Below, one piece after another: positions 1-64,000 of a stretch of DNA of 64,000 nucleotides (positions are counted from its first letter, which is position 1; every line of letters begins with the position of its first letter). The notes under the pieces are model-generated. The model saw nothing but the letters and a program-made list of their open reading frames with translations. It had not been told where the DNA came from and did not search any database. The position numbers and the translations under genes are program-made. The stretch comes from Ctena decussata (Eukaryota; Mollusca; Bivalvia; Lucinida; Lucinidae), in NCBI GenBank assembly GCA_963989385.1, contig OZ022498.1, positions 1,371,501 through 1,435,500 on the forward strand. Direction: 5' to 3'.

Positions 1-204
1 TATTGTATTTTACCATAAAATAAAGTTTGTGATATCGAAAGTAGGTCATTTTGGTTGCCAATTAAAATGACCCCAATATTTTTAACACTTTTTATGAGAA
101 GCTCATTGCTGTCTTAACGGTGCTTTAAACCCCACCAACAACTGTCATTTAAAGTGTAGACACCACAGTTAAAAACTGTCATCGATATCTCTCAATACCA
201 CTGG

Positions 205-340
205 GAGAGCTAAGGGTTCGAGGTTATAAAACTTGAGAATAATCTCAATGCTTCCGAGCATGTGCTCGGAAACAGCCAATCAGTGTGCTTTATTTTGAGT
301 TTGAGAATGTACTCAAGTTTTATAACTTCGGGACCAGGAG
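205..340. repeat. Palindromic MITE (TTGAGTTTGAGAATGTACTC family)
   Basis: An inverted repeat pairs AGGTTATAAAACTTGAGAAT on the left with ACTCAAGTTTTATAACTTCG on the right. The centre includes a GAGCATGTGCTC hairpin. The same sequence recurs complete at 27690-27836 and as a half at 5123-5203. Confidence 0.75.
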
Positions 341-397
341 CGTTTAATACAAATGCTCCCCGCAAAATGTGTGTACAGGCATTTCATTTCGTTTTAG

Positions 398-518
398 AGA
401 ACTTGAAAAGAAAGACATAGAACTGGGAAAATACAGGAAAATGTCGAAGGAACAAAATACAGGAGATATGGTTAGACTAGACGACAAGGACAAAGAAATT
501 GCTAAATTACAATACATG
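398..518 (+). CDS. Coiled-coil gene, exon a (121 nt)
   Basis: The acceptor is TTTTAG at 392-397 and the donor is GTAAGT at 519-524. The exon begins at the third position of an Arg codon and ends after a Met codon. The translation is charged helix (ELEKKDIELGKYRKMSKEQ... DKDKEIAKLQYM). Confidence 0.75.
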
Positions 519-3500
519 GTAAGTCTTGAACAAGTTCTGACTCAAAGATTCATCAGTGCTCCAAGAAGAATTAACAGGGTAACTTAGGGATGTTTTCCTA
601 AAAGGTTATGGTAAAGGTTTCCCATAGCCTAGTAGCCGTAGGGGGGAGTGGGGGATGGAGGCCCACTGTGTCTTGACCACAGCATATAAAAGACGGAGCG
701 ACGGAGCCCATCCCTTTCCTTTCGCTGCCTTATCCTTCCCTGTTTCGAAGCAGGTACCCATTTACTGCTGGGTTGACAGAAAGAGAGTCTTCCAGTCGTT
801 GAATGGCGAAACCCGGGCGCCATCTCACGACCTTCGGGGACTTTCTTTACCATAACCGAGCGTCTCTAACCACTCGACCACGGCGCTCCTCTGTTTTCAT
901 ACTTCTCCATAAAAAATCGCCGAGACGGTGATACTGAGGTTTTATAACATATTTTTAGGCTAAAACCGTATAACTTTAGTAGTGGCCTACATTTTAAGTA
1001 TTCCATTGGCTAATATAAATACACCTGGGATTTCGATGTAAGTAGCTTACTTTCGCTTTTTCTTTGTACTTTCAGTTTCATTTCACTGTTGGCCTATAAA
1101 CCGTGTCGTGATGAATCTAGATATTTCGGTAAAAAGGTAAAAATCGCCTGCTATGTCGCTCATTAAAAATATTAATATAAAAACATCAAGATAACAAGAC
1201 GCAGAAATCGAAGACGAAATTAAGTAATTGTTGCTAGCTTAGTTGTTGATGTTGTGTTGGAACTGCGGCACTTTTAAGGTTATGTGTGGGGCGGTCGGCC
1301 AACCAGTCCTCATTGTTATGTGCAACACAGACAGACCCCAATCAAAATTCAACAGCATTTTCGGAAATGAAACCCCAACACAAATAACAAATATGCATAC
1401 CAAAATGCACATCCTTACAATCTGATCAGCACATTCGATATCTTACGTGTACCTGACTCATACATATTACAATGCACACCTCTTTTTAATCAAAGCCGAT
1501 GATCTTTCTTCAAAGATATTTCTTGTTTCATTTGGAAATAAGAAGAATAAAAATCTCAGAATTATGTTCAAAATCCCAGCTTATCTGGAGCGCTGGGCTC
1601 GTGGTTGGTACATTTAGGTTATGTTTAGATGATTAGACGCGTTGCATGCAACAAATTTGTGTCATGAAACACACGTTTTCGGGGTGTTTACACGGTGACA
1701 CAAGTTGCATGACACATGTCATACAAAATCTTTCGCCGTGTAATCCCAACTTTACCATATTCTATGGGTCAGGCCTGCATCACTTGCTGTACTACATGCA
1801 ATTAGTCACGTGTTGTCAGAATCTTTTTATGTAAAGTCTGTCATATTGTTGCCTTTCTGTGGGCAATATCAAATATCATTTTGTACATTTAATTATGCAT
1901 AATCAGCAACTATTTCAGTTTGTCTGCTGCTAATTAGTCACGTATTGTAGCCAAAGACGTGAATCTCTTCAGACAGCTAAATGTCAGTGATAATCTCATT
2001 TTTTATGTTATACGATATCATGTAACTTTTCAACTGATTCATTTAGCATTTATTTTTAGAATTTATTCTTTTAGTTTTATGCTTTTTGTGATGTAAAATG
2101 TTTTCATTTTTCAGCTATTTCTGTTGCCTTTTTGTCTGAGAGCTAGGGCTTGGGCGATGCTTGTCAGTTTAGATCATATCCATTCAGCAATTGTTGCTAT
2201 GATGGCTCTTATTTAATTCCTGTTCTTCCTCACAATAATTAAATGATTCTTAATTGCCAACATACTGTCGCATTTATGAGGTAAATGAAAAGACAAAGAT
2301 AAGGAATCTTTTGCAACAGCTCTCCCTAAACACCAAATGGGAAAGTGAAAATAAATAAATAAATAAATGAAAAAATATAAAATTAGATAAATAAATAAAT
2401 AGATAAATAAATCAATAAATAAAACAGCACAGAGAGCAAAACAAGATATATAATAAGCGAAAGGTCAATAGGTCAACTCTTTCCCGACAGATGGCTGCCA
2501 GATTATTCTAAATAAAGTACAAAAGTCAAAGACTAATAGAAAGGCCTCACACACATAAATCTCGGTACCACCCAGCCAACCAGTGGTTGTCTGGATCCGG
2601 GCCTGTCAATGGGAACGAATTTGTTTCTAATGAGTACATTAGGGGGGGGGTTGAAAATGTATGACATAATTATGGATTAATGTGATGAGAAGTTTTACAA
2701 TGTCTTTTTTGCCTTGAAATATATTTGTGGTATCCAATTAGAATCGCCTCGGCAAGGCGATTCTAATAAGATTTCACAATATATTTTAACTTAACCACAT
2801 GGATAAACTATCTCAAACTGTCATCAGATACTCCTTATTATCTGTGGGGGTGAGGGGCTACATACTATACCTAACATAGAGTACCAGATGGCGGAGCTTA
2901 AGCCCCAAAGCCCACCCCTGGAGCCGGGGCTGTCATTCTGCGGAGAGGCAAAACGAAAATGGCAGTTTTTCTCCTGAAAATGTATCCATTATCCTTAAAT
3001 CATATATTAACTTTTCAGGAGATGGCTTACATGTATATATAAGCACTTTGCTTACTGCCAGATCCTGTACCATTATGCATTGTATTACATATTATGTATT
3101 TATTTGAATAAAATATTGTTTAAACCAAATCATTATAACTGGTATTTTGTGCCTGTAACAGGTTTCTAAATCCGAGGAGAGACTGAAAGGATATAAAGGC
3201 GAGATTGAGATAGCAAAACGGGATCGTAAGAATGAAATAGAGGCGAAAAAGGAACTACAGAAAAGAATATCGGAACTAGAAGCCGAGAATAAGTCACTCC
3301 GAACCAAGTTTGGATCTCTGAGGGTAAAACTGGGCGTGGCTAATGCTAATTATAACGTGGGAAGATATGATACTGATCAGCTGAGAAAGAACCATCAGGA
3401 TGCACAAATTCAAATAGCAAGGTAAGTGGCCGCAGTATGCGCTTGATATTTTGGTTTAAACACTATTTTATTCATATAAAATTCACTGACAGGATTGATT

Positions 3501-6500
3501 TCTGAGTTCCAATGTAGAATATTTTGTATTAACAACGTTCATTTACATTTCTCAAATGTACCAAAGCTGATACATGTTACGTTTAATGTAACTTGAAAAG
3601 ACAATGATGTCCTTTTTACCACGATCGTATAGCTACGTCTTCCCGAATCTTAATTTTTAAGTTTTATTATCAAAATAAAGCAGTTTGCAGAATCCCAACA
3701 CTTAGGTAGGCCTATACAACGCAAAAAATGAAAATAGTTGAATTTGTCAAATGCGTAGATCTAGATATAAGCGGCTCATGAGAATCGACGCGCTTTGCCC
3801 TCTTGTCTGTGATATAGCTTTCATTGAACTTTTTTCTAAAATTTGAAGACGTAAATTTTGTCGTCTGCTGATGCTGAAAAGGCTATTTTTAAATAGCCAA
3901 AAGGTTGAACTATGCAAGGCTTTGTATAGCGAGTTTTCTGCGTGCTAGCATTTGATCGTACAATAAATCAGATGTATTCTTATATTTCAGACTTGAAGAA
4001 AGATTGGCTGCTGCTAACCAGGAACTAAAGAGACTCCGAGACCCAGAACAGGCTGAGGGGAACCCCGAGGTCGGTAGAATAGCGGAATAACCGTAACTCT
4101 AATAATTTTGGCATGTAAAGTTTAATTCGCGAATTTCTCTATCCAAATAACAAACATCTCAGTGGGCACATAACGTCAAAATGACATTGTATTGACGTGA
4201 TGTGAAGTCATGAGGTCGCATAGATATCAGATTACAACATCATGTGTCTGCTGGGCTGTTTTGGATCTCGCAATAAAATGTGTTAGTTCGTTACCATTCT
4301 GATAATGTGTTGACGCTCAAACGAAGTTATGTTTATGTGCTTCCCTGGATGAGAGTGGCATTGTTGTTTCCCCTGAACTAGTATCCCCTCATCTTTGCCT
4401 CGCAAACAAATCCTCTCTGGGTGAATTTAATACACAGCATGCAGAACGACTCTTTTCTCCAAAATGGAGAGACAGACTCTGTGTCAGGAGATGCATATTG
4501 CAAATTCATTCCCTTGAGCCTCATGGGGAACATCGTTATGAGAACTGGACGAAACATAATGCACGGGAACGTATACAGCAATGCAGATTCTGAGCAAACC
4601 CACTTACTTTTGACCTTTCTTAATTGGGCACAACAGCCAGTTCAGTCAAAAACAAAGGTTTCCACTATATTGCTTGGATGCTCTCGGTCTTTGCCCAGTT
4701 CCTCTAAATATTTGGACACTGGAATCATGGAATCTAAATATCTGACCCTTGAATCTAAAGTTTCGGACACGTGAACTACTTGTAACTACTTGTATTACAA
4801 GATAAGATTACTCGTATGGCGGAGTCTGATCTGTGTAGAGACTGTTCAGGTGTTCCGTCCGAATATTTAGAGTCAAACGATATTAGAAAATGATCTAAAA
4901 ATGGAATTATGTTTTGCAGATTTGATCTCGTTACTAATAATTATGTTTCCCCAATTTTAGCAACAGAAGAAAATCTCTACGAGCAAGAAAGAACTAATGA
5001 GAGCAAGAGCAGAACTCGAACGAATAAAGGTAAACACTTTTGGTATGACCTTGAGCCATAAATGTCCACCCAGCACTCACAAAACATCGAAACATTGGAA
5101 AAGACCTGAGTCACCAGATAGTTCGAGGTTATAAAGCAGCCAATCAGTGTGCTTTATTTTGAGTTTGAGAATGTACTCAGGTTTTATAACCTCGGGGCCT
5201 GTTCTTAACCTCTGTGCTGAGGTTAGGGATTTGGAGAAGAGGCGGTATGAAACAGAAGCAGCGAGAGAATAAACGGAAGTTGTTTAATAAAAGGATTCAA
5301 TGGGTCCGAAGAAAGCAAATGAAGACTGGATAAAAGTTAAGTGTATGGAGATCGAGACTTGCCAGAATAAAAACAAAAGCCAGTCAGTATAGAAGTGTAA
5401 AAATGCAATGCTCAGGAAGTGACAGTGTCGAATTCCTCATCCCACCTATCCCACACAGGACAGCTGGTCAATGATCTTACTTCAGAGAAACAGGCTATAT
5501 CCAAACAAGGCTGGAAAATTTCTAACGGAAGATCAAAAGATTCTGAACAGATGTACGGAATATTGATAAAAATACTGTAGATCTAGTATTCAATTGCGAG
5601 GGTTAGGGGGACGGGGTGTTTAAAGAGGGATAAGGTGGGGTGGGAGGGTAATGCAGTTCAGGACTGAAATGAGTACCCAGAAGACGATAAAAATCCGATT
5701 TTTCATAAATAAGTTGAGATTGCAGTAGCAACATTTAAAAAGGGGGAGTCTGCAGGAGTCGATCTTATACCGGAAGCAGGCGGGGAGACCATTATTGATG
5801 ATTTAACAATGATCTGTATCAAGATCTGGAGGACAAGAGAATGACCAACTTCACTGACTCAATTGCTGACTTACACACTGTGTGAATAGGACAACTTTCA
5901 GCTCTGCAAGAACTACAGAACTGCCAGTCTCATTTTACCATCTAGGCAAAATCAATTAAAAATCATCTTGAACAAGCTAAACGCCCCAAGCTAAAGAGAT
6001 AATCGCCGAAGATCATGCTGGGTTCAAAGCCGGAAGGAAAACCACAAAACAGATATTCAACCTCAGTCAGAGGCTACATTCCAAGGTATTCTACTTAACA
6101 AAGATGATTCTACAGGGCATAGTAAAGTAAATTGAAGAAAAAGTAGTAGTAGAAAAGAAGAATTGGGAAGACTATTGAAGAATGAACAGGGAAGGAATTT
6201 GCTAGCTCAGCTAGGATAGTTTACAACAAGACCAGTTGGAAAGAGAGTCTTCTGTGGTGCTACATCGATAGACAAGACTAGCCTAAAAAAAAGTAGCAGC
6301 AGGGCATAGGGTATGCTATGCCATTTGCGGAAAACGACGACTCAGATCAGCTTGCGTGTCTGTGCAGACCTACCAAAATTTTGGCTGTTCCATGTAAAGA
6401 TCCCGCCGCAGATTTCATAGATGCTAAAACACAGATGCAAAGCGAAATGACTTCCGTAAATGTTTATTTGCTCATTTTGCAATGCTACTATAAGGCGCAG

Positions 6501-9500
6501 ACTTAGCAATCCACCACTGATACTAGATATTCTAGACCCATTTGACTCATTATGCCCCAAACTTCCAAGAAGTTGCAGGGGCATATTGCTTCTGGGTTGT
6601 CCGTACGTCCGTCCGGCCGTCCGTCCGGCCGTTCGTGCATGCTAGAGTTTTGAAATTTCACATATGGATTCGTCATCAAAAAATGGCTGACACGTATTTT
6701 TTTCTTCTCCGAGTTGTCTCCCTTTTTGGAGTTATGCCCCTTCAGAAAAAATCAAACTGAAACCTTGTGAGCAAGATATCTCAAAAAGTATTTTAGCTAA
6801 AGCCTTGAAACTTTGCCAGCTTATTAGGACTGATCATTAGATGGACTGATTCATTTTTTGAAAAAAAAAATCGTGAATTCTGACTGAGTTATGCCCCTTT
6901 TTCAACTTAGTGCATTGGAGGCAAATAGAAGTCTTAGGAACCGTGCATGCTAGAGTTTTGAAATTTCACATATGGATTCGTCATCAAAAATAGCTGACAC
7001 GTATATTTTTCTTGTCCGAGTTGTCTCCGTTTTTGAAGTTATGCCCCTTGAGAAAAAATCAAACTGAAACCTTGTGAGCAAGATATCTCAAAAGTATTTT
7101 AGCTATAGCCTTGAAACTTTGCCAGCTTATTACAACTGATGAGTAGATGAAATAATTAACTTTTAAAAACATTCGTGAATTTTTGACCGAGTTATGCCCT
7201 TTTTTTAACTTAGTGCATTATAAGCCTATGGAACCTGTCACGCATACCATATCTTAGGAAACGTGCATACTAGAGTTTTGAAATTTCACATATAGATTCG
7301 TCATCAAAATATAGCTGACACGTATTTTTTTTCTTGTCCGAATTGTCTCCCTCTTTGAACTTATACCCTTTGAGAAAAAATCAAACTGAACCTTTTGAGC
7401 AAGATATCTCATAAAGTATTTTAGCTAGAGCCTTGAAACTTTGCCAGCTTATTAGAACTGATGTTTAAATGAACTGATTAACTTTTGAAAAACATTCGTG
7501 AATATTTGACCAAGTTAAGCCCTTTTTTCGACTTAGTGCATTGAAGCCTATGGTACAAAGGTACAAAGATTATGGGATGAGCCTTCTTTAGAGGCAAGCA
7601 TATGGTTGGGGACACAGTGTTTCTTAAACACATTTTCTGGTTTATTTTTGGTTTATACCTACTACATTTGATAAAATTTCAGCAAAATAATATCAACGAC
7701 AATAATAATAATTTTTATCAATAACAACGACAAAAATAATACTATACAATAGACATGACAGTTTATGACCAGGAGTAAAGGTTCCACAGCATCCAAAATA
7801 GGTAGGCTTTGACCAGACTGCGTTTAGCTTAGCGAACTTTTTCCCATGACACTTTTCTTGAAATAGGATATCAGCACTGTTTAGTAGAGATGATCATATT
7901 ATAACTTACAGGAATTCAGGAGAAATGACCTAGACAGGTTACATCATCGTGAAGATGAGGTTCAGCAGCTACAGCTTCAGTTAGCAACTCTGAGAGAGAG
8001 ACTGTCCAACATGCAGAACACGATAGAGAACACTGATGTCCAACTAGAGACAGAGCGAAGCATGAGACACGAGCTGGAGAGACAGAATGAGGACTTAAGG
8101 TAACGTAAAACACTAAGTATTGGGCCTGGCACGCTTGAGCAAGGAAAATAAATACCCAGATCAGACTTCATACCGGTATAGAAGCTCACATCAGAGTATT
8201 TTGTGTGGTACATGTAGCTGGTTTCTGCCATTTCATTTTTTTTGTTTTGCTACAAAAGACTAAAAGACGTAATGGCACAAACCAGCCACCATACTATGGT
8301 GGCTGGTTTGTGCAGTTTCTTCTTCTGGACGAAAAGACGTTATGACACAAATCAGCCACCATACTATGCTGGCTGGTTGGTGCAATTTCGTCTTTTCGTC
8401 TGCCATTTCGTTTATTCGTCTTTTCACGGCGAAAAGACGCCACGCGAAAAGATGAAAAGTCACAATGCGTAAAAACGAAAAACATGCCCTGCGAAAAGAC
8501 GAAATAACGCCATAGTCTGCTGACATGCTAAAGGACAAAGTCAAAGGTGCAGAAGTCAGTTACAGAAATAACCCAGCAGGCACATGACGTCGAAATTACG
8601 TCATAATGACGTCGATGCGACGTAATTACGTCGAATCGACCTCAGTAAGACGTTATTACGACGTTGTGTGTTCGTTTGGAAGCAGAATCGTGTGCCCACT
8701 TAGAAGTAGGAAAAAAAAAGCTTTAAATGTGAATACATGTACTTTTGTGGGAACCAACCGTGCCATTTTCATTTTTTCATTTTTTGCCTTCCGTCTCAGT
8801 GAAGGGTCAACGAATTGCACCCCTTTTTAGAATAGTTTTATTGCCCTGGAAAGTAAACAGGAAGTCATACATATTGTTTCTTTCCCCCTTTTCCCTTTCA
8901 AAAGTTGCAACACTGGCCATACCCTCTAGCACCGGCAAAAACAGAATTGCATTTCCAGAATAACTCTAAATAAAGTCAGTGCTCCATAAAGAACCAGAAA
9001 ATATACACTACGCTGTAGTTAAATACGGGTTGACTTTAAAGGTCCTGACTACAAACGTATTTGCGAAAGGCTAAAAAAGTACAAGTACTGAAATCCTCTC
9101 AGTGTAATTAATTGGTGGTCCAGATATAATGTTCACGAGCAATAAAAAACTCAGTCTGACTGCGCACATACGCATGCTTATGCTAACAGTTGCAGCTCGA
9201 ATTCTCCAACACACTGGTGAGTTTTCCGATACTCCGGCGACATTATCGAGCTGCGCCGTAAGAAAAAATCTCTCCGAGTAAAAACGGTCTGCTCTTGCTC
9301 TGATTACTTGCGCACAGGCAATAAAATATGTTTAAACTAAACTTACGCACACTTGCGCAGGTGGACTGTGTAAGCGCAGTCCGTATTTGGTAGCAGATGC
9401 TACAGGAGAGGAAAAATAGTGGCCCGAGACCGGGACTCTCGTTTTTAGGGCCTCTCGCTCACCTGAGACAACTGAGCTGTTGAGCCAACTTTAAAATTGA

Positions 9501-10099
9501 CTCAAATGTTAACCAAGTGGCTCAACATTTTCAAGTTGTCACTTGATTAGCGAGAGGCCCTGGGCTCCAGCCCTGTCGGGCCACGATTTTTTCCTTCTCT
9601 GTGACACAGATCTGACTGCGTATGCATGTTTTGTATGTAAAGTGGACACAATTCATTATTATTTTTTTCATTTTTCAGGCGCGAGAGACAGTTCTTTGAC
9701 GAGACGTTACGAGGATATAAAGTGAAGCTAGGAGTCAGTCAGGCAGGACGTAACGTCAACTTACGGCAGGCGGAAGAGCTTAGAAAGAAAGATGAAGAAT
9801 TCAAAAACCAGATAAACAATTTACAGAAAAAGCTGAGAATGGCTAATAGTGAAATTGACAGATTACGAAACAAAACTACTGTTATGCCGGGTAAAACGGC
9901 TTCTTCCATGCACAGTCATGTGAACCGTTTCCAGGTAACGCGAGATGAAAAAGGCGTTGAACATGTAACGCCATTGCACTCAACGAGATCTCTGCCAAGG
10001 CAATTGCCGAGTATTACAAATGGACCACAAAATGGACCGAAAAGTGAACAACAAAAGCGGCAAGCGTTTACGAAATCAAATCCCCCGAACACATCATAG
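398..10099 (+). CDS. Spliced coiled-coil protein, 3' part of gene (six exons)
   Basis: Six exons join in phase: 398-518, 3162-3421, 3991-4069, 4961-5029, 7912-8099 and 9679-10099. They give about 379 C-terminal residues and end at TAG. Each junction has AG at the acceptor and GT at the donor; most donors are GTAAGT-like, while the donor after 4069 (GTCGGT) is weak and chosen because it keeps the phase. The product is almost wholly charged heptad-like helix, rich in E, K, Q and L, followed by a basic, Pro/Ser/Asn-rich tail of about 75 residues. I see no signal peptide or membrane segment. Two stretches repeat each other: KLGV..... NV ... LRK ... QI..L...L..AN.E..RLR occurs in exons 2-3 and again in exon 6. 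The start and N-terminus lie upstream of the window. I cannot name the family; a cytoskeletal, centrosomal or Golgi coiled-coil protein is possible but is inference. Confidence 0.8.
519..3161 (+). other. Intron of the coiled-coil gene, 2.6 kb
   Basis: The intron contains the SINE-like element at 610-897, a diverged MITE at about 1610-1760 (TTTACACGGTGACAC ... related to 19965-20095), an AAAT-rich simple stretch at 2350-2430, a G-run at 2642-2650 and a short hairpin at 2730-2766 (AGAATCGCCT/AGGCGATTCT). I see no other coding sequence. Confidence 0.6.
610..897 (-). repeat. tRNA-derived SINE-like element
   Basis: Read on the - strand from 897, the unit starts GGAGCGCCGTGGTCGAGTGG. It contains a good RNA polymerase III A box (TGGTCGAGTGG) in a tRNA-Ser/Leu-like head, followed by about 220 bp of unrelated body. 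A clear B box is not visible, so the class call is tentative. Confidence 0.5.
3162..3421 (+). CDS. Coiled-coil gene, exon b (260 nt)
   Basis: The acceptor is CCTGTAACAG and the donor is GTAAGT at 3422. It starts in phase 0 and ends two bases into a codon. It encodes a long coiled coil (EERLKGYKGEIEIAKRDR ... ELEAENKSLRTKF) and the start of the first KLGV repeat unit. Confidence 0.85.
3991..4069 (+). CDS. Coiled-coil gene, exon c (79 nt)
   Basis: The acceptor is TATATTTCAG. The reading frame continues as LEERLAAANQELKRLRDPEQ. The donor GTCGGT at 4070 is non-optimal. If it were not used, an in-frame TAA follows seven codons later, so an alternative short C-terminus is possible. Confidence 0.7.
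4159..4256. repeat. Palindromic MITE, GGGCACA...GACGTCA family, diverged
   Basis: It begins CAGTGGGCACATAACGTC and ends CATGTGTCTGCTGGG. The central palindrome is diverged. It belongs to the abundant roughly 100-bp hairpin family described at 60470-60576. Confidence 0.55.
4961..5029 (+). CDS. Coiled-coil gene, exon d (69 nt)
   Basis: The acceptor is CCAATTTTAG and the donor is GTAAAC at 5030. The exon is exactly 23 codons, phase 0 at both ends, and encodes QQKKISTSKKELMRARAELE plus three residues. Confidence 0.75.
5123..5203. repeat. Half copy of the TTGAGTTTGAGAATGTACTC MITE
   Basis: It contains GTTCGAGGTTATAAAGCAGC, then CAATCAGTGTGCTTTATTTT and the right arm ending in TTTATAACCTCGG. The left arm is mostly deleted compared with 27690-27836. 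Confidence 0.6.
5220..6260 (+). pseudogene. Decayed RTE-like LINE reverse transcriptase
   Basis: No long frame survives. At 6003-6070 one frame reads EDHAGFKAGRKTTKQIFNLS, which matches the conserved reverse-transcriptase block of RTE-type LINEs (QAGFR.GR.T..QIF.LR). The surrounding sequence has the purine-rich bias of a coding strand. It lies inside an intron of the coiled-coil gene and is dead. The limits are approximate. Confidence 0.55.
6634..7556. repeat. Three-copy tandem repeat, period about 308-320 bp
   Basis: Units start at about 6634, 6942 and 7262 with CGTGCATGCTAGAGTTTTGA or close variants. Each carries TCACATATGGATTCGTCATC and the GAGTTATGCCC box. Copies differ by scattered substitutions and small indels. 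No frame is conserved between units. Confidence 0.8.
7912..8099 (+). CDS. Coiled-coil gene, exon e (188 nt)
   Basis: The acceptor is TAACTTACAG and the donor is GTAACG at 8100. The frame is open throughout and helical (LHHREDEVQQLQLQLATLRE ... ERSMRHELERQNEDLR). It ends two bases into an Arg codon, which the next exon completes. Confidence 0.8.
8258..8520. repeat. Nested palindromes built from CGAAAAGACG
   Basis: Two hairpins (ACCAGCCACCATACTATGGT and a second at about 8348-8375) are flanked by repeated CGAAAAGACG / CGTCTTTTCG words in both orientations. This is a small foldback repeat cluster just downstream of exon e. Confidence 0.7.
8572..8672. repeat. Palindromic MITE, CCAGCAGGCACATGACGTC family
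   Basis: The left end is CCCAGCAGGCACATGACGTC and the interior has alternating TCGACGTAAT words. The right terminus is degraded (GACGTTGTGTG). Confidence 0.65.
9418..9592. repeat. Foldback repeat with GTGGCCCGA ends
   Basis: The ends GTGGCCCGAGA and TCGGGCCAC are inverted. Inside, AGGGCCTCTCGCT pairs with AGCGAGAGGCCCT and TGTTGAGCCA pairs with TGGCTCAACA. It is a compact MITE-like hairpin in the last intron of the coiled-coil gene. Confidence 0.65.
9679..10099 (+). CDS. Coiled-coil gene, terminal coding exon
   Basis: The acceptor is CATTTTTCAG. The first base completes the split Arg codon. The exon encodes RERQFFDETLRGYK, the second KLGV repeat unit, and then a low-complexity basic tail ending at TAG 10097-10099. 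An in-frame Met lies at 9722, but the open frame and the splice phase both support reading from 9679. Confidence 0.85.
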
Positions 10100-10446
10100 T
10101 TATTCCCCAGTAATAGAACTGCAAGAAACAAACAACGCCTGAGGGCTAAGCCTTATTAAATGGGTGACGTTGATAGCGTTACTTTTACACACTGATTTTT
10201 TGTGTGTAAATCTTTTTATTGTTTTCAACCTGACGTTGAAAGGAAACGCAGTATCAATTTCTTTTCAAAGTCATTGGATTACATCAATATAACGTTTCAT
10301 GTTAAGATGCAAGGGTACAGCAGCATGCTTTGCGGCTTGTTTCAAAGGGAAAACAACTTTTTGCGACTTCCTGTTTGGTTTCTCGGGCGACAAAACCCTT
10401 CCAAAAAAGAAGTCCACCCTTAATGGAATAATTTGCTCCTTAAAGA

Positions 10447-10620
10447 GCATCCGCCCAGTCTGATCAGAGTCTTCACTGTCCGCATGGAGGTACTTTAGAC
10501 CCTTAGCTACCCTTAGCGCTTAGCAAAGAGTCTGGTCAGACTGCGCGGCTGCCCAGGCTGATCTGAGGCATCGCTGGGCGCACATGTCACTTTGTTGGTT
10601 TTCTCGTGTCGCGGCTCAAT
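10447..10620. repeat. Palindromic MITE (GAGCCGCGACACGAG family), 5'-truncated
   Basis: The central hairpin (CAGTCTGATCAGAGTC / GAGTCTGGTCAGACTG) and the right arm ending CTCGTGTCGCGGCTCA are present. The outer left arm is missing. Fuller copies lie at 20245, 24580, 25952, 28878, 30289 and 49002. Confidence 0.75.
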
Positions 10621-10869
10621 TGTTTTGACCACCTGTTTGCTTCCCTGATTGACGAACCCCTTCCAAAATAATGTTAAAGGAAGGAATTTGCTCATAAGGA
10701 AGCAAATTGGGTCTTTCGAGAGTTAACCCCAGTTGAGAAATGAGGCAAGAATGAAAATGGCGGAGTGGATTACCTCGAAGTGTACCCACACACACTTCGC
10801 GAGCACTAATTCACAATATGGCATTATAAACAATCCGGTTGCTTCTAGACAAAGTCAGATACCAAAGGG
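10621..10869. other. Intergenic, no gene seen
   Basis: AT-rich spacer with diverged arms of the foldback family seen at 51413-51655 (TTCCAAAATAATGTTAAAGG, GGAAGGAATTTGCTC). Confidence 0.4.
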
Positions 10870-13371
10870 GGGGTATCAATAAGGTGGGTTTTCTGCATCC
10901 TACCAAAGTTTCATTTTTTTGACTGATGGTATACTCCAGTGTGTCTAGTTTATTGAACCATATGTGACTTTGCGCGGAAAGCCCTAGTTACTGAGCTATG
11001 GGTCTACAGAAGCGGGTGGGGTAATTCAACATGGTTTTAGCTGGTCTTGTAAAAATGTCCTCATTTGGTAGAAGAGTACAACAGACAGACAGTGTTCGAT
11101 AAAATGATTAACAGAACATCTAAAATGTATTTCCATATCATTTTGTTTGGTTTAATTTGAACATATGTTGTCAAAAAAGACTTCCTTTGACATTCAGCAT
11201 TTTTTTTATATTTTTGTCTTCTATATTCAATATTTTTTGGCATCATTGCTAAATAAACTGACCAGTAATCATCAAACTCATGTCAAGGAAGCACCTTGAC
11301 CAGTACCATTGGATGATGTGACCAGAATTTCACAGTGACCTAGTTTTTATGGTTGACTGAACACATAAACTTGCTTAGAAGATGGTTAGATTCTATTTTA
11401 TGACCTAGAATTACGAAACTTTAGTCAAATTAATATCTTAACTGCTATATTAAGCCCCACACATCCACCACTAAAGGTGAGAGAATACATACTGGCTTCA
11501 GGTCACATGATCAACATGGCCACAATGCCCAAATATGGCAAAAACCTTTATAAATCTTCTTCTTAAGAACCAGTTGACCAATGGCCCTGAGACTTGGTAA
11601 ATAGCATCAGGTACTCAAGTTCTTCCAAGATTGTTCAAATGATGACCTTGGATTGACCTTGACCTTTTTACGGCAAAGTCAAGTATCGGAAAACGCTATA
11701 ACATAGGATTCCATGGGCAGTTTTGAAGATTTTGGCTTAGGCTTAAAAAATTGGTAAAAACAGTTAACGTAATGACATGGCCACAATGCCCATGTACGGT
11801 AAAAACCTTTCAAAATCTTAAGAACCAGTTGACCAATTGCCTTGAGACTTCGTAAGTTGAATCAGTTACTCAAGTTCTTCCAAGATTGTTCAAATGATGA
11901 CCTTGGATTGACCTTGACCTTCTTTACGGCAAGGTCAAATATTGGAAAATGCTAGAACATAATATTTCATGGGAAGTTTTTAAGATTTTGGCTTAAAAAT
12001 TGGTATATACAGTTGTCTTAATGAGGTCATGAAGAATTATGAGTACAAGAGGTCAAGGTCATTCTTTGACCTTTGACCCATGTCTCTCATATTTTGACAT
12101 TTTCAGACATTTCCTCGAAAGCCAAAGGGCCAATAATTATTATAAACACATTCCAGGGGTTGATTGAACAATAATTCGTTCAACCGGTGGTCCAGGTCAG
12201 ATGACCAACGTGGCCGCCATACCCATTTATGGTATAAGCTCAATATTTTTCTCCTCCAGAACCAATACACCTATGGCCCTGAAACTTGGTAAGTAGGATG
12301 GAGTACTAGAGTACTACTAAGATTGCTCATATGATGACCTTGGGTTTACCTTGACCTTTTTTGCGGCATGGTCAAATATGGGATAATACTAGAACATATA
12401 ATTTCATGGTTCTTAAGAAGAAGAGTTTTTAAAGGGTTTTACCATATATGGGCACTGAGGCCACGTTGTGGCCATGTCATTAAGTCAAATGTATACACCA
12501 TTTTTGAAGCCAAAATCTTCAAAACTCCCCATGAAATCTTATGTTATAGCGTTTTCCAATATTTGAAATTGCCATAAAAAGGTCAAGGTCAATCCAAGGT
12601 CATCATTTGAACAATCTTGGAAGAACTTGAGTACCTGATGCTATTTACCAAGTCTCAATGCCATTGGTCAACTGGTTCTTAAGAAGATTTTTAAAGGTTT
12701 TTTGCCATATTTGGGCATTGTGGCCATGTTGATCACGTGACCTGAAGTCAGTATGTATTCTCTCACCCTAAGTGGTGGAGGTGTGGGGCATAATCTAGCA
12801 GTTAAAATAGTAATTTGACCAAAGTTTCGTAATTCTAGATCATAAAATTGAATCTAACCATCTTCTAAGCAAGTTTATGTGTTCAGTCAACCATAAAAAA
12901 CTAGGTCATTGTAAAATTCTGGTCACATCATCCAATGGTACTGGTCAAGGTGCTTCCTTGACATGAGTTTGATGATTACTGGTCAGTTTATTTAGCAATG
13001 ATGCCAAAAAATATTGAATATAGAAGACAAAAATATAAAAAAAAATGCTGAATGTCAAAGGAAGTCTTTTTTGACAATATATGTTCAAACTAACCCAAAC
13101 AAAATGATATGCAAATACATTTTAGATGTTCTGTTAATCATTTTATCAAACACTGTCTGTCTGTTGTACTCTTCTACCAAATGAGAACATTTTTACAAGA
13201 CCAGCTAAATCCATTTTGAATTACCCCACCCACTTCTGTGGACCCATAGCTCAGTAACTAGGGCTTTCCGCGCAAAGTCACATATGGTTCAATAAACTAG
13301 ACACACTGGAGTATACCATCAGTCAAAAAAATAAAACTTTGGTAGGATGCAGAAAACCCACCTTATTGATA
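10870..13371. mobile_element. Giant foldback element, 2.5 kb
   Basis: The left end GGTATCAATAAGGTGGGTTT is matched in inverse by AAACCCACCTTATTGATACC at 13352-13371. The inverted arms run about 1.0-1.15 kb each, with a centre of about 350 bp near 12020-12370. C and G runs flank both ends. The interior repeats CAAGGTCA-type words, and no long reading frame exists. It looks like a non-autonomous foldback transposon. Confidence 0.8.
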
Positions 13372-13692
13372 CCCCCCCCCCCACCCCCCCCCCCCCCTTT
13401 ACGATAAGTTGTCCAAGAGGTTCGGATTAAGATATGCAACTGAACAAACCGAATAAGAAAAGAATTATAAAAGAAAAAAAAATAATAACAGGGCCTGTTG
13501 GTAATAATAATAATAATTATAATTGTTATTATAATAAAAGATATAAAAATGAGCTCGCTAAAAATAATTAAATAGAAGTTTCCACCTACTCTGTAATTAT
13601 TCGGTGCGGTGCATATTTCTGATTGAGTAATGCAACGAGAAAATATATCTTATTACATTTGATATCATAAAAGGCTCGAATCAGTCTACAAT

Positions 13693-13799
13693 TTCCCAGA
13701 AGACACATAGCGTCAAAACAACATTAAATCAACGCTGATTCAACGACATGACGTTGAATCAGCGTTGATTAAATGTTTCAATGCTATGTGCACGCAGGG
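13693..13799. repeat. Palindromic MITE, GTTGATTCAACG subtype
   Basis: The ends are CCCAGAAGACACATAGCGTC and GCTATGTGCACGCAGGG. The centre is AACGCTGATTCAACG ... CGTTGAATCAGCGTT. Confidence 0.7.
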
Positions 13800-14001
13800 T
13801 TTGCTCTGCAGGTCCACATATAGTTCAACGAGTGCAAACAAGGAAATGTCGGATAATTAAACTATACGGTGCAGGCTGATCTGAATCTTCACTTTAGGTG
13901 CAAGTTCTAATGAAAAACATACAGTGGCGGTTACGCTCTGCACAATTCAGTAGCGGTATGCCTTCGGGCACATTAGATATCGCTGAAGCAACAATATGGG
14001 G

Positions 14002-14012
14002 CATTCTTTCTA
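14002..14012 (-). promoter_or_regulatory. AGAAAGAATG box, HDE-like, of the 14.1-kb small gene
   Basis: On the - strand, TAGAAAGAATG follows the hairpin at 14023-14039 after an ACCA trailer and a short spacer. It resembles the purine-rich histone downstream element that pairs with U7 snRNA. The functional role is inference. Confidence 0.5.
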
Positions 14013-14022
14013 GTAATATGGT

Positions 14023-14039
14023 GGTCTGTACAACAGACC
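14023..14039 (-). terminator. Histone-like 3' stem-loop of the 14.1-kb small gene
   Basis: On the - strand the 17-mer GGTCTG-TTGTA-CAGACC forms six pairs around a five-base loop, followed by ACCA. It starts 25 nt after the stop codon. Its pairs covary with those of the other copies. Confidence 0.65.
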
Positions 14040-14064
14040 AATTAAAGAGACAGGGACGCCAGAA

Positions 14065-14379
14065 CTACAATTCTTCGTCAGTGATGACATCATCATCTTC
14101 AGAATCGTCAAGTTTCTTCAGCTCGCAGCGTAGATCAAGAATCTCACATCTCTTCATGTCTGCGTAGTGGTAGTATCTCTTCACCAGTCCTTCTGCAACC
14201 AGCATGCGCATGCGTAGAGGAAACCGGAACGTCTTGTAGTCGCTAGATTTTGCCGACTGGAAGCGCTTCTTAAGACCATTCAGTCCAGTGTTGAGGAGCA
14301 GAATCTGGTCACAGGCTCTGTTGAAACGGTGCTGACTGTCGTGGAGATGTGCATATATCTCAAACTTCTTCATAACCAT
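14065..14379 (-). CDS. Small intronless family protein, copy 1 (104 aa)
   Basis: This is an intact single-exon ORF with an ATG start (MVMKKFEIYAHLHDSQHRFN...). The predicted protein is helical: a basic N-terminal half with KKF/RFNRACDQILLL, a central FRFPLRMRMLVAEGLVKRYY motif, a charged CELKKL helix, and an acidic tail with SEDDDVITDEEL. Four near-identical copies and one diverged copy lie in this window. I see no signal peptide, membrane segment or known catalytic motif. The TATA box is 84 bp upstream, and a hairpin plus AGAAAGA box follows the stop. I do not recognise the family. Selection on the protein is suggested by substitutions that leave the frame and motifs intact in every copy. 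Confidence 0.85.
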   Translation of the reverse strand: MVMKKFEIYAHLHDSQHRFNRACDQILLLNTGLNGLKKRFQSAKSSDYKTFRFPLRMRMLVAEGLVKRYYHYADMKRCEILDLRCELKKLDDSEDDDVITDEEL

Positions 14380-14462
14380 GATGTCTTGTAAGATCTTGTA
14401 AAACTTGTAGTGATTAACAAGGCGAATAAAGCTTAATGCTTAAGTTTGTTTTTATTTCTTGT

Positions 14463-14469
14463 TTTATAC
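14463..14469 (-). promoter_or_regulatory. TATA box of small-gene copy 1
   Basis: On the - strand it reads CGTATAAAACAAG, about 85 bp from the start codon. The surrounding 250 bp (including AATTAGCGTGACACACTTAG and a CACGTG word) is shared with the promoters at 28110-28378 and 24209-24450. Confidence 0.65.
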
Positions 14470-15660
14470 GCACACAACGCTTGATACTTTGTAATTAAGC
14501 TAAGTGTGTCACGCTAATTGGGCTTGCTAGGCCGGCTCGTTCTTAACAGCGTAGGCACGTGAGAGCACTAATTAGCTTCTCGTTAAACGCTCTGTTTGTT
14601 AGTCTGTTGGCCACACAGAGAACAATAGCTTTGACGCGTTGTTTCTCATGTTATTTTTTTCCTCCTTTCTTTCTTTCTTTCTTTTTTTCTTAATTTCATT
14701 CTTGTTATGCCTGCATTATACCGGAGCATAATTTCTTGTTTTTTTGTTGTTGTTTTTTTACCTCAATTTTATGTCAGAATGGGTAAAAGAGACATATTTA
14801 AACTACTTTTGGCTGTATCTCATCAAATATGTTTCTTATGCTGAATATTTCAAGATTTTTATAGACCTTTTCAAGATTTTGGATGATATTTCCGGTGAAA
14901 TAATTTCAGCAGTTTCGTTTGACGTCAGTATACTTCAGTTATGAATGCTTAAAATTGAGTATTTATTTGTCAAAGGGGGAGTTCCACCCTATAGGAAATT
15001 AACATAGGGTTCTGCCCACTCACCGAATTCCATAATATTATGCATAGTGATTGTCTAGGACATTACTATTGCCTTTGTGAAATATTTGCTGATCCATCTA
15101 TTTCAATTGTTAAAATACAACATTTTAATTGGATGGGATGCAAAAAATAGGAACACCCTAATTTCAAGCAGCCCACAGCTGTTGGAATTTTTAATTTCTG
15201 ACTCGTTTCATTCTCAAAATGATTCCTAGTAATTTCTGATTATGTATGTACCATGTTTGTATTCAAATGTATAACATAAAACTTTCCATATTAACTTTTG
15301 TTTGCAGATGCCCTCAAATTTCAGCTCCATAAAATTTTTTGAACAAATTAAATTTTCGATTTGACTATGTTGCAGTTCTTGTCAACCTGTCAAATTGATA
15401 TGAAATTAGGCCATACATGTGTAAATCATAATTATAAATTTTCTTGAAAATTGAAAACCGGTAACATGATTTTTTGGAATGTTGAATGTTAACAGTTGAA
15501 AAAACACAACATATAGGAATGCATATACATGTAGTTACGTGATTATTTTTATGCTAATTATTTTTAGTTTTAGTGAATTTTATCATCTCTTTGCATCACC
15601 AAATCCTTTATTGTCGAGCCAACTTGCGGTGAGCGAGACATAGTTGTTACAACTTCAGTT
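14470..15660. other. Spacer after small-gene promoter, no gene seen
   Basis: The first 170 bp are the conserved promoter of copy 1. A TTTC-rich stretch at 14660-14690 follows. The rest is AT-rich with no repeat or open frame I can support. Confidence 0.4.
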
Positions 15661-15716
15661 CAGTGTATGTGCGAAAGTGCGTTAGTGCGTGCGTGCGTTT
15701 GTGCATCCGTCCAGAT

Positions 15717-16810
15717 TTGTCCGGGCCATAACTTTTACATTTATGGATAGATTTCAAAATAATTTGGTACAATTGTTCTCCTTGATGAGTAGCAGTGCCA
15801 TTTGAAACATTTGGTCAGGAAGGTCCAAGGTCAAGGTCACACTTGAAGGTCAAATGATAAAACAGTCATAAATTGAGCTTGTCCGGGCCATGCCTTCTAC
15901 ATTTATGGATGGATTTCAAAATAATTAGGCACAATTGTTCTCCTTGATGAGTAAAAGTGCCATTTGAAATATGTGGCCAAGTATATCCAAGGTCAAGGTC
16001 ACACTTGAAGGTCAAATGATAAAATTGTCATAAATTGAGCTTGTCTGGCCCATAACGTCTACACTTAAGGATGGATTTCAAAATAATTAGGCACATTTGT
16101 TCTTCTTGATGAGTAGAAGTTCCATTTGAAAAATTTGGTCAGGTAGATCCAATGTCAAGTTCACACTTGAAGGTCAAATGATAAAATTGTCATAAATTGA
16201 GCTTGTCCGGGCCAGAACTTCTACACTTATGTATGGATTTTAAAAGAATTGGGCACAATTGTTCTCCTTGATGAGTAGAAGTGCCATTTGAAATATTTAG
16301 TCAGCTAGGTCCAAGGTCAAGGTCACACTTGAAGGTCAAATGATATAATGTTCATAAATTGAGCTTGTCCGGGGCATTTCTGCTACATTTATGCATGGAT
16401 TTCAAAATAATTGGGCACAGTTGTTCCCCTTCTTAATGAGTAGAAGTGCTGTTCGAAACATTTGTTCAGGTAGGTTGAATGTCAAGGTCATTTTTGAAGG
16501 TCAAATAGGTCAAATGATACAGTGGTCATAAATAGAGCTTGTCTAGACCATTTCTTCTATATTTACGTATAGATTTCAAAATAATTTGGCATAGTTGTCC
16601 TCCTTGATGAGTAAAAGTGTCCCTAGAAGCATTTATTCTGGTGGGTCCAAGGTCAAGGTCACACTAAAAGGTTAAATTATAAAACTGTTGAGCTTGTCCC
16701 AGATATTACTTCTACATTTATGCATGGATTTCAAAATAATTTGGCACAATTGGTCTCCTTGATGAGTAAAAATGTCATGTGAAATATTTATTCTGGTAGG
16801 TCCAATGCTG
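15717..16810. repeat. Tandem array, period 162 bp, about seven copies
   Basis: The word TTGTCCGGGCC and its variants recur at 15717, 15879, 16041, 16203, 16365, 16539 and 16694. The first five intervals are 162 bp except the last of these (174). Each unit holds CTCCTTGATGAGTA and CAAGGTCAAGGTCACACTTG. No open frame persists across units. A TGCGTGCGTGCG stretch precedes it. Confidence 0.85.
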
Positions 16811-17093
16811 TATTTATTTTGCTTTATACACTGTCGAGTGGTCAGAGTTAATTTAGTTTTCCATTTATTTCCCAGACAAAGTAGATCAATATATCTGCAT
16901 ATGGAGCTTTTTATTATGATTGTAGTTTAGGTTACTATTATTATTACTAGAAAATGAAGTGTTTCTATGAACATATTAACACTCAAATATGACATGCATT
17001 TTTGTCTAACAAATCACCTTCATCTATATTATGCATTATGTGACAATGTTACCGGTTTCCAAAGGGGGGGGGGGGGGTGGGGGGGGGAGGGGG

Positions 17094-18530
17094 GGTTATC
17101 AATAAGGTGGGTTTTCTGCATCCTACCAACGTTTTCAATTTTTAACTGATGGTATACTCCAATGTGTCTAGTTTGTTGAACCATATGTGACTTTGGTCGG
17201 AAAGCCCTACTTACTGAGCTATGGGTCCACAGAAGTGGGTGGGGTAATCCAATATGGTTTTAGCCTGTCTTGTAAAAACATTCTCATTTGGTAGAAGAGT
17301 ACAACAGACAGACAGGATTTGATAAAATGATTAACAGAACATCTAAAATATATTTCCATATCATTTTATTTGGTTTAATTTGAACATATGTTGTCAAAAA
17401 AGACTTCCTTTGACATTCAGCAATTTTTTATATTTTTGTCCTCAATTTTCAATATTTCTTGGCATTTTTGTTAAATAAACAGACCAGTTATCCTCAAACT
17501 CATGTCAAGGTAGCACCTTGACCAGGACATTCGGATGATGTGATCAGAATGTCACAATAACCTAGTTTCATGGTTGACTGAACACATAAACTTGCTTGGA
17601 AGATGGTTTTTCATTCAAGTTTGACCTAGATTTACGAAACTTTGGTCAAATTACTATTTTAACTGCTATATTATGCCCTATACCCCCGCCAATAAAGGTG
17701 AGAGGATACATATTGGCTTCAGTTCGGATCTCCTTGTCTTCTGCAACTGTGTCTGTGTCACATATTTAGTCCTTCTTTGACCTTGGAAACAAGGTCAAGG
17801 TCAGATTTTGATGACCTTGACCTTGTTTTCAAGGTCACAGAAGGACTTAATATGTGACACATACACAGATGCAGATGCCAATGAGTTCCGCACTGAAGCC
17901 AATATGTATTCCCTCACCTTCAAAGGCGGGGGCGTTGGGCATAATATAGCAGTTAAAATAGTAATTTGACCATAGTTTCATAATTCTAGGTCAAAATTGA
18001 ATGAAAACCATCTTCCAAGCAAGTTTATGTGTTCAGTCAACCATGAAAACTAGGTCATTGTGAAATTCTGGTTACATCATCCGAATGTCTTGGTCAAGGT
18101 GCTTCCTTGACATGAGTTTGATGATAATTGGTCTGTTTATTTAACAATAATGCCAAGAAATATTGAAAATTGAGGACAAAAATATAAAAAAATGCTGAAC
18201 GTCAAAGGAAGTCCTTTTTGACAACATATGTTCAATTAAACGAAATAAAATGATATGGAAATATATTTTAGATGTTCTGTTAATCATTTTATTAAATCCT
18301 GTCTGTCTGTTATACTCTTCTACCAAATGAGAATGTTTTTACAAGACAGGCTAAAACCAATTTTGGTTTACCCCACCCACTTCTGTGGACCCATAGCCCA
18401 GTAAGTAGGGCTTTCCGACCAAAGTCACATATGGTTTGATAAACTCGACACATTGGAGTATACCATCAGTTAAATAAATAAAACTTTGGTAGGATGCAGA
18501 AAACCCACCTTATTGATACCCCCCCTTTCA
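17094..18530. mobile_element. Giant foldback element, 1.4 kb, same family as 10870-13371
   Basis: The left end TATCAATAAGGTGGGTTTTC is mirrored at about 18500-18522. Inverted arms of about 670 bp meet near 17765-17850, where AGGTCAAGGTC words form the centre. The outer arms are nearly the same sequence as in the 10.9-13.4-kb element but the interior is shorter. A G-run of about 30 bases precedes it. Confidence 0.8.
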
Positions 18531-19249
18531 TGAAATTCCTCTGGTATAAAGAAGAAACATATGGCCTATTTTTCAGGAAATTTCATAGGTTGACACTGAC
18601 TGGAACATGCATAAATTTTTAGATGCTTTTTGTTTTCTAATAGTTTTAGTGGTGTCGCTTTTAGCCATATTTTCTGACTTAATGTTTAAAAAAAAAGAGT
18701 TCTGTTTGCATAAGCATAAACAGAATCAAAGATATCCATATGGAGCCCTTTTACTATTGTAGTTCACATTCTATGAAACTGAATAAAGCTGGGGATTTAT
18801 GATTGATAAATTATAAGGCTGATATCACAAAAAATGGGAGTACTTCAGGGTGCTCTCCTGAGACTTTAAAGTCTTTACTGAGATAGATAAACGCATATTT
18901 GTAGTTGTAAGGTTGAAGATAGTAAACATGCAAAGTATCAAGAAAATCCATGCGTGGGCAGATTTGGAACCCCCTTTACAGTCGTTTGTCCTCAATTTAA
19001 TCACAATATGGACAGCTTGTCCTGTCAAGACATAACTCTATTAACACCGTAGCTAGCCGCATAATATAATTTTAAGAGTCCATTTAGTTGCATTCACACC
19101 GTTACACAAAGCCAGCATGAGGAGATTGATTTATGTCCGCCGACCTCCCCCCCACCCCCACCTCCCCCCCTAAAAAAACAACAACAAAAAACAAACTCAT
19201 TGTTTTGGTGTGGATCCTGTCGGTGTCAGCGTCGGCGTCGGCGTAAGCG

Positions 19250-19900
19250 TAACTTCTGGTCTGCACCATACTTGCACAGACACATCACTGGGTATGGGGA
19301 AAGGACTGACTAGATTTTGGTGACCTTGATTCCATTTTCAAGGTCACAGGAGATTAAAGAATGTTGAAAAATGCCTTGTCTGCACTCTTATCTCCTGAAT
19401 GGATGGCTGGATTTAAACTTTACTTGCACAGATATATACTGGGAAGTGTAAAATAACTGATTAAATTTTGGTGACCTTGACGTCATTTTCGAGGTCACAG
19501 GAGGTCAAAGAATGTTGAAAATGCCTTGTCTGCACTCTATCTCCTGAATGGATGGAAGATTTAAAGCAAACTTGCACAGGTGTATCACTGAGAGCTGCAA
19601 AAGAAATGCTTATATTTTTGGTGACCTTGACAGTATTTTCAAGGTCACAGGAGGTTATAGAATTTTTAAAAAATGGCTTATTGCATCATATCTCTTGAAT
19701 GGATGGACGGGTTTTAACTAAACTACTGGGAGATGGAAAAGAGGATCAAAGAATGTTGAAAAATGGCTTATCTGCATAAATCTCCTGAAGGGATTGATGG
19801 ATTATGACCAAACATAGACAAGTGTACAATCAGGAGGTAGAAAAGAACTGATTAAATTTCGGTGACTTGACCCTATTTTCAAGGTCAATACTTAGGGAAA
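19250..19900. repeat. Tandem repeat, period about 150 bp
   Basis: The words TTTTGGTGACCTTGA and TTTTCAAGGTCACAGGAG recur at about 19317, 19466 and 19616, with a degenerate copy near 19860. CTCCTGAATGGATGG occurs in each unit. The region is non-coding. Confidence 0.7.
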
Positions 19901-20154
19901 ATGATACTGATGAGAAAGGGCAGGTGGGGCATCTGTTTTTGTCAGAAAACATTTCTAGTTTAAGATGGGTTTACATGGCGACGTATGTCGCATGACACGT
20001 GTCACATGTGTCTTGCAAAAAGTGTTGCCGTGTAAACCCAGCTTCCGGCCAACGTAAGATATGTTGGCCTAAAGCTGGATTTAAAAGGCGACACATATTA
20101 ATTAAAATAAATTAAAAAAATATGCAAAATACAATCAGACGCTGAAAGTGGGAA

Positions 20155-20216
20155 TCCACGACTCCCTGCTTGAGAGACGAGCACTCAATCCACTAGTCCA
20201 GGCCCTCCGCCTTCTT
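20155..20216 (-). repeat. tRNA-like SINE head fragment
   Basis: The - strand reads GGCCTGGACTAGTGGATTGA ... TCTCAAGCAGGGAGTCGTGG, then a B-box-like GGATTCCCAC. A related tRNA-like sequence lies at 56860-56935. It is too degraded to be a functional tRNA. Confidence 0.45.
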
Positions 20217-20244
20217 CGTTTTTTTTTCTATGACAAAACATAAT

Positions 20245-20476
20245 TGAGCCGCGACACGAAAAAAACAACAAATGGCATGTGCGCGCAGGGAAGACACAGA
20301 TCAGCCTGGGCGTCCCATAGTCTGATCAAAGTCTTCGCAGTCCGCATGAAGGTATCTTACACCCTTAGCTACCCTTAAAGCGCATAATAAAAACTATGCA
20401 AGGACTGGGCGGAAGCCCAGGCTAATTTGAGTCTTTACTGGGCGCACATGCCACTTTTTTCTCGTGTCGCGGCTCA
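20245..20476. repeat. Palindromic MITE (GAGCCGCGACACGAG family)
   Basis: Inverted ends TGAGCCGCGACACGA and TCGTGTCGCGGCTCA enclose a long imperfect hairpin with CAGATCAGCCTGGGC and its mirror. Confidence 0.8.
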
Positions 20477-20534
20477 TATTAATATGTAGAGAAGGTTGGG
20501 CTGTGGAAAAATAGAATGTAGCAACAATATAGGG

Positions 20535-20545
20535 CATTCTTTCTA
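20535..20545 (-). promoter_or_regulatory. AGAAAGAATG box, HDE-like, of the 20.6-kb small gene
   Basis: It is identical to the box of copy 1 and has the same spacing to the hairpin at 20556-20572. Confidence 0.5.
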
Positions 20546-20555
20546 GTAATATGGT

Positions 20556-20572
20556 GGTCTGTAAAACAGACC
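20556..20572 (-). terminator. Histone-like 3' stem-loop of the 20.6-kb small gene
   Basis: On the - strand the 17-mer GGTCTG-TTTTA-CAGACC forms six pairs and is followed by ACCA. It lies 24 nt after the stop codon. Confidence 0.65.
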
Positions 20573-20596
20573 ATTTAAAGAGACAGGGACGCAGAA

Positions 20597-20911
20597 CTAC
20601 AATTCTTCGTCAGTGATGACGTCGTCATCTACAACGTCGTCAAGTTTCTTCAGCTCGCAGCGTAGACCAAGAATCTCACTTCTCTTCATGTCTGCGTAGT
20701 GGTAATATCTCTTCACCAGCCCCTCGGCAACCAGCATGCGCATGCGTAGAGGAAACCGGAAAGTCTTGTAGTCGCTAGATTTTGCCGACTGGTAGCGTTT
20801 CTTAAGACCATTTAGTCTTGTGCTGAGGAGCAGAATCTGGTCACAGGCTCTGTTGAAACGGTGCTGACTGTCGTGGAGCTGGGCATACATCTCAAACTTC
20901 TTCATAACCAT
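20597..20911 (-). CDS. Small intronless family protein, copy 2 (104 aa), promoter displaced by a LINE
   Basis: The ORF is intact and nearly identical to copies 1, 3, 4 and 5 (MVMKKFEMYAQLHDSQHRFN ... ). Differences include ALD/ALG-level changes in the middle and VVDDDV in the acidic tail. Upstream homology to copy 1 stops six bases beyond the ATG-proximal leader, where a LINE begins at 20922. The expected leader, TATA box and upstream region reappear at 24209 onward. The coding region and the 3' hairpin are unaffected, so the gene is whole but cut off from its promoter by 3.3 kb. Confidence 0.85.
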   Translation of the reverse strand: MVMKKFEMYAQLHDSQHRFNRACDQILLLSTRLNGLKKRYQSAKSSDYKTFRFPLRMRMLVAEGLVKRYYHYADMKRSEILGLRCELKKLDDVVDDDVITDEEL

Positions 20912-20921
20912 GATGTCTTGT

Positions 20922-22587
20922 GGTTAAAGCAAGGTCAGAATATAAGGCATTATTAAGAAAATGTAGATATGACTACGACAAAAATAAAACTTATGAATGT
21001 GTAAATGCTAGGTATAAAAATGCAAAACTGTATTGGAACTTATTAAAAGAATCAGCAGGCATGAAGCCAGCAAATATTGCGCTTTCCTCTTTTGAACAGT
21101 ATTTTAAAGCAGTAAACAATCCGTCTGAACCATTTTTTAACCCAGATGAAGACGTATTATATTTTAATGAGCGATACGAAAACAACGAATTCGGTATAAT
21201 GTTTGATGAGTTGAATATACATATATCACAAGAAGAAGTCATAAAATCGATAAAACAATTAAAAACAAATAAATCAGGTGGTCCGGATAAACTTATAAAC
21301 GAATTTTTTATACATGGAAAAGACATATTAGGACCGACGTTATGTAACCTTTTTAATAAAATTTTTGAATGTGGATATTTTCCAGAAGAGTGGTCTGTAG
21401 GTTACGTAATTCCGCTTCATAAAAAGGGTAGCAGAAACGATGTAGAAAATTATAGGGGAATCAATCTGTTGAGTGCATTAGGTAAGTTATTTACGAGAAT
21501 CATTAACAACAGATTGTCAGATTGGGCAGAAAATTATTTTATTCTTATTGAGGCGCAGGCTGGTTTTAGACCCGGCATGGGTACAGTGGATAATATTTTT
21601 GTGTTGCATGGGTTAATTGCTCACATACTGAATCAGGGTAAAAAGTTATATTGTGCTTTTATTGATTTTTCAAAAGCTTTTGATTATGTTGTTCGCGAAA
21701 ACTTATGGTATAAACTGGTAAAATTAGGACTGAGGGGAAAGATATTAAATATTATTAAATCCATGTATGCATCAGTTAAATCTAGAGTTAAGTTTTGCAA
21801 TAATTTAGGAAATGAGTTCTACTGTAGCCTTGGTGTAAGACAAGGGGAGTGTTTGTCCCCTCTGTTATTCTCGTTATATCTAAATGATCTCGAAGAGCAA
21901 TTTGTACTTTCAGGAGTAAGTGGTTTAGATGTGAACACGCTTAAATTATTTCTATTATTGTATGCTGATGATATTGTTATTTTTGCAAATACATCGGAAG
22001 AACTTCAGGTAAACTTAAATTTATTAGCTGAGTATTGTGAAAGATGGAAACTGACAATAAATACGTCAAAAACTAAAGTTATGATATTTAGAAAAGGGGG
22101 TATTCTGCCAAGAAATTTAGTTTTTAATTACAATGGTACACCATTAGAAATAGTTAGAAGTTTTAAATATCTTGGAATTGTCTTTACGACTGGGGGATCC
22201 TTTTCGGAAGCTCAGACTACTCTTGCTGGGCAAGCTCAGAAAGCTATTTTCAAACTTAATAGATATTTATATAAATTTACCTTTATATCACCAAAACATA
22301 AACTTGAATTATTTGACAAATTAATAACTCCGATTCTAAATTATGGTTGTGAAGTTTGGGGTTTTTCCCAAGCAAATTCAGTTGAAAGGGTGCATATGCA
22401 GTTTTGCAAACAAATTTTAGGCGTAAAGAAGACAACACAAAATGATTTTGTTTATGGAGAGTTGGGAAGAACTAATTATATAACACGAAGATATTTTATC
22501 ATTATTAAATTTTGGTTAAAACTTTTAATTCGGCCTGAGAACAAATATGTTAGAATAGTTTATGATATGATGGTAAGTGATAGTTAA
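20922..22587 (+). pseudogene. LINE reverse transcriptase, N-truncated part
   Basis: The 555-codon frame lacks the endonuclease domain and starts where full-length ORF2 residue 418 or so would be (VKARSEYKALLRKCRYDYDK). The reverse transcriptase is complete: GGPDKLINEFF, NYRGINLLS, QAGFRPGMGTVDNIF, FIDFSKAFDYV, GVRQGECLSPLLF, and the catalytic YADD near residue 348. It ends early because a deletion relative to the 37-44-kb element (MMVSD followed directly by the equivalent of NWASLV) shifts the frame. Confidence 0.8.
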
Positions 22588-23149
22588 CTGGGCCTCATTA
22601 GTTCGTCATTTATTACTATCTTTAGGATTTTATGAAGTATGGCTAAATCAAGGGGTGGGGGATTACAAGAGATTTTTATCAGTTTTTAGTCAGAGGTTAA
22701 CGGACACATTCATTCAGAATTGGCGCTCAAGATTACACAATTCTTCGAGAGCAAACTTCTATAAATCAGTTGCTTCGTTTCAGTTCCAACCTTACTTAGA
22801 AGCTATTAATATTTATAAATTCTCTCAAGCTATAAGCAAGTTAAGGGTATCATCACATCGTTTAGCAATAGAATCTGGTAGATGGGCAAGACCAAACAGT
22901 ATCCCAATTAATGAAAGAAAATGTTCAGTCTGTTTAGTGTTAGAGGATGAGTTTCATTTTGTATTAGAATGTCAACTATATGTAGAGTTAAGAAAAAAGT
23001 ATATAGATTCATATTACTGGAAAAGAGCAAGTATGTTTAAGTTTATAGAACTAATTAACACGACTAATCGAAACAAAATACGCAAATTAGGTGTTTTCAT
23101 TTATAAAGCTCTCGAACTTAGAAACGAAATATTATATAGAAATGCATAA
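22577..23149 (+). pseudogene. LINE ORF2 C-terminal part, frame-shifted
   Basis: This continues the preceding frame after a roughly 25-bp deletion. NWASLVRHLLLSLGFYEVWL matches NWAKLVKHLLESLGFGDAWL of the full-length element. The C-terminal cysteine/histidine motif CSVCLVLEDEFHFVLEC is kept. The LINE copy is therefore dead in cis despite its young look. Confidence 0.8.
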
Positions 23150-23224
23150 CATGACCTACATAATGACTGATTTAATCACTGTGACTGTCGGGTATTAGAA
23201 AGTTGTATTTTTATATATATATAT

Positions 23225-23225
23225 T

Positions 23226-23256
<31 letters not shown>
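23225..23256 (+). repeat. TAA/TAT microsatellite in the LINE 3' UTR
   Basis: This is an (ATA)n stretch, nearly pure, just after the LINE coding remnant. Confidence 0.7.
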
Positions 23257-23258
<2 letters not shown>

Positions 23259-24208
23259 ATATAGGGAAATATATATATTGCTAGTGGAATATATACAGTT
23301 ATTACACTTTTTTAGAATACATGTAATTTTTGAAAGCCTTTTGTCTGATATGTCTGTAAAATATTTGATGTGGCATGTCAAGTTTGTATGTGTGCCGTAC
23401 GTGTCTCGGCTGAAATGATGCATGGACCAGCGTTGGGGACATGATTGTCTGGACATTGGTTCCGCCACATGTCCCCATGCCGCTGGGACCTAGAAGCATA
23501 TCCTGAAACTATTATACCCAAGATACGTAGGGTACACATCAATGATAATGTCGAAATTGTGAAAAAGTTAAGTTTTGTTTCCCGTGGGAGTTTGATAAAG
23601 CCAAATATATCAGCCAGCTGCCAATTTCTCTGTTTTCATAATGTTTTCATTTAGCCTATTTGATTGATATATGTATGTTTTCTAGGAAAATATCATACGA
23701 CATGTCAAGCTGGATGTGTGCCGTATGTACCTCGGCAGAAATGCTACGTGGACCGGCGTTGGGGACGTGCTTGTTTGGACATTGGTTTCCGCCACACGTC
23801 CCCAAGTCCGGGACCAATAAGCATTTTTGAACTGTAATGCACGAGGAACATAGGGTACACATCAATGATAATGTCAAAATTATGAACTGTATAAGTTCTT
23901 AAATCTCTTCGGAGTGGATATTACTATTATTATTTGTCTGTATAAAATCATGTATTATAATGCATTAACTGTCCTAAATAATGCTTGCTGCTGTCTCGGA
24001 TTCGGCTATTTGTAAAACACCTTCTCCGCGTTATTATTACATGTATAGGTTTCATATTCGTAAAACTTTTGATAGCCAGTATGTATTTCATATGTTGCTT
24101 TGTTGTAATATTATATGTCTACACTGTCAACTACTCGCCATAACATATGTAAATAATTGTATCCACATGGGCTTTATAGCCTTTTGGAATTTGCCAATAA
24201 ACTTCTGT

Positions 24209-24450
24209 TCTTGTAAGATCTTGTAAAACTTGCAGTGATTAACAAGGCGAATAAAGCATAATGCTGAAGTTTGTTTTTATTTCTTGTTTTATACGCAGAT
24301 AAAGCTTGTTAGTTTGTTATTAAGTTAAGTGTGTCACGCTAATTGGGCTTGCTTGGGCAGTTTGTTCTCGACAACATAAGCACGTGGCAGCACTAATTAC
24401 GCTTCTCGCTAAATGCTCTGTTTGTTTTTCTATTGGCCCAAGCAGTGAAC
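24209..24450 (-). promoter_or_regulatory. Orphaned promoter of small-gene copy 2
   Basis: The - strand carries the TATA box (CGTATAAAACAAG, about 24288-24295), AATTAGCGTGACACACTTAA and, about 140 bp further upstream, a CCAAT box (GGGCCAATAG). These match the promoters of copies 1 and 3. It now points into the 3' end of the inserted LINE. Confidence 0.7.
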
Positions 24451-24579
24451 AATCGGCTTTACAACATGTAGAGAAAATCGGAAAGTCTTGTTTCTCCTTT
24501 TTTAGAATGAAGCAATTTTGTCCAATTCTCATAAAAATGTTCCCCATGAAGCTCAAGGAAACGATCCATAATAATAAAA

Positions 24580-24819
24580 TGAGCCGCGACGCGAGAAAAC
24601 CAACAATGTGGTCGTGCGTCCAGCGCAGACTCAGATCAGCCTGGGCATCCGCCCAGTTTGATCAGAGTCTTCGCTGTCCGCATGAAGGTAGATTAGTCCC
24701 TTGGCTACCCTTTAAGCGCCTAGCAAAGGGTTTGATCAGAATGGGCGAATGCCCAGGCTGATCTGAGTCTGCGCAGGGCGCACAGCCACTTTGTTGCGGT
24801 TTTCTCGTGTCGCGGCTCA
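24580..24819. repeat. Palindromic MITE (GAGCCGCGACACGAG family)
   Basis: The ends are TGAGCCGCGACGCGAG and CTCGTGTCGCGGCTCA. The internal arms GCCTGGGCATCCGCC / GGCGAATGCCCAGGC are inverted. Confidence 0.8.
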
Positions 24820-24943
24820 AATGTTTCTCCTGGCACGGAGTCTCTCTACGTAGAAGAGTTGTTATGAATGAAACATGGCAATTTTGTTGTTATCTACTAT
24901 TCTTTTATCTTCTTTTTTTTCTTCTTAATTACATGTACACTGC

Positions 24944-25262
24944 AAAAATAAACGGTAGATTTTACGGTAATATAACTGGCAACCAGTTGCCAGTCCTTTT
25001 ACCGTTATTTTTTATGGGCACCCGTAAATATTGCAGGAATCTTCAAGCAGAGTGGGACAGAAAAAAGCAGATGTCGTTTCGGTTAGATAGCCCCTCAACA
25101 ATACAAAGTTATTTTCGAGTGCGCCAAGTTAACATAAAACTTCCATTTCGTGATTTCCAACAATGTCTTACAGGCAAAAGCCCGTAAAAATAACGGGAAA
25201 AGGACTGGCAGCCGGTTTCCAGTTATTCTACCGTAAAATCTACAGTATTTTTTTTACAGTGT
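24944..25262. repeat. Inverted-repeat MITE with CACTGCAAAAATAAACGG ends
   Basis: The left end ACACTGCAAAAATAAACGGT is mirrored by ACCGTAAAATCTACAGTATT ... ACAGTGT. Subterminal inverted words (CTGGCAACCAGTTGCCAG; CTGGCAGCCGGTTTCCAG) lie inside. It may be a non-autonomous hAT-type element, but I cannot verify this. Confidence 0.65.
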
Positions 25263-25951
25263 TACATCAACTGATTTTCATTTGAATTAATAACTCAGAT
25301 AAGGCATATAATGAAACAAAAGGAACAAAATAATATGTAGACGAAATTAACTGATTTAAATGAAGATTTTAGCATTACAAATCTCTTTGTTCATTCAGAG
25401 TACGTAAACATCTGGAAGTGCGCATACAGATTTTTTAAAACAGTGCGATCCCAGATCAGATACCTATTCCATCCATTATGGTCAGTACATTATTTTATGC
25501 TGATTTTTTTTAATATTGCTTTCGCCAGATGAAATTACAAGAAAGACATTATTTGAACGTAGTGTGTCTGCTGTAAATTTAGAAATAATGAAATAGCGGC
25601 GATTCTTTCTTTTGACAAGTATGAATGCAACCTATACACTCAAATGTGAAGGTGAAAGTTAGGGAAGCAACTCTGCTATTTTCATTTTTGAACCCCTTCT
25701 CAATAAGTGTCAACTTTAAGGAAAAGAATTTACCCCTCTGGGAGCATTTATTTTCTTTTAAGAGTAGAAACGTGAATATGAACATTCTCAGGAATTGACA
25801 CAATTCAATCCCAGAACCCATCCAATACATCATATGGGAAAAAGACAACACAAAATTAGTCACCCCAAAGACATCATCAGCGGCTGCCATGTGAACAGCC
25901 ATTTCCCATGTATGTGGTCACCGGGCTGGCCTTAAGATCACAAACAGTATA

Positions 25952-26198
25952 TGAGCCGCTACACGAGGAATCCAACAAAGTGGCATGTGCGCCCAGCGAA
26001 TACTCAGATCAGCCTGGGCATCCGCCCAGTCTGATCAGAGACTTCGCCGTCCGCCTGCAGCCAGCTTAAACCCTGAGCTACCCTTTAAGATCAAAGCGAG
26101 GAGTCTGATCAGACTGAGCGGATGCCCAGGCTGATCTGTGTCTTCGCTTTGCGAACATGCAACATGCCACTTTGTTGGTTTTGTCGTGTTGCGGCTCC
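25952..26198. repeat. Palindromic MITE (GAGCCGCGACACGAG family)
   Basis: The left end is TGAGCCGCTACACGAG and the right end is CGTGTTGCGGCTCC. The central hairpin is conserved. Confidence 0.75.
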
Positions 26199-26231
26199 AA
26201 ACAATAACAGACATAGCAACAAACAACATTA

Positions 26232-26323
26232 GAAATCCAGCAGACACATAACGGTGTGATGACGTAATCATCGTCATATCGATGTCAGTGTGACGTCATT
26301 TGTACGTCATATGCCCGCTGGGA
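26232..26323. repeat. Palindromic MITE, ACGTC family
   Basis: It has CCAGCAGACACATAACG at the left and ACGTCATATGCCCGCTGGG at the right. Confidence 0.65.
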
Positions 26324-26805
26324 AGACTACGTCGTAAAGGGGTGCAAGCAGGCAGTAACGAAAGCTGTCTCTTTTGTAAAAACTGCAAAAACAGACATGT
26401 AGGAGTACACATGTACTTTAATAGATACACTTCTCACCAGTGAAGATACGGTTCATGCCAGTCTGTTTTAAAAGCTTTTATCCATACACCCAATGCCATT
26501 CCGACCGTCAATCTGGCATTTGATGTATAATTATTGCTCTTAAGGTGTATGGCTATACCTCTGTGTTTTTCCGCCATTTTATAAAGGGGAACAACTTTTG
26601 TGATTTACTGTTTGCTTCCCAGGACAAAATATCTATTCCCAAAATTGACTTCACTCTTAAAGGAAATAATTTGGTCCAATTAAAAGGAAGACAAAAATGA
26701 AATTGACATTTTTACGTTCCCTGAAAGTGTACCCATACATCATAGAAAGGGCTGGAGTGGATCGTATTATGACTAAAATGGCTCATCAGGTGCATATGAT
26801 TATTC

Positions 26806-26912
26806 CCATCAGGCACATGGCCTTAAAATGACACCGTACTAACGTTGATGCGACGTAATGACGTCGCATCGACGTCAGTACGATGTCATTTCGACGTCAT
26901 GTGCCCACTGGG
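26806..26912. repeat. Palindromic MITE, ACGTC family
   Basis: The left end is CCCATCAGGCACATGG, the right end is GACGTCATGTGCCCACTGGG, and the centre is GATGCGACGTAATGACGTCG. Confidence 0.7.
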
Positions 26913-27179
26913 ATGACTGTTTTGTGTCAGTATGGCAGTTATAAACTTCAGTTGGAATTAGAATCTTGCTTGGGACAGAATTCTTCTAATACCTTTACAA
27001 AGCTCCATTCCGTGCGACATTAGCATCTCCTTACTTCCAGAGTGAAGTGACCGTTCTATCCTGTTTCAGTTCTCGTAACGACGTTCTCCAAGTGGCTCAG
27101 CGGTACGTAACCATAGTTGCACACATCTGGTGCCGAGTGCCCATCCAAAGTGAAGAGACAGAAATTGTTTCCAGAATCA

Positions 27180-27208
27180 CCCATCCATCCATCCATCCAT
27201 CCATCCAA
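27180..27208 (+). repeat. (CATC)n microsatellite
   Basis: Seven or so CATC units in a row. Confidence 0.8.
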
Positions 27209-27689
27209 GAGCCGTGTTAAACAAAAAGAAAAAGAAAAAAAAAACACTTTTTGTTTCTGCCATGTGTGCGCAGTTGATGGTAACGATTGTATAGTATGCT
27301 TTGTATAAATGCAAAGTAAAAAGTTTTTTCCCCAACTCTTTGAAAGCATTGCGCGTGGGTGTTTTTATTCATGTATGTGCATACAAAGAAAAAAATCTCA
27401 TGTGAAATGATAGAAGGATGGATAGAGTTGAGTTTTACGCCCCTTTCAACGGTATTTCAGCTATTTCGGGACAGGTATATGAAGGATTGTTCATAAACAA
27501 ATCTTTATCATGAGATTTGAGAATTGCACGTTTTCACATTCAAAAGTATAGAATGCATATGTATTTGTCAACATAAAGCAAATGTGCAGTATAATTATTT
27601 CAAGATGCATAAGCAACAGCACGTTAATTTAACTTTACTATAAACAAATCCACAAAAACAATGCATGGGATATTAGTGTGATCTGGGTC

Positions 27690-27836
27690 CGAGGTTTTAA
27701 AACTTGAGTATAATCTCAAACTCAAAATTAAGCACACTGATTGGCTGCTTCCGAGCACGGGCTCGGAAGCAGCCAATCAGTGTGCTTTATTTTGAGTTTG
27801 AGAATGTACTCAAGTTTTATAACCTCCGAACCAGAG
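27690..27836. repeat. Palindromic MITE (TTGAGTTTGAGAATGTACTC family), complete
   Basis: This is a nearly perfect inverted repeat from TCCGAGGTTTTAAAACTTGA to TCAAGTTTTATAACCTCCGA around GAGCACGGGCTC. It is the best copy of three in the window. Confidence 0.85.
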
Positions 27837-28109
27837 ATCGTACAGTTTGGAAAAATCTAGATGTTGTTAGATTTTTTTTTATGAGTAAAGGGTTTTGTAA
27901 GATATAATTGGTACATGTAACAAAAAAGCTTTTAAAATATGAAATTTCAGGAAAACCTGATTAATTTCTTTAGTATACTATTTTTGCTGCTTTCCTTTAG
28001 TGTGTATAATGGTAATATTTAATGACCGAAATACCCAACGTGTAATATGAAGAAAAAAAATATAAAATTATATTAAATTCAGAAATGCTTAACGATGCTT
28101 TTTCGGTGA

Positions 28110-28378
28110 AACAACGTGTCAAAGCTAATGTTTTCTGCTGTGACCAATAAAATAATAACCAGAGCGTTAAACAAACGAGATGCCAATTAGTGCTGTCACG
28201 TGCCTATGTTGTCGAGAACGAGCTAGCTAAGCAAGCCCAATTAGCGTGACACACTTAGCTTAATTACCAACTAACAAGCTTTATCTGCGTATAAAATAAG
28301 AAATAAAAACAAACTTCAGCATTATGCTTTATTCGCCTTGTTAGCCACTGCAAGTTTCACAAGATCTTACAAATCACC
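28110..28378 (+). promoter_or_regulatory. Promoter and leader of small-gene copy 3
   Basis: In order: GACCAATAAAA (CCAAT box, about 28142), GTCACGTG, AATTAGCGTGACACACTTAG, a TATA box (TATAAAATAAG at 28290) 89 bp before the ATG, and a short leader ending ACCATGG. The arrangement (CCAAT, TATA, short intronless transcript) is histone-gene-like; that comparison is inference. Confidence 0.7.
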
Positions 28379-28687
28379 ATGGTTATGAAAAAGTTTGAGA
28401 TGTATGCCCAGCTCCACGAGAGTCAGCACCGTTTCAATAGAGCTTGTGACCAGATTCTGCTCCTCAACACCAGACTGAACGGTCTTCGGAAGCGCTACCA
28501 GTCTGCAAAAACCAGCGATTACAAGACTTTCCGGTTTCCTCTACGCATGCGCATGCTGGTTGCCGAAGGGCTGGTGAAGAGATATTACCACTATGCAGAC
28601 ATGAAGAGAAGTGAGATTCTTGATCTACGCTGCGAGCTGAAGAAACTTGACGATTCTGAAGATGATGACGTCATCACTGACGAATGA
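28379..28687 (+). CDS. Small intronless family protein, copy 3 (102 aa)
   Basis: The start context is ACCATGG. The ORF is intact except that two substitutions create TGA where other copies have the penultimate Glu codon, so it ends DDDVITDE without the last two residues. The sequence is otherwise close to copies 1, 2, 4 and 5, with LNGLRKRYQSAKTSDYKTFR in the middle. The promoter (CCAAT and TATA) and the 3' hairpin plus AGAAAGA box are all in place, which makes this the best candidate for an expressed copy of the first promoter type. The function is not known. Confidence 0.87.
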   Translation: MVMKKFEMYAQLHESQHRFNRACDQILLLNTRLNGLRKRYQSAKTSDYKTFRFPLRMRMLVAEGLVKRYYHYADMKRSEILDLRCELKKLDDSEDDDVITDE

Positions 28688-28716
28688 TTGTAGATCTTGC
28701 ATCCCTGCATCGAAAT

Positions 28717-28733
28717 GGTCCGTACAATGGACC
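28717..28733 (+). terminator. Histone-like 3' stem-loop of small-gene copy 3
   Basis: The 17-mer GGTCCG-TACAA-TGGACC has five Watson-Crick pairs and one G-T pair, followed by ACA. It lies 29 nt after the stop, with AGAAAGAATG at 28744-28753. Confidence 0.65.
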
Positions 28734-28877
28734 ACATATAACTAGAAAGAATGCCCTATATTGTTGCTATATTCCATGCGCCCCCAGTCTGATTGCCACT
28801 GCATCTATGAACCTCGCCCTTTAAATGTCTACAGAAATTGCCGAAAAGTTAATTAGGCGTCAGATTGACACTCCAAA

Positions 28878-29114
28878 TGAGCCGCGACACGACAAAACCA
28901 ACAATGTGGCTGTGCGCCCAGCGCAGACTCAGATCAGCCTGGGCATCCACTCAGTATAATCAGACCCTTCGCTAAGAGCTTAAAGGTAGCTAAGGGTCTA
29001 AGCTACCTTTATGCGGACAGCGAAGACTCTGATCAGACTGGGCGGATGCCCAGGCTGATCTGAGTCTGCGCTGGGCGCACAACCACATTGTTGGTTTTGT
29101 CATGTTGCGGCTCA
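28878..29114. repeat. Palindromic MITE (GAGCCGCGACACGAG family)
   Basis: Ends TGAGCCGCGACACGA / ATGTTGCGGCTCA. This copy sits 125 bp beyond the small-gene hairpin. Confidence 0.8.
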
Positions 29115-29309
29115 AATATCAAAATCCTAATTTTAAGGCTTTTCCATCGGGCTGAGAAATTTAACTATTATTATTTTTTTCAGAAACAAAAAAGGAAAGA
29201 AATAGTAAAAAAAATAAATAAACTAGAGCAAGTGAGCAGGGGCGAACGTATACCACCGACCAGTGCCACCGCCTAATGAAAGCACACTTTAACACAAAAG
29301 TTTAATGCA

Positions 29310-30060
29310 AAAAATGTTATAAAGGAACAAATTCAAAGTCTTTGACCTTGACCTTAGGTCAGCAGCAACCTCTATATAATGTAAACTAGTATAAAATAAA
29401 ATTAGTCATGCATCACCAGATTCCATTAAAATATATTAGAACAAGCAAAAAACAACAAATACCTGAGTCTTAGTTATTGACCCCTGGCCCCACCCATGAG
29501 CATGGCACAAAAGTCCCTATCAAAAGTAATGCTATATAGAGATATCATGAATAAAATATGGAAGATATTTGCAATGCATCTACAGAGATATGAACAATCG
29601 AAAAGGTTTAATGCCAAACTCTGACATAATGAAAATGCCTAAGTCCTAATTATTAACCCTTGGCCCCACCCAGGAGCCTGAACCCAGGGCATAGACTCTT
29701 CACATCAAAGGTAATGCTCAAGAGATATCATGAACCAAATATATGAAAAGAATCTGACAAGTGGTTACAGAAATATGAACAATTAAAAAAGGTTTAACAC
29801 AAAACTTTGACATAATGAAAATGCCTAAGTCCAATTATTAACCCCTGACCTCCACCCAGGGCCGACCCATGGGTCTAGATATATCAGATCAAAGGGATAT
29901 AGAGATATAATGAACCAAATATGAAGAGAATCTGATATAAGGTTACAGAAATATGAGCAATTACAAAAGGTTTAAGGCAAAACTTTGACGTAAAGTTGAC
30001 GAACGGACGGAATGACGGCCGAACGGACGAACAGACGGAATGACAAAAACTACTTACTTC
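29310..30060. repeat. Degenerate tandem repeat, period about 180 bp
   Basis: The words GACATAATGAAAATGCCTAA, GGCCCCACCCA and AGAGATATCATGAA recur three to four times. The array ends in a GACGGAATGACGG/GGACGAACAGACGG run. There is no coding frame. Confidence 0.7.
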
Positions 30061-30288
30061 GTATGTCGGGGGTAAAATAAAAATAGAAAAGAAAAGAAAA
30101 AGAATGAAAAACTTCATAACTCTGCAATTACTTATAAGACGAGAAAGAAAACAAGAATGAGGGTATTTTTTTCACGAAGACGCAATGATGAAATCTGTGA
30201 TACATGTATCTGAATCTTCAACCTTCCTTATTTATGCGAATTTCTAATACGGTAGCTAAAATTGTAGATATTGAACAGAGCATATAAC

Positions 30289-30526
30289 TGAACCGCGACA
30301 CGAGAAAACAAATAGAGGGTTTGTGCACCCAGCGCAGACTCAGATCAACTTTGGCATCCGCCCAGTCTGATCAGACTCCTCGCTATGCTCTTTAAGGATA
30401 GGTAAGGGTCTACGCCACCTCCATGCGGACAGCGAAGACTCTGGTCAGACTGGGCGGACGCTCAGGCTGATCTGAGTCTGCGCTGGGCGCACAACTACTT
30501 TGTTGGGTTAGTCGTGTCGCGGTTTA
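30289..30526. repeat. Palindromic MITE (GAGCCGCGACACGAG family), diverged
   Basis: Ends TGAACCGCGACACGAG and CGTGTCGCGGTTTA. The internal hairpin CAGTCTGATCAGACTC is kept. Confidence 0.75.
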
Positions 30527-30740
30527 ATCATCAATATTCACTAGAATATTCTGACATACCTTTTGGTTCATGAGTTAAAAAAATGCAAAGTATTCTGGCA
30601 AAGGGGCACAATTCATTATACACCTACGCAGACTGCAAATATCAAAGCTCTGCTCCTCAAAGCTTTTCCTGTAAGCATACTTTTGAAAAGGGGCATAATT
30701 TTGCATTTACACGTTCGCCGAAGAAAAAAAGAGAAAAAAA

Positions 30741-30805
30741 GGTGTGTGTGTGTGTGTGTGAGAGTGGGCGGGGGGGGGGGGGGGGGGGGGGGGGGGAAAG
30801 GGGGA
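30741..30805 (+). repeat. (GT)n plus a long G run
   Basis: About nine GT units are followed by a G homopolymer region of roughly 30 bases interrupted once or twice, then GGGGGAGGG. On one strand this is a strong candidate for a G-quadruplex or a sequencing-difficult site. Confidence 0.8.
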
Positions 30806-31780
30806 GGGTACAGATATCAGCTATATTTTTGTAAACAATAAAATCCATGATCGCCCGATCCGACCACCCCATTCAGTGCTTTGATATAGCTACTACTAAG
30901 GTAGATGGATACTGAATAGAAATATTGGCGGGGCATTCAAACCATTATACCGTCTAAATAACCCAAAGAGCTATAAAACATTTGGGTAAGAAAAAAACAA
31001 TTTTCACCGTTTTGTTTTCCTAATAAACAATATTTTGTATTTCTACATATTATTTTTAAACATTTTCCATTAAAATTCATATCTCTAGCACATGAACGCA
31101 CTTTCATTTCAGCAAATCATATAATCTGTAATATATGATATTTGAAACAAACTGATAACACAAAATTGCAGTTTTCTTGTTAATAAGTATATTTTTACAT
31201 TCTTTGAAAAGATGCAAGAAAATTGAATTTCATGAAAAACGTCATGAAAAATATTATCAATCGATGGGGCATGCTTATGCGTATTATTTTAGTAAAACTT
31301 ACGTCGTATGTTAAAGAATAAAACAAAAAAAAAAAACATTTCACCGTTTCGTTTCCTAGAAAAACAATGTTTAAGTTCAAAATATCCCCAAAACAGACGG
31401 CCCAAATTCTGCACCTGCTGCAAGCACAGCCGGTCCTTGCCCTATTATTTATTTTCCTGTTATTCTGTTCGACCATAGAGTAATGTCGACAAAAATGCGC
31501 AGATGGAATGGAAACTGTGAGGATGTTGATCATTCTGGTTCCTAAGGAACAGTCTGATCTCAGTTTCCACTGTTTGTACAGACCTATGTGCCCGAAACTT
31601 AGGATCTTTACGGTAGATATTGTAAGTGTATATTATAACTGTATTTACTCCACAGTTAGTCGATTTGATGATGAACAATAACTCTGTCTGTTTTTTAAAC
31701 AAGCAAGAACAGAGTTCTTCCGGGATCGTCCACCTTAAGCATACTTCGAGATTCATATAGTTTCATGCAACGATCGATAA
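30806..31780. other. Spacer, no gene seen
   Basis: AT-rich; the frames of 98-112 codons on the - strand (31195-31756) have no recognisable motif and lie in non-coding-like composition. An inverted pair TAGAGTAATG / AACAGAGTTC words is weak. Confidence 0.35.
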
Positions 31781-31782
31781 GG

Positions 31783-31793
31783 TTTCTTTCTTG
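31783..31793 (-). promoter_or_regulatory. CAAGAAAGA box, HDE-like, of the divergent small gene
   Basis: On the - strand the box reads CCAAGAAAGAA, starting 11 bases after the hairpin. CAAGAAAGA is the classical sea-urchin histone downstream element. This is the closest match in the window. Confidence 0.6.
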
Positions 31794-31803
31794 GAATTTG
31801 CAT

Positions 31804-31819
31804 GGCCCGGTAATGGGCC
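31804..31819 (-). terminator. Histone-like 16-nt stem-loop of the divergent small gene
   Basis: On the - strand GGCCCA-TTAC-CGGGCC has the same length, GG start, CC end and four-base UUAC-type loop as metazoan histone stem-loops. The closing pair is an A-C mismatch. It lies 48 nt after the stop codon. Confidence 0.65.
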
Positions 31820-31867
31820 TTCACATAGCTAGTATTGGTTATTTTCTTTTTTTTCTTTTCTACATTC

Positions 31868-32194
31868 TCAGACTTCCGTTTCGTCGTCATCTTCATCAGC
31901 AGAAAAATCAGCATCTCCTGGCTCTTCCCCATATAGTTTAAAACGGAGGTCCAAAATCTCATTCTTTTTCAGACAGATATATTTGCAATACGCCGCCATT
32001 ATGCCCGCTAACACATCTATGCGAATACGCATGCTTAGATGGCCTGTATCTTGGTCCCCAGCTCTGTCGTCTCTGCAGCGTCTGTTCAAAGCTGTAAGTG
32101 TGTCATTGAGTAGTACCAGCTGGTCGGAAGCTCTTTGCAATCGGCGCTGGGTCTCGTACAGTTGGGCGTACATGCTGAACCTCTCCATTCCCAT
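31868..32194 (-). CDS. Divergent paralog of the small intronless family (108 aa)
   Basis: It begins MGMERFSMYAQLYETQRRLQ, which aligns with MVMKKFEMYAQLHDSQHRFN. It keeps RASDQLVLLN (for RACDQILLLN), LSMRIRIDVLAG (for LRMRMLVAEG), KKNEILDLRFKL (for KRSEILDLRCEL) and an acidic tail rich in D/E. Identity is well below that among the other five, so it is an old duplicate with retained frame and motifs. It is intronless, with a TATA box about 100 bp upstream and a hairpin plus CAAGAAAGA downstream. The overlapping + strand frame of 76 codons is a shadow. Confidence 0.85.
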   Translation of the reverse strand: MGMERFSMYAQLYETQRRLQRASDQLVLLNDTLTALNRRCRDDRAGDQDTGHLSMRIRIDVLAGIMAAYCKYICLKKNEILDLRFKLYGEEPGDADFSADEDDDETEV

Positions 32195-32289
32195 TATGGC
32201 GGCTTCTTTGTGACAAGTACTATTTAACTTATTTTCTGCTTTTCAGTGTCTTGAATTGTGAAAACTTTGGGAGATAGGCTGCCATTTTA

Positions 32290-32298
32290 TATGCAGTA
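32290..32298 (-). promoter_or_regulatory. TATA box of the divergent small gene
   Basis: The - strand reads TGCATATAAAATGG, about 100 bp upstream of the ATG at 32194. Confidence 0.6.
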
Positions 32299-32439
32299 AA
32301 ATGACACTTTTTGACAGGCTTGCATAATCAGCTTAGCATCATGTCATTAAATACTCAAAAGGTCGACTCCTTGTTTGACGTTTGCGTCTAAGAAGTTAAT
32401 GAGGCACTGAATTTTTCTGCGTAATTGGTTGTAATTATA

Positions 32440-32647
32440 CCGTAATGACCCTAAATATTTGGACAGACAGGCCTGAGCAAACATTGTAGACTCAGATCAA
32501 ACTGCTCCTGAAGGAGCAGTTTGATCAGTGTCTACAACGTTGCTATTCACTAAGCATCATTTGGATGCATTATCGTCCACTTTCTAAGAATTTTCGAATA
32601 ATAATTGACTGATTTTCAGGTGTCCAAAATTTAAGGATCATTACGGT
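32440..32647. repeat. Foldback MITE with central GATCAAACTGCTCC hairpin
   Basis: The outer words are ACCGTAATGACC and GGATCATTACGGT. The centre is TCAAACTGCTCCTGAAGGAG/CAGTTTGA. Relatives lie at 42823-43018, 45513-45745 and 55010-55206. Confidence 0.75.
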
Positions 32648-32944
32648 AACCTACAACAGCAACAATGGCAATAATACAAACGAACTAATGCCAAAATCCA
32701 ACAAACTTTCACTTGGGTAATGGTATATGCTTTTTAACAACCCTCATGTCATCTGCGAATGGCCTGCGTTTTGTCTAATTTCAATGAAGGTTTGTTGTTC
32801 TGTTCGGACCTATAACCGGATAGAAAAATATATATAATATGCATTCGGTAGGATAAACAATAACTCAATGTCTAATTTCAATGAAGGTTTTTTGTTCTGT
32901 TCGGATAAAAAAAATATATATAATATGCATTCGGTAGGATAAAC

Positions 32945-33027
32945 AATGACTCAATGCTGATTCGACGTCACGACGTCGAATAAACAATGAATCAACGTTG
33001 TTTTAACGCTGTGTGCCTGCTTGGAAC
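32945..33027. repeat. Palindromic MITE, ACGTC/CAACGTTG subtype
   Basis: It holds CTGATTCGACGTCACGACGT and ends in GTGTGCCTGCTTGG. Just before it a 100-bp direct repeat (TTTCAATGAAGGTTT ... GCATTCGGTAGGATAAACAA) occurs twice. Confidence 0.6.
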
Positions 33028-33124
33028 CGTCATAATATGTAGGATTAATGTTGGTTATTGCTCCCCATGTTATTGCATATATGTGACAATGCCTGACATT
33101 TTGAGCCTTGTGGAGGTGCGACGT

Positions 33125-33209
33125 TGACTTCACGAAACGTGAAATGAAAGTGACGTCATTAAATTTGCATGTAAAATTTAATGACGTCACTTTCATTTCA
33201 CGTTTCGTA
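33125..33209. repeat. Inverted repeat CACGAAACGTGAAATGAAAG
   Basis: The arms CGAAACGTGAAATGAAAGTG and CACTTTCATTTCACGTTTCG are perfectly inverted around GCATGT. The flanking TGACGTCA words are CRE-like. Confidence 0.8.
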
Positions 33210-33789
33210 AAAGGTAATTGGATTTCCGCGCACTGACATAAATTTCAAAGCGTCACCTGAAAAGAATGATTGATCACCTCTGTCGGCGTCTTTAATTTTC
33301 TTCCTTTTATTTACTTCATTTACACTTGTTTAAGAATGTTGGCAATATAGATCTTTGAAAAGCGATGTCACGTACCAGAGTAATAAAAGGTATCCAGCTA
33401 GTATATAAATTATATCCAACCAGTGAAACGAAAACAAAAAATCGGGTTGGCGTGAATTTTGTTTGCTTTTGCAGTAAACCTAAGCGCTATCGAAATCTAT
33501 TCTGGAAGCACTAATAAATATGAAAATTGTAAAAAAAAAAAATCCGAGTTGCGCTCCATAAGGCTCAAAATGTCAGACACTGCCACATATTATCATATTA
33601 TGCAAGCTGGGTATAATAAAGATTGTATTGCATTGTATGAATTGTAGGGAAGCCTGTCGTTTTATGTCAACATTTTATGTCATCAAGCAAAATTCTAAAA
33701 TGCAGTGAATTCAAACGCCTTCTTTTACACTCAGTAGAGTAGAGTGTCAAACGCGATAAATTTTCCAACCCTGGATTAACGTCGCATCA

Positions 33790-34978
33790 GAGACGTTCTC
33801 AGTTAAGCTGGGCCATTCGCGGACAAAAATGGCCATATATACAACCATTCCAGAATTCAAGAAAAAATCACGAACATAATGCTCATTATATCTGCTTCAA
33901 ATGTTTAAAATATTTTCAGATAATAGTTTTAGATTATGGAATACCAACCATGTTTAGAGACGTACCCTAACAAATAGAAACGGCGTATTTTGTCACGTTA
34001 TTAAGATACGTTGGAAGACGATGTCGCATACGATTTCTTTGACATGCGTAGCATTGTACATTTACTAATCTACTGACATTTGATTATTTTGGCTGGTTTC
34101 AATTTAAAATGTTTTTCTTTGCTTTTTTGGAAGAAAGGGGTTTTCTATGAAGCGCTGCTTAATCAAATGACGTCAACGCTGTCAAAACGTGGTCTTAGTG
34201 ACGTTGTGACGTAGGTTACGTGTGACGTAGGTTACAGTGCATACATTTTAACGTTTTTATATCATTTAATGTTTCAGTGCATGAAATCTAAGCACACCAT
34301 CTTGTAGCTATAACTAGGCAGGATTTTGCACATGAGTTTCAGAGCGATTGCTTTGCTCAGTTTTCAGAAAAGCCCGTGACGTAAGGTTACATTCTTATAG
34401 AAAAATGCTGGGGTAATGTATTTTGAAGTCGAGTAAAATATACAAAATTGAGCAAATCTGCACAAATGATATAAGATATTGAGGAACACATATTTCTTCA
34501 TGTGATCTTGTAAGTTTTATGATGCAGGGCCATTTTAGTTAATACATGTATCACGAATTTACCGCTGTGACGTAGGTTACATAAAATTTGCGACATTAGT
34601 TCCCAGTCTCATTTCGTAGCAAAAACTACCTTTTAGATATTGTTTAAGCAGGGAAATATGTAAGAAATCATCTGAATTTAAAACTGGAACTCGATTTTCA
34701 GCAGTGATTTATCTTTTTTAGCCGTGTTGCGTTCATATCTATGCAACGGCAATATTGCGACATTTAAAAACGTCGCATTTTAAACCAGGGTATCATTATT
34801 CGAACCAGTGTTAAAACTGTCTAACAAAACGCATGCATGTCCTGGTACTTTTATCTACTTCTTCAGATAGAGGGCAACTTGTCAGAGGGTAAACAGGACC
34901 GTTATTTTGTAATTTAAAGAAAGGTAATACGAAGGACAAAATTAATAGCTAATGGCCCAGCTTAACTGAGAACGTCTC
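33790..34978. mobile_element. Non-autonomous inverted-repeat DNA element, 1.19 kb
   Basis: The termini GAGACGTTCTCAGTTAAGCT and AGCTTAACTGAGAACGTCTC form inverted repeats of about 28 bp. A 4-bp ATCA duplication flanks it (33786-33789 and 34979-34982). It splits an ACGTC-family palindrome. It contains no transposase-like frame. Four TGACGTAGGTTAC-like motifs lie inside. Confidence 0.8.
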
Positions 34979-35025
34979 ATCAACGTTAGTATGACGTCAT
35001 TTCGACGTACTGTGTCCGCCGGGTA
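34979..35025. repeat. Right half of the ACGTC palindrome interrupted by the 1.19-kb element
   Basis: It reads GTATGACGTCATTTCGACGT and ends GTGTCCGCCGGG. The left half ends at 33789. Confidence 0.6.
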
Positions 35026-35624
35026 AGTTTCTAATATTCAGTCCTCGGTTTAAACTTCAACCTGAAAAGTTGAAATATCTTTATACGTCAATATAGGACC
35101 GAAGAGGCGAGATTAAATTAATGTTTTCCATATATTTGACGTTGTTTTTTTTTTCATCTAGCAACAGAATTATACACAGATTTCGTTTCAGAAGATGAAA
35201 AAAGTCATATTGATGGTTAAATAAAGATACGTTCTTCCTATCTTATACAATCAAAATAAGCTAACAAGAAATTCCTCACATTAGCAAAAGCATGTATCAA
35301 TTTTTTCTTCTTATATTTTCAATGAACGTAGTGAAAAAATAGTTTTGAAAAGCAAATATTCAATATTCTTTAAAAATTTCAGTAGCCTGTACATGTGTAG
35401 AATACTTGATATATGGGGAAAAAATAAATGCTATACAAAAAAATCTTGAACCCAATAAATAAATAAATTAATTAAAACTATAGCAATGCAGTAAATTGAT
35501 TTTATTATCTCATAAATGAAATGATCAGTTTTTATCGTTTCAAATGAAGAAATATAAAAAATAATAATGATATAAAACTAATAAAATAACTAATTATAAT
35601 ACATGTAACAATAATGATAAAAGA

Positions 35625-35879
35625 TGGCACATTGCACAAGTAATGACGTGTCAAAATTGAGTTCAGGCTGAACAGCCCTGACAAGCTCAAGTGAGCTCCA
35701 AACAATTCAAAGTTCTTTGACACACGCCTTGATCATTGTAATTGCAGCTTTTACGCTTGACATAAACTTCTCGCAAACTTGACAAACAAAGCCCTTGTCG
35801 CAAATAAAACTTGGCAAACTTTTGTTAGTACTTCATTCTGTCTTCAGTATCTTTCTGTAGAAGATTTAAATTTACCATC
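35625..35879 (+). promoter_or_regulatory. Second-type promoter and leader of small-gene copy 4
   Basis: It is shared with 49730-49984 but not with copies 1-3. It contains GTAATGACGTGTCAAAATTG, GAGCTCCAAACAATTC, CTTGACAAACAAAGCCC and AATAAAACTTGGCAAAC, then a pyrimidine-rich start region (CATTCTGTCTTCAGTATCTT) 40 bp before the ATG. No perfect TATA box; AATAAAA is the nearest. Confidence 0.5.
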
Positions 35880-36194
35880 ATGGTTATGAAGAAGTTCGAG
35901 ATGTATTCCAAGCTCCACGACAGTCAGCGCCGTTTCAACAGAGCCTGCGACCAGATTCTGCTCCTCAACACTAGACTGAATGGTCTTAAGAAGCGCTATC
36001 AGTCGGCAAAATCCAGTGACTACAAGACTTTCCGGTTTCCTCTACGCATGCGCATGCTGGTTGCAGAAGGACTGGTGAAGAGATATTACCACTACGCAGA
36101 CATGAAGAGAAGTGAGATTCTTGATCTACGCTGCGAACTGAAGAAACTTGACGAGTCTGAAGATGATGACGTCATCACTGACGAAGAATTGTAG
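35880..36194 (+). CDS. Small intronless family protein, copy 4 (104 aa)
   Basis: An intact ORF begins ATGGTTATGAAGAAG (MVMKKFEMYSKLHDSQRRFN) and ends DDDVITDEEL. It differs from copies 1-3 by YSKLHDSQRR near the N-terminus and an otherwise nearly constant middle and tail. It has the second promoter type, shared with copy 5. The hairpin and AGAAAGA box follow. It is probably functional, but expression cannot be judged from sequence. Confidence 0.88.
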   Translation: MVMKKFEMYSKLHDSQRRFNRACDQILLLNTRLNGLKKRYQSAKSSDYKTFRFPLRMRMLVAEGLVKRYYHYADMKRSEILDLRCELKKLDESEDDDVITDEEL

Positions 36195-36219
36195 ATCTGG
36201 CATAACTGTCTTTTTAAAT

Positions 36220-36233
36220 GGTCCATATGGACC
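36220..36233 (+). terminator. Histone-like 3' stem-loop of small-gene copy 4
   Basis: TGGTCC-ATAT-GGACCA gives six pairs and a four-base loop, followed by CATATTACT and AGAAAGAATG at 36244. It begins 25 nt after the stop. Confidence 0.65.
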
Positions 36234-37042
36234 ACATATTACTAGAAAGAATGCCCTATATTGTTGCTAAACTTTGATCAGCCTGCGCATACGCAAAATC
36301 TCTTTAGGCTTCTCTGTGCCTGTATGAATAATACATGATGTCATATAATGGAATATAGATTTTGATAAGCCGGCGCATACACAAAGTCTGGGTAGGCTTA
36401 TCGCTGGTTGTATGAATAATCTATGACGTCGTATAACGAAAACAAAGATTTTGACCAGCCTGGGGGTTTCGCACTGTCCGGTTAGGTTCGCCCCTGTGCG
36501 GCTCAAAAAGTCTCTAATGACATTAAAGAAAACATTGTTTGATCAGCCTGTGCATACGCAAAGTCCGGTCAGGTTTGTCCTTACTTGCATGAAGACTCAA
36601 ATAAGCCTGCACAACAGTGTCTCTGAGGCTCCCACACGTTTTAATTTTATAACAAAAGCCAGTGGCGTTACACAAGCATGCCTACCTTTCGGTAGACTTT
36701 CAGGGGAAGCAACTCTGTCATTTTTATTTTTTTCTGCTTTCTCGATGGGAGTCATTTCTTAAAGAAAAGACTTTGCTCCTCTAGGAGCAAATTCTTTTCT
36801 CTAAGAATAGACACCATTTTGAAAGGGTTCGTCTTTTAAGGAAGTCATGAAAGTTGTCTCCCCTTGAAAAAATGACAGAGAAACATGAAGATGTATCCAT
36901 AGACGTTAAGTATGGTTTCTAGGAAGAGAACGTGACGTATTTATTAGGTTGTATTATCCCTCCAAAATTACCACAAATATGTAAATTAGTCTTGTGTAAT
37001 TCAGCTATAAAAATATTCACTTTTTTCTTCCGAAACAATCCC

Positions 37043-37083
37043 AAAGATCTAGATCCGTCTTACAAGACGGATCTAGATCTTTG
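37043..37083. repeat. Perfect palindrome AAAGATCTAGATCCGTCTT
   Basis: Two 19-base arms are inverted around AC. It lies 300 bp upstream of the full-length LINE. Confidence 0.85.
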
Positions 37084-37601
37084 AAATTGCTTTTGAAAAA
37101 AAGTCTTAAAACTGAATAAATACGGTTCAAATTATTGAAACATTATATTATTAAGTTTACAAATAACCGTAGATTCTTTATTTCATCCACTTAGGACAGC
37201 ATAACAAGAACATACAACAAATAAACAACAATAAATGGCATAAACAATAGAAATAATTGCACAAAATGAATCATATTTAAGTTAGACCATGTGAAAATAA
37301 AATATGAGAACGTAGTTCAGTGTACTGACTGTACGTCCAAATAGCAAATATTTCTCTTTTCTTCCTCAGTCTCTTCGGAATATCGATATTTTTTTTTTTT
37401 TTTTGACCACGTGACATGGCGGACAGTGCAGTCGCTTTGTATGACGCTCTGAATGTTTTTTAAAATTACAATTGCTTTAGTTTGGAAACTTGGAATTTTG
37501 TAATGAACTGTTTGCTAATAAGTTCGGTGGTCTTAGTTTGGACAGTTTTCTGGTATTGGGAGGTGTTGTATTTCGGTTCTGGCGGTGGTATTGGCGGGAT
37601 T

Positions 37602-39104
37602 ATGGCATCCAACTATGGCGTGTTTAGTAATGGCGGACGGTTCGGTGTATTATCGGAAGGAAAGGATCTCGATCCTAGTGATATTAGTGACTTTTGTGAT
37701 TTTACTGGGAAAAGGAAACGGATAAACTCTAGTGATACGGCATTTACAAGCGTAAGTTTCAACAATAAATCTATTGACACTAAACTTTCACTCATATTTG
37801 ATGAACTCCAAAATATCAAATCAGGTCAAGAAGGTACACAAAAAATGGTGGCTGCTACATATGAGGCAACGAAGTTGGCGTGTACAAAATTAAACCAGGT
37901 TGCTTTTGTGACAAATAAACAGTCCGAGTTGCTTAAGACTATGGCATATAAACAAATTGATTTGGAAGCCAGGAGCAGACGAAATAATTTAGTTGTGTGG
38001 GGCGCTGAAGAACGGCAAAATGAAAACTGTTTTCAAATTGTTAGACAATTAATAGGATCAAATTTAGGTTTGGAGGCTGATAATATGTACCTCGCCCGTG
38101 CTCATAGGTTGGGGCCGTGGCGCAGTGATGTCCGGGTTAATAAACGACCGATAATTGTAAACTTTAGAGATTATTGTGATTTAGAGTTGGTGTTGAGTAA
38201 AGCCTTCATGTTGAAAAATACCCAGTACTCTTTAGACCGTGACTTGCCTAAAGAAATCAGTGAGGCTCGGAAGAGGTTATGGCCGAAATTCAAGTCAATG
38301 AAAAGTGACAATCCAAGGGCTAGAGTCAAAATTTTGTACCCTGCTAAACTTGTTTGTGACAAAGCGGTTATTCAGGATGAGTTTCCCGATTGGTACTCTG
38401 TACTAGCGAGAAGCAGGATTGGTGCGTTGCCGTGTATTGATATCACTCCCCAACCTGAGCCTCTTCTTGCCGAGTTGGCGCATGTAAGTGGACCAATGTC
38501 ACGTGGCTCATTTATGAATGACAAAGATACAGGTAGCTGCCAGTTCCCAGCACGTGACAATATTAGTGCGCAGCCACGTGATAACATGAATATAAATAGT
38601 TCTTCACTATCTTGCCCTAGTTCACAGGCTGATGAGATGCTCTTGATGGATTTTGAGGTGCAACTGCAACATATTACTGAATCGCAGAAGAGTAGTGAGC
38701 TGCAAATAGGTGAAATTACAGAGCCGGATAGCGTTCCAGAACACGAGCACTCTACGAACAAGGGGGCTAGCGTTAGTCAAACTGCCAAACATTCACTCTT
38801 TAAGCCGTATGACAATAAGCCGGACGAGCCAGTGCAAAGTAAAAAATCAACTCCACTAAGTCGAGATTCCAAGCAATCTAATGGACCGTCTACAGTAATT
38901 GGACATGGGCATGTTTCACGCTCGCCAACACGAAATACGGAAAATCTTCGTCGAACCCAGTCAGCTGACGTTCGACAGCATCGCGATCGCGTCTCCAGTC
39001 GTGACAGGCGTTTCAGGCAATTTTCCGCTAATAGACAGTTAGGGCAAACTGATAAACTCGAGCATACGGAGGAACCGACAGCTACAGGTGGTACGCAAAG
39101 TTAG
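37602..39104 (+). CDS. LINE ORF1, nucleic-acid-binding protein
   Basis: The open frame runs from about 37482, but the first plausible start is ATG 37602 (MASNYGVFSNGGRFG); ATG 37503 is an alternative. A short coiled region is followed by the motif QIDLEARSRRNNLVVWG and then an RRM-like block (PIIVNFRDYCDLELVLSKAF). This order is typical of LINE ORF1 proteins that bind RNA and act as chaperones. The C-terminal third is Ser/Pro/Gln-rich and disordered, with RDRVSSRDRRFRQ near the end. The stop is UAG at 39102-39104, in the same frame as ORF2. Confidence 0.85.
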   Translation: MASNYGVFSNGGRFGVLSEGKDLDPSDISDFCDFTGKRKRINSSDTAFTSVSFNNKSIDTKLSLIFDELQNIKSGQEGTQKMVAATYEATKLACTKLNQVAFVTNKQSELLKTMAYKQIDLEARSRRNNLVVWGAEERQNENCFQIVRQLIGSNLGLEADNMYLARAHRLGPWRSDVRVNKRPIIVNFRDYCDLELVLSKAFMLKNTQYSLDRDLPKEISEARKRLWPKFKSMKSDNPRARVKILYPAKLVCDKAVIQDEFPDWYSVLARSRIGALPCIDITPQPEPLLAELAHVSGPMSRGSFMNDKDTGSCQFPARDNISAQPRDNMNINSSSLSCPSSQADEMLLMDFEVQLQHITESQKSSELQIGEITEPDSVPEHEHSTNKGASVSQTAKHSLFKPYDNKPDEPVQSKKSTPLSRDSKQSNGPSTVIGHGHVSRSPTRNTENLRRTQSADVRQHRDRVSSRDRRFRQFSANRQLGQTDKLEHTEEPTATGGTQS

Positions 39105-42100
39105 GTTGTACAGGAGAGGGTGAACCTTAGAATATCATTACTAAATGTTCAGGGCTTGATTTCTAAGCGGGTAAATAAGCTTAAAAGTAAAAAGTTACTT
39201 TCTATTTTTCAAAACAATGATATTATTTTGTTAACCGAATCATGGACAAGCGATATTTCTGATCTGAATGTTGACGGTTTTGAGTGTTTTCCATTGCACA
39301 GAATTAGTAAGCCAGGTAGTAAGCGTAATTCTGGCGGCATAGTAATTTATATTAGAACTCAGTATGTGACTGATGATATCGTGTTTTCTCGAAGCGATGA
39401 CGATATTTTGTGGTTGAAAATTAGTGGACCCAAAATTAATCTTGTAAATGATTTATACCTAGGATTATGTTATGTTATACCGGAACTTAGCAGCAGACAA
39501 TCGATGGTTGACACTTGCACTTTTGATAGACTGAATGATTCTATTGTGTCTATAAATAGCATGACAAATGAGCAATGTAATATCCTACTTGCAGGTGATT
39601 TTAACAGCAGAACGTCTGACAATGCTGATTATGTTACGTTTGATTCAGACTCCAACTTTGTTGTACTTCCCGATGACTACATTTCTGATAAGTTTTTACC
39701 TAGATTTTCTCAGGATAAAGGGCATTTGAATAGTAACGGCACGTTTTTACTTGATCTGTGCAAACAAACAGGTTTACGCATATTAAATGGTAGGGTTGGT
39801 AGTGATGCAGGCATTGGGAAGTATACTTTCGTTGGTCATAGGGGTAGTAGTTTAGTAGACTACTTTCTAGCATCTGAAAGCATTTTTAACTTAGTTAAAT
39901 ATTTTGATGTCAAAGAACCTAATATACTTTCTGATCACTGTCTAGTTAGCCTTGAGTTACAGTTGCCTGAAATTGTTTTAAACAGAAATAATGAGAATAA
40001 TTTTCATGTACGAAATCAGCAAGTTCAATCTAAATTAGTATGGAATAATGAGTTGAAAGATCGCTTTGTTGAAGAGTTGCAGTCTGAAAGTGTTTTCTCT
40101 AGCTTTAATGATTTAAATAGGATGGCTGAAAATTGCTCGAATGCAAGCGATATAAATAATGTTGTAAATGGTATTGTTACCGTGTTAGAAAATGTCGCGA
40201 ATCCCTTATTTCAAAAACGTTTGTCTCCCAAAAAGAATACTGGAGTGAATAGTAAAAATGAGAACCCATGGTATAATAGAGAATGTGATGAATTAAAACA
40301 CGAGTTTTTGAAAAATTTAAATATTTTTAGGCAAAATAAATGTGATATGACAAGAATAAACTTAGTAAAATCTCGGTCAAAATATAAAAGTAGGTTAAGG
40401 AAGAGCAAATTCGAATATGATAAACAAAATACTATAAAGCTTGAGGAATCCAGACGCAAAGACGCAAAAACATACTGGAGAATGCTAAAAGAATCTTGTG
40501 GTATTAAAACGTCTCAAATTGATATAACAACTTTTGAAAATTATTTCAAAGCTATAAATAACCCAAACGACCATTTTTTCTCACCTGATGAAGATGTTAT
40601 ATATTTCAATGAAAGATATCTTAAGGATGAATTCGAAATAATGTTTGAGGAGCTTAACTCTGTAATAACACAACAGGAAGTGTCTAAATCTATTAAACAA
40701 CTGAAATGTGGGCGTAGTGGTGGCCCTGACCAATTATTAAATGAATTTTTCATATATGGTGAAAAAGTTCTAACACCTGTTCTGTTGACCATTTTTAATA
40801 AGTGTTTTAGCGTTGGCTATTTTCCCGAAGCATGGTCAGATGGCTATATAGTCCCTTTGCATAAAAAAGGAAGTATAAATAATCATGAAAACTATAGGGG
40901 CATAACATTGTTGAGTACATTAGGCAAACTATTCACACGCATCCTTAATAACAGGTTGAAGGATTGGGCGGAAAATTACCATGTGTATATTGAGTCTCAA
41001 GCTGGTTTTCGGTCAAATATGGGGACTGTTGATAATATTTTTGTTTTACATGGACTTATAACACATACATTAAATAGCGGGTCAAAATTATTTTGCGGAT
41101 TTGTCGATTTTACGAAGGCCTTTGATTATGTTGTTAGGGAAAATTTGTGGATGAAACTTATAAAACTGGGCCTAAGGGGACATATGTTAAATATAATTCA
41201 ATCTATGTATAAATCCGTTAAGTCTAAAGTCAAATATGCAAATGAGTTGAGTAGCGACTTTTCGTGTACACTTGGCGTTAGACAAGGCGAATGTCTTTCA
41301 CCCTTTCTTTTTGCAATGTTTTTAAATGATCTAGAAGAACAATTTATACAAAATGGTTTTGATGGTGTTACTGTTGATATGATTAAAATGTTAGTTTTGT
41401 TATATGCTGACGATATTGTATTATTTTCTGAAACTGCAGAAGGTCTTCAGCAAGGCTTTGACATTCTTTTAGATTATTGCAATAGGTGGAAAATGAAAGT
41501 CAATACAAATAAAACAAAAGTTATGGTTTTTAGGAAAGGGGGTCAAATTGCACGTCATGTACACTTCTCATACGATGGGAACAATATAGAAATTGTAAAA
41601 TTATTTACATATTTAGGCATTGTTTTCACACAGGGTGGGTCATTTCATGAAGCTCAACATACTTTAGCTGGCCAGGCACAAAAAGCAATTTTCAAATTAA
41701 ATAAATATTTATATAAATTCACCGATATTACTGTTAAGCATAAGCTTGACTTATTTGACAAACTAGTTTTACCGATTTTGAACTATAGTGCGGAAGTTTG
41801 GGGGTTTATCCCGGCATTAAATATAGAAAGAGTTCATACTCAGTTTCTGAAGAAGGTTTTAAATGTTAAAGTATCTACGCAAAATGATTTCATTTATGGC
41901 GAAGTGGGTCGCAAAAACTTGGCTGTCAACAGACAGTTTAGAATTATTAAATACTGGTTAAAAATTATTTTGTCAAATGAGCACAAATATATAAAAAATA
42001 TTTATAAAATGATGTTAAGCGATATTGAGTTATATCCTAACAAGACCAACTGGGCTAAACTTGTTAAGCATTTATTAGAATCTCTGGGTTTTGGCGATGC

Positions 42101-42614
42101 ATGGTTATATCAAGGTGTAGGAAACACGGACTTGTTTTTATTGGAAGTCCGACAACGTTTAAACGATAATTTCATACAGATTTGGAATGCACGACTAGAA
42201 AATTCACATAGAGCATTATTTTATAGAAATATTTATAATAACTATTTCGAGTTCAAAAATTATTTAAATTGTGTTAATATTTCAAAATATAGGTATGCAT
42301 TAACTCGATTGAAAGTTTCGTCACATCGATTGGAGGTAGAAGCAGGTCGTTGGCAAAAACCCATTCGCAAACCTTTTCATGAACGTAAATGTATTTTTTG
42401 TGATAAATTAGAAGATGAGTATCATTTCATCGCAGAATGCTCCTTATATCAGGATTTAAGGAAAATGTATATTAATAGCTATTTCTGGAAAAGGCCAAGC
42501 ATGTTTAAAGTAATACAGCTTTTTAATTCTGATAATGTGAAACAGATAAAAAATTTAGGTGTTTTTATTTATAAAGCTTTTGAAAAAAGAAGATCAGTTT
42601 TCCAAAATGTTTAG
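39105..42614 (+). CDS. LINE ORF2, endonuclease/reverse transcriptase
   Basis: The frame is open directly from the ORF1 stop (39105) to TAG at 42612-42614, about 1165 codons or more. The APE endonuclease comes first: RISLLNVQGL, LLTESW, LLAGDFNSR (about residue 158), LVDYFLAS and ILSDHCLV (about 270). The reverse transcriptase follows: GGPDQLLNEFF, NYRGITLLSTLGK, AGFRSNMGTVDNIF, FVDFTKAFDYV, VRQGECLSPFLF and catalytic YADD near residue 762. A C-terminal CIFCDKLEDEYHFIAEC motif may bind nucleic acid. There is no in-frame AUG before the catalytic endonuclease region (first Met near residue 129), so how translation begins is unclear. Confidence 0.9.
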   Translation, partial: VVQERVNLRISLLNVQGLISKRVNKLKSKKLLSIFQNNDIILLTESWTSDISDLNVDGFECFPLHRISKPGSKRNSGGIVIYIRTQYVTDDIVFSRSDDDILWLKISGPKINLVNDLYLGLCYVIPELSSRQSMVDTCTFDRLNDSIVSINSMTNEQCNILLAGDFNSRTSDNADYVTFDSDSNFVVLPDDYISDKFLPRFSQDKGHLNSNGTFLLDLCKQTGLRILNGRVGSDAGIGKYTFVGHRGSSLVDYFLASESIFNLVKYFDVKEPNILSDHCLVSLELQLPEIVLNRNNENNFHVRNQQVQSKLVWNNELKDRFVEELQSESVFSSFNDLNRMAENCSNASDINNVVNGIVTVLENVANPLFQKRLSPKKNTGVNSKNENPWYNRECDELKHEFLKNLNIFRQNKCDMTRINLVKSRSKYKSRLRKSKFEYDKQNTIKLEESRRKDAKTYWRMLKESCGIKTSQIDITTFENYFKAINNPNDHFFSPDEDVIYFNERYLKDEFEIMFEELNSVITQQEVSKSIKQLKCGRSGGPDQLLNEFFIYGEKVLTPVLLTIFNKCFSVGYFPEAWSDGYIVPLHKKGSINNHENYRGITLLSTLGKLFTRILNNRLKDWAENYHVYIESQAGFRSNMGTVDNIFVLHGLITHTLNSGSKLFCGFVDFTKAFDYVVRENLWMKLIKLGLRGHMLNIIQSMYKSVKSKVKYANELSSDFSCTLGVRQGECLSPFLFAMFLNDLEEQFIQNGFDGVTVDMIKMLVLLYADDIVLFSETAEGLQQGFDILLDYCNRWKMKVNTNKTKVMVFRKGGQIARHVHFSYDGNNIEIVKLFTYLGIVFTQGGSFHEAQHTLAGQAQKAIFKLNKYLYKFTDITVKHKLDLFDKLVLPILNYSAEVWGFIPALNIERVHTQFLKKVLNVKVSTQNDFIYGEVGRKNLAVNRQFRIIKYWLKIILSNEHKYIKNIYKMMLSDIELYPNKTNWAKLVKHLLESLGFGDAWLYQGVGNTDLFLLEVRQRLNDNFIQIWNARLENSHRALFYRNIYNNYFEFKNYLNCVNISKYRYALTRLKVSSHRLEVEAGRWQKPIRKPFHERKCIFCDKLEDEYHFIAECSLYQDLRKMYINSYFWKRPSMFKVIQLFNSDNVKQIKNLGVFIYKAFEKRRSVFQNV

Positions 42615-42822
42615 GTTGTTTAAATGCTATCTGTGCGGAAATAGCTATTGCCAACCTTTGAAGCGCCAATAGTTCCGGAAATGCCTCGTGCAGGCCGTGT
42701 TGTGTAGATGGTTTGAACATTTAATAAGCGAAGGACAGTGTGGATCTAGATGAGGTAGCTCATGATGAGCCGCCTCATCTGGGTTTACGCTGTCTGCCGG
42801 TTTCAACCATTTTAGCTCCGGC

Positions 42823-43018
42823 GCTTCAGGGAAAAAGATTGTACCGTAAAAGTTCTAAGTATTGGGATGGACAGATTTGTGTAGACGGTGCAGACCCAGA
42901 TCAGACTGCTCCTAGTGAAACAGTCTGATCTGGGTCTTCACTGTTTACCTTTTCAGTAGCATCTTTTGGATGCAACCCACGTGTTCGTGACTTTCGGGTC
43001 AATTATGGTAATAATTTT
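42823..43018. repeat. Foldback MITE nested in the LINE 3' UTR
   Basis: The centre is CAGATCAGACTGCTCCTAGT / CAGTCTGATCTGGGTC, in the same family as 32440-32647. A second short hairpin (GAGGTAGCTC ... GAGCCGCCTC) lies at 42735-42790. Confidence 0.7.
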
Positions 43019-43914
43019 TGGTGTCTCAATTTTTATATTTTTACGGTATATAAGAAATTGATTGGTATTATGAAAATAGACAAACATGGGTATTGTTGCA
43101 TGTGAAATGACAGTGCTTAGATCGGCCAGTGCATCCCGGAGATGCAGCAGGCTGAATTAGGTTTTTCTTGTATATACACAGATTGATCTTTCATATGGCG
43201 TTAGGCAGTACTTCAGGTCATGTTCGCATTTGGTCTGTGTGGACGCGCAGGCCTAATAGGTTCTTTACTGTAGCATTATTTTGCTATACTACTTATAATC
43301 CCAAAAATTTATTTATCTGGAGCTCTGGGTCATTCATTCATTCTACATCTACAACAATAAGTTGCTACAATTTGGGTCACACTACGTGTGGTATGTTTCT
43401 TAATATAGGGAAAAAAGAAAGAAAAGAAAAGTCAGTTATTTACCTTTGTAGAATACTAGTTTTGGGTCAGAAGAATTTATATATATATCCAGTTCACAAT
43501 ACATGCGACCATTTTGAATGACTTCCCAAGGTAATAGATTTATACAAAGCATGAAGCTCGTGCAAATCGACACGCTATGAATGAACGTATACTATGTAGT
43601 GTGAACTGGTGTGTGATATTTTTTCCTGACAATGAGATGTATTTGTTTTCTATTATTGCATACATATCGGTGTTAATATGAATAGTCTTAAATGTCACCA
43701 TTTAGCAAAGGTGCCGCGAATGTTGATTCAACGTTGATGCAATGATGCTGCAGCTGCGTTGACACAATGTTGTCCGGGACATTCTCTATGCATTTAAGAC
43801 TGGGAACCAGTCAGTTATTGGCAATTAAACATGCCTATATTAGCTGTACTTCGCATCACATAATGCTTTAGTTACAATATCTTATAGCATCTGTTGGTAA
43901 TTTAGACTAAGTTG

Positions 43915-44013
43915 ACCCAGCGGGTACAGTGTTTTACTGTAGCGTTGTGTCAACGTTTATTCAACGTCATGGCGTTGAAGCAACGTTGATACGACGTTGT
44001 TTTGCCCGCTGGG
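43915..44013. repeat. Palindromic MITE, GTTGAATCAACG subtype
   Basis: CCCAGCGGGTACAGTG at the left and TTTTGCCCGCTGGGCG at the right. The centre is CAACGTTTATTCAACGTCAT. A partial relative lies at 43715-43785. Confidence 0.7.
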
Positions 44014-44768
44014 CGAGCTTGTCGTGTTGAGATAATCACCTTCTCCGCCAAAATTTTCTTTTCTTGCTGAAATTCTGGTTATTTGGCATAGCATTGTGGG
44101 TATATGAATTAGTTAGCATTATGTTAGTTGTATTGCTTGTCCATTGCACTGTCTGTCATAAATTGTTGTATATATGTTGTATCCTCATGGGCCTATGGCC
44201 TACTGGACTTTGAAATAAAGATATCTTACTTAGATATAGACGGAAATAGTGTCTCATATAGCCATTAAACACAATACAACCAACCAATCAAATAAAGCGA
44301 AGACCCAGATGTACGTGCATCCCACACGTGCATCCCATTCCAGTCTTTTATGTTAACATAAACAAGGCAGGGAGCCTGAAAATTCCATAAAACGAAAATT
44401 TAAAGTTTTTGTCTTTAAAGATGTATGAGAACGCTATCATGCTTTCCACCATTTTTACAAAAGGAAGTAACTTTTATGACTTCCTGGTTGCCCCCTTCAA
44501 TAATGGGGTCAGTTAATTAAGAGTCGATCCCCATTCTCTTATCCTTTATTTCTAATACAGTTGATTCTCGATGTCTCGGAGTCGAAGTTCATCTCAAACT
44601 ACTAATATCTCAAAGTAAATTATCTGGTCACAGAAACCTAAGATAATATTAGTGTGGGATAAAAAGAGTTAAAATGTAAGAAAAACAGGAAAACAGATCT
44701 CTAGATAAGAGGGAGTATTTGATGATAATTAAGGATAATTTTTTTTATTTCTCATCGAAACCATATGA

Positions 44769-44821
44769 TGTGACCCCTCATCTGAACCGTCTCGACGAGA
44801 CGGTTCAGATGAGGGGTCACA
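44769..44821. repeat. Perfect 26-bp hairpin in a larger foldback
   Basis: TGTGACCCCTCATCTGAACC pairs exactly with its mirror across a single central base. It sits inside an imperfect foldback of about 430 bp (44560-44985) with GAGGGAGTATTTG and CAAATACTCCCTC arms. Confidence 0.85.
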
Positions 44822-45512
44822 ACATATGTTTTTATGCAAAATTAACAAAAATTATCCCTAATTATCACCAAATACTCCCTCTTATCTAGAGCTCTGAAAC
44901 GTAGGTAAATTTTATTCTTTGAGGTAAGCGGGTACTTTGAGATGTCAGTGTTTGAGATAACGAGGGTCAACTGTGTTCAGTCCTAGGTTTTAACTCTTTA
45001 TATATTCTTTATTCACTCTTTCCATACAAAATATGGCAACAGAGGTTTAAATATAAATATGGACAAATAAGCATGCGTGGAGAACAATAATACAGCAAAA
45101 CATTTTCATATACATGCAAAACAGAGAAAGAATTTAAGTTAGACAGTAGCCAAATTGATATCAGAGATGTGCTTTTCTTCCCACATTTTTTTTTTCATTT
45201 TCCCTATCTTGTATACGGTAGTTAACCAGGAGGACTGACAATTAAAGTCTCCCATAATGAATCCACTATATGCAGCAAAAATCCGTGCATACCTACGAGA
45301 AAACCAGTAGGCAGCACGAGTTTTTGCTGATAGAGTGCACGAAAAAAGCTTTTTATCTTGTCATTGACCGAATTCTTTTACAAGTTTTCGCAGGGATTAT
45401 GATTTCGCTGCAGTAAGTAAAATTTATTTTTTATTATATCAATGTTTGTTGTTGTTGTTGTTGTTGTTTTATCTAATATCAAATGGGAATAGTACTGTCT
45501 CATGTGATGTAC

Positions 45513-45745
45513 CGCAAAGTTATCAAGATCGGGACAAATAGATTTGAGCAAAAAGAGGTGGACCCAGATCAGACCGCCCCTGAAGGAGCAGTCTGGTCAG
45601 GACCTTCACTATCCATGTAGGATTATAAACGCCGGAAAAGATAGGTCTGAGCAAACAGGGCAGACCCAGATCAGACCTCCCTTGCAGGAGCAGTCCGATC
45701 GGGTCTTCCACTGCCCATCGTGACCACACAGATTATACCGGGAAA
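45513..45745. repeat. Composite foldback MITE with two hairpins
   Basis: Two GACCCAGATCAGAC ... CAGTCTGGTC / CAGTCCGATC hairpins lie at about 45551-45612 and 45661-45716. Confidence 0.65.
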
Positions 45746-46237
45746 TCAAACAGTGTAACTTTCAGGGCACTTGCGATTATCATCAGCTGATCATCCTAAG
45801 TGTCTAAGTGTCCCAACCTTCAGAACCCTTGCGGTATCTGCCGGTAAATCAGCCAATTATATTATTTATTTAGGTTTTTGTGGCTTAGGCTCTCTTCGCC
45901 TGATTACAAATAACGTTCTTAAACATTTCAAAGAAAAAGATGTAATTAGTAAATGAACAAGTAAAGGTAAACAATACAAAGATCAAACAAGAACTATTAT
46001 ATATACATTAGTTCACATGAACAGAATTTGCAGGACTCTTTACCTGGGACTGTCAAGTTGCCAGTTGACCACACCCTCACCTTGACAGCTCCATGAAGTG
46101 AGCGGTCCATCGAAGCGTTTTGTAAGTTTAATTTCATGGCAAGGGCGCATGTGGCTGGGACGATGTCCCAGCATCATGATCCCCGCCTCATTGCCTGATA
46201 CCGGTCACTCACACTGCGAAAATAGCAACACTACTGA

Positions 46238-46600
46238 ATAAATAGAGGATCTTACATGAGTGCTCATGTATTATTGAATTTATTAAACGAGTTGGGGAAA
46301 AAGATAAGATGCGAGGCTTTGCCGAGCATCTTATCGTTTTTCCCCAACGAGTTTAATAAATTCAATAATACATGAGCACGAATGCAAGATTCTATTTATC
46401 ATAAGACGCTAAAATCATATTTTACTAGCAGATTTTGCACTAAGACGTCACGATTTCGCCATTAGAAAACGCAACGTTTTTATGGACGTCAAGGCATAAC
46501 GTTACGACGTAATTTGCATATTTAATCCACTAGTGGATTATCGTTTTTAATGCATGGCTTTATTACACTCTCAGAAGCGACGTCATATGATAAATAGTAA
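46238..46600. repeat. Foldback repeat with ATACATGAGC arms
   Basis: AGTGCTCATGTATTATTGAA is mirrored by TTCAATAATACATGAGCAC; GGGGAAAAAGATAAGATGC pairs with GCATCTTATCGTTTTTCCCC. AATAGA...TAAATAG words flank it. Confidence 0.7.
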
Positions 46601-46787
46601 TTAGTGTTCATGGTATTGACATTGTCATGGTCAGGGTGCGTGTGGCTGTAGCAAAGTCCAACCTCACGCACCCTGACCGTGTCTCAAAACTGTGACTGCC
46701 GGGTTATATAATGGTGTACAATATAACAACATTGCCAGGCACATGTGACAAAACTAATAACCGTATCTTAAGCACCCTGACTTCTGG

Positions 46788-46890
46788 GCACACAATGTTG
46801 AACCACCAACATTGGATCAACGCTGATTCAACGTCATGACGTCGATTCAGCGTCGGCCCAATGCCGATTCAAGATTGTGCCAGCTGGGTT
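46788..46890. repeat. Palindromic MITE, ATTCAACGTCATGACG subtype
   Basis: The left end is TGGGCACACAATGTTG and the right end is GTGCCAGCTGGGT. The centre is GATTCAACGTCATGACGTCG. Confidence 0.7.
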
Positions 46891-47114
46891 GCTTCCAGAA
46901 CTGACAATTTAAAATAGTATATGATGTACAAGAAGTTGACATGGTCAGGCTGCAAGTGGCTACACCGCCTTCCAAACCCTTGCAACCTGATCTGGCGATC
47001 TTTTGGATAATAAATGGTACCGAGAAAGAATTCGGCATGGTCAGGTGCCTGTGATCGAACCAAGGTCCAAGCATCATGCCCCCTGACCATGTATCTTTCT
47101 AGTCATCGCCAAAA

Positions 47115-48672
47115 CTGAAAAGTTTATATACATATAATATAAGTACAGAGGCAAATTGATTGTATGATACACAGTATCTGATGATAACTGTTTTTTCGTT
47201 ATACGTTCTTTAAAGTAATGCAGTCACAGTATTTCTGCATTTGACATAAAAATAAAATAAATTAATTATAATCTATTATTGGAAGACGCTAATTGCAATA
47301 TAATTTTGATGAACTTACAGAGGTTCTTTAGCTGTTTAATATTTCTGACATTCATCAGTTCATTAAACTTAATAACGTTTGGGTTTGAAGTAAAATACGG
47401 TTTGACATACTTTTTTCTTTCAGTGTTGAAAGCAGAACAACGCATCAAAACGTGAAATTCGTCCCCTACTTCTTGCTCGCAGAAATTACATTTTCTTTCT
47501 GACATTTCTAAACCTATCCATTTACCCGTTTCAATTGACAGCCTGTGGTTTCTGGTTCGGAAGTGGCATAAATCTCTTTTCATATTATAGGGCAGTTTTA
47601 ACATGTAATACTCTAATTCGAACTTTTCCTTAAAAAGCCTATAGTTTAAACTTGTTGAGCTATTTGAAATATTTGAAAACCATTCATTTATGAATATATC
47701 TTTCAATTTTTGTTTGACGCTTTTTACTAACCATATAGGGTTGTCTACGCTTTGTTTATCCCAAACGCCACTAAAACCACATCTTATGAGGATGTTCTTG
47801 ACATAGTTTAGCCATGCCGAGGCTTCTGTTCGATATTCAGTGTATATGAATTGATATAACATGGAAGAAACCTTATTACTTTCACTTTCGACTAATTTCG
47901 TCCAATAAGAAACCATTCGGGTCTGTATATCTATTTCTATCGGATAAACACCGAATTCGCCATACACAAATATGTTAGGAGTCGACGATTTCAAGTTAAA
48001 CATGGATTTAAGGAAACGAAGTTGAACTTTCTCTAGTAGTTTGCAGTTGCTAAACCCCCATTTTTCACATGCATATGATAAAATGGGCTTTATCATTTTG
48101 TCAAAAAGATTAATTTGCAAATCTACGACAAGCTGAAGGTTATGAATATTTCTTAACAATGTTGTGAGTGCCTTATTTGCTTGTTCGTATATATGTTTTA
48201 TGGTTACGTGGAAAGACCCTGTTCGAGTGAAGTATATTCCTAGATATTTATAACTATTAACAACTTCTAATGGTATTTTGTCATAAGTAAAAGCAATGTT
48301 TTTGGGCATTCGCCCTTTCCCAAAAACGACGACTTTTGTTTTGCTGATATTAACTGTTAATTTCCATGTTGTGCAATATGTCTTAAACGTGTCTAGTGCG
48401 TATTGTAGATCTTTCGCGGATTCAGCAACAAGAGCAGTATCATCTGCGTAAAGAAAAACGAATAATTTGAAAAACATTACTGCTCGGTCGGTATCATTCG
48501 TAGGTTTCGTATCGCAAGTAATCCCATTTACATTCTGTGACCTCAAAAATTCTTCTAGGTCATTTAGGTAAAGGCTAAACAGAAAGGGAGATAAATTGTC
48601 GCCTTGTCTGACACCGATAGTGCAATCGAAAAATGCCGAGGTTTCTCCATTTACAAATACGCAGGACTCTTC
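47115..48672 (-). mobile_element. 5'-truncated LINE of a second subfamily
   Basis: It is oriented on the - strand. The coding remnant begins within the reverse transcriptase near 48672 and the 3' UTR ends near 47115. It is related to, but clearly diverged from, the 37.4-44.2-kb element. It truncates against the upstream flank of segmental duplication block B. Confidence 0.75.
47266..48670 (-). pseudogene. LINE reverse transcriptase C-terminal remnant
   Basis: The frame is open from about 48670: TSAFFDCTIGVRQGDNLSPF and FLYADDTALVAESAKDL, then FYTYLG/KYLGIYF-type RT thumb blocks and a C-terminal CNFCEQEVGDEFHVLMRC motif before the stop at 47266-47268. The endonuclease and the first half of the RT are missing. 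No stop interrupts the remaining 465 or so codons, so the insertion is fairly young. The frame has no natural start. Confidence 0.8.
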
Positions 48673-49001
48673 AACCTGGCTATATCCGTATATCCGTATA
48701 CATCAATGTACCAAGTTAAGTTAATGTTTTCAATGAACATGACTTTTATTTCACCTAGCAACAGAAATATACATAGTTTGCGTTTCATAATATGAGAATA
48801 GGTCACATTGACGGTAAAATAAAGAAACCTTCAGTTCTGTTTATTATAACGTTACACAATTAAAATAAGCTAATTGAAGATTTCCTACAAGAGTAAATTC
48901 GTGTATCACTTTTTTTCTTCTCACGTTTTCAACGAATGTAGTGAAAATTACTTTTCAAAATATGTATTCAATTCTCACAGAAGTTTTATCAATATGTTAT
49001 A

Positions 49002-49239
49002 TGAGCCGCGACACGAGAAAACCAACAATGTGGTTGTGCGCCCAGCGCAGACTCAGATCAGCATGGGCATCCGCAAAGTCCGATCAGACTCTTCGCTTAA
49101 CGCTTAAAGGGTAGCTAAGGGTCTAAGCTACCTCCACGCGGACAGCGAAAACTCTGATCAGACTGGGCGGATGCCCAGGCTGATCTGAGTCTGCGCTGGG
49201 CGCACAACCACATTGTTGGTTTTCTCGTGTCGCGGCTCA
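49002..49239. repeat. Palindromic MITE (GAGCCGCGACACGAG family), best copy
   Basis: Near-perfect ends TGAGCCGCGACACGAGAAAA / TTTTCTCGTGTCGCGGCTCA are flanked by TA on both sides. That would fit a TA target site, but other copies do not show it clearly. Confidence 0.85.
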
Positions 49240-49379
49240 TATGTATATTTTATTACTTTCTATGCAGAAAAAAATGCTATTAAAGGAAAATATATTGAAA
49301 ACACGTAAATTACAAATAAATAAAATACAGCAATGCTGTAGTTTGATATATTAATTTTAATCGACTTTATTTGGCTGAT

Positions 49380-49610
49380 AAGCATTAGAATTGAGACATA
49401 CACGTACGTTTTCGATAGGATTTTGATAAATTTTTGGCACCTTCTCCGCTGAACAATGTAATAAAAAAAAGTTCCATCACTATTTTAATCTTTGGGGAAT
49501 ATAGTGTGCATGTGCATGTATCGTAGTATATGCTTTGTACTATCTGCCGTCATTTAGAAAAGAATGTTGTCCTCATGGGCCTATGGCTTATTGGATTTAT
49601 GAATAAAGTT
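49380..49610 (+). mobile_element. LINE 3'-end fragment
   Basis: CACCTTCTCCGC, CTCATGGGCCTATGGC and a terminal AATAAAG match the 3' termini at 24000-24208 and 44035-44220. Confidence 0.65.
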
Positions 49611-49729
49611 GGTACTACTATCTCGTAAATGTAATGGTTAGGTTTTATTTATTCGTGTTAAATGAAGAATTTGATAATAATAATAATTATAATAAAAACT
49701 AATTTAAATTACAATAATTATAAAAGATG

Positions 49730-49984
49730 GCACATTGCACAAGTAATGACGTGTCAAAATTGAGTTCAGGCTGAACGACCCTGACAAGCTCAAGTGAGCT
49801 CCAAACAATTCAAATTCTGCTTTGACACACGCCGTAATCATTGTAATTACAGCTTTTACACTTGACATAAACTTCTCGCAAACTTGACAAACAAAGCTCT
49901 TATCGCGAATAAAACTTGGCAAACATTTGTTAGTGCTTCATTCTGTCTTCAGTATCTTTCTGTAGAAGATTTAGCTTTATAATC
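49730..49984 (+). promoter_or_regulatory. Second-type promoter and leader of small-gene copy 5
   Basis: Nearly identical to the region upstream of copy 4, with the same GTAATGACGTGTCAAAATTG and CATTCTGTCTTCAGTATCTT words. Confidence 0.5.
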
Positions 49985-50302
49985 ATGGTTATGAAGAGGT
50001 TTGAGATGTATTCCAAGCTCCACGACAGTCAACACCGTTTCAACAGAGCCTGTGACCAGATTCTGCTCCTCAACGCCAGACTGAATGGTCTGAAGAAGCG
50101 CTACCAGTCGGCAAAATCCAGCGACTACAAGACTTTCCGGTTTCCTCTACGCATGCGCATGCTGGTTGCAGAAGGACTGGTGAAGAGATATTACCACTAC
50201 GCAGACATGAAGAGAACTGAGATTCTTGATCTACGCTGCGAGCTGAAGAAACTTGACGATTCTGAAGAAGATGATGATGTCATCACTGACGAAGAATTGT
50301 AG
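49985..50302 (+). CDS. Small intronless family protein, copy 5 (105 aa)
   Basis: An intact ORF, closest to copy 4 (MVMKRFEMYSKLHDSQHRFN). The acidic tail is one residue longer (DSEEDDDVITDEEL) through an in-frame triplet insertion. In-frame length variation in the tail with no frameshift in any copy supports a protein under selection. The hairpin plus AGAAAGA box follows. Confidence 0.88.
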   Translation: MVMKRFEMYSKLHDSQHRFNRACDQILLLNARLNGLKKRYQSAKSSDYKTFRFPLRMRMLVAEGLVKRYYHYADMKRTEILDLRCELKKLDDSEEDDDVITDEEL

Positions 50303-50327
50303 TTCTGGCGGCCCAGTCTCTTTAAAT

Positions 50328-50345
50328 GGTCTGTTTTTACGGACC
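50328..50345 (+). terminator. Histone-like 3' stem-loop of small-gene copy 5
   Basis: GGTCTG-TTTTTA-CGGACC pairs over six positions with one T-G pair, followed by ACCA and AGAAAGAATG at 50357-50366. It begins 25 nt after the stop. Confidence 0.65.
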
Positions 50346-51412
50346 ACCATATTACTAGAAAGAATGCCCTATGTTGTTGCTAAATTTTGATCAGCCTGCG
50401 CATAAGCAAACTGTCGTTAGACTTGTCTCTGCCCGTGTGACTAATATATGATGTCATATAATGGAATATAGATTTTGATAAGCCTGCGCATACACTAAGT
50501 CTGGTTAGGCTTATCGCTGGTTGCATGAATAATCTATGACGTCGTATAACGAAAACAAATATTTTGACCAGCCTGTGGATTCGCAATGTCCGGTTAGGTT
50601 CGCCTCTGTCCGCATAAAAAATCTCTAATGACATTAAAAAACATTGTTTGATCAGCCTGTGCATATGCAAAGTCCGGTTAGGCTTGTCCCTGTTTGCAAG
50701 AAGACTCCAATAAGCCTGCTCAACAGTGTTTCTGTGGCTCCCACATGTTTTAATTCTGTGACAAAAGCCAGTGGCGGAGGGCCTATCATAACATAAGCAT
50801 GCCTACCTTTTGGTACACTTTCAGGAGAAGCAACTCTGTCATTTTAATTTTTGCTGCTTTTCTCAATGGGGGTCAGTTCTTTAAAAGAAATAGTTTGCTT
50901 CTCCTGGAGCAAAATCTTTCCTTTAAGAGTAAGCTCGTTTTAGAAGGTTTCGTCATTCAAGGAAGTCATGAAAGCTGTCCGACTTCGAAATAAGGCAGAT
51001 AGGTGTACGCATACATCATAAATATGGTTTCCTGTAAAATTATTGAAACATACAACGGTATCCACCAAAGAGGGCATGTAAAAAGAACATATAACAAATG
51101 AAGAAGAATAAGAGGCATAAAAATGAATTGCACAAATAAATTATACCAGAATCTGGGAAAAATTGATAAATATGAGAGGATACATGCTGGTGGTACTGAC
51201 TGTTCCAGCAAAGTTGACTTGCCTTACAATGCCAGTACTTTTTATCGCAAAAACAAGTCAGGGAGCCGGGAAATTCCATAAAACGACAATGTACGGCTTT
51301 GTTTATAAAGAGGAATGGGTGCACTTCCATGTTTTCCACCATTCTACGAAGGGAAATAACTTTTGTGACTTCCTGTTAGCCTCCCTGGTTTATGAAGCCC
51401 TACCATAATTGG

Positions 51413-51655
51413 ATCATTTTCGTTTTTTGCCTTCCCTCTCAATGGGGATCAACTCTTAAAGCAAAAAATTTGCTCCCATAGGAGAAAATTCTTTCCATTA
51501 AGAATTGGATTCTTTCCATTAAGAATTGCCAATTCTTAATGGAAAGAATTTTCTCCTATGGGAGCAAATTCTTTGCTTTAAAAGTTGATCCCCATTGAGA
51601 GGGAAGGCAAAAAACGAAAATAGCAGAGTTGCTTCCCTGAAAATATACTCATTAA
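51413..51655. repeat. Foldback repeat with TTGCCTTCCCTCTCAATGGG arms
   Basis: Arms of about 115 bp are inverted around AAGAATTGG/CCAATTCTT. Single arms of the same family recur at 25640-25770, 26620-26730, 36700-36880 and 50820-50990. Confidence 0.8.
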
Positions 51656-51763
51656 CAGTAAAATCTAGCATGTCTGTTTGTTATCTGGTCGCAAGGAGCA
51701 TGCCCTGCACGTGTAGGCATGCGCAGTTCGCATCTTGAGTTAGACAGTTTTTTCTCACAACTT

Positions 51764-51789
51764 GGGGGGGGGAGGGGGGGGGGGGGGTG
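51764..51789 (+). repeat. G-rich run
   Basis: GGGGGGGGAGGGGGGGGGGG-type tract. Confidence 0.8.
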
Positions 51790-52244
51790 CAATGAACTGA
51801 GACAAAATCAACAACACAGTCATCAGAATTTCCCTGACATAAATATTATTCCATGATAAATATTTAAAAGTCACTGTTTTCAAAGTTCCGGAACAAGTAT
51901 TTTCATTGATAGCTTTGTTTATGTTTCGCTATATTATATTCAATTTTCTTTGTAAGAATATATAAGCAATGTCTTTCGATACTGGCCTAACGACCTTTTC
52001 TCTCACATGTAGCAGACTGTGAAAAAATAAGCAAAATAAAAATCGAACCACTTTCTTCAAAAGGCGAAATATATAAATATATATACTGACACTATGTGCA
52101 CCACATTTGCGCAACAATTAAAATAAAATCATATTTAAACTTGAAACCAGCCAGCCTGTCTCGAAGCCCCAATAACTAAGACCACCAGAAAAAGAGAAGA
52201 AAAAAAAATAAAACAACTTCATCCAAATAAAGAATATGCCATCG

Positions 52245-52345
52245 AGCACATAGCGCCTAATCAACTTGAAACAACGTTGATTCAACGCCATGGCGTTGAA
52301 TCAACGCTGATTCAATGTTGATTCAACGCTGTATGCCTGCACAGA
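52245..52345. repeat. Palindromic MITE, GTTGATTCAACG subtype
   Basis: GAGCACATAGCG ... AACGTTGATTCAACGCCATG ... GTATGCCTGCAC. Confidence 0.65.
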
Positions 52346-52694
52346 TATATTTCCTTCTGACTCTGGTGTCATGCACGTACTTAAAGTGTATATATGTACA
52401 CCTTTCTGTTTTTCTGCCAGTTTTGCAAAGGGGAACGGAACAACTTTTGTACTTTCCTGTTTGCTTCTCGTTCCACAAGAGAGGTCTTACATAAACACAA
52501 ATTTCCAGTGCAGGTAACTGAAAGAAAAATATAGGCCTAACATGAAATCAAATATATTCTCACAAAATGAACTGTTTGTTAGCGTTTATATTTTTGGTAT
52601 AACATTAACTACGAAGTTATGCGCCTCTATATATTACCAAGCAGGCATACAACGTTTAAACCATGTTGAATCAATGTTAACGTCACTGTAGAAC

Positions 52695-54335
52695 AATATA
52701 GGGATCAAACATGATTTTCATGCATTAACGTTTGCCAGGTTCCGAGGGAGATGTTGGAAACCGAGGCCGAAGGCCGAGGTTTTCAACATCTCCCGAGGGA
52801 CCTGGCAAATGTTAATGCATTGAAAACAAATGTTTGATCGCTGTTATTGCATAATTCAACGAATTATTCTTTAAAATTTGAGAAAAAAACTTGGCACTCT
52901 ATTTTGGCACCGTTTAACAGCCAACGCGCTGGTGCATCTGTTTACTTATATTCGTCTTCCGGGCCCGAGAGCATTCATTCTATTCAAAATGGCTGCCATC
53001 ATCCTATTCAACATCATTTCGGAAAAGTATCCAAGATGGGCGTTGTAGTTGATGCAAAATAGACGGAAAATTAATCAACAAAAAGCAGATACCTTGAGAA
53101 ATAATTTCCATGCAGAACAAGCCTGATCCATTCCTATACCATCCTGCAGTTCTTGATTACTGAAAGCTTAGGATGCATGTTTTCTTTAACACTTATTTAC
53201 TCTCCATTTGGCATCGTAAGAATGTAAACAACATCGCTTTAAACTCCGTGTCGGTACTTTATGACGTAATAAGAGTACAAAGCATGATGACGTCATAAGA
53301 AAACATAGGTAGCACGCGACCAATTATTGTAAATTAACCGAAAATGGAGAGGCAAGAGTGAATGGCGGTTTTTAGTGGCCCGGCACAAGCATAACGAAAG
53401 TTCTGTCGTCGTGTTTCAACAGCGCGAGAAAACCATTGTTGAAATACAGCTTTTCGCCTGTTGATGCACGGCTGTTAATACCTCTCGGCACTGCTTTTTA
53501 TGCAATAATATAGGGATCAAACATGGTTTTTCATGCATTAACGTTTGCCAGGTCCCGAGGGAGACGTTGACAACCGAGGCCGAAGGCCGAGGTTTTCAAC
53601 ATCTCCCAAGGGACCTGGCAAACTTTAATGCATTGGAAAAAAATGTTTGATCGCTGTTATTGCATAAATTCAACGAAATATTCGTTAAGATTTGCGAAAA
53701 TACGGCACTATATTTTGTCACCGTTTCACAGCCAACGCGCCAGTGCATCTGTTTTTTATTAATATCCGTCTTCCTGGCCCGAGAGCATCAAGCTGTTCAA
53801 AATGGCTGCCATCATCCTATTCAACCTTCGTATTTATGGAAAGAGTCCAAGATGGTCGTTGCAAATTCATCAACATAAAGCAGATACCTTGATCAAAGCA
53901 AAAAATTCCATACAGAACATGCCTGGCCCATTCATGCACCATCATGCAGTTCTTGATGCTGAAAGCTTAGGATGCATGTTTTCTTTAACACTCTCCATTT
54001 GGCATCGTGAGAATGAAGACAACATGGCTTTGAAATCCGTGTCAGTATTTTATGACGTAATAAGCGTACAAAGTATGATGACGTCACAAAAATACATAGG
54101 TAGCACGCGACCAATTATATTGTTAATTAACCGAAAGAGGAGAGGCGCACCACCAATTTTTCGACCGAAACGGGAGAGACAAAGGTGCATGGCAGTTTTT
54201 AGTGGCCCGGCACAAGCATGACGAAAGTTCTGTCATCATGTTTCAACAGCGCGTGAAAAACATTGTTCAAACACGGGGTTTCGCCTGTTGATGCACGGCT
54301 GTTAATACCTCTCGGCACTGCTTTTTATGCAATAA
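52695..54335. repeat. Tandem duplication of an 0.8-kb hairpin-headed unit
   Basis: Unit 1 runs from about 52695 to 53508 and unit 2 from about 53509 to 54335. Each starts ATATAGGGATCAAACATG, contains the hairpin GAGGCCGAAGGCCGAGG, and ends CTCGGCACTGCTTTTTATGC. TGACGTCA-like and AATGGCTGCCATCATCCTAT words are shared. The overlapping short frames are not conserved. Confidence 0.85.
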
Positions 54336-54370
54336 CGTTGATTCAGCTTTGTAAGCCTACTGGATATGGA

Positions 54371-54520
54371 CTGGGCACACAACGTTGAATCAACATTCAA
54401 TCAATGTTGATTCAACGTCATGACGTTGGATCAACGCTGATTGGATGTTGATTCAACGTTATGTGCTGTTGAATCAACGCTGATTGGATGTTGATTCAAC
54501 GTTGTGTGCTTGCAGGGTTA
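54371..54520. repeat. Palindromic MITE, GTTGATTCAACG subtype, with partial duplication
   Basis: TGGGCACACAACGTTGAATC at the left, ATTCAACGTTGTGTGCTTGC at the right, and the right arm occurs twice (54440-54470, 54487-54515). Confidence 0.7.
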
Positions 54521-54718
54521 CACTCTCACCTACGTCGGGCTCAACCTCTGTTACGCTATCTGCTGCTATCAAAATGATATTTTAGATATTTTCTCTCTCT
54601 TTTTTTTCCTTTCGTAAATCTGCATAATGTTATACATATGTTGAGTGGATGAAGTTATCTATTTGTATGTCTACAATGCTACAGAGTTCATGTATTCAAT
54701 GAAAATTAAACATAGATA

Positions 54719-54785
54719 GACTGTTGGGAGTCGAACCCGCGACATCCACGTGAAAAGCAAATACTCATTCCACTATGTCTGCCTT
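54719..54785 (-). repeat. tRNA-Glu-like pseudogene or SINE head
   Basis: On the - strand: an anticodon-like CTTTTCACG and a perfect B box GGGTTCGACTCCC. The acceptor stem (AGGCAGA against ACAGTCT) pairs poorly, so a functional tRNA is unlikely. Confidence 0.4.
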
Positions 54786-54845
54786 TTTGCGTTCTATTGA
54801 CTGGAACAGAAAATGGTACAATTAAAAATGGTACAATACATCTAT

Positions 54846-54935
54846 CCAGGGGGCACATGATGTCTAAATGACGTCGTATTGACGTCGATGCGACGCCGTC
54901 AATTGACGTCATTATGACGTCATGTGCCTGCAAGG
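54846..54935. repeat. Palindromic MITE, ACGTC family
   Basis: GGGGGCACATGATGTC / GACGTCATGTGCCTGC. Confidence 0.7.
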
Positions 54936-55009
54936 TACATGTATCTATTTTCCAAATAGTAACAGCCATGACCTGCCATTATTATGATTATAGACCGTAA
55001 GAATTCAAG

Positions 55010-55206
55010 AAACTGGGACACCCCAAAATTACCGTAATTGTCCTGAAAGTGGAACAGTACGGTTTTACCATGCAGTAATACATCCAACAGGTGCAGATGG
55101 AATGACAGTGTAAATCCTGATCAGACAGCTCCGTTAGTAGCAGTCTGATTTGCGTCTACACTGTATACTCGTACCAATCTGTCCCAATAGTTAGAATTTC
55201 CACGGT
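55010..55206. repeat. Foldback MITE with GATCAGACAGCTCC hairpin
   Basis: AATTACCGTAAT / TTCCACGGTAAT outer words and a CAGACAGCTCCGTTAGTAGC centre. It is in the 32440-32647 family. Confidence 0.65.
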
Positions 55207-55883
55207 AATGTTTCTCTTAGTTCTGACCTAAATAATTTTCCCTATGACTGATCGAAACAACAACAATAACGGTAACAATAACAATAATAAAATGAAAAAT
55301 AATCTGAATAACAGCATAGCCTGTAGTGTCCGTCACAGACAGTTCCACCAAGCGTTAATATTTGAAATCTTACATGATCATACTGTTATGTGCTTAAATT
55401 TGGGGACACCTACAATATTATATTTTTTATTGGGAAAATTAAATATTTTTAGGTGTCCCAATATTTGAACACATTACAGTATTTAAAGAAAGCGCCGCTA
55501 TTCCGAGTCAAAGGCCACACACAATCTTCCGCATGAAACTTTTCATTACTAAGTTTGCGTTTCTTCTCTTTCTTTCTTTTTTCTTTCTTTCTCTCTTTCT
55601 TTCCTTTTATTTTAATTTTGCAAAGTAAAGTTCTAGACTGATAAGCCACTGAAACGAAATAAAGAAATCTCGCTTCTAACTGAATTAACGTTGATTCAAA
55701 ATTAATGTCGAACCAATTTTATGTCTATCGAAGTTGAGATGACGTTGCTCCAACGTTGGGTGGCTGCTGGAAAAAACTCCAAAATAAGCAAGATGCGGCG
55801 TTTTTTTTTCTGACGTTAACAATCCTCTTACCAATGCACATGCTCTGTGAATGAAGATTTGTTCAGTAATCTGATCTGTTCCC

Positions 55884-55989
55884 ACTAGGCACACAAGCTT
55901 GATTCAATATTGAGTCAACCTTGATACAACGTCATCACGTTGAATCAAGGTTGAATCAAAATTGATTCAAATCTGTGTGCCTGCTGGGT
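55884..55989. repeat. Palindromic MITE, GATTCAA subtype
   Basis: CCCACTAGGCACACAAGCTT / ATCTGTGTGCCTGCTGGG, with CAACGTCATCACGTTGAATC in the centre. A partial relative lies at 55685-55770. Confidence 0.7.
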
Positions 55990-56114
55990 TTCTGCTTATA
56001 GACATGATCAGTTGATGACGGTCACGAAGAAACTGTAAACGATGATCTGAAAGAAGAAAAAAAAATCATACATGAATCAACTGAAACTAGACAAAAGGTG
56101 TTTTAACTAAGACT

Positions 56115-57830
56115 CAGAGCTGATCTTTCAGACTGGTCAGTCATACGCACCAGAGCCTAATCCTGGCCCTAGAGCATGCAAGTTTCCTTGTGGTATTTGT
56201 GGTAAGGCATGTAAGTGGACAACTCCTTGTATATGTTGTGACTCGTGTGATGTATGGTTTCACCAGGATTGTATGGGGATGCCAGATGCCGTGTTTAAAG
56301 GGCTGAAGAACATCAGCTGGGAGTGTGTGCAATGTGGCCTGCCCAATTTTTCCACTTGTATCTTTGATACAACGATATTGGATACTGTCAGAGAGTGGGT
56401 TTTCCCCGGAAAAATGGCTATAGGAAGGACGGCTATATGGTGGATTGTCCGGACCTCATAGAGCCACTTTTCCCCCATAGTCCTTTTTCCCCCACCGGGA
56501 AACTGGCTATTAGTGAATTTGGTAAGGCTATTGGTATTTTGCGGAACGGAACGAAACGGAACGGAATGGAACAGAGAAATTTTACGGAATTAATCGCATA
56601 AGAAATGTATTGGTACTTCAAGGGAGGTAATAAACGTGATTAATTCCAAATAATTAATATGCAAATTTAGCAACCATATTTTTATAATAATCAATGATTA
56701 CTAATTTAAGAAACGAACAGAGAGTGATTTCTTCTCATCGCAGATATTTATATACGTACGCATACGTACGCAAACTACAGCTACGAACGGGTGCTTTGTC
56801 TATAGCCATGTTTGATATAGTAGGGAGTTTATTACATTGAAAATCATAATCGGATGTGAGTCCCAATGGGAGTCGATCCCACGACTCCTGCATGAAAGGC
56901 GAACACTAGTCCAGGCGCTCCGCTGCGCGCATGCACAGATAAACGCTTGTACAAACACAAAATTATACAAATATGCACACAACCACGTACACTCATATCC
57001 GGTTTTTTTTTTTTTGGCTAACATGGAAAAGCAAAATGTTTACCTGTTTTCCCCAAAACAAAAATAAGACTGATGGACACATGCATGCGGTTCTAGCATC
57101 TGTTATCCATCGATATTTTACGGACAGATACTCATATTTCTGTTTCAGTTACGAACCTCACTATTATAATTAGAAAAGGAGCAAATTCCACTATGTAGCA
57201 TGTTTTCCTGCAGTCATGTTAGCAGGGGGAAAATTCACTATGGAGGGGAAAAACGGCTATGCAAAAACACGTATAGTAGATTTTCCCCGGGGAAAATTGG
57301 CTATATAGTCATATTTCCGGGGGGAAATTCTACTATATAGCCATTTTTCCGGTGGGAAATTCTACTATGGAAAAATCATAGTCATTTTTCCGGGGGGAAA
57401 AACTACTAGGGGGGAAAAGCTACTCTCTGACAGATACCAGCAACAGCTTCTCGAGCCTAAGTGATGTGACACGGACGGACAGTGAAATAAGCTTCAGTTG
57501 CCCGGCCGCTACATCATCACCACATGCTAGACAGACTAGCTCCTCAGACAGTAATACAGAAAGAAGATATGATCTGACCATGGGAATACTTGTTGTAAAC
57601 TGCCAGTCTATTAAGAGCCCTGGTAAGAAAGCGCTGCTGCAAAATATGATTGACTCAACCCAGGCTGACATTGTCATCGGTACCGAGTCTTGGCTTGACA
57701 GTAGCATCAAATCCTCAGAAGTGTTCCCAACCAATTTCAGAGCATATAGGAAATACCGCGATACCGGAACGCAAGGAGGAGGCGTCTTTGTCCTGATTTC
57801 AGACAAGTACCAGAGTGATGAACCCGAGAC
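56115..57830 (+). mobile_element. PHD-finger and endonuclease LINE fragment, split by a MITE-like element
   Basis: The 5' part (56115-56385) encodes CGICGKACKW ... CDSCDVWFHQDCMGM ... WECVQCG, a PHD-type zinc finger as found near the N-terminus of some invertebrate LINE proteins. The 3' part (57433-57830) encodes a Ser-rich linker and the start of an APE endonuclease (GILVVNCQSI, IVIGTESWLD, GGGVFVLISDKYQSDEPE). The frame is continuous once the inserted element is removed. Everything after the first third of the endonuclease is lost. Confidence 0.75.
56386..57432. mobile_element. 1.05-kb inverted-repeat element inside the LINE fragment
   Basis: Ends TGTCAGAGAGTGGGTTTTCC and GGGGAAAAGCTACTCTCTGACA are inverted. 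The target duplication GATAC lies at 56381-56385 and 57433-57437. Excising it restores the reading frame. Subterminal repeats of TTTCCGGGGGGAAA / GCCATTTTTCCGG occur near the right end. A tRNA-like stretch at 56860-56935 lies inside. No transposase. Confidence 0.85.
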
Positions 57831-57833
57831 TGT

Positions 57834-57975
57834 CCGCGTGATTCTGCTTCCTGCCGAGGCTCTGCAGGAAGCCATTTATCATGTACAGCAGTCTCGGCAG
57901 GAAGCAAGAGTTCGCAGACAGTCTCGGCGGAAGCCAAATATGACGGACAGACTCTGCAGGAAGCGAAAATTGGCG
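57834..57975 (+). repeat. Short tandem words CAGTCTCGGCAGGAAGC
   Basis: Four or five diverged units of about 30 bp with CTCTGCAGGAAGC / CTCGGCAGGAAGC. They replace the rest of the LINE endonuclease. Confidence 0.6.
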
Positions 57976-58007
57976 GAATCGATTATACCCTGTGACTATA
58001 TATAAAA

Positions 58008-58215
58008 GAAAAACGGCTATGCAAAAACACGTATATAGGTAGTAGGAGTTCCCCGTGAGTGTACGTGGTTGTGCGCATAAAACATGTATAATTTTGAGTT
58101 TGTACAAGCGTTCATCTGTGCTTGCACGCAGGGAATGCCTGGACTTAGTGTTCGCCTTTCATGCAGGTCGTGGGCTGGGCTTTCATCGGGACACAAGTCC
58201 GGTCATTATGTCCAA
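58008..58215. repeat. Second remnant of the 56386-57432 element
   Basis: GAAAAACGGCTATGCAAAAA matches 57249 in direct orientation; 58045-58215 matches 56840-57000 in inverted orientation (TCGCCTTTCATGCAGG / CCTGCATGAAAGGCGA). Confidence 0.55.
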
Positions 58216-58227
58216 TCTAATAACCCC

Positions 58228-58252
58228 CCCACCCACACACACACACACACAC
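58228..58252 (+). repeat. (CA)n microsatellite
   Basis: About ten CA units. Confidence 0.8.
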
Positions 58253-58424
58253 CTTCCTCCTCCCCAGGCACCACGCATCAAAAGAAAGACTTTGCGATCC
58301 TTTATGAGCACGAAGTAAAAAAAAGTTGTTCTCTTTGTACAAATGGCCGAAAAGCATGGAGGTATACCCACACACCTTATTTTTCTAGAATATTTCTAGC
58401 AGCCACACAACATCATAACAACGG

Positions 58425-58545
58425 CGTATCTAGGTCGCCTTTACGTCGTGTCGTCGCAACGTCACAAAGTTGAGGCGATGTTGTTACGATGATGTTTTCG
58501 TCGAATCAATTGTTAATAAGACGCTGCACGACGTTGTGTTTCAAC
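58425..58545. repeat. Diverged palindromic MITE, ACGTCGT words
   Basis: GTCGCCTTTACGTCGTGTCG and ACGACGTTGTGTTTCAACC on opposite arms. Confidence 0.45.
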
Positions 58546-58634
58546 CAAAAATATTCTAAGAGATTAGGAAGAAAAATGTAGCGTTGTTGTTTTTTTGGAC
58601 AAAAACACTTACTGATAACATTAGGTTTACTTAC

Positions 58635-58739
58635 CAAGGGATATGTCGACAGTAGCTAAGTCTTGACAAGTCAAACCTTACATTTTCTGAACCATTTGGA
58701 CCAGGGGTGGGCTTAGCAGTCTCGACAGGAGTCAAGTTG
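58635..58739 (-). CDS. Mucin-like gene, cytoplasmic exon 2 (105 nt)
   Basis: The acceptor is TATTTTACAG and the donor is GTAAGT. It encodes NLTPVETAKPTPGPNGSENV then RFDLSRLSYCRHIP. It has the same phase and motif as the preceding exon, so one arose from the other by exon duplication. Confidence 0.75.
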
Positions 58740-61700
58740 CTGTAAAATAAGAGGAAAAAGTAAGCGTTCTGATAAACATACTAAGCAAAGCTTGTAACCG
58801 ACCACTTACTTCTCGTAGCTAATGCAATTTTAAACAAACGAAGGAACTGCCGAATTTCCGATAATATTTTTTTACGTTCAGGAATATTCCTAGTCCAAAA
58901 AAAATGATGGGCTCTTTAAATGCTCCAGAGACCCATGCCCCATCCATTCGCATACAAAATGCAAGATTTTGATGGGCCTTTTGAAATTTTGATTGGCACT
59001 CTTGAAAATCTGTTCAGTTCAGTTCAGTTGAAAATCTGATGGCCTATAGAATCTTTTATAGCCATTTTAGAGAAAAATAAGATCAGAATTTGTGACCTAT
59101 CTATTTAGCCTGTCACTAATCAGTGTTCTCATAAACTGGATCAGACTCATCACAGGAATAACCATGTAATTTCACACTTGAGGCACCAGAAATAAAAAAA
59201 ATATATATATTTGCAAACAACGTCGATCCCTATAAGGCGGCTCATTATGAGCCGCCTTATCTGGATCTACACTGTTTGCTACTTTCTATTCTTTGAAATC
59301 TCAAAATGGTATAGCTGGGACGAAAACATTTTTCTTATAATTTTGCAAACGTAATTTTATCACCTCCTTTCTTGCCGCAACGTCGTCCATGAAATTTCCG
59401 TATCTCATTATCTTATAAAAATTCTAATAATTACACATGTACAGTACATTTATAATAGTAAATGGTAAAAAGTGTTGACCATGATCACAGGTCAGGATAT
59501 TCAATTTTCTCTGACGTTATAATGTCTTTCCTTATTTTAATGTTAGTCAATAACACCAGGGCCCAATTGTTCAAGACTAACGCCATTGTTAGTCAACGAG
59601 ACGTTAGGTTTTTAAATGCCATGTGTACAAAAAAAAAAAAAATAGCTGCCAATCTATACTGAAAAAAATGTGTTGAGCTTTTGCAGGGTAAAAGCTCCAC
59701 ATATTGTTTCAGTAAAATTTTAGCACGCTCGATTTTATAGGTACTAGAAAACTAAACAACTCCTTGACTAACATCTTTGTTAAGTTAATGATGCTATCAA
59801 CAACCGGGCCCTGGACTGTGTCGAAACATATATATTTTCACTAAATCTTTACCTGTTTATTTGACTAAGCCTGCTTGTATCGAATCTGACTTTCTCTGCA
59901 CCATTAGGATGTGCCATTGGATTTGGCATTGACGTTATTCCTCCTGCGGGCGAAACTTTTGCGCTGTAAAAATATAACAAGAAAATATATGACACATGGT
60001 ATTATATCAATAGACTCGACTTAATTGAAGAGCGGTACAGTGCTGGCAAAACAAATTCATTACATGTGTAAACAAAGGGAGGGGAAGTTACGAACTGGCG
60101 ATAGCAGCGCAACGAAACGACGTCCACGTAAATGAATATAGACGTTAGCTGTTGCCACCGTACATGTAACACGGTTATCCCCATGGGAATAATGAATGAA
60201 CCGCGTGAGAAAATATGCTAGCCGCACATGATCAGACCTGCCTGCGCAGACGCAAAACTGTGGTCAAACTTTGTTATAATCATACCTCATTGAACTGAAG
60301 TAAAAGAAAACTAGAATTTGCACATGTCTTTAAAAGATTTTGCATGCGCGTAAGCTGGTCAGCGCAAGCGCAATCTGCAACTCAACATTTTGAGATCGGG
60401 GTAGCAAGTTTTAATTTAAAAGTGTTGGTCAGGCTTAGGCTTAGATGGTTTGGTGTTGATAATAGTCCCCAGCAGGCACATGACGTCAAAATGACGTCAT
60501 ACGGACGTCGATGCGACGTCATTACGTCGCATCGACGTCAGTACGACGTCATTTCAACGTAATGTGCCTGCTGGGTCTGTACTTGTCCTTAGAACTAAAT
60601 TGTTATGATTTTTATTTACTTGTTACATACAATTATGCGTAACTTTCTTTCTTTTGTTCGTATATCCCTCTTGTGTTAGGAGCACCTGCGTTCACACTAC
60701 GCAGTAAAGTGTTTACAAGAGTAAAAGTTTTGTCACTAAAAATGTCAAACTATATAAATCTGTCAAACACACTATATAGATCAGTCAACCACACTTTGAC
60801 GAAGGGTATATTTCGGGGTGAAGTGTAGTTAAATGCACAAATGCTCCGCAATCTAAGTCAAAAAGGGCACTTTCGGCACATTACTCGAGTAAATCCGAGC
60901 AATAGCCAGGTTTCTCGAGCTACTCGAAGACCTCTCTTCGAATAGCCCGAGAAATACTCGCGTTTACCCAAGTACTTATGCCGAACGTGATCACTAACAC
61001 GGTAACTAACTTACCTTGCAACAGCCTGCGCAGATAGGTACTTCACCACAAAAAACGCGCCAATTCCACCGCAGACTATTAGTATTCCGGCGCCGCCTAG
61101 AATCGCTGCCGCCAATGCCGTGTTGGTCTGGAACCAATTGGTAGAGGACTCTTTGCTATCGTTTGTTGGCAGAGAGTTTGTTTGTGTTTCTTGGGAATCA
61201 GTTGATGCAGTTGTTCCTACAGGAGCTGTTGCCAATCCAGTATTCATGCCATCTGATGAACCAGTTGCTGTGTTCTTTGCTGTCGGATTAGTAGGTGAGG
61301 GTTCTGTCGTTGCTGTCTTCTTTTCCGTCGGGTTAGTTTCAGGAAGTTCCGTCGTTGCAGTGTTCTTTGCCGTTGGGTAAGTAGTGGGAGCTGCTATCGT
61401 TGCTGTGTTTTTTGCCGAAGGGTTAGTAGTAGGAGGTGCTGTCGTTGCTGTGTTCTTTGCCGAAGGGTTAGTAGTAGGAGGTGCTGTCATTGCTGTGTTC
61501 TTTGCCGAAGGGTTAGTAGCAGGAGGTGCTGTCGTTGCTGTGTTCTTTGCCGAAGGGTTAGTAGAAGGAGAAGCTGTCGTTGCTGTGTTCTTTGCCGAGG
61601 GGTTAGTGGTAGGAGGTGCTGTCGTTGCAGTGTTCTTTGCCGAAGGGTTAGTAGTAGGAGGAGCTGTCGTTGCTGTGTTCTTTGCCGAAGGGTTAGTAGT

Positions 61701-63485
61701 AGAAGGTACTGTCGTTGTAGTGGTCTTTGCCGTCGGGTTAGTAGTGGGAGGTGCTGTCGTTGCTGTGTTCTTTGCCGAAGAGATAGTAGTAGGAGGTGCT
61801 GTCGATGCTGTGTTCTTTGCCGAAGCGTTAGTAGTAGGAGGTGCTGTCGTTGCTGTGTTCTTTGCCAAAGGGTTAGTAGAAGGAGAAGCTGTCGTTGCTG
61901 TGTTCTTTGCCGAGGGGTTAGTGGTAGGAGGTGCCGTCGTTGCAGTGTTCTTTGCCGAAGGGTTAGTAGTAGGAGGAGCTGTCGTTGCTGTGTTTTTTGC
62001 CGAAGGGTTAGTAGTAGAAGGTACTGTCGTTGTAGTGGTCTTTGCCGTCGGGTTAGTAGTGGGAGGTGCCGTCGTTGCTGTGTTTTTTGCCGAAGAGATA
62101 GTAGTAGGAGGTGCTGTCGATGCTGTGTTCTTTGCCGAAGCGTAAGTAGTAGGAGGTGCTGTCGTTGCTGTGTTCTTTGCCGAAGGGTTAATAGTAGGAG
62201 GTGCTGTCGTTGCAGTGTTCTTTGCCGAAGGGTTAGTAGTAGGAGGCGCAGTCGTTGCTGTGTTCTTTTCCGAAGGGTTAGTAGTAGGAGGTGTTGTCGT
62301 TGCTGTGTTCTTTGCCGAAGGGTAAGTAGTAGAAGGTGCTGTAGTTACTGTGTTCTTTGCCGAAGGGTTTGTAGTGGGAGATCCTGTCGTTGCTGTGTTC
62401 TTTGCCGAAGGGTTAGTAGTAGGAGATACTGTCGTTGCAGTGTTCTTTGCCGTCGGGTTAGTAATAGGAGATGCTGTCGTAGCTGTGTTCTTTGCCGAAG
62501 AGCTAGTAGTAGGAGGTGCTGTCGTTGATGTGTTCTTTGCCGAAGGGTTAGTAGTAGGAGGTGCTGTCGTTGCTGTGTTTATTGCCGAAGGGTCTGTTGT
62601 AGGAGGTGCTGTCGTTGCAGTGGTCTTTGCCGAAGGGTTAGTAGTAGGAGGTGCTGTCGTTGCAGTGGTCTTTGCCGAAGGGTTAGTAGTAAGAGGTGCT
62701 GTCGTTGCTGTGTTCTTTGCAGAAGGGTTAGTAGTAGGAGGTGCTGTCGTTGCTGTGTTCTTTGCAGAAGGGTTAGTAGTAGCAGGTGCTGTCGTTGCTG
62801 TGTTCTTTGCCGTCGGGTTAGTAGAAGGAGGTTTTGTCGTCGCCGTGTTCTTTGGCGTCGGGTTAGTAGTGAGAGGTTCTGTCGTGGTTGTTGTCCCAGT
62901 CGTCGGGGTAGTAGTAAGGAGTTCTGTCGTTGTTGTACTCTCTGTTGTCGGGGTAGTAGTAGTAGTAGTAGGTTCTGTTGTTGTTGTGGTCCTTGTTGTT
63001 GATGACGTTACTGGTGGCGTCGTTGTTGTAGTTTCTGTTGTCGTTTTAGTTGTCGTCGTCGGCGAAGTTGAGGTTGTAGTCGTAGTCGTTGTGGTAGTTG
63101 CAGTGGTCGTCGTTGTCGTCGTCGTAGATGTTGATGTAGTTGTAGGTTCTGTTGTTGTTGATGATGATGTCGAAGAAGTTGTCGTTGTGGTTTTTGGCGT
63201 CGTCGTCGGCACTGTTGTTGTCGTCGTCGTTGTTGTCGGTGTCGTTGTTGTTATCGTTGTCGTCTGTCTGAAGGTCGTCGTTGTCGGCAGCTGCGTTGTC
63301 GATGTTGTCGACGGCGTAGTTGTCGTTTTCGTAGTCGTGGTCGGTGTTGTTGTTGTAGTTGTGGGTTCTGCCGTCGTTGTTGTTGGCGTAGAAGTAGTTG
63401 TCGGCGTCGTGACCGTCGCTGTAGTACCCGACGTTGTTGATGATGATGATGTTGTCGTATTATAGAATTGGACTGCTGCTGAATC
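58635..63485 (-). CDS. Mucin-like Thr/Pro-rich single-pass membrane protein, 3' part (three exons)
   Basis: Three exons on the - strand: about 63485 (uncertain acceptor near 63465-63485) to 61015, 59963-59853 and 58739-58635. All join in phase with good GT/AG sites. The ectodomain begins with a Thr-run region (TTTTTTTT, PTTTTT), then about 35 copies of a 15-residue unit TTNPSAKNTATTAPP. A short linker with SLPTNDSKESSTNW precedes one membrane segment (ALAAAILGGAGILIVCGGIG). Two small exons encode the cytoplasmic tail. The signal peptide would lie upstream, beyond the window. It is likely a heavily O-glycosylated surface protein; this is inferred from composition. The true 3' end is uncertain: a strong acceptor (TTTTTTTCTTCTTTCAG) at about 56050 would place a stop right across the junction. 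Confidence 0.75.
59558..59815. repeat. Inverted-repeat MITE with CAGGGCCC ends
   Basis: CAGGGCCCAATTGTTCAAGA is mirrored by TATCAACAACCGGGCCCTG, and GACTAACG / TTGACTAAC words lie inside. It sits within the mucin gene region, between the repeat exon and the distal exons. Confidence 0.7.
59853..59963 (-). CDS. Mucin-like gene, cytoplasmic exon 1 (111 nt)
   Basis: The acceptor is TTTTTACAG and the donor is GTAAAG. It encodes AKVSPAGGITSMPNPMAHPN then GAEKVRFDTSRLSQIN. The same tail motif, NG.E.VRFD.SRLS, recurs in the next exon. Confidence 0.75.
60470..60576. repeat. Palindromic MITE, ACGTC family, best copy
   Basis: CCCAGCAGGCACATGACGTC at the left and AACGTAATGTGCCTGCTGGG at the right, with GACGTCGATGCGACGTCATT and its mirror between. 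It is nearly self-complementary over its full 107 bp. Confidence 0.85.
60577..61010. other. Intron of the mucin-like gene, no gene seen
   Basis: It holds a TCGAG-rich inverted stretch at 60885-60965 (CTCGAGCTACTCGAAG / GAATAGCCCGAGAAATACTCG) and otherwise unstructured sequence. Confidence 0.4.
61015..63470 (-). CDS. Mucin-like gene, repeat/transmembrane exon
   Basis: A single exon of about 2.46 kb, open without a stop from about 63470. It ends at donor GTAAGT (AG|GT at 61015/61014); without splicing it would stop in the next codon. The unit length is 45 bp (15 codons). A 315-bp higher-order repeat (seven units) is seen at 61564 against 61879. Long + strand frames at 61384-62145 and 62350-63465 are shadows of the repeat. 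Confidence 0.85.
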
Positions 63486-63527
63486 TGAAGTTTAATAAAA
63501 CGTATATAACTTATTTTAAACTGCTAT

Positions 63528-63600
63528 CCCAGCAGGCACATGACGTTGTAATGACGTCGTACTGTATCGACGTCATTACAACGTCATGTGCCTGCTGGTT
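63528..63600. repeat. Palindromic MITE, ACGTC family, short
   Basis: CCAGCAGGCACATGACGTTG and CAACGTCATGTGCCTGCTGG are perfect inverted ends with a deleted centre. Confidence 0.85.
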
Positions 63601-64000
63601 ACGATCAATGGGTACACTTTTTAGAGAAGCAATGATACTAAACACGGAATTAAATGATTATCCAGGCAAACTGGCGATTTTTTCCCTAAACCCCAAACAA
63701 ATTGCAACAAAAGCTTTTTTTGCATTTTTGTTGAGAACTAACATTCACATATGACATATCAAAAGTAGGGTAAAATAGGATAATGCAAAATATTTTTTTC
63801 TGTATTTTTACAAGCGCCTATTAGACTAGTTTAAATAAGCTCAAACTATCGACTATCCGACTATACTAAAACTATCGCTGAACACTGTTCGTAATGAAGT
63901 ATGGCAGAAACAATACCAACAAGAGCGTGTTACTGGTATTTACATTCTCAGTGCATTTATTGGAAACCCCTATGATAAACCCTTAGAACGTAATGTAGTT

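Follow-up and report, generated by a model that had tools for sequence, protein, structure and literature searches.

Candidate histone-type 3' ends behind a multicopy family of non-histone genes in the bivalve Ctena decussata

Six genes encoding small non-histone proteins were found in a stretch of DNA from Ctena decussata (contig OZ022498.1, positions 1,371,501 to 1,435,500 of the forward strand; 64,000 nt, the window), and the hairpin and purine box behind their stop codons suggest a 3' end of the histone type that depends on U7, lacks poly(A) and has a relaxed hairpin, a reading to which we give nearly an even chance. The more comprehensive proposal, that a non-histone family with two subfamilies was brought under the histone 3'-end system (U7 together with SLBP or a tolerant relative) with a relaxed stem-loop, is put forward tentatively, at somewhat less than an even chance.

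On the favoured reading the messages would be made as replication-dependent histone messages are. Transcription would start from a TATA-type promoter, which is seen in most copies, and proceed through an ORF without intron, U7 snRNP would pair with the AGAAAGA box, the pre-mRNA would be cut a few nucleotides past the hairpin, and the resulting mRNA would end in the hairpin and carry no poly(A). The relaxed stem-loop might be recognised by an SLBP that tolerates it or by a paralogue of SLBP; alternatively, the hairpin might matter less, U7 pairing being strong. Expression would presumably be linked to the cell cycle or the germline. Histone mRNAs are described, in excerpts of the respective sources, as the only known eukaryotic mRNAs without poly(A) (PMC7026596) and, for animals, as the sole mRNAs of this kind (PMC1924863). 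If the proposal is true, these would be the first non-histone messages of animals with a hairpin end and no poly(A), and the 3'-end system would not be histone-specific. Synthesis of the protein would keep pace with that of histones. Such a family would point to a previously undescribed protein needed in histone-like amounts, and the altered hairpins would constitute a natural series for testing the tolerance of SLBP.

Six genes and their protein family

The expectation of several intronless copies was borne out, as six single uninterrupted ORFs of 102-108 aa were present in the ORF listing at the predicted places and strands, which leaves room for introns in the UTRs. Subfamily A contains g1 (104 aa; 14065..14379, minus strand), g2 (104 aa; 20597..20911, minus), g3 (102 aa; 28379..28687, plus), g5 (104 aa; 35880..36194, plus) and g6 (105 aa; 49985..50302, plus), which were also compared by dN/dS and by flank alignment. 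Subfamily B is represented by g4 (108 aa; 31868..32194, minus), the protein of which shares 35-43% identity with those of subfamily A. Both g5 and g6 are located in a duplication that spans about 1.4 kb at 87% identity. Among the A copies dN/dS amounts to 0.10-0.35 (0.12-0.35 for g1 versus g2, g3, g5 and g6), and these copies are under purifying selection; between g4 and the A copies dS is saturated.

That the proteins are not histones, as the original prediction held, was confirmed: the g5 and g4 proteins have no match in Pfam, and no histone family occurs among the matches up to E 0.1 of the 52 members scanned. Structure models contain two long helices (pLDDT 91 and 83); the predicted fold is an antiparallel hairpin of two helices that has a conserved basic-aromatic turn, FRFPLRMR, and a tail of acidic residues. 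A histone protein was rejected on the basis of the missing Pfam histone match and of the two-long-helix models. Using five histones as queries, tblastn found no histone gene in the window.

The named relatives are all bivalve and annotated as hypothetical, namely ACF0H5_000858 from Mactra antiquata and DPMN_041327 and DPMN_127986 from Dreissena polymorpha. They were assigned to the same family by comparison of the protein alone and group with subfamily B in the tree. The unnamed family is probably bivalve, and the split into subfamilies A and B probably predates the species represented here. If the messages carry no poly(A), such genes would escape RNA-seq based on poly(A) selection; it fits with this that only 3 of the 121 relatives compared originate from NCBI or nr, for which other causes such as the skipping of small ORFs are also possible. 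That the protein has a chromatin- or chaperone-type function in germ cells or dividing cells is conjecture.

Hairpin, purine box and conserved block

A hairpin that begins with GG and ends with CC follows the stop codon in all six genes, as had been predicted, at a distance of 24-48 nt and not of 18-48 nt (25, 24, 29, 48, 25 and 25 nt from g1 to g6). The hairpins are GGTCTGTTGTACAGACC in g1 (14023..14039, minus; 17 nt, 7 bp with a loop of 3 nt or 6 bp with 5 nt), GGTCTGTTTTACAGACC in g2 (20556..20572, minus; 17 nt), GGTCCGTACAATGGACC in g3 (28717..28733, plus; 17 nt), GGCCCATTACCGGGCC in g4 (31804..31819, minus; 16 nt, 5 bp with 6 nt), GGTCCATATGGACC in g5 (36220..36233, plus; 14 nt) and GGTCTGTTTTTACGGACC in g6 (50328..50345, plus; 18 nt). 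The GG...CC stem has five pairs in g4 and g5, and loop lengths vary among the six. Upon alignment of the six sequences three of the seven pairs are changed on both sides. In the covariation test, which comprised these six sequences and a structure derived from the same six, the covariation score was matched in 12 of 500 shuffles, the paired cells in 16 and the double-change pairs in 35, and pairing drops to 22-38% if the hairpin alignments are slid. This gives moderate support for an RNA structure with compensatory changes. The motif ACCA, expected after the hairpin in this or a near form, is present in half of the genes (g1, g2 and g6), g3 and g5 having ACAT and g4 ATGC.

The predicted AGAAAGA purine box was recovered 10-12 nt 3' of the hairpin in six of six genes, and the box reads AGAAAGAA in each of them. 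It forms part of a downstream block at 13988..14020 in g1 (minus; AGAAAGA 14005-14011), 20521..20553 in g2 (minus; 20538-20544), 28735..28767 in g3 (plus; 28744-28750), 36235..36267 in g5 (plus; 36244-36250) and 50348..50380 in g6 (plus; 50357-50363), and in g4 the box is CAAGAAAGA at 31785..31793 (minus). Histone downstream elements are purine-rich and located about 10-15 nt after the hairpin. The form in g4, CAAGAAAGA, is what we take to be the sea-urchin histone downstream element; a literature search on it as the sea-urchin element returned nothing relevant. By itself the box is not special, as the window contains 16 matches to MAAGAAAGA versus 2.65 expected, in many cases within simple repeats; CAAGAAAGA is present three times in the window, and an extra CTAGAAAGA is found at 47102 (minus) without a hairpin. 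Both strands of the 64 kb were scanned for the joint layout (a GG...CC hairpin 14-18 nt long that has 5 bp or more and is followed after 8-14 nt by AGAAAGA), defined post hoc after the six sites had been seen, and this yielded six matches, all at the six genes, with 0.02 per 64 kb expected from 300 first-order Markov sequences. As five of the six are close paralogues, these are really two independent cases, i.e., the five A copies and g4.

In the post-hairpin block of the five A copies 3 of 35 ungapped columns are variable (one indel column was left out), compared to 30 of 105 third codon positions; in the following 60 nt 31 of 38 ungapped columns vary, and constraint is confined to the CDS, the hairpin and the box block. 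Though dS-saturated versus the A copies, g4 retains hairpin and box and is alignable through the block; in pairwise alignment its flank is clearly above shuffles against g5 only. The conserved block continues 18 nt beyond AGAAAGA. This extension counts against the favoured view, as U7 pairing need not explain it.

Comparison with histone genes and stem-loop models

The Rfam model Histone3 (RF00032) matched the hairpins of g2 (14.4 bits, E 0.2, the best score of the six), g6 (12.8 bits, E 0.8) and g5 (12.5 bits, E 1) at the predicted place and strand, these matches being sub-threshold and not significant alone (E 0.2-1 over 4227 families); a Histone3 scan of the 3' flanks of g1, g3 and g4 gave no match. 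In these short scans unrelated Rfam families reach scores that are no lower, e.g., 15.1 and 16.1 bits. As a control, nine real histone ends reached 26.9-37.5 bits with Histone3. Because only four of these nine attain the gathering score of 34, missing it is not decisive alone; what decides is the gap between 14.4 and 26.9 bits, by which the six hairpins fail canonical RF00032-like scoring. A second model, R1, built from nine real histone stem-loops, was used to scan 36.4 kb (14002-50420) and found nothing above 14.3 bits. Among the 25 hits listed g2 and g6 rank second and third, g1 11th and g5 20th, g3 and g4 are absent from these best 25, and the top match, at 34754, is beside none of the six genes. 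Taking both models together, the six hairpins score 7.8-14.4 bits or have no match, and R1 assigns 37.8-42.8 bits to its own training set. A canonical 16-nt SLBP stem-loop (6 bp, 4-nt U-rich loop) was rejected by score and by the length of 14-18 nt with variable loops in six of six. The predicted histone-type 3' end stands in part: hairpin, box, spacing, constraint and the retention in g4 speak for it, and by score the hairpin is not the canonical 16-nt SLBP stem-loop.

An improbable alternative is a hairpin-plus-box end that is formed without SLBP or by another machine, e.g., by Integrator at a 3' box of the snRNA type or by U7 together with a hairpin binder other than SLBP. Such an end would accommodate a box that is constant (AGAAAGAA in six of six) while loop length varies, unlike in SLBP sites, as well as the conserved letters in the block beyond the box. 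Integrator 3' boxes are known from genes with snRNA-type promoters, and the TATAAA that precedes a protein-coding ORF in g1, g3 and g4 is unlike these; furthermore, the GG..CC ends of the hairpin and the ACCA in three copies indicate the histone type.

As in animal replication-dependent histone genes, with their RF00032 stem-loop and U7-pairing element, the genes are intronless, exist in several copies, have a TATA-type promoter in most copies, and carry a GG to CC hairpin near the stop, a purine box 10-12 nt further on and no nearby poly(A) signal. In contrast to them, the encoded protein is no histone, the hairpins have 14-18 nt and variable loops instead of 16 nt and a 4-nt loop, the scores are far lower, and conserved letters continue past the box. 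In Hydractinia the histone variants H3.3.2, H2B.3 and H2B.4 are described, in excerpts of the source, as having a stem-loop outside the main cluster (PMC5011920). The genes of Ctena decussata would share with these a histone-type 3' end outside the canonical cluster and differ in that they do not encode histones.

Promoters, poly(A) signals and the extent of homology

TATAAA precedes the ATG by 89 nt in g1 (14463..14468, minus) and g3 (28290..28295, plus) and by 97 nt in g4 (32286..32291, minus), and g5 (35803..35809, plus) and g6 (49908..49914, plus) have a TATA-like AATAAAA at -77. Upstream of g2 neither TATAAA nor AATAAAA is present. CCAAT was found at a common position (-142) in g1 and g3 only, so that TATA and CCAAT boxes, which had been predicted for the family, occur in some copies and neither is common to all. 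Ahead of g2 the homology to g1 extends no farther than 10 nt from the ATG, and from 12 nt onwards an open retroelement frame is present; judging from these flanks, g2 is without a promoter of the kind found in its paralogues. Promoter regions are common to g1/g3 and to g5/g6, and homology of g1 and g3 to g5 and g6 reaches from 1-4 nt before the ATG to about 80 nt past the stop.

Such limits are cassette-like, and the flank might be a mobile cassette, e.g., a Helitron-like 3' end, that carried the ORF around. A Helitron 3' end consists of a hairpin, about 10-12 nt and CTRR, beyond which the flanks are unrelated, and the five A copies do have CTAG 8-9 nt behind the hairpin. A Helitron-type end is ruled against by the conservation that continues for 22 nt beyond CTAG in five of five A copies and by the CAAG of g4. 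The cassette is very improbable and largely refuted, since moreover no solo copy exists in the 64 kb, purifying selection acts on the A copies and promoter regions are common to g1/g3 and g5/g6.

In the 320 nt that follow each of the six stops neither AATAAA nor ATTAAA was found, and g1 and g2 have neither within 1 kb. The first AATAAA follows at 415-921 nt in g3, g4, g5 and g6, and ATTAAA at about 330 nt in g5 and g6. The main rival to a histone-type end, unlikely but to be taken seriously, is that these are ordinary poly(A) mRNAs with a poly(A) site farther downstream, in which hairpin and block form a 3'UTR regulatory element (for stability, localisation or translation, e.g., in oocytes) that is histone-like by chance. 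It would agree with these distant signals, with a hairpin that deviates from the SLBP consensus in six of six, with a conserved block that extends beyond the expected end of a histone-type mRNA, and with the location of some relatives on contigs of 0.6-1.7 kb, possibly transcripts. It is opposed by the lack of both signals within 1 kb in g1 and g2 despite an AATAAA density in the window of 1.24 per kb per strand, and by the end of homology between the promoter groups about 80 nt past the stop, as they therefore have no common poly(A) site farther on. Moreover, it leaves unexplained that conservation is highest in a GG..CC hairpin and in a purine box at this spacing.

The hairpin and purine box behind the six genes

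Six short open reading frames in the window (g1 to g6) all encode one protein family, in which the subfamily A proteins (g1, g2, g3, g5 and g6) share 89-94% pairwise identity and the subfamily B protein (g4) is 35-43% identical to them. As originally noted, a GG...CC hairpin (17, 17, 17, 16, 14 and 18 nt for g1 to g6) is present 3' of every gene and is followed after 10-12 nt by AGAAAGA, the candidate U7-pairing box, which has the form CTAGAAAGA in the A copies and CAAGAAAGA in g4. When both strands of the 64 kb were searched for hairpin, spacing and box, using a definition fitted to the sites already observed, six sites were returned, all at the genes, and none other; 0.02 chance sites are expected per 64 kb, as estimated from 300 random sequences with a comparable dinucleotide composition. 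As the A copies are not independent of one another, the result counts as two cases, one for the A copies and one for g4. By itself the box is common in the window and it is the combination with the hairpin that is rare. In g4, a perfect octamer ATGCAAAT (31796-31803, minus strand) lies directly behind the hairpin, between it and the purine box, and may be due to chance.

Among the five A copies, only 3 of 35 ungapped columns vary in the 35 nt following the hairpin (leaving out an indel column at the second C of ACCA). Variable are 30 of 105 third codon positions, 11 of 22 columns between stop and hairpin, 31 of 38 ungapped columns in the 60 nt beyond the post-hairpin stretch, and 98 of 121 columns of the region upstream, the latter inflated by a retroelement ahead of g2. 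The hairpin varies in sequence and keeps its pairing, both sides being changed in three of seven pairs; across the six aligned sequences 95.2% of cells pair, and sliding the partner lowers this to 22-38%. In 500 shuffles the covariation score was matched 12 times, the paired percentage 16 times, the number of pairs with double change 35 times and the number of further pair types 220 times, and the hairpin as an RNA structure is moderately supported by these six sequences, five of which are close. The g4 flank is alignable to the conserved block of the A copies via AGAAAGAA..CC.TAT..GTTGC; in bare pairwise alignment its match to g5 is strong (score reached in 2 of 400 shuffles), whereas those to g1, g2, g3 and g6 are weak (30, 12, 76 and 18 of 400). 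Judged from the sequence, the 3' element of this non-histone gene family is real, sharply bounded and conserved.

Comparison with histone stem-loops

Nine stem-loops from two contigs bearing animal-type histone genes, all of 16 nt, served as yardstick. They score 26.9-37.5 bits with the Rfam model Histone3 (four of nine reaching the gathering score of 34) and 37.8-42.8 with model R1, which was built from them and matches them by construction. Histone3 gives 14.4 (g2), 12.8 (g6) and 12.5 bits (g5) on the window hairpins, with E-values over all 4227 families of 0.2, 0.8 and 1, and unrelated Rfam families score similarly in the same scans; for the g1, g3 and g4 hairpins no Histone3 match was listed. 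With R1 the hairpins of g2, g6, g1 and g5 reach 13.3, 12.2, 8.1 and 7.8, and those of g3 and g4 are absent among the best 25 sites listed. Because both models score low relative to real stem-loops, the window hairpins are, by this sequence test, not canonical histone stem-loops. Thus, of the predicted histone-type 3' end the layout holds, whereas a canonical stem-loop does not (14.4 bits or less against 26.9-37.5).

The likeness nevertheless seems to be more than a reader's impression, since Histone3 hits lie at the predicted place and strand in three of six genes and R1 places g2 and g6 in second and third position within 36.4 kb, behind a site at 34754 (14.3) that adjoins none of the six genes; none of the scores is significant on its own. 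The GGTC stem does not speak against the histone reading, as the H2A and H2B genes of contig L001 also carry the stem GGTCTT...AAGACC; the loop does. Positions 1-5648 of L001 (JAOZOU010000036.1, filed as a bacterial metagenome-assembled genome) hold a histone cluster of animal type together with 5S rRNA, U1 and U2; an excerpt of PMC5011920 describes such an arrangement for Hydractinia, and the contig is probably contamination in a bacterial genome.

Formation of the mRNA 3' end

Histone-type, U7-dependent processing is the likeliest explanation of the element, held tentatively and a little short of an even chance. A strong pairing of the box together with a relaxed hairpin would be a coherent reading, because processing with U7 in a 15-bp substrate duplex was SLBP-independent in mouse extract, as stated in an excerpt of PMC7026596. 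The main rival, which we consider rather unlikely, is a polyadenylated message with a regulatory hairpin. The two are divided mainly by the conserved block running 18 nt beyond AGAAAGA: with polyadenylation downstream these nucleotides are plain 3'UTR, whereas a cut behind the hairpin would remove them from the mature mRNA, so that any role of theirs, such as wider U7 pairing or a termination signal, would have to lie at the level of pre-mRNA or DNA. Neither AATAAA nor ATTAAA occurs within 320 nt of the stop at any of the six genes, or within 1 kb at g1 and g2; by itself this absence proves little, because the density of AATAAA in the window is 1.24 per kb per strand.

The protein family and its genomic surroundings

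That the proteins are not histones agrees with the searches, in which no Pfam family was accepted and no PDB relative was found by sequence. Searches that need short exact words shared with the query, and can miss distant relatives, gave 64 relatives of the A protein (E up to 1), nine of the B protein and, with a profile, 134 (E up to 10), of which the best 120 were examined. The named relatives are from the bivalves Mactra antiquata and Dreissena polymorpha, which points to a bivalve origin of the window; for 3 of 121 relatives the source is NCBI or nr. A tree with 92 rows, built from few columns and with a bootstrap that had not settled, unites the 50 A rows in a single clade (support 99/99) that excludes g4 and the remaining B rows, and groups the window's A copies with seven relatives in a fork of 12 rows (85/98). 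Judged by equal length of the longest contig, A and B members appear to share one contig in eight cases (579460, 2889725, 5635752, 588787, 1994700, 621538, 360948 and 173959 bases); P0073, P0099 and P0102 were assigned to B from sequence and are not in the tree. AlphaFold2 predicts two long helices for the A protein (2-45 and 49-96, pLDDT 91) and for g4 (2-43 and 49-88, pLDDT 83), with the conserved FRFPLRMR at the turn and the start of the second helix. The charge is +5 to +8 in the first 45 residues and -6 to -8 in the tail after residue 86 of the A proteins, and +2 and -11 in g4. The modelled fold gives no function.

All five A copies, g2 included, look maintained as proteins because their pairwise dN/dS is 0.10-0.35; for g4 against the A copies, dS comes to 3.6-3.7 in two pairs and is beyond calculation in three. 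The g2 protein is under purifying selection relative to the other copies although the gene lacks the promoter region of its paralogues, as a retroelement frame (20923-22587, plus strand) abuts it 12 nt before the ATG; upstream homology to the other copies ends 10 nt 5' of the ATG. The ORF in this frame (21061-22587, plus strand, open upstream to 20923) is by eye reverse-transcriptase-like and resembles an ORF at 39504-42614. The latter forms part of a pair of long ORFs (533 and 1036 aa; 37503-42614, plus strand) between g5 and g6 that look like a non-LTR retroelement, the second having an RVT_1 match and an endonuclease family match just below the cut-off. A related-looking ORF was noted by eye at 47266-48477 (minus strand).

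An 88-bp tandem repeat lies directly 3' of the g5 and g6 elements (36273-36436 and 50384-50549), within a duplication of about 1.4 kb common to both genes, and several copies of a dispersed repeat some 240 bp long lie near g2, g3, g4 and g6, one of them 434-671 nt from the g2 ATG. The region at 61011-63264 (minus strand) contains a tandem repeat with a 45-bp unit (36 copies, 61264-62885). Part of this repeat falls in the coding sequence of a mucin-like ORF rich in Thr and Pro (61011-61490, minus strand), which by eye ends in a stretch resembling a transmembrane helix.
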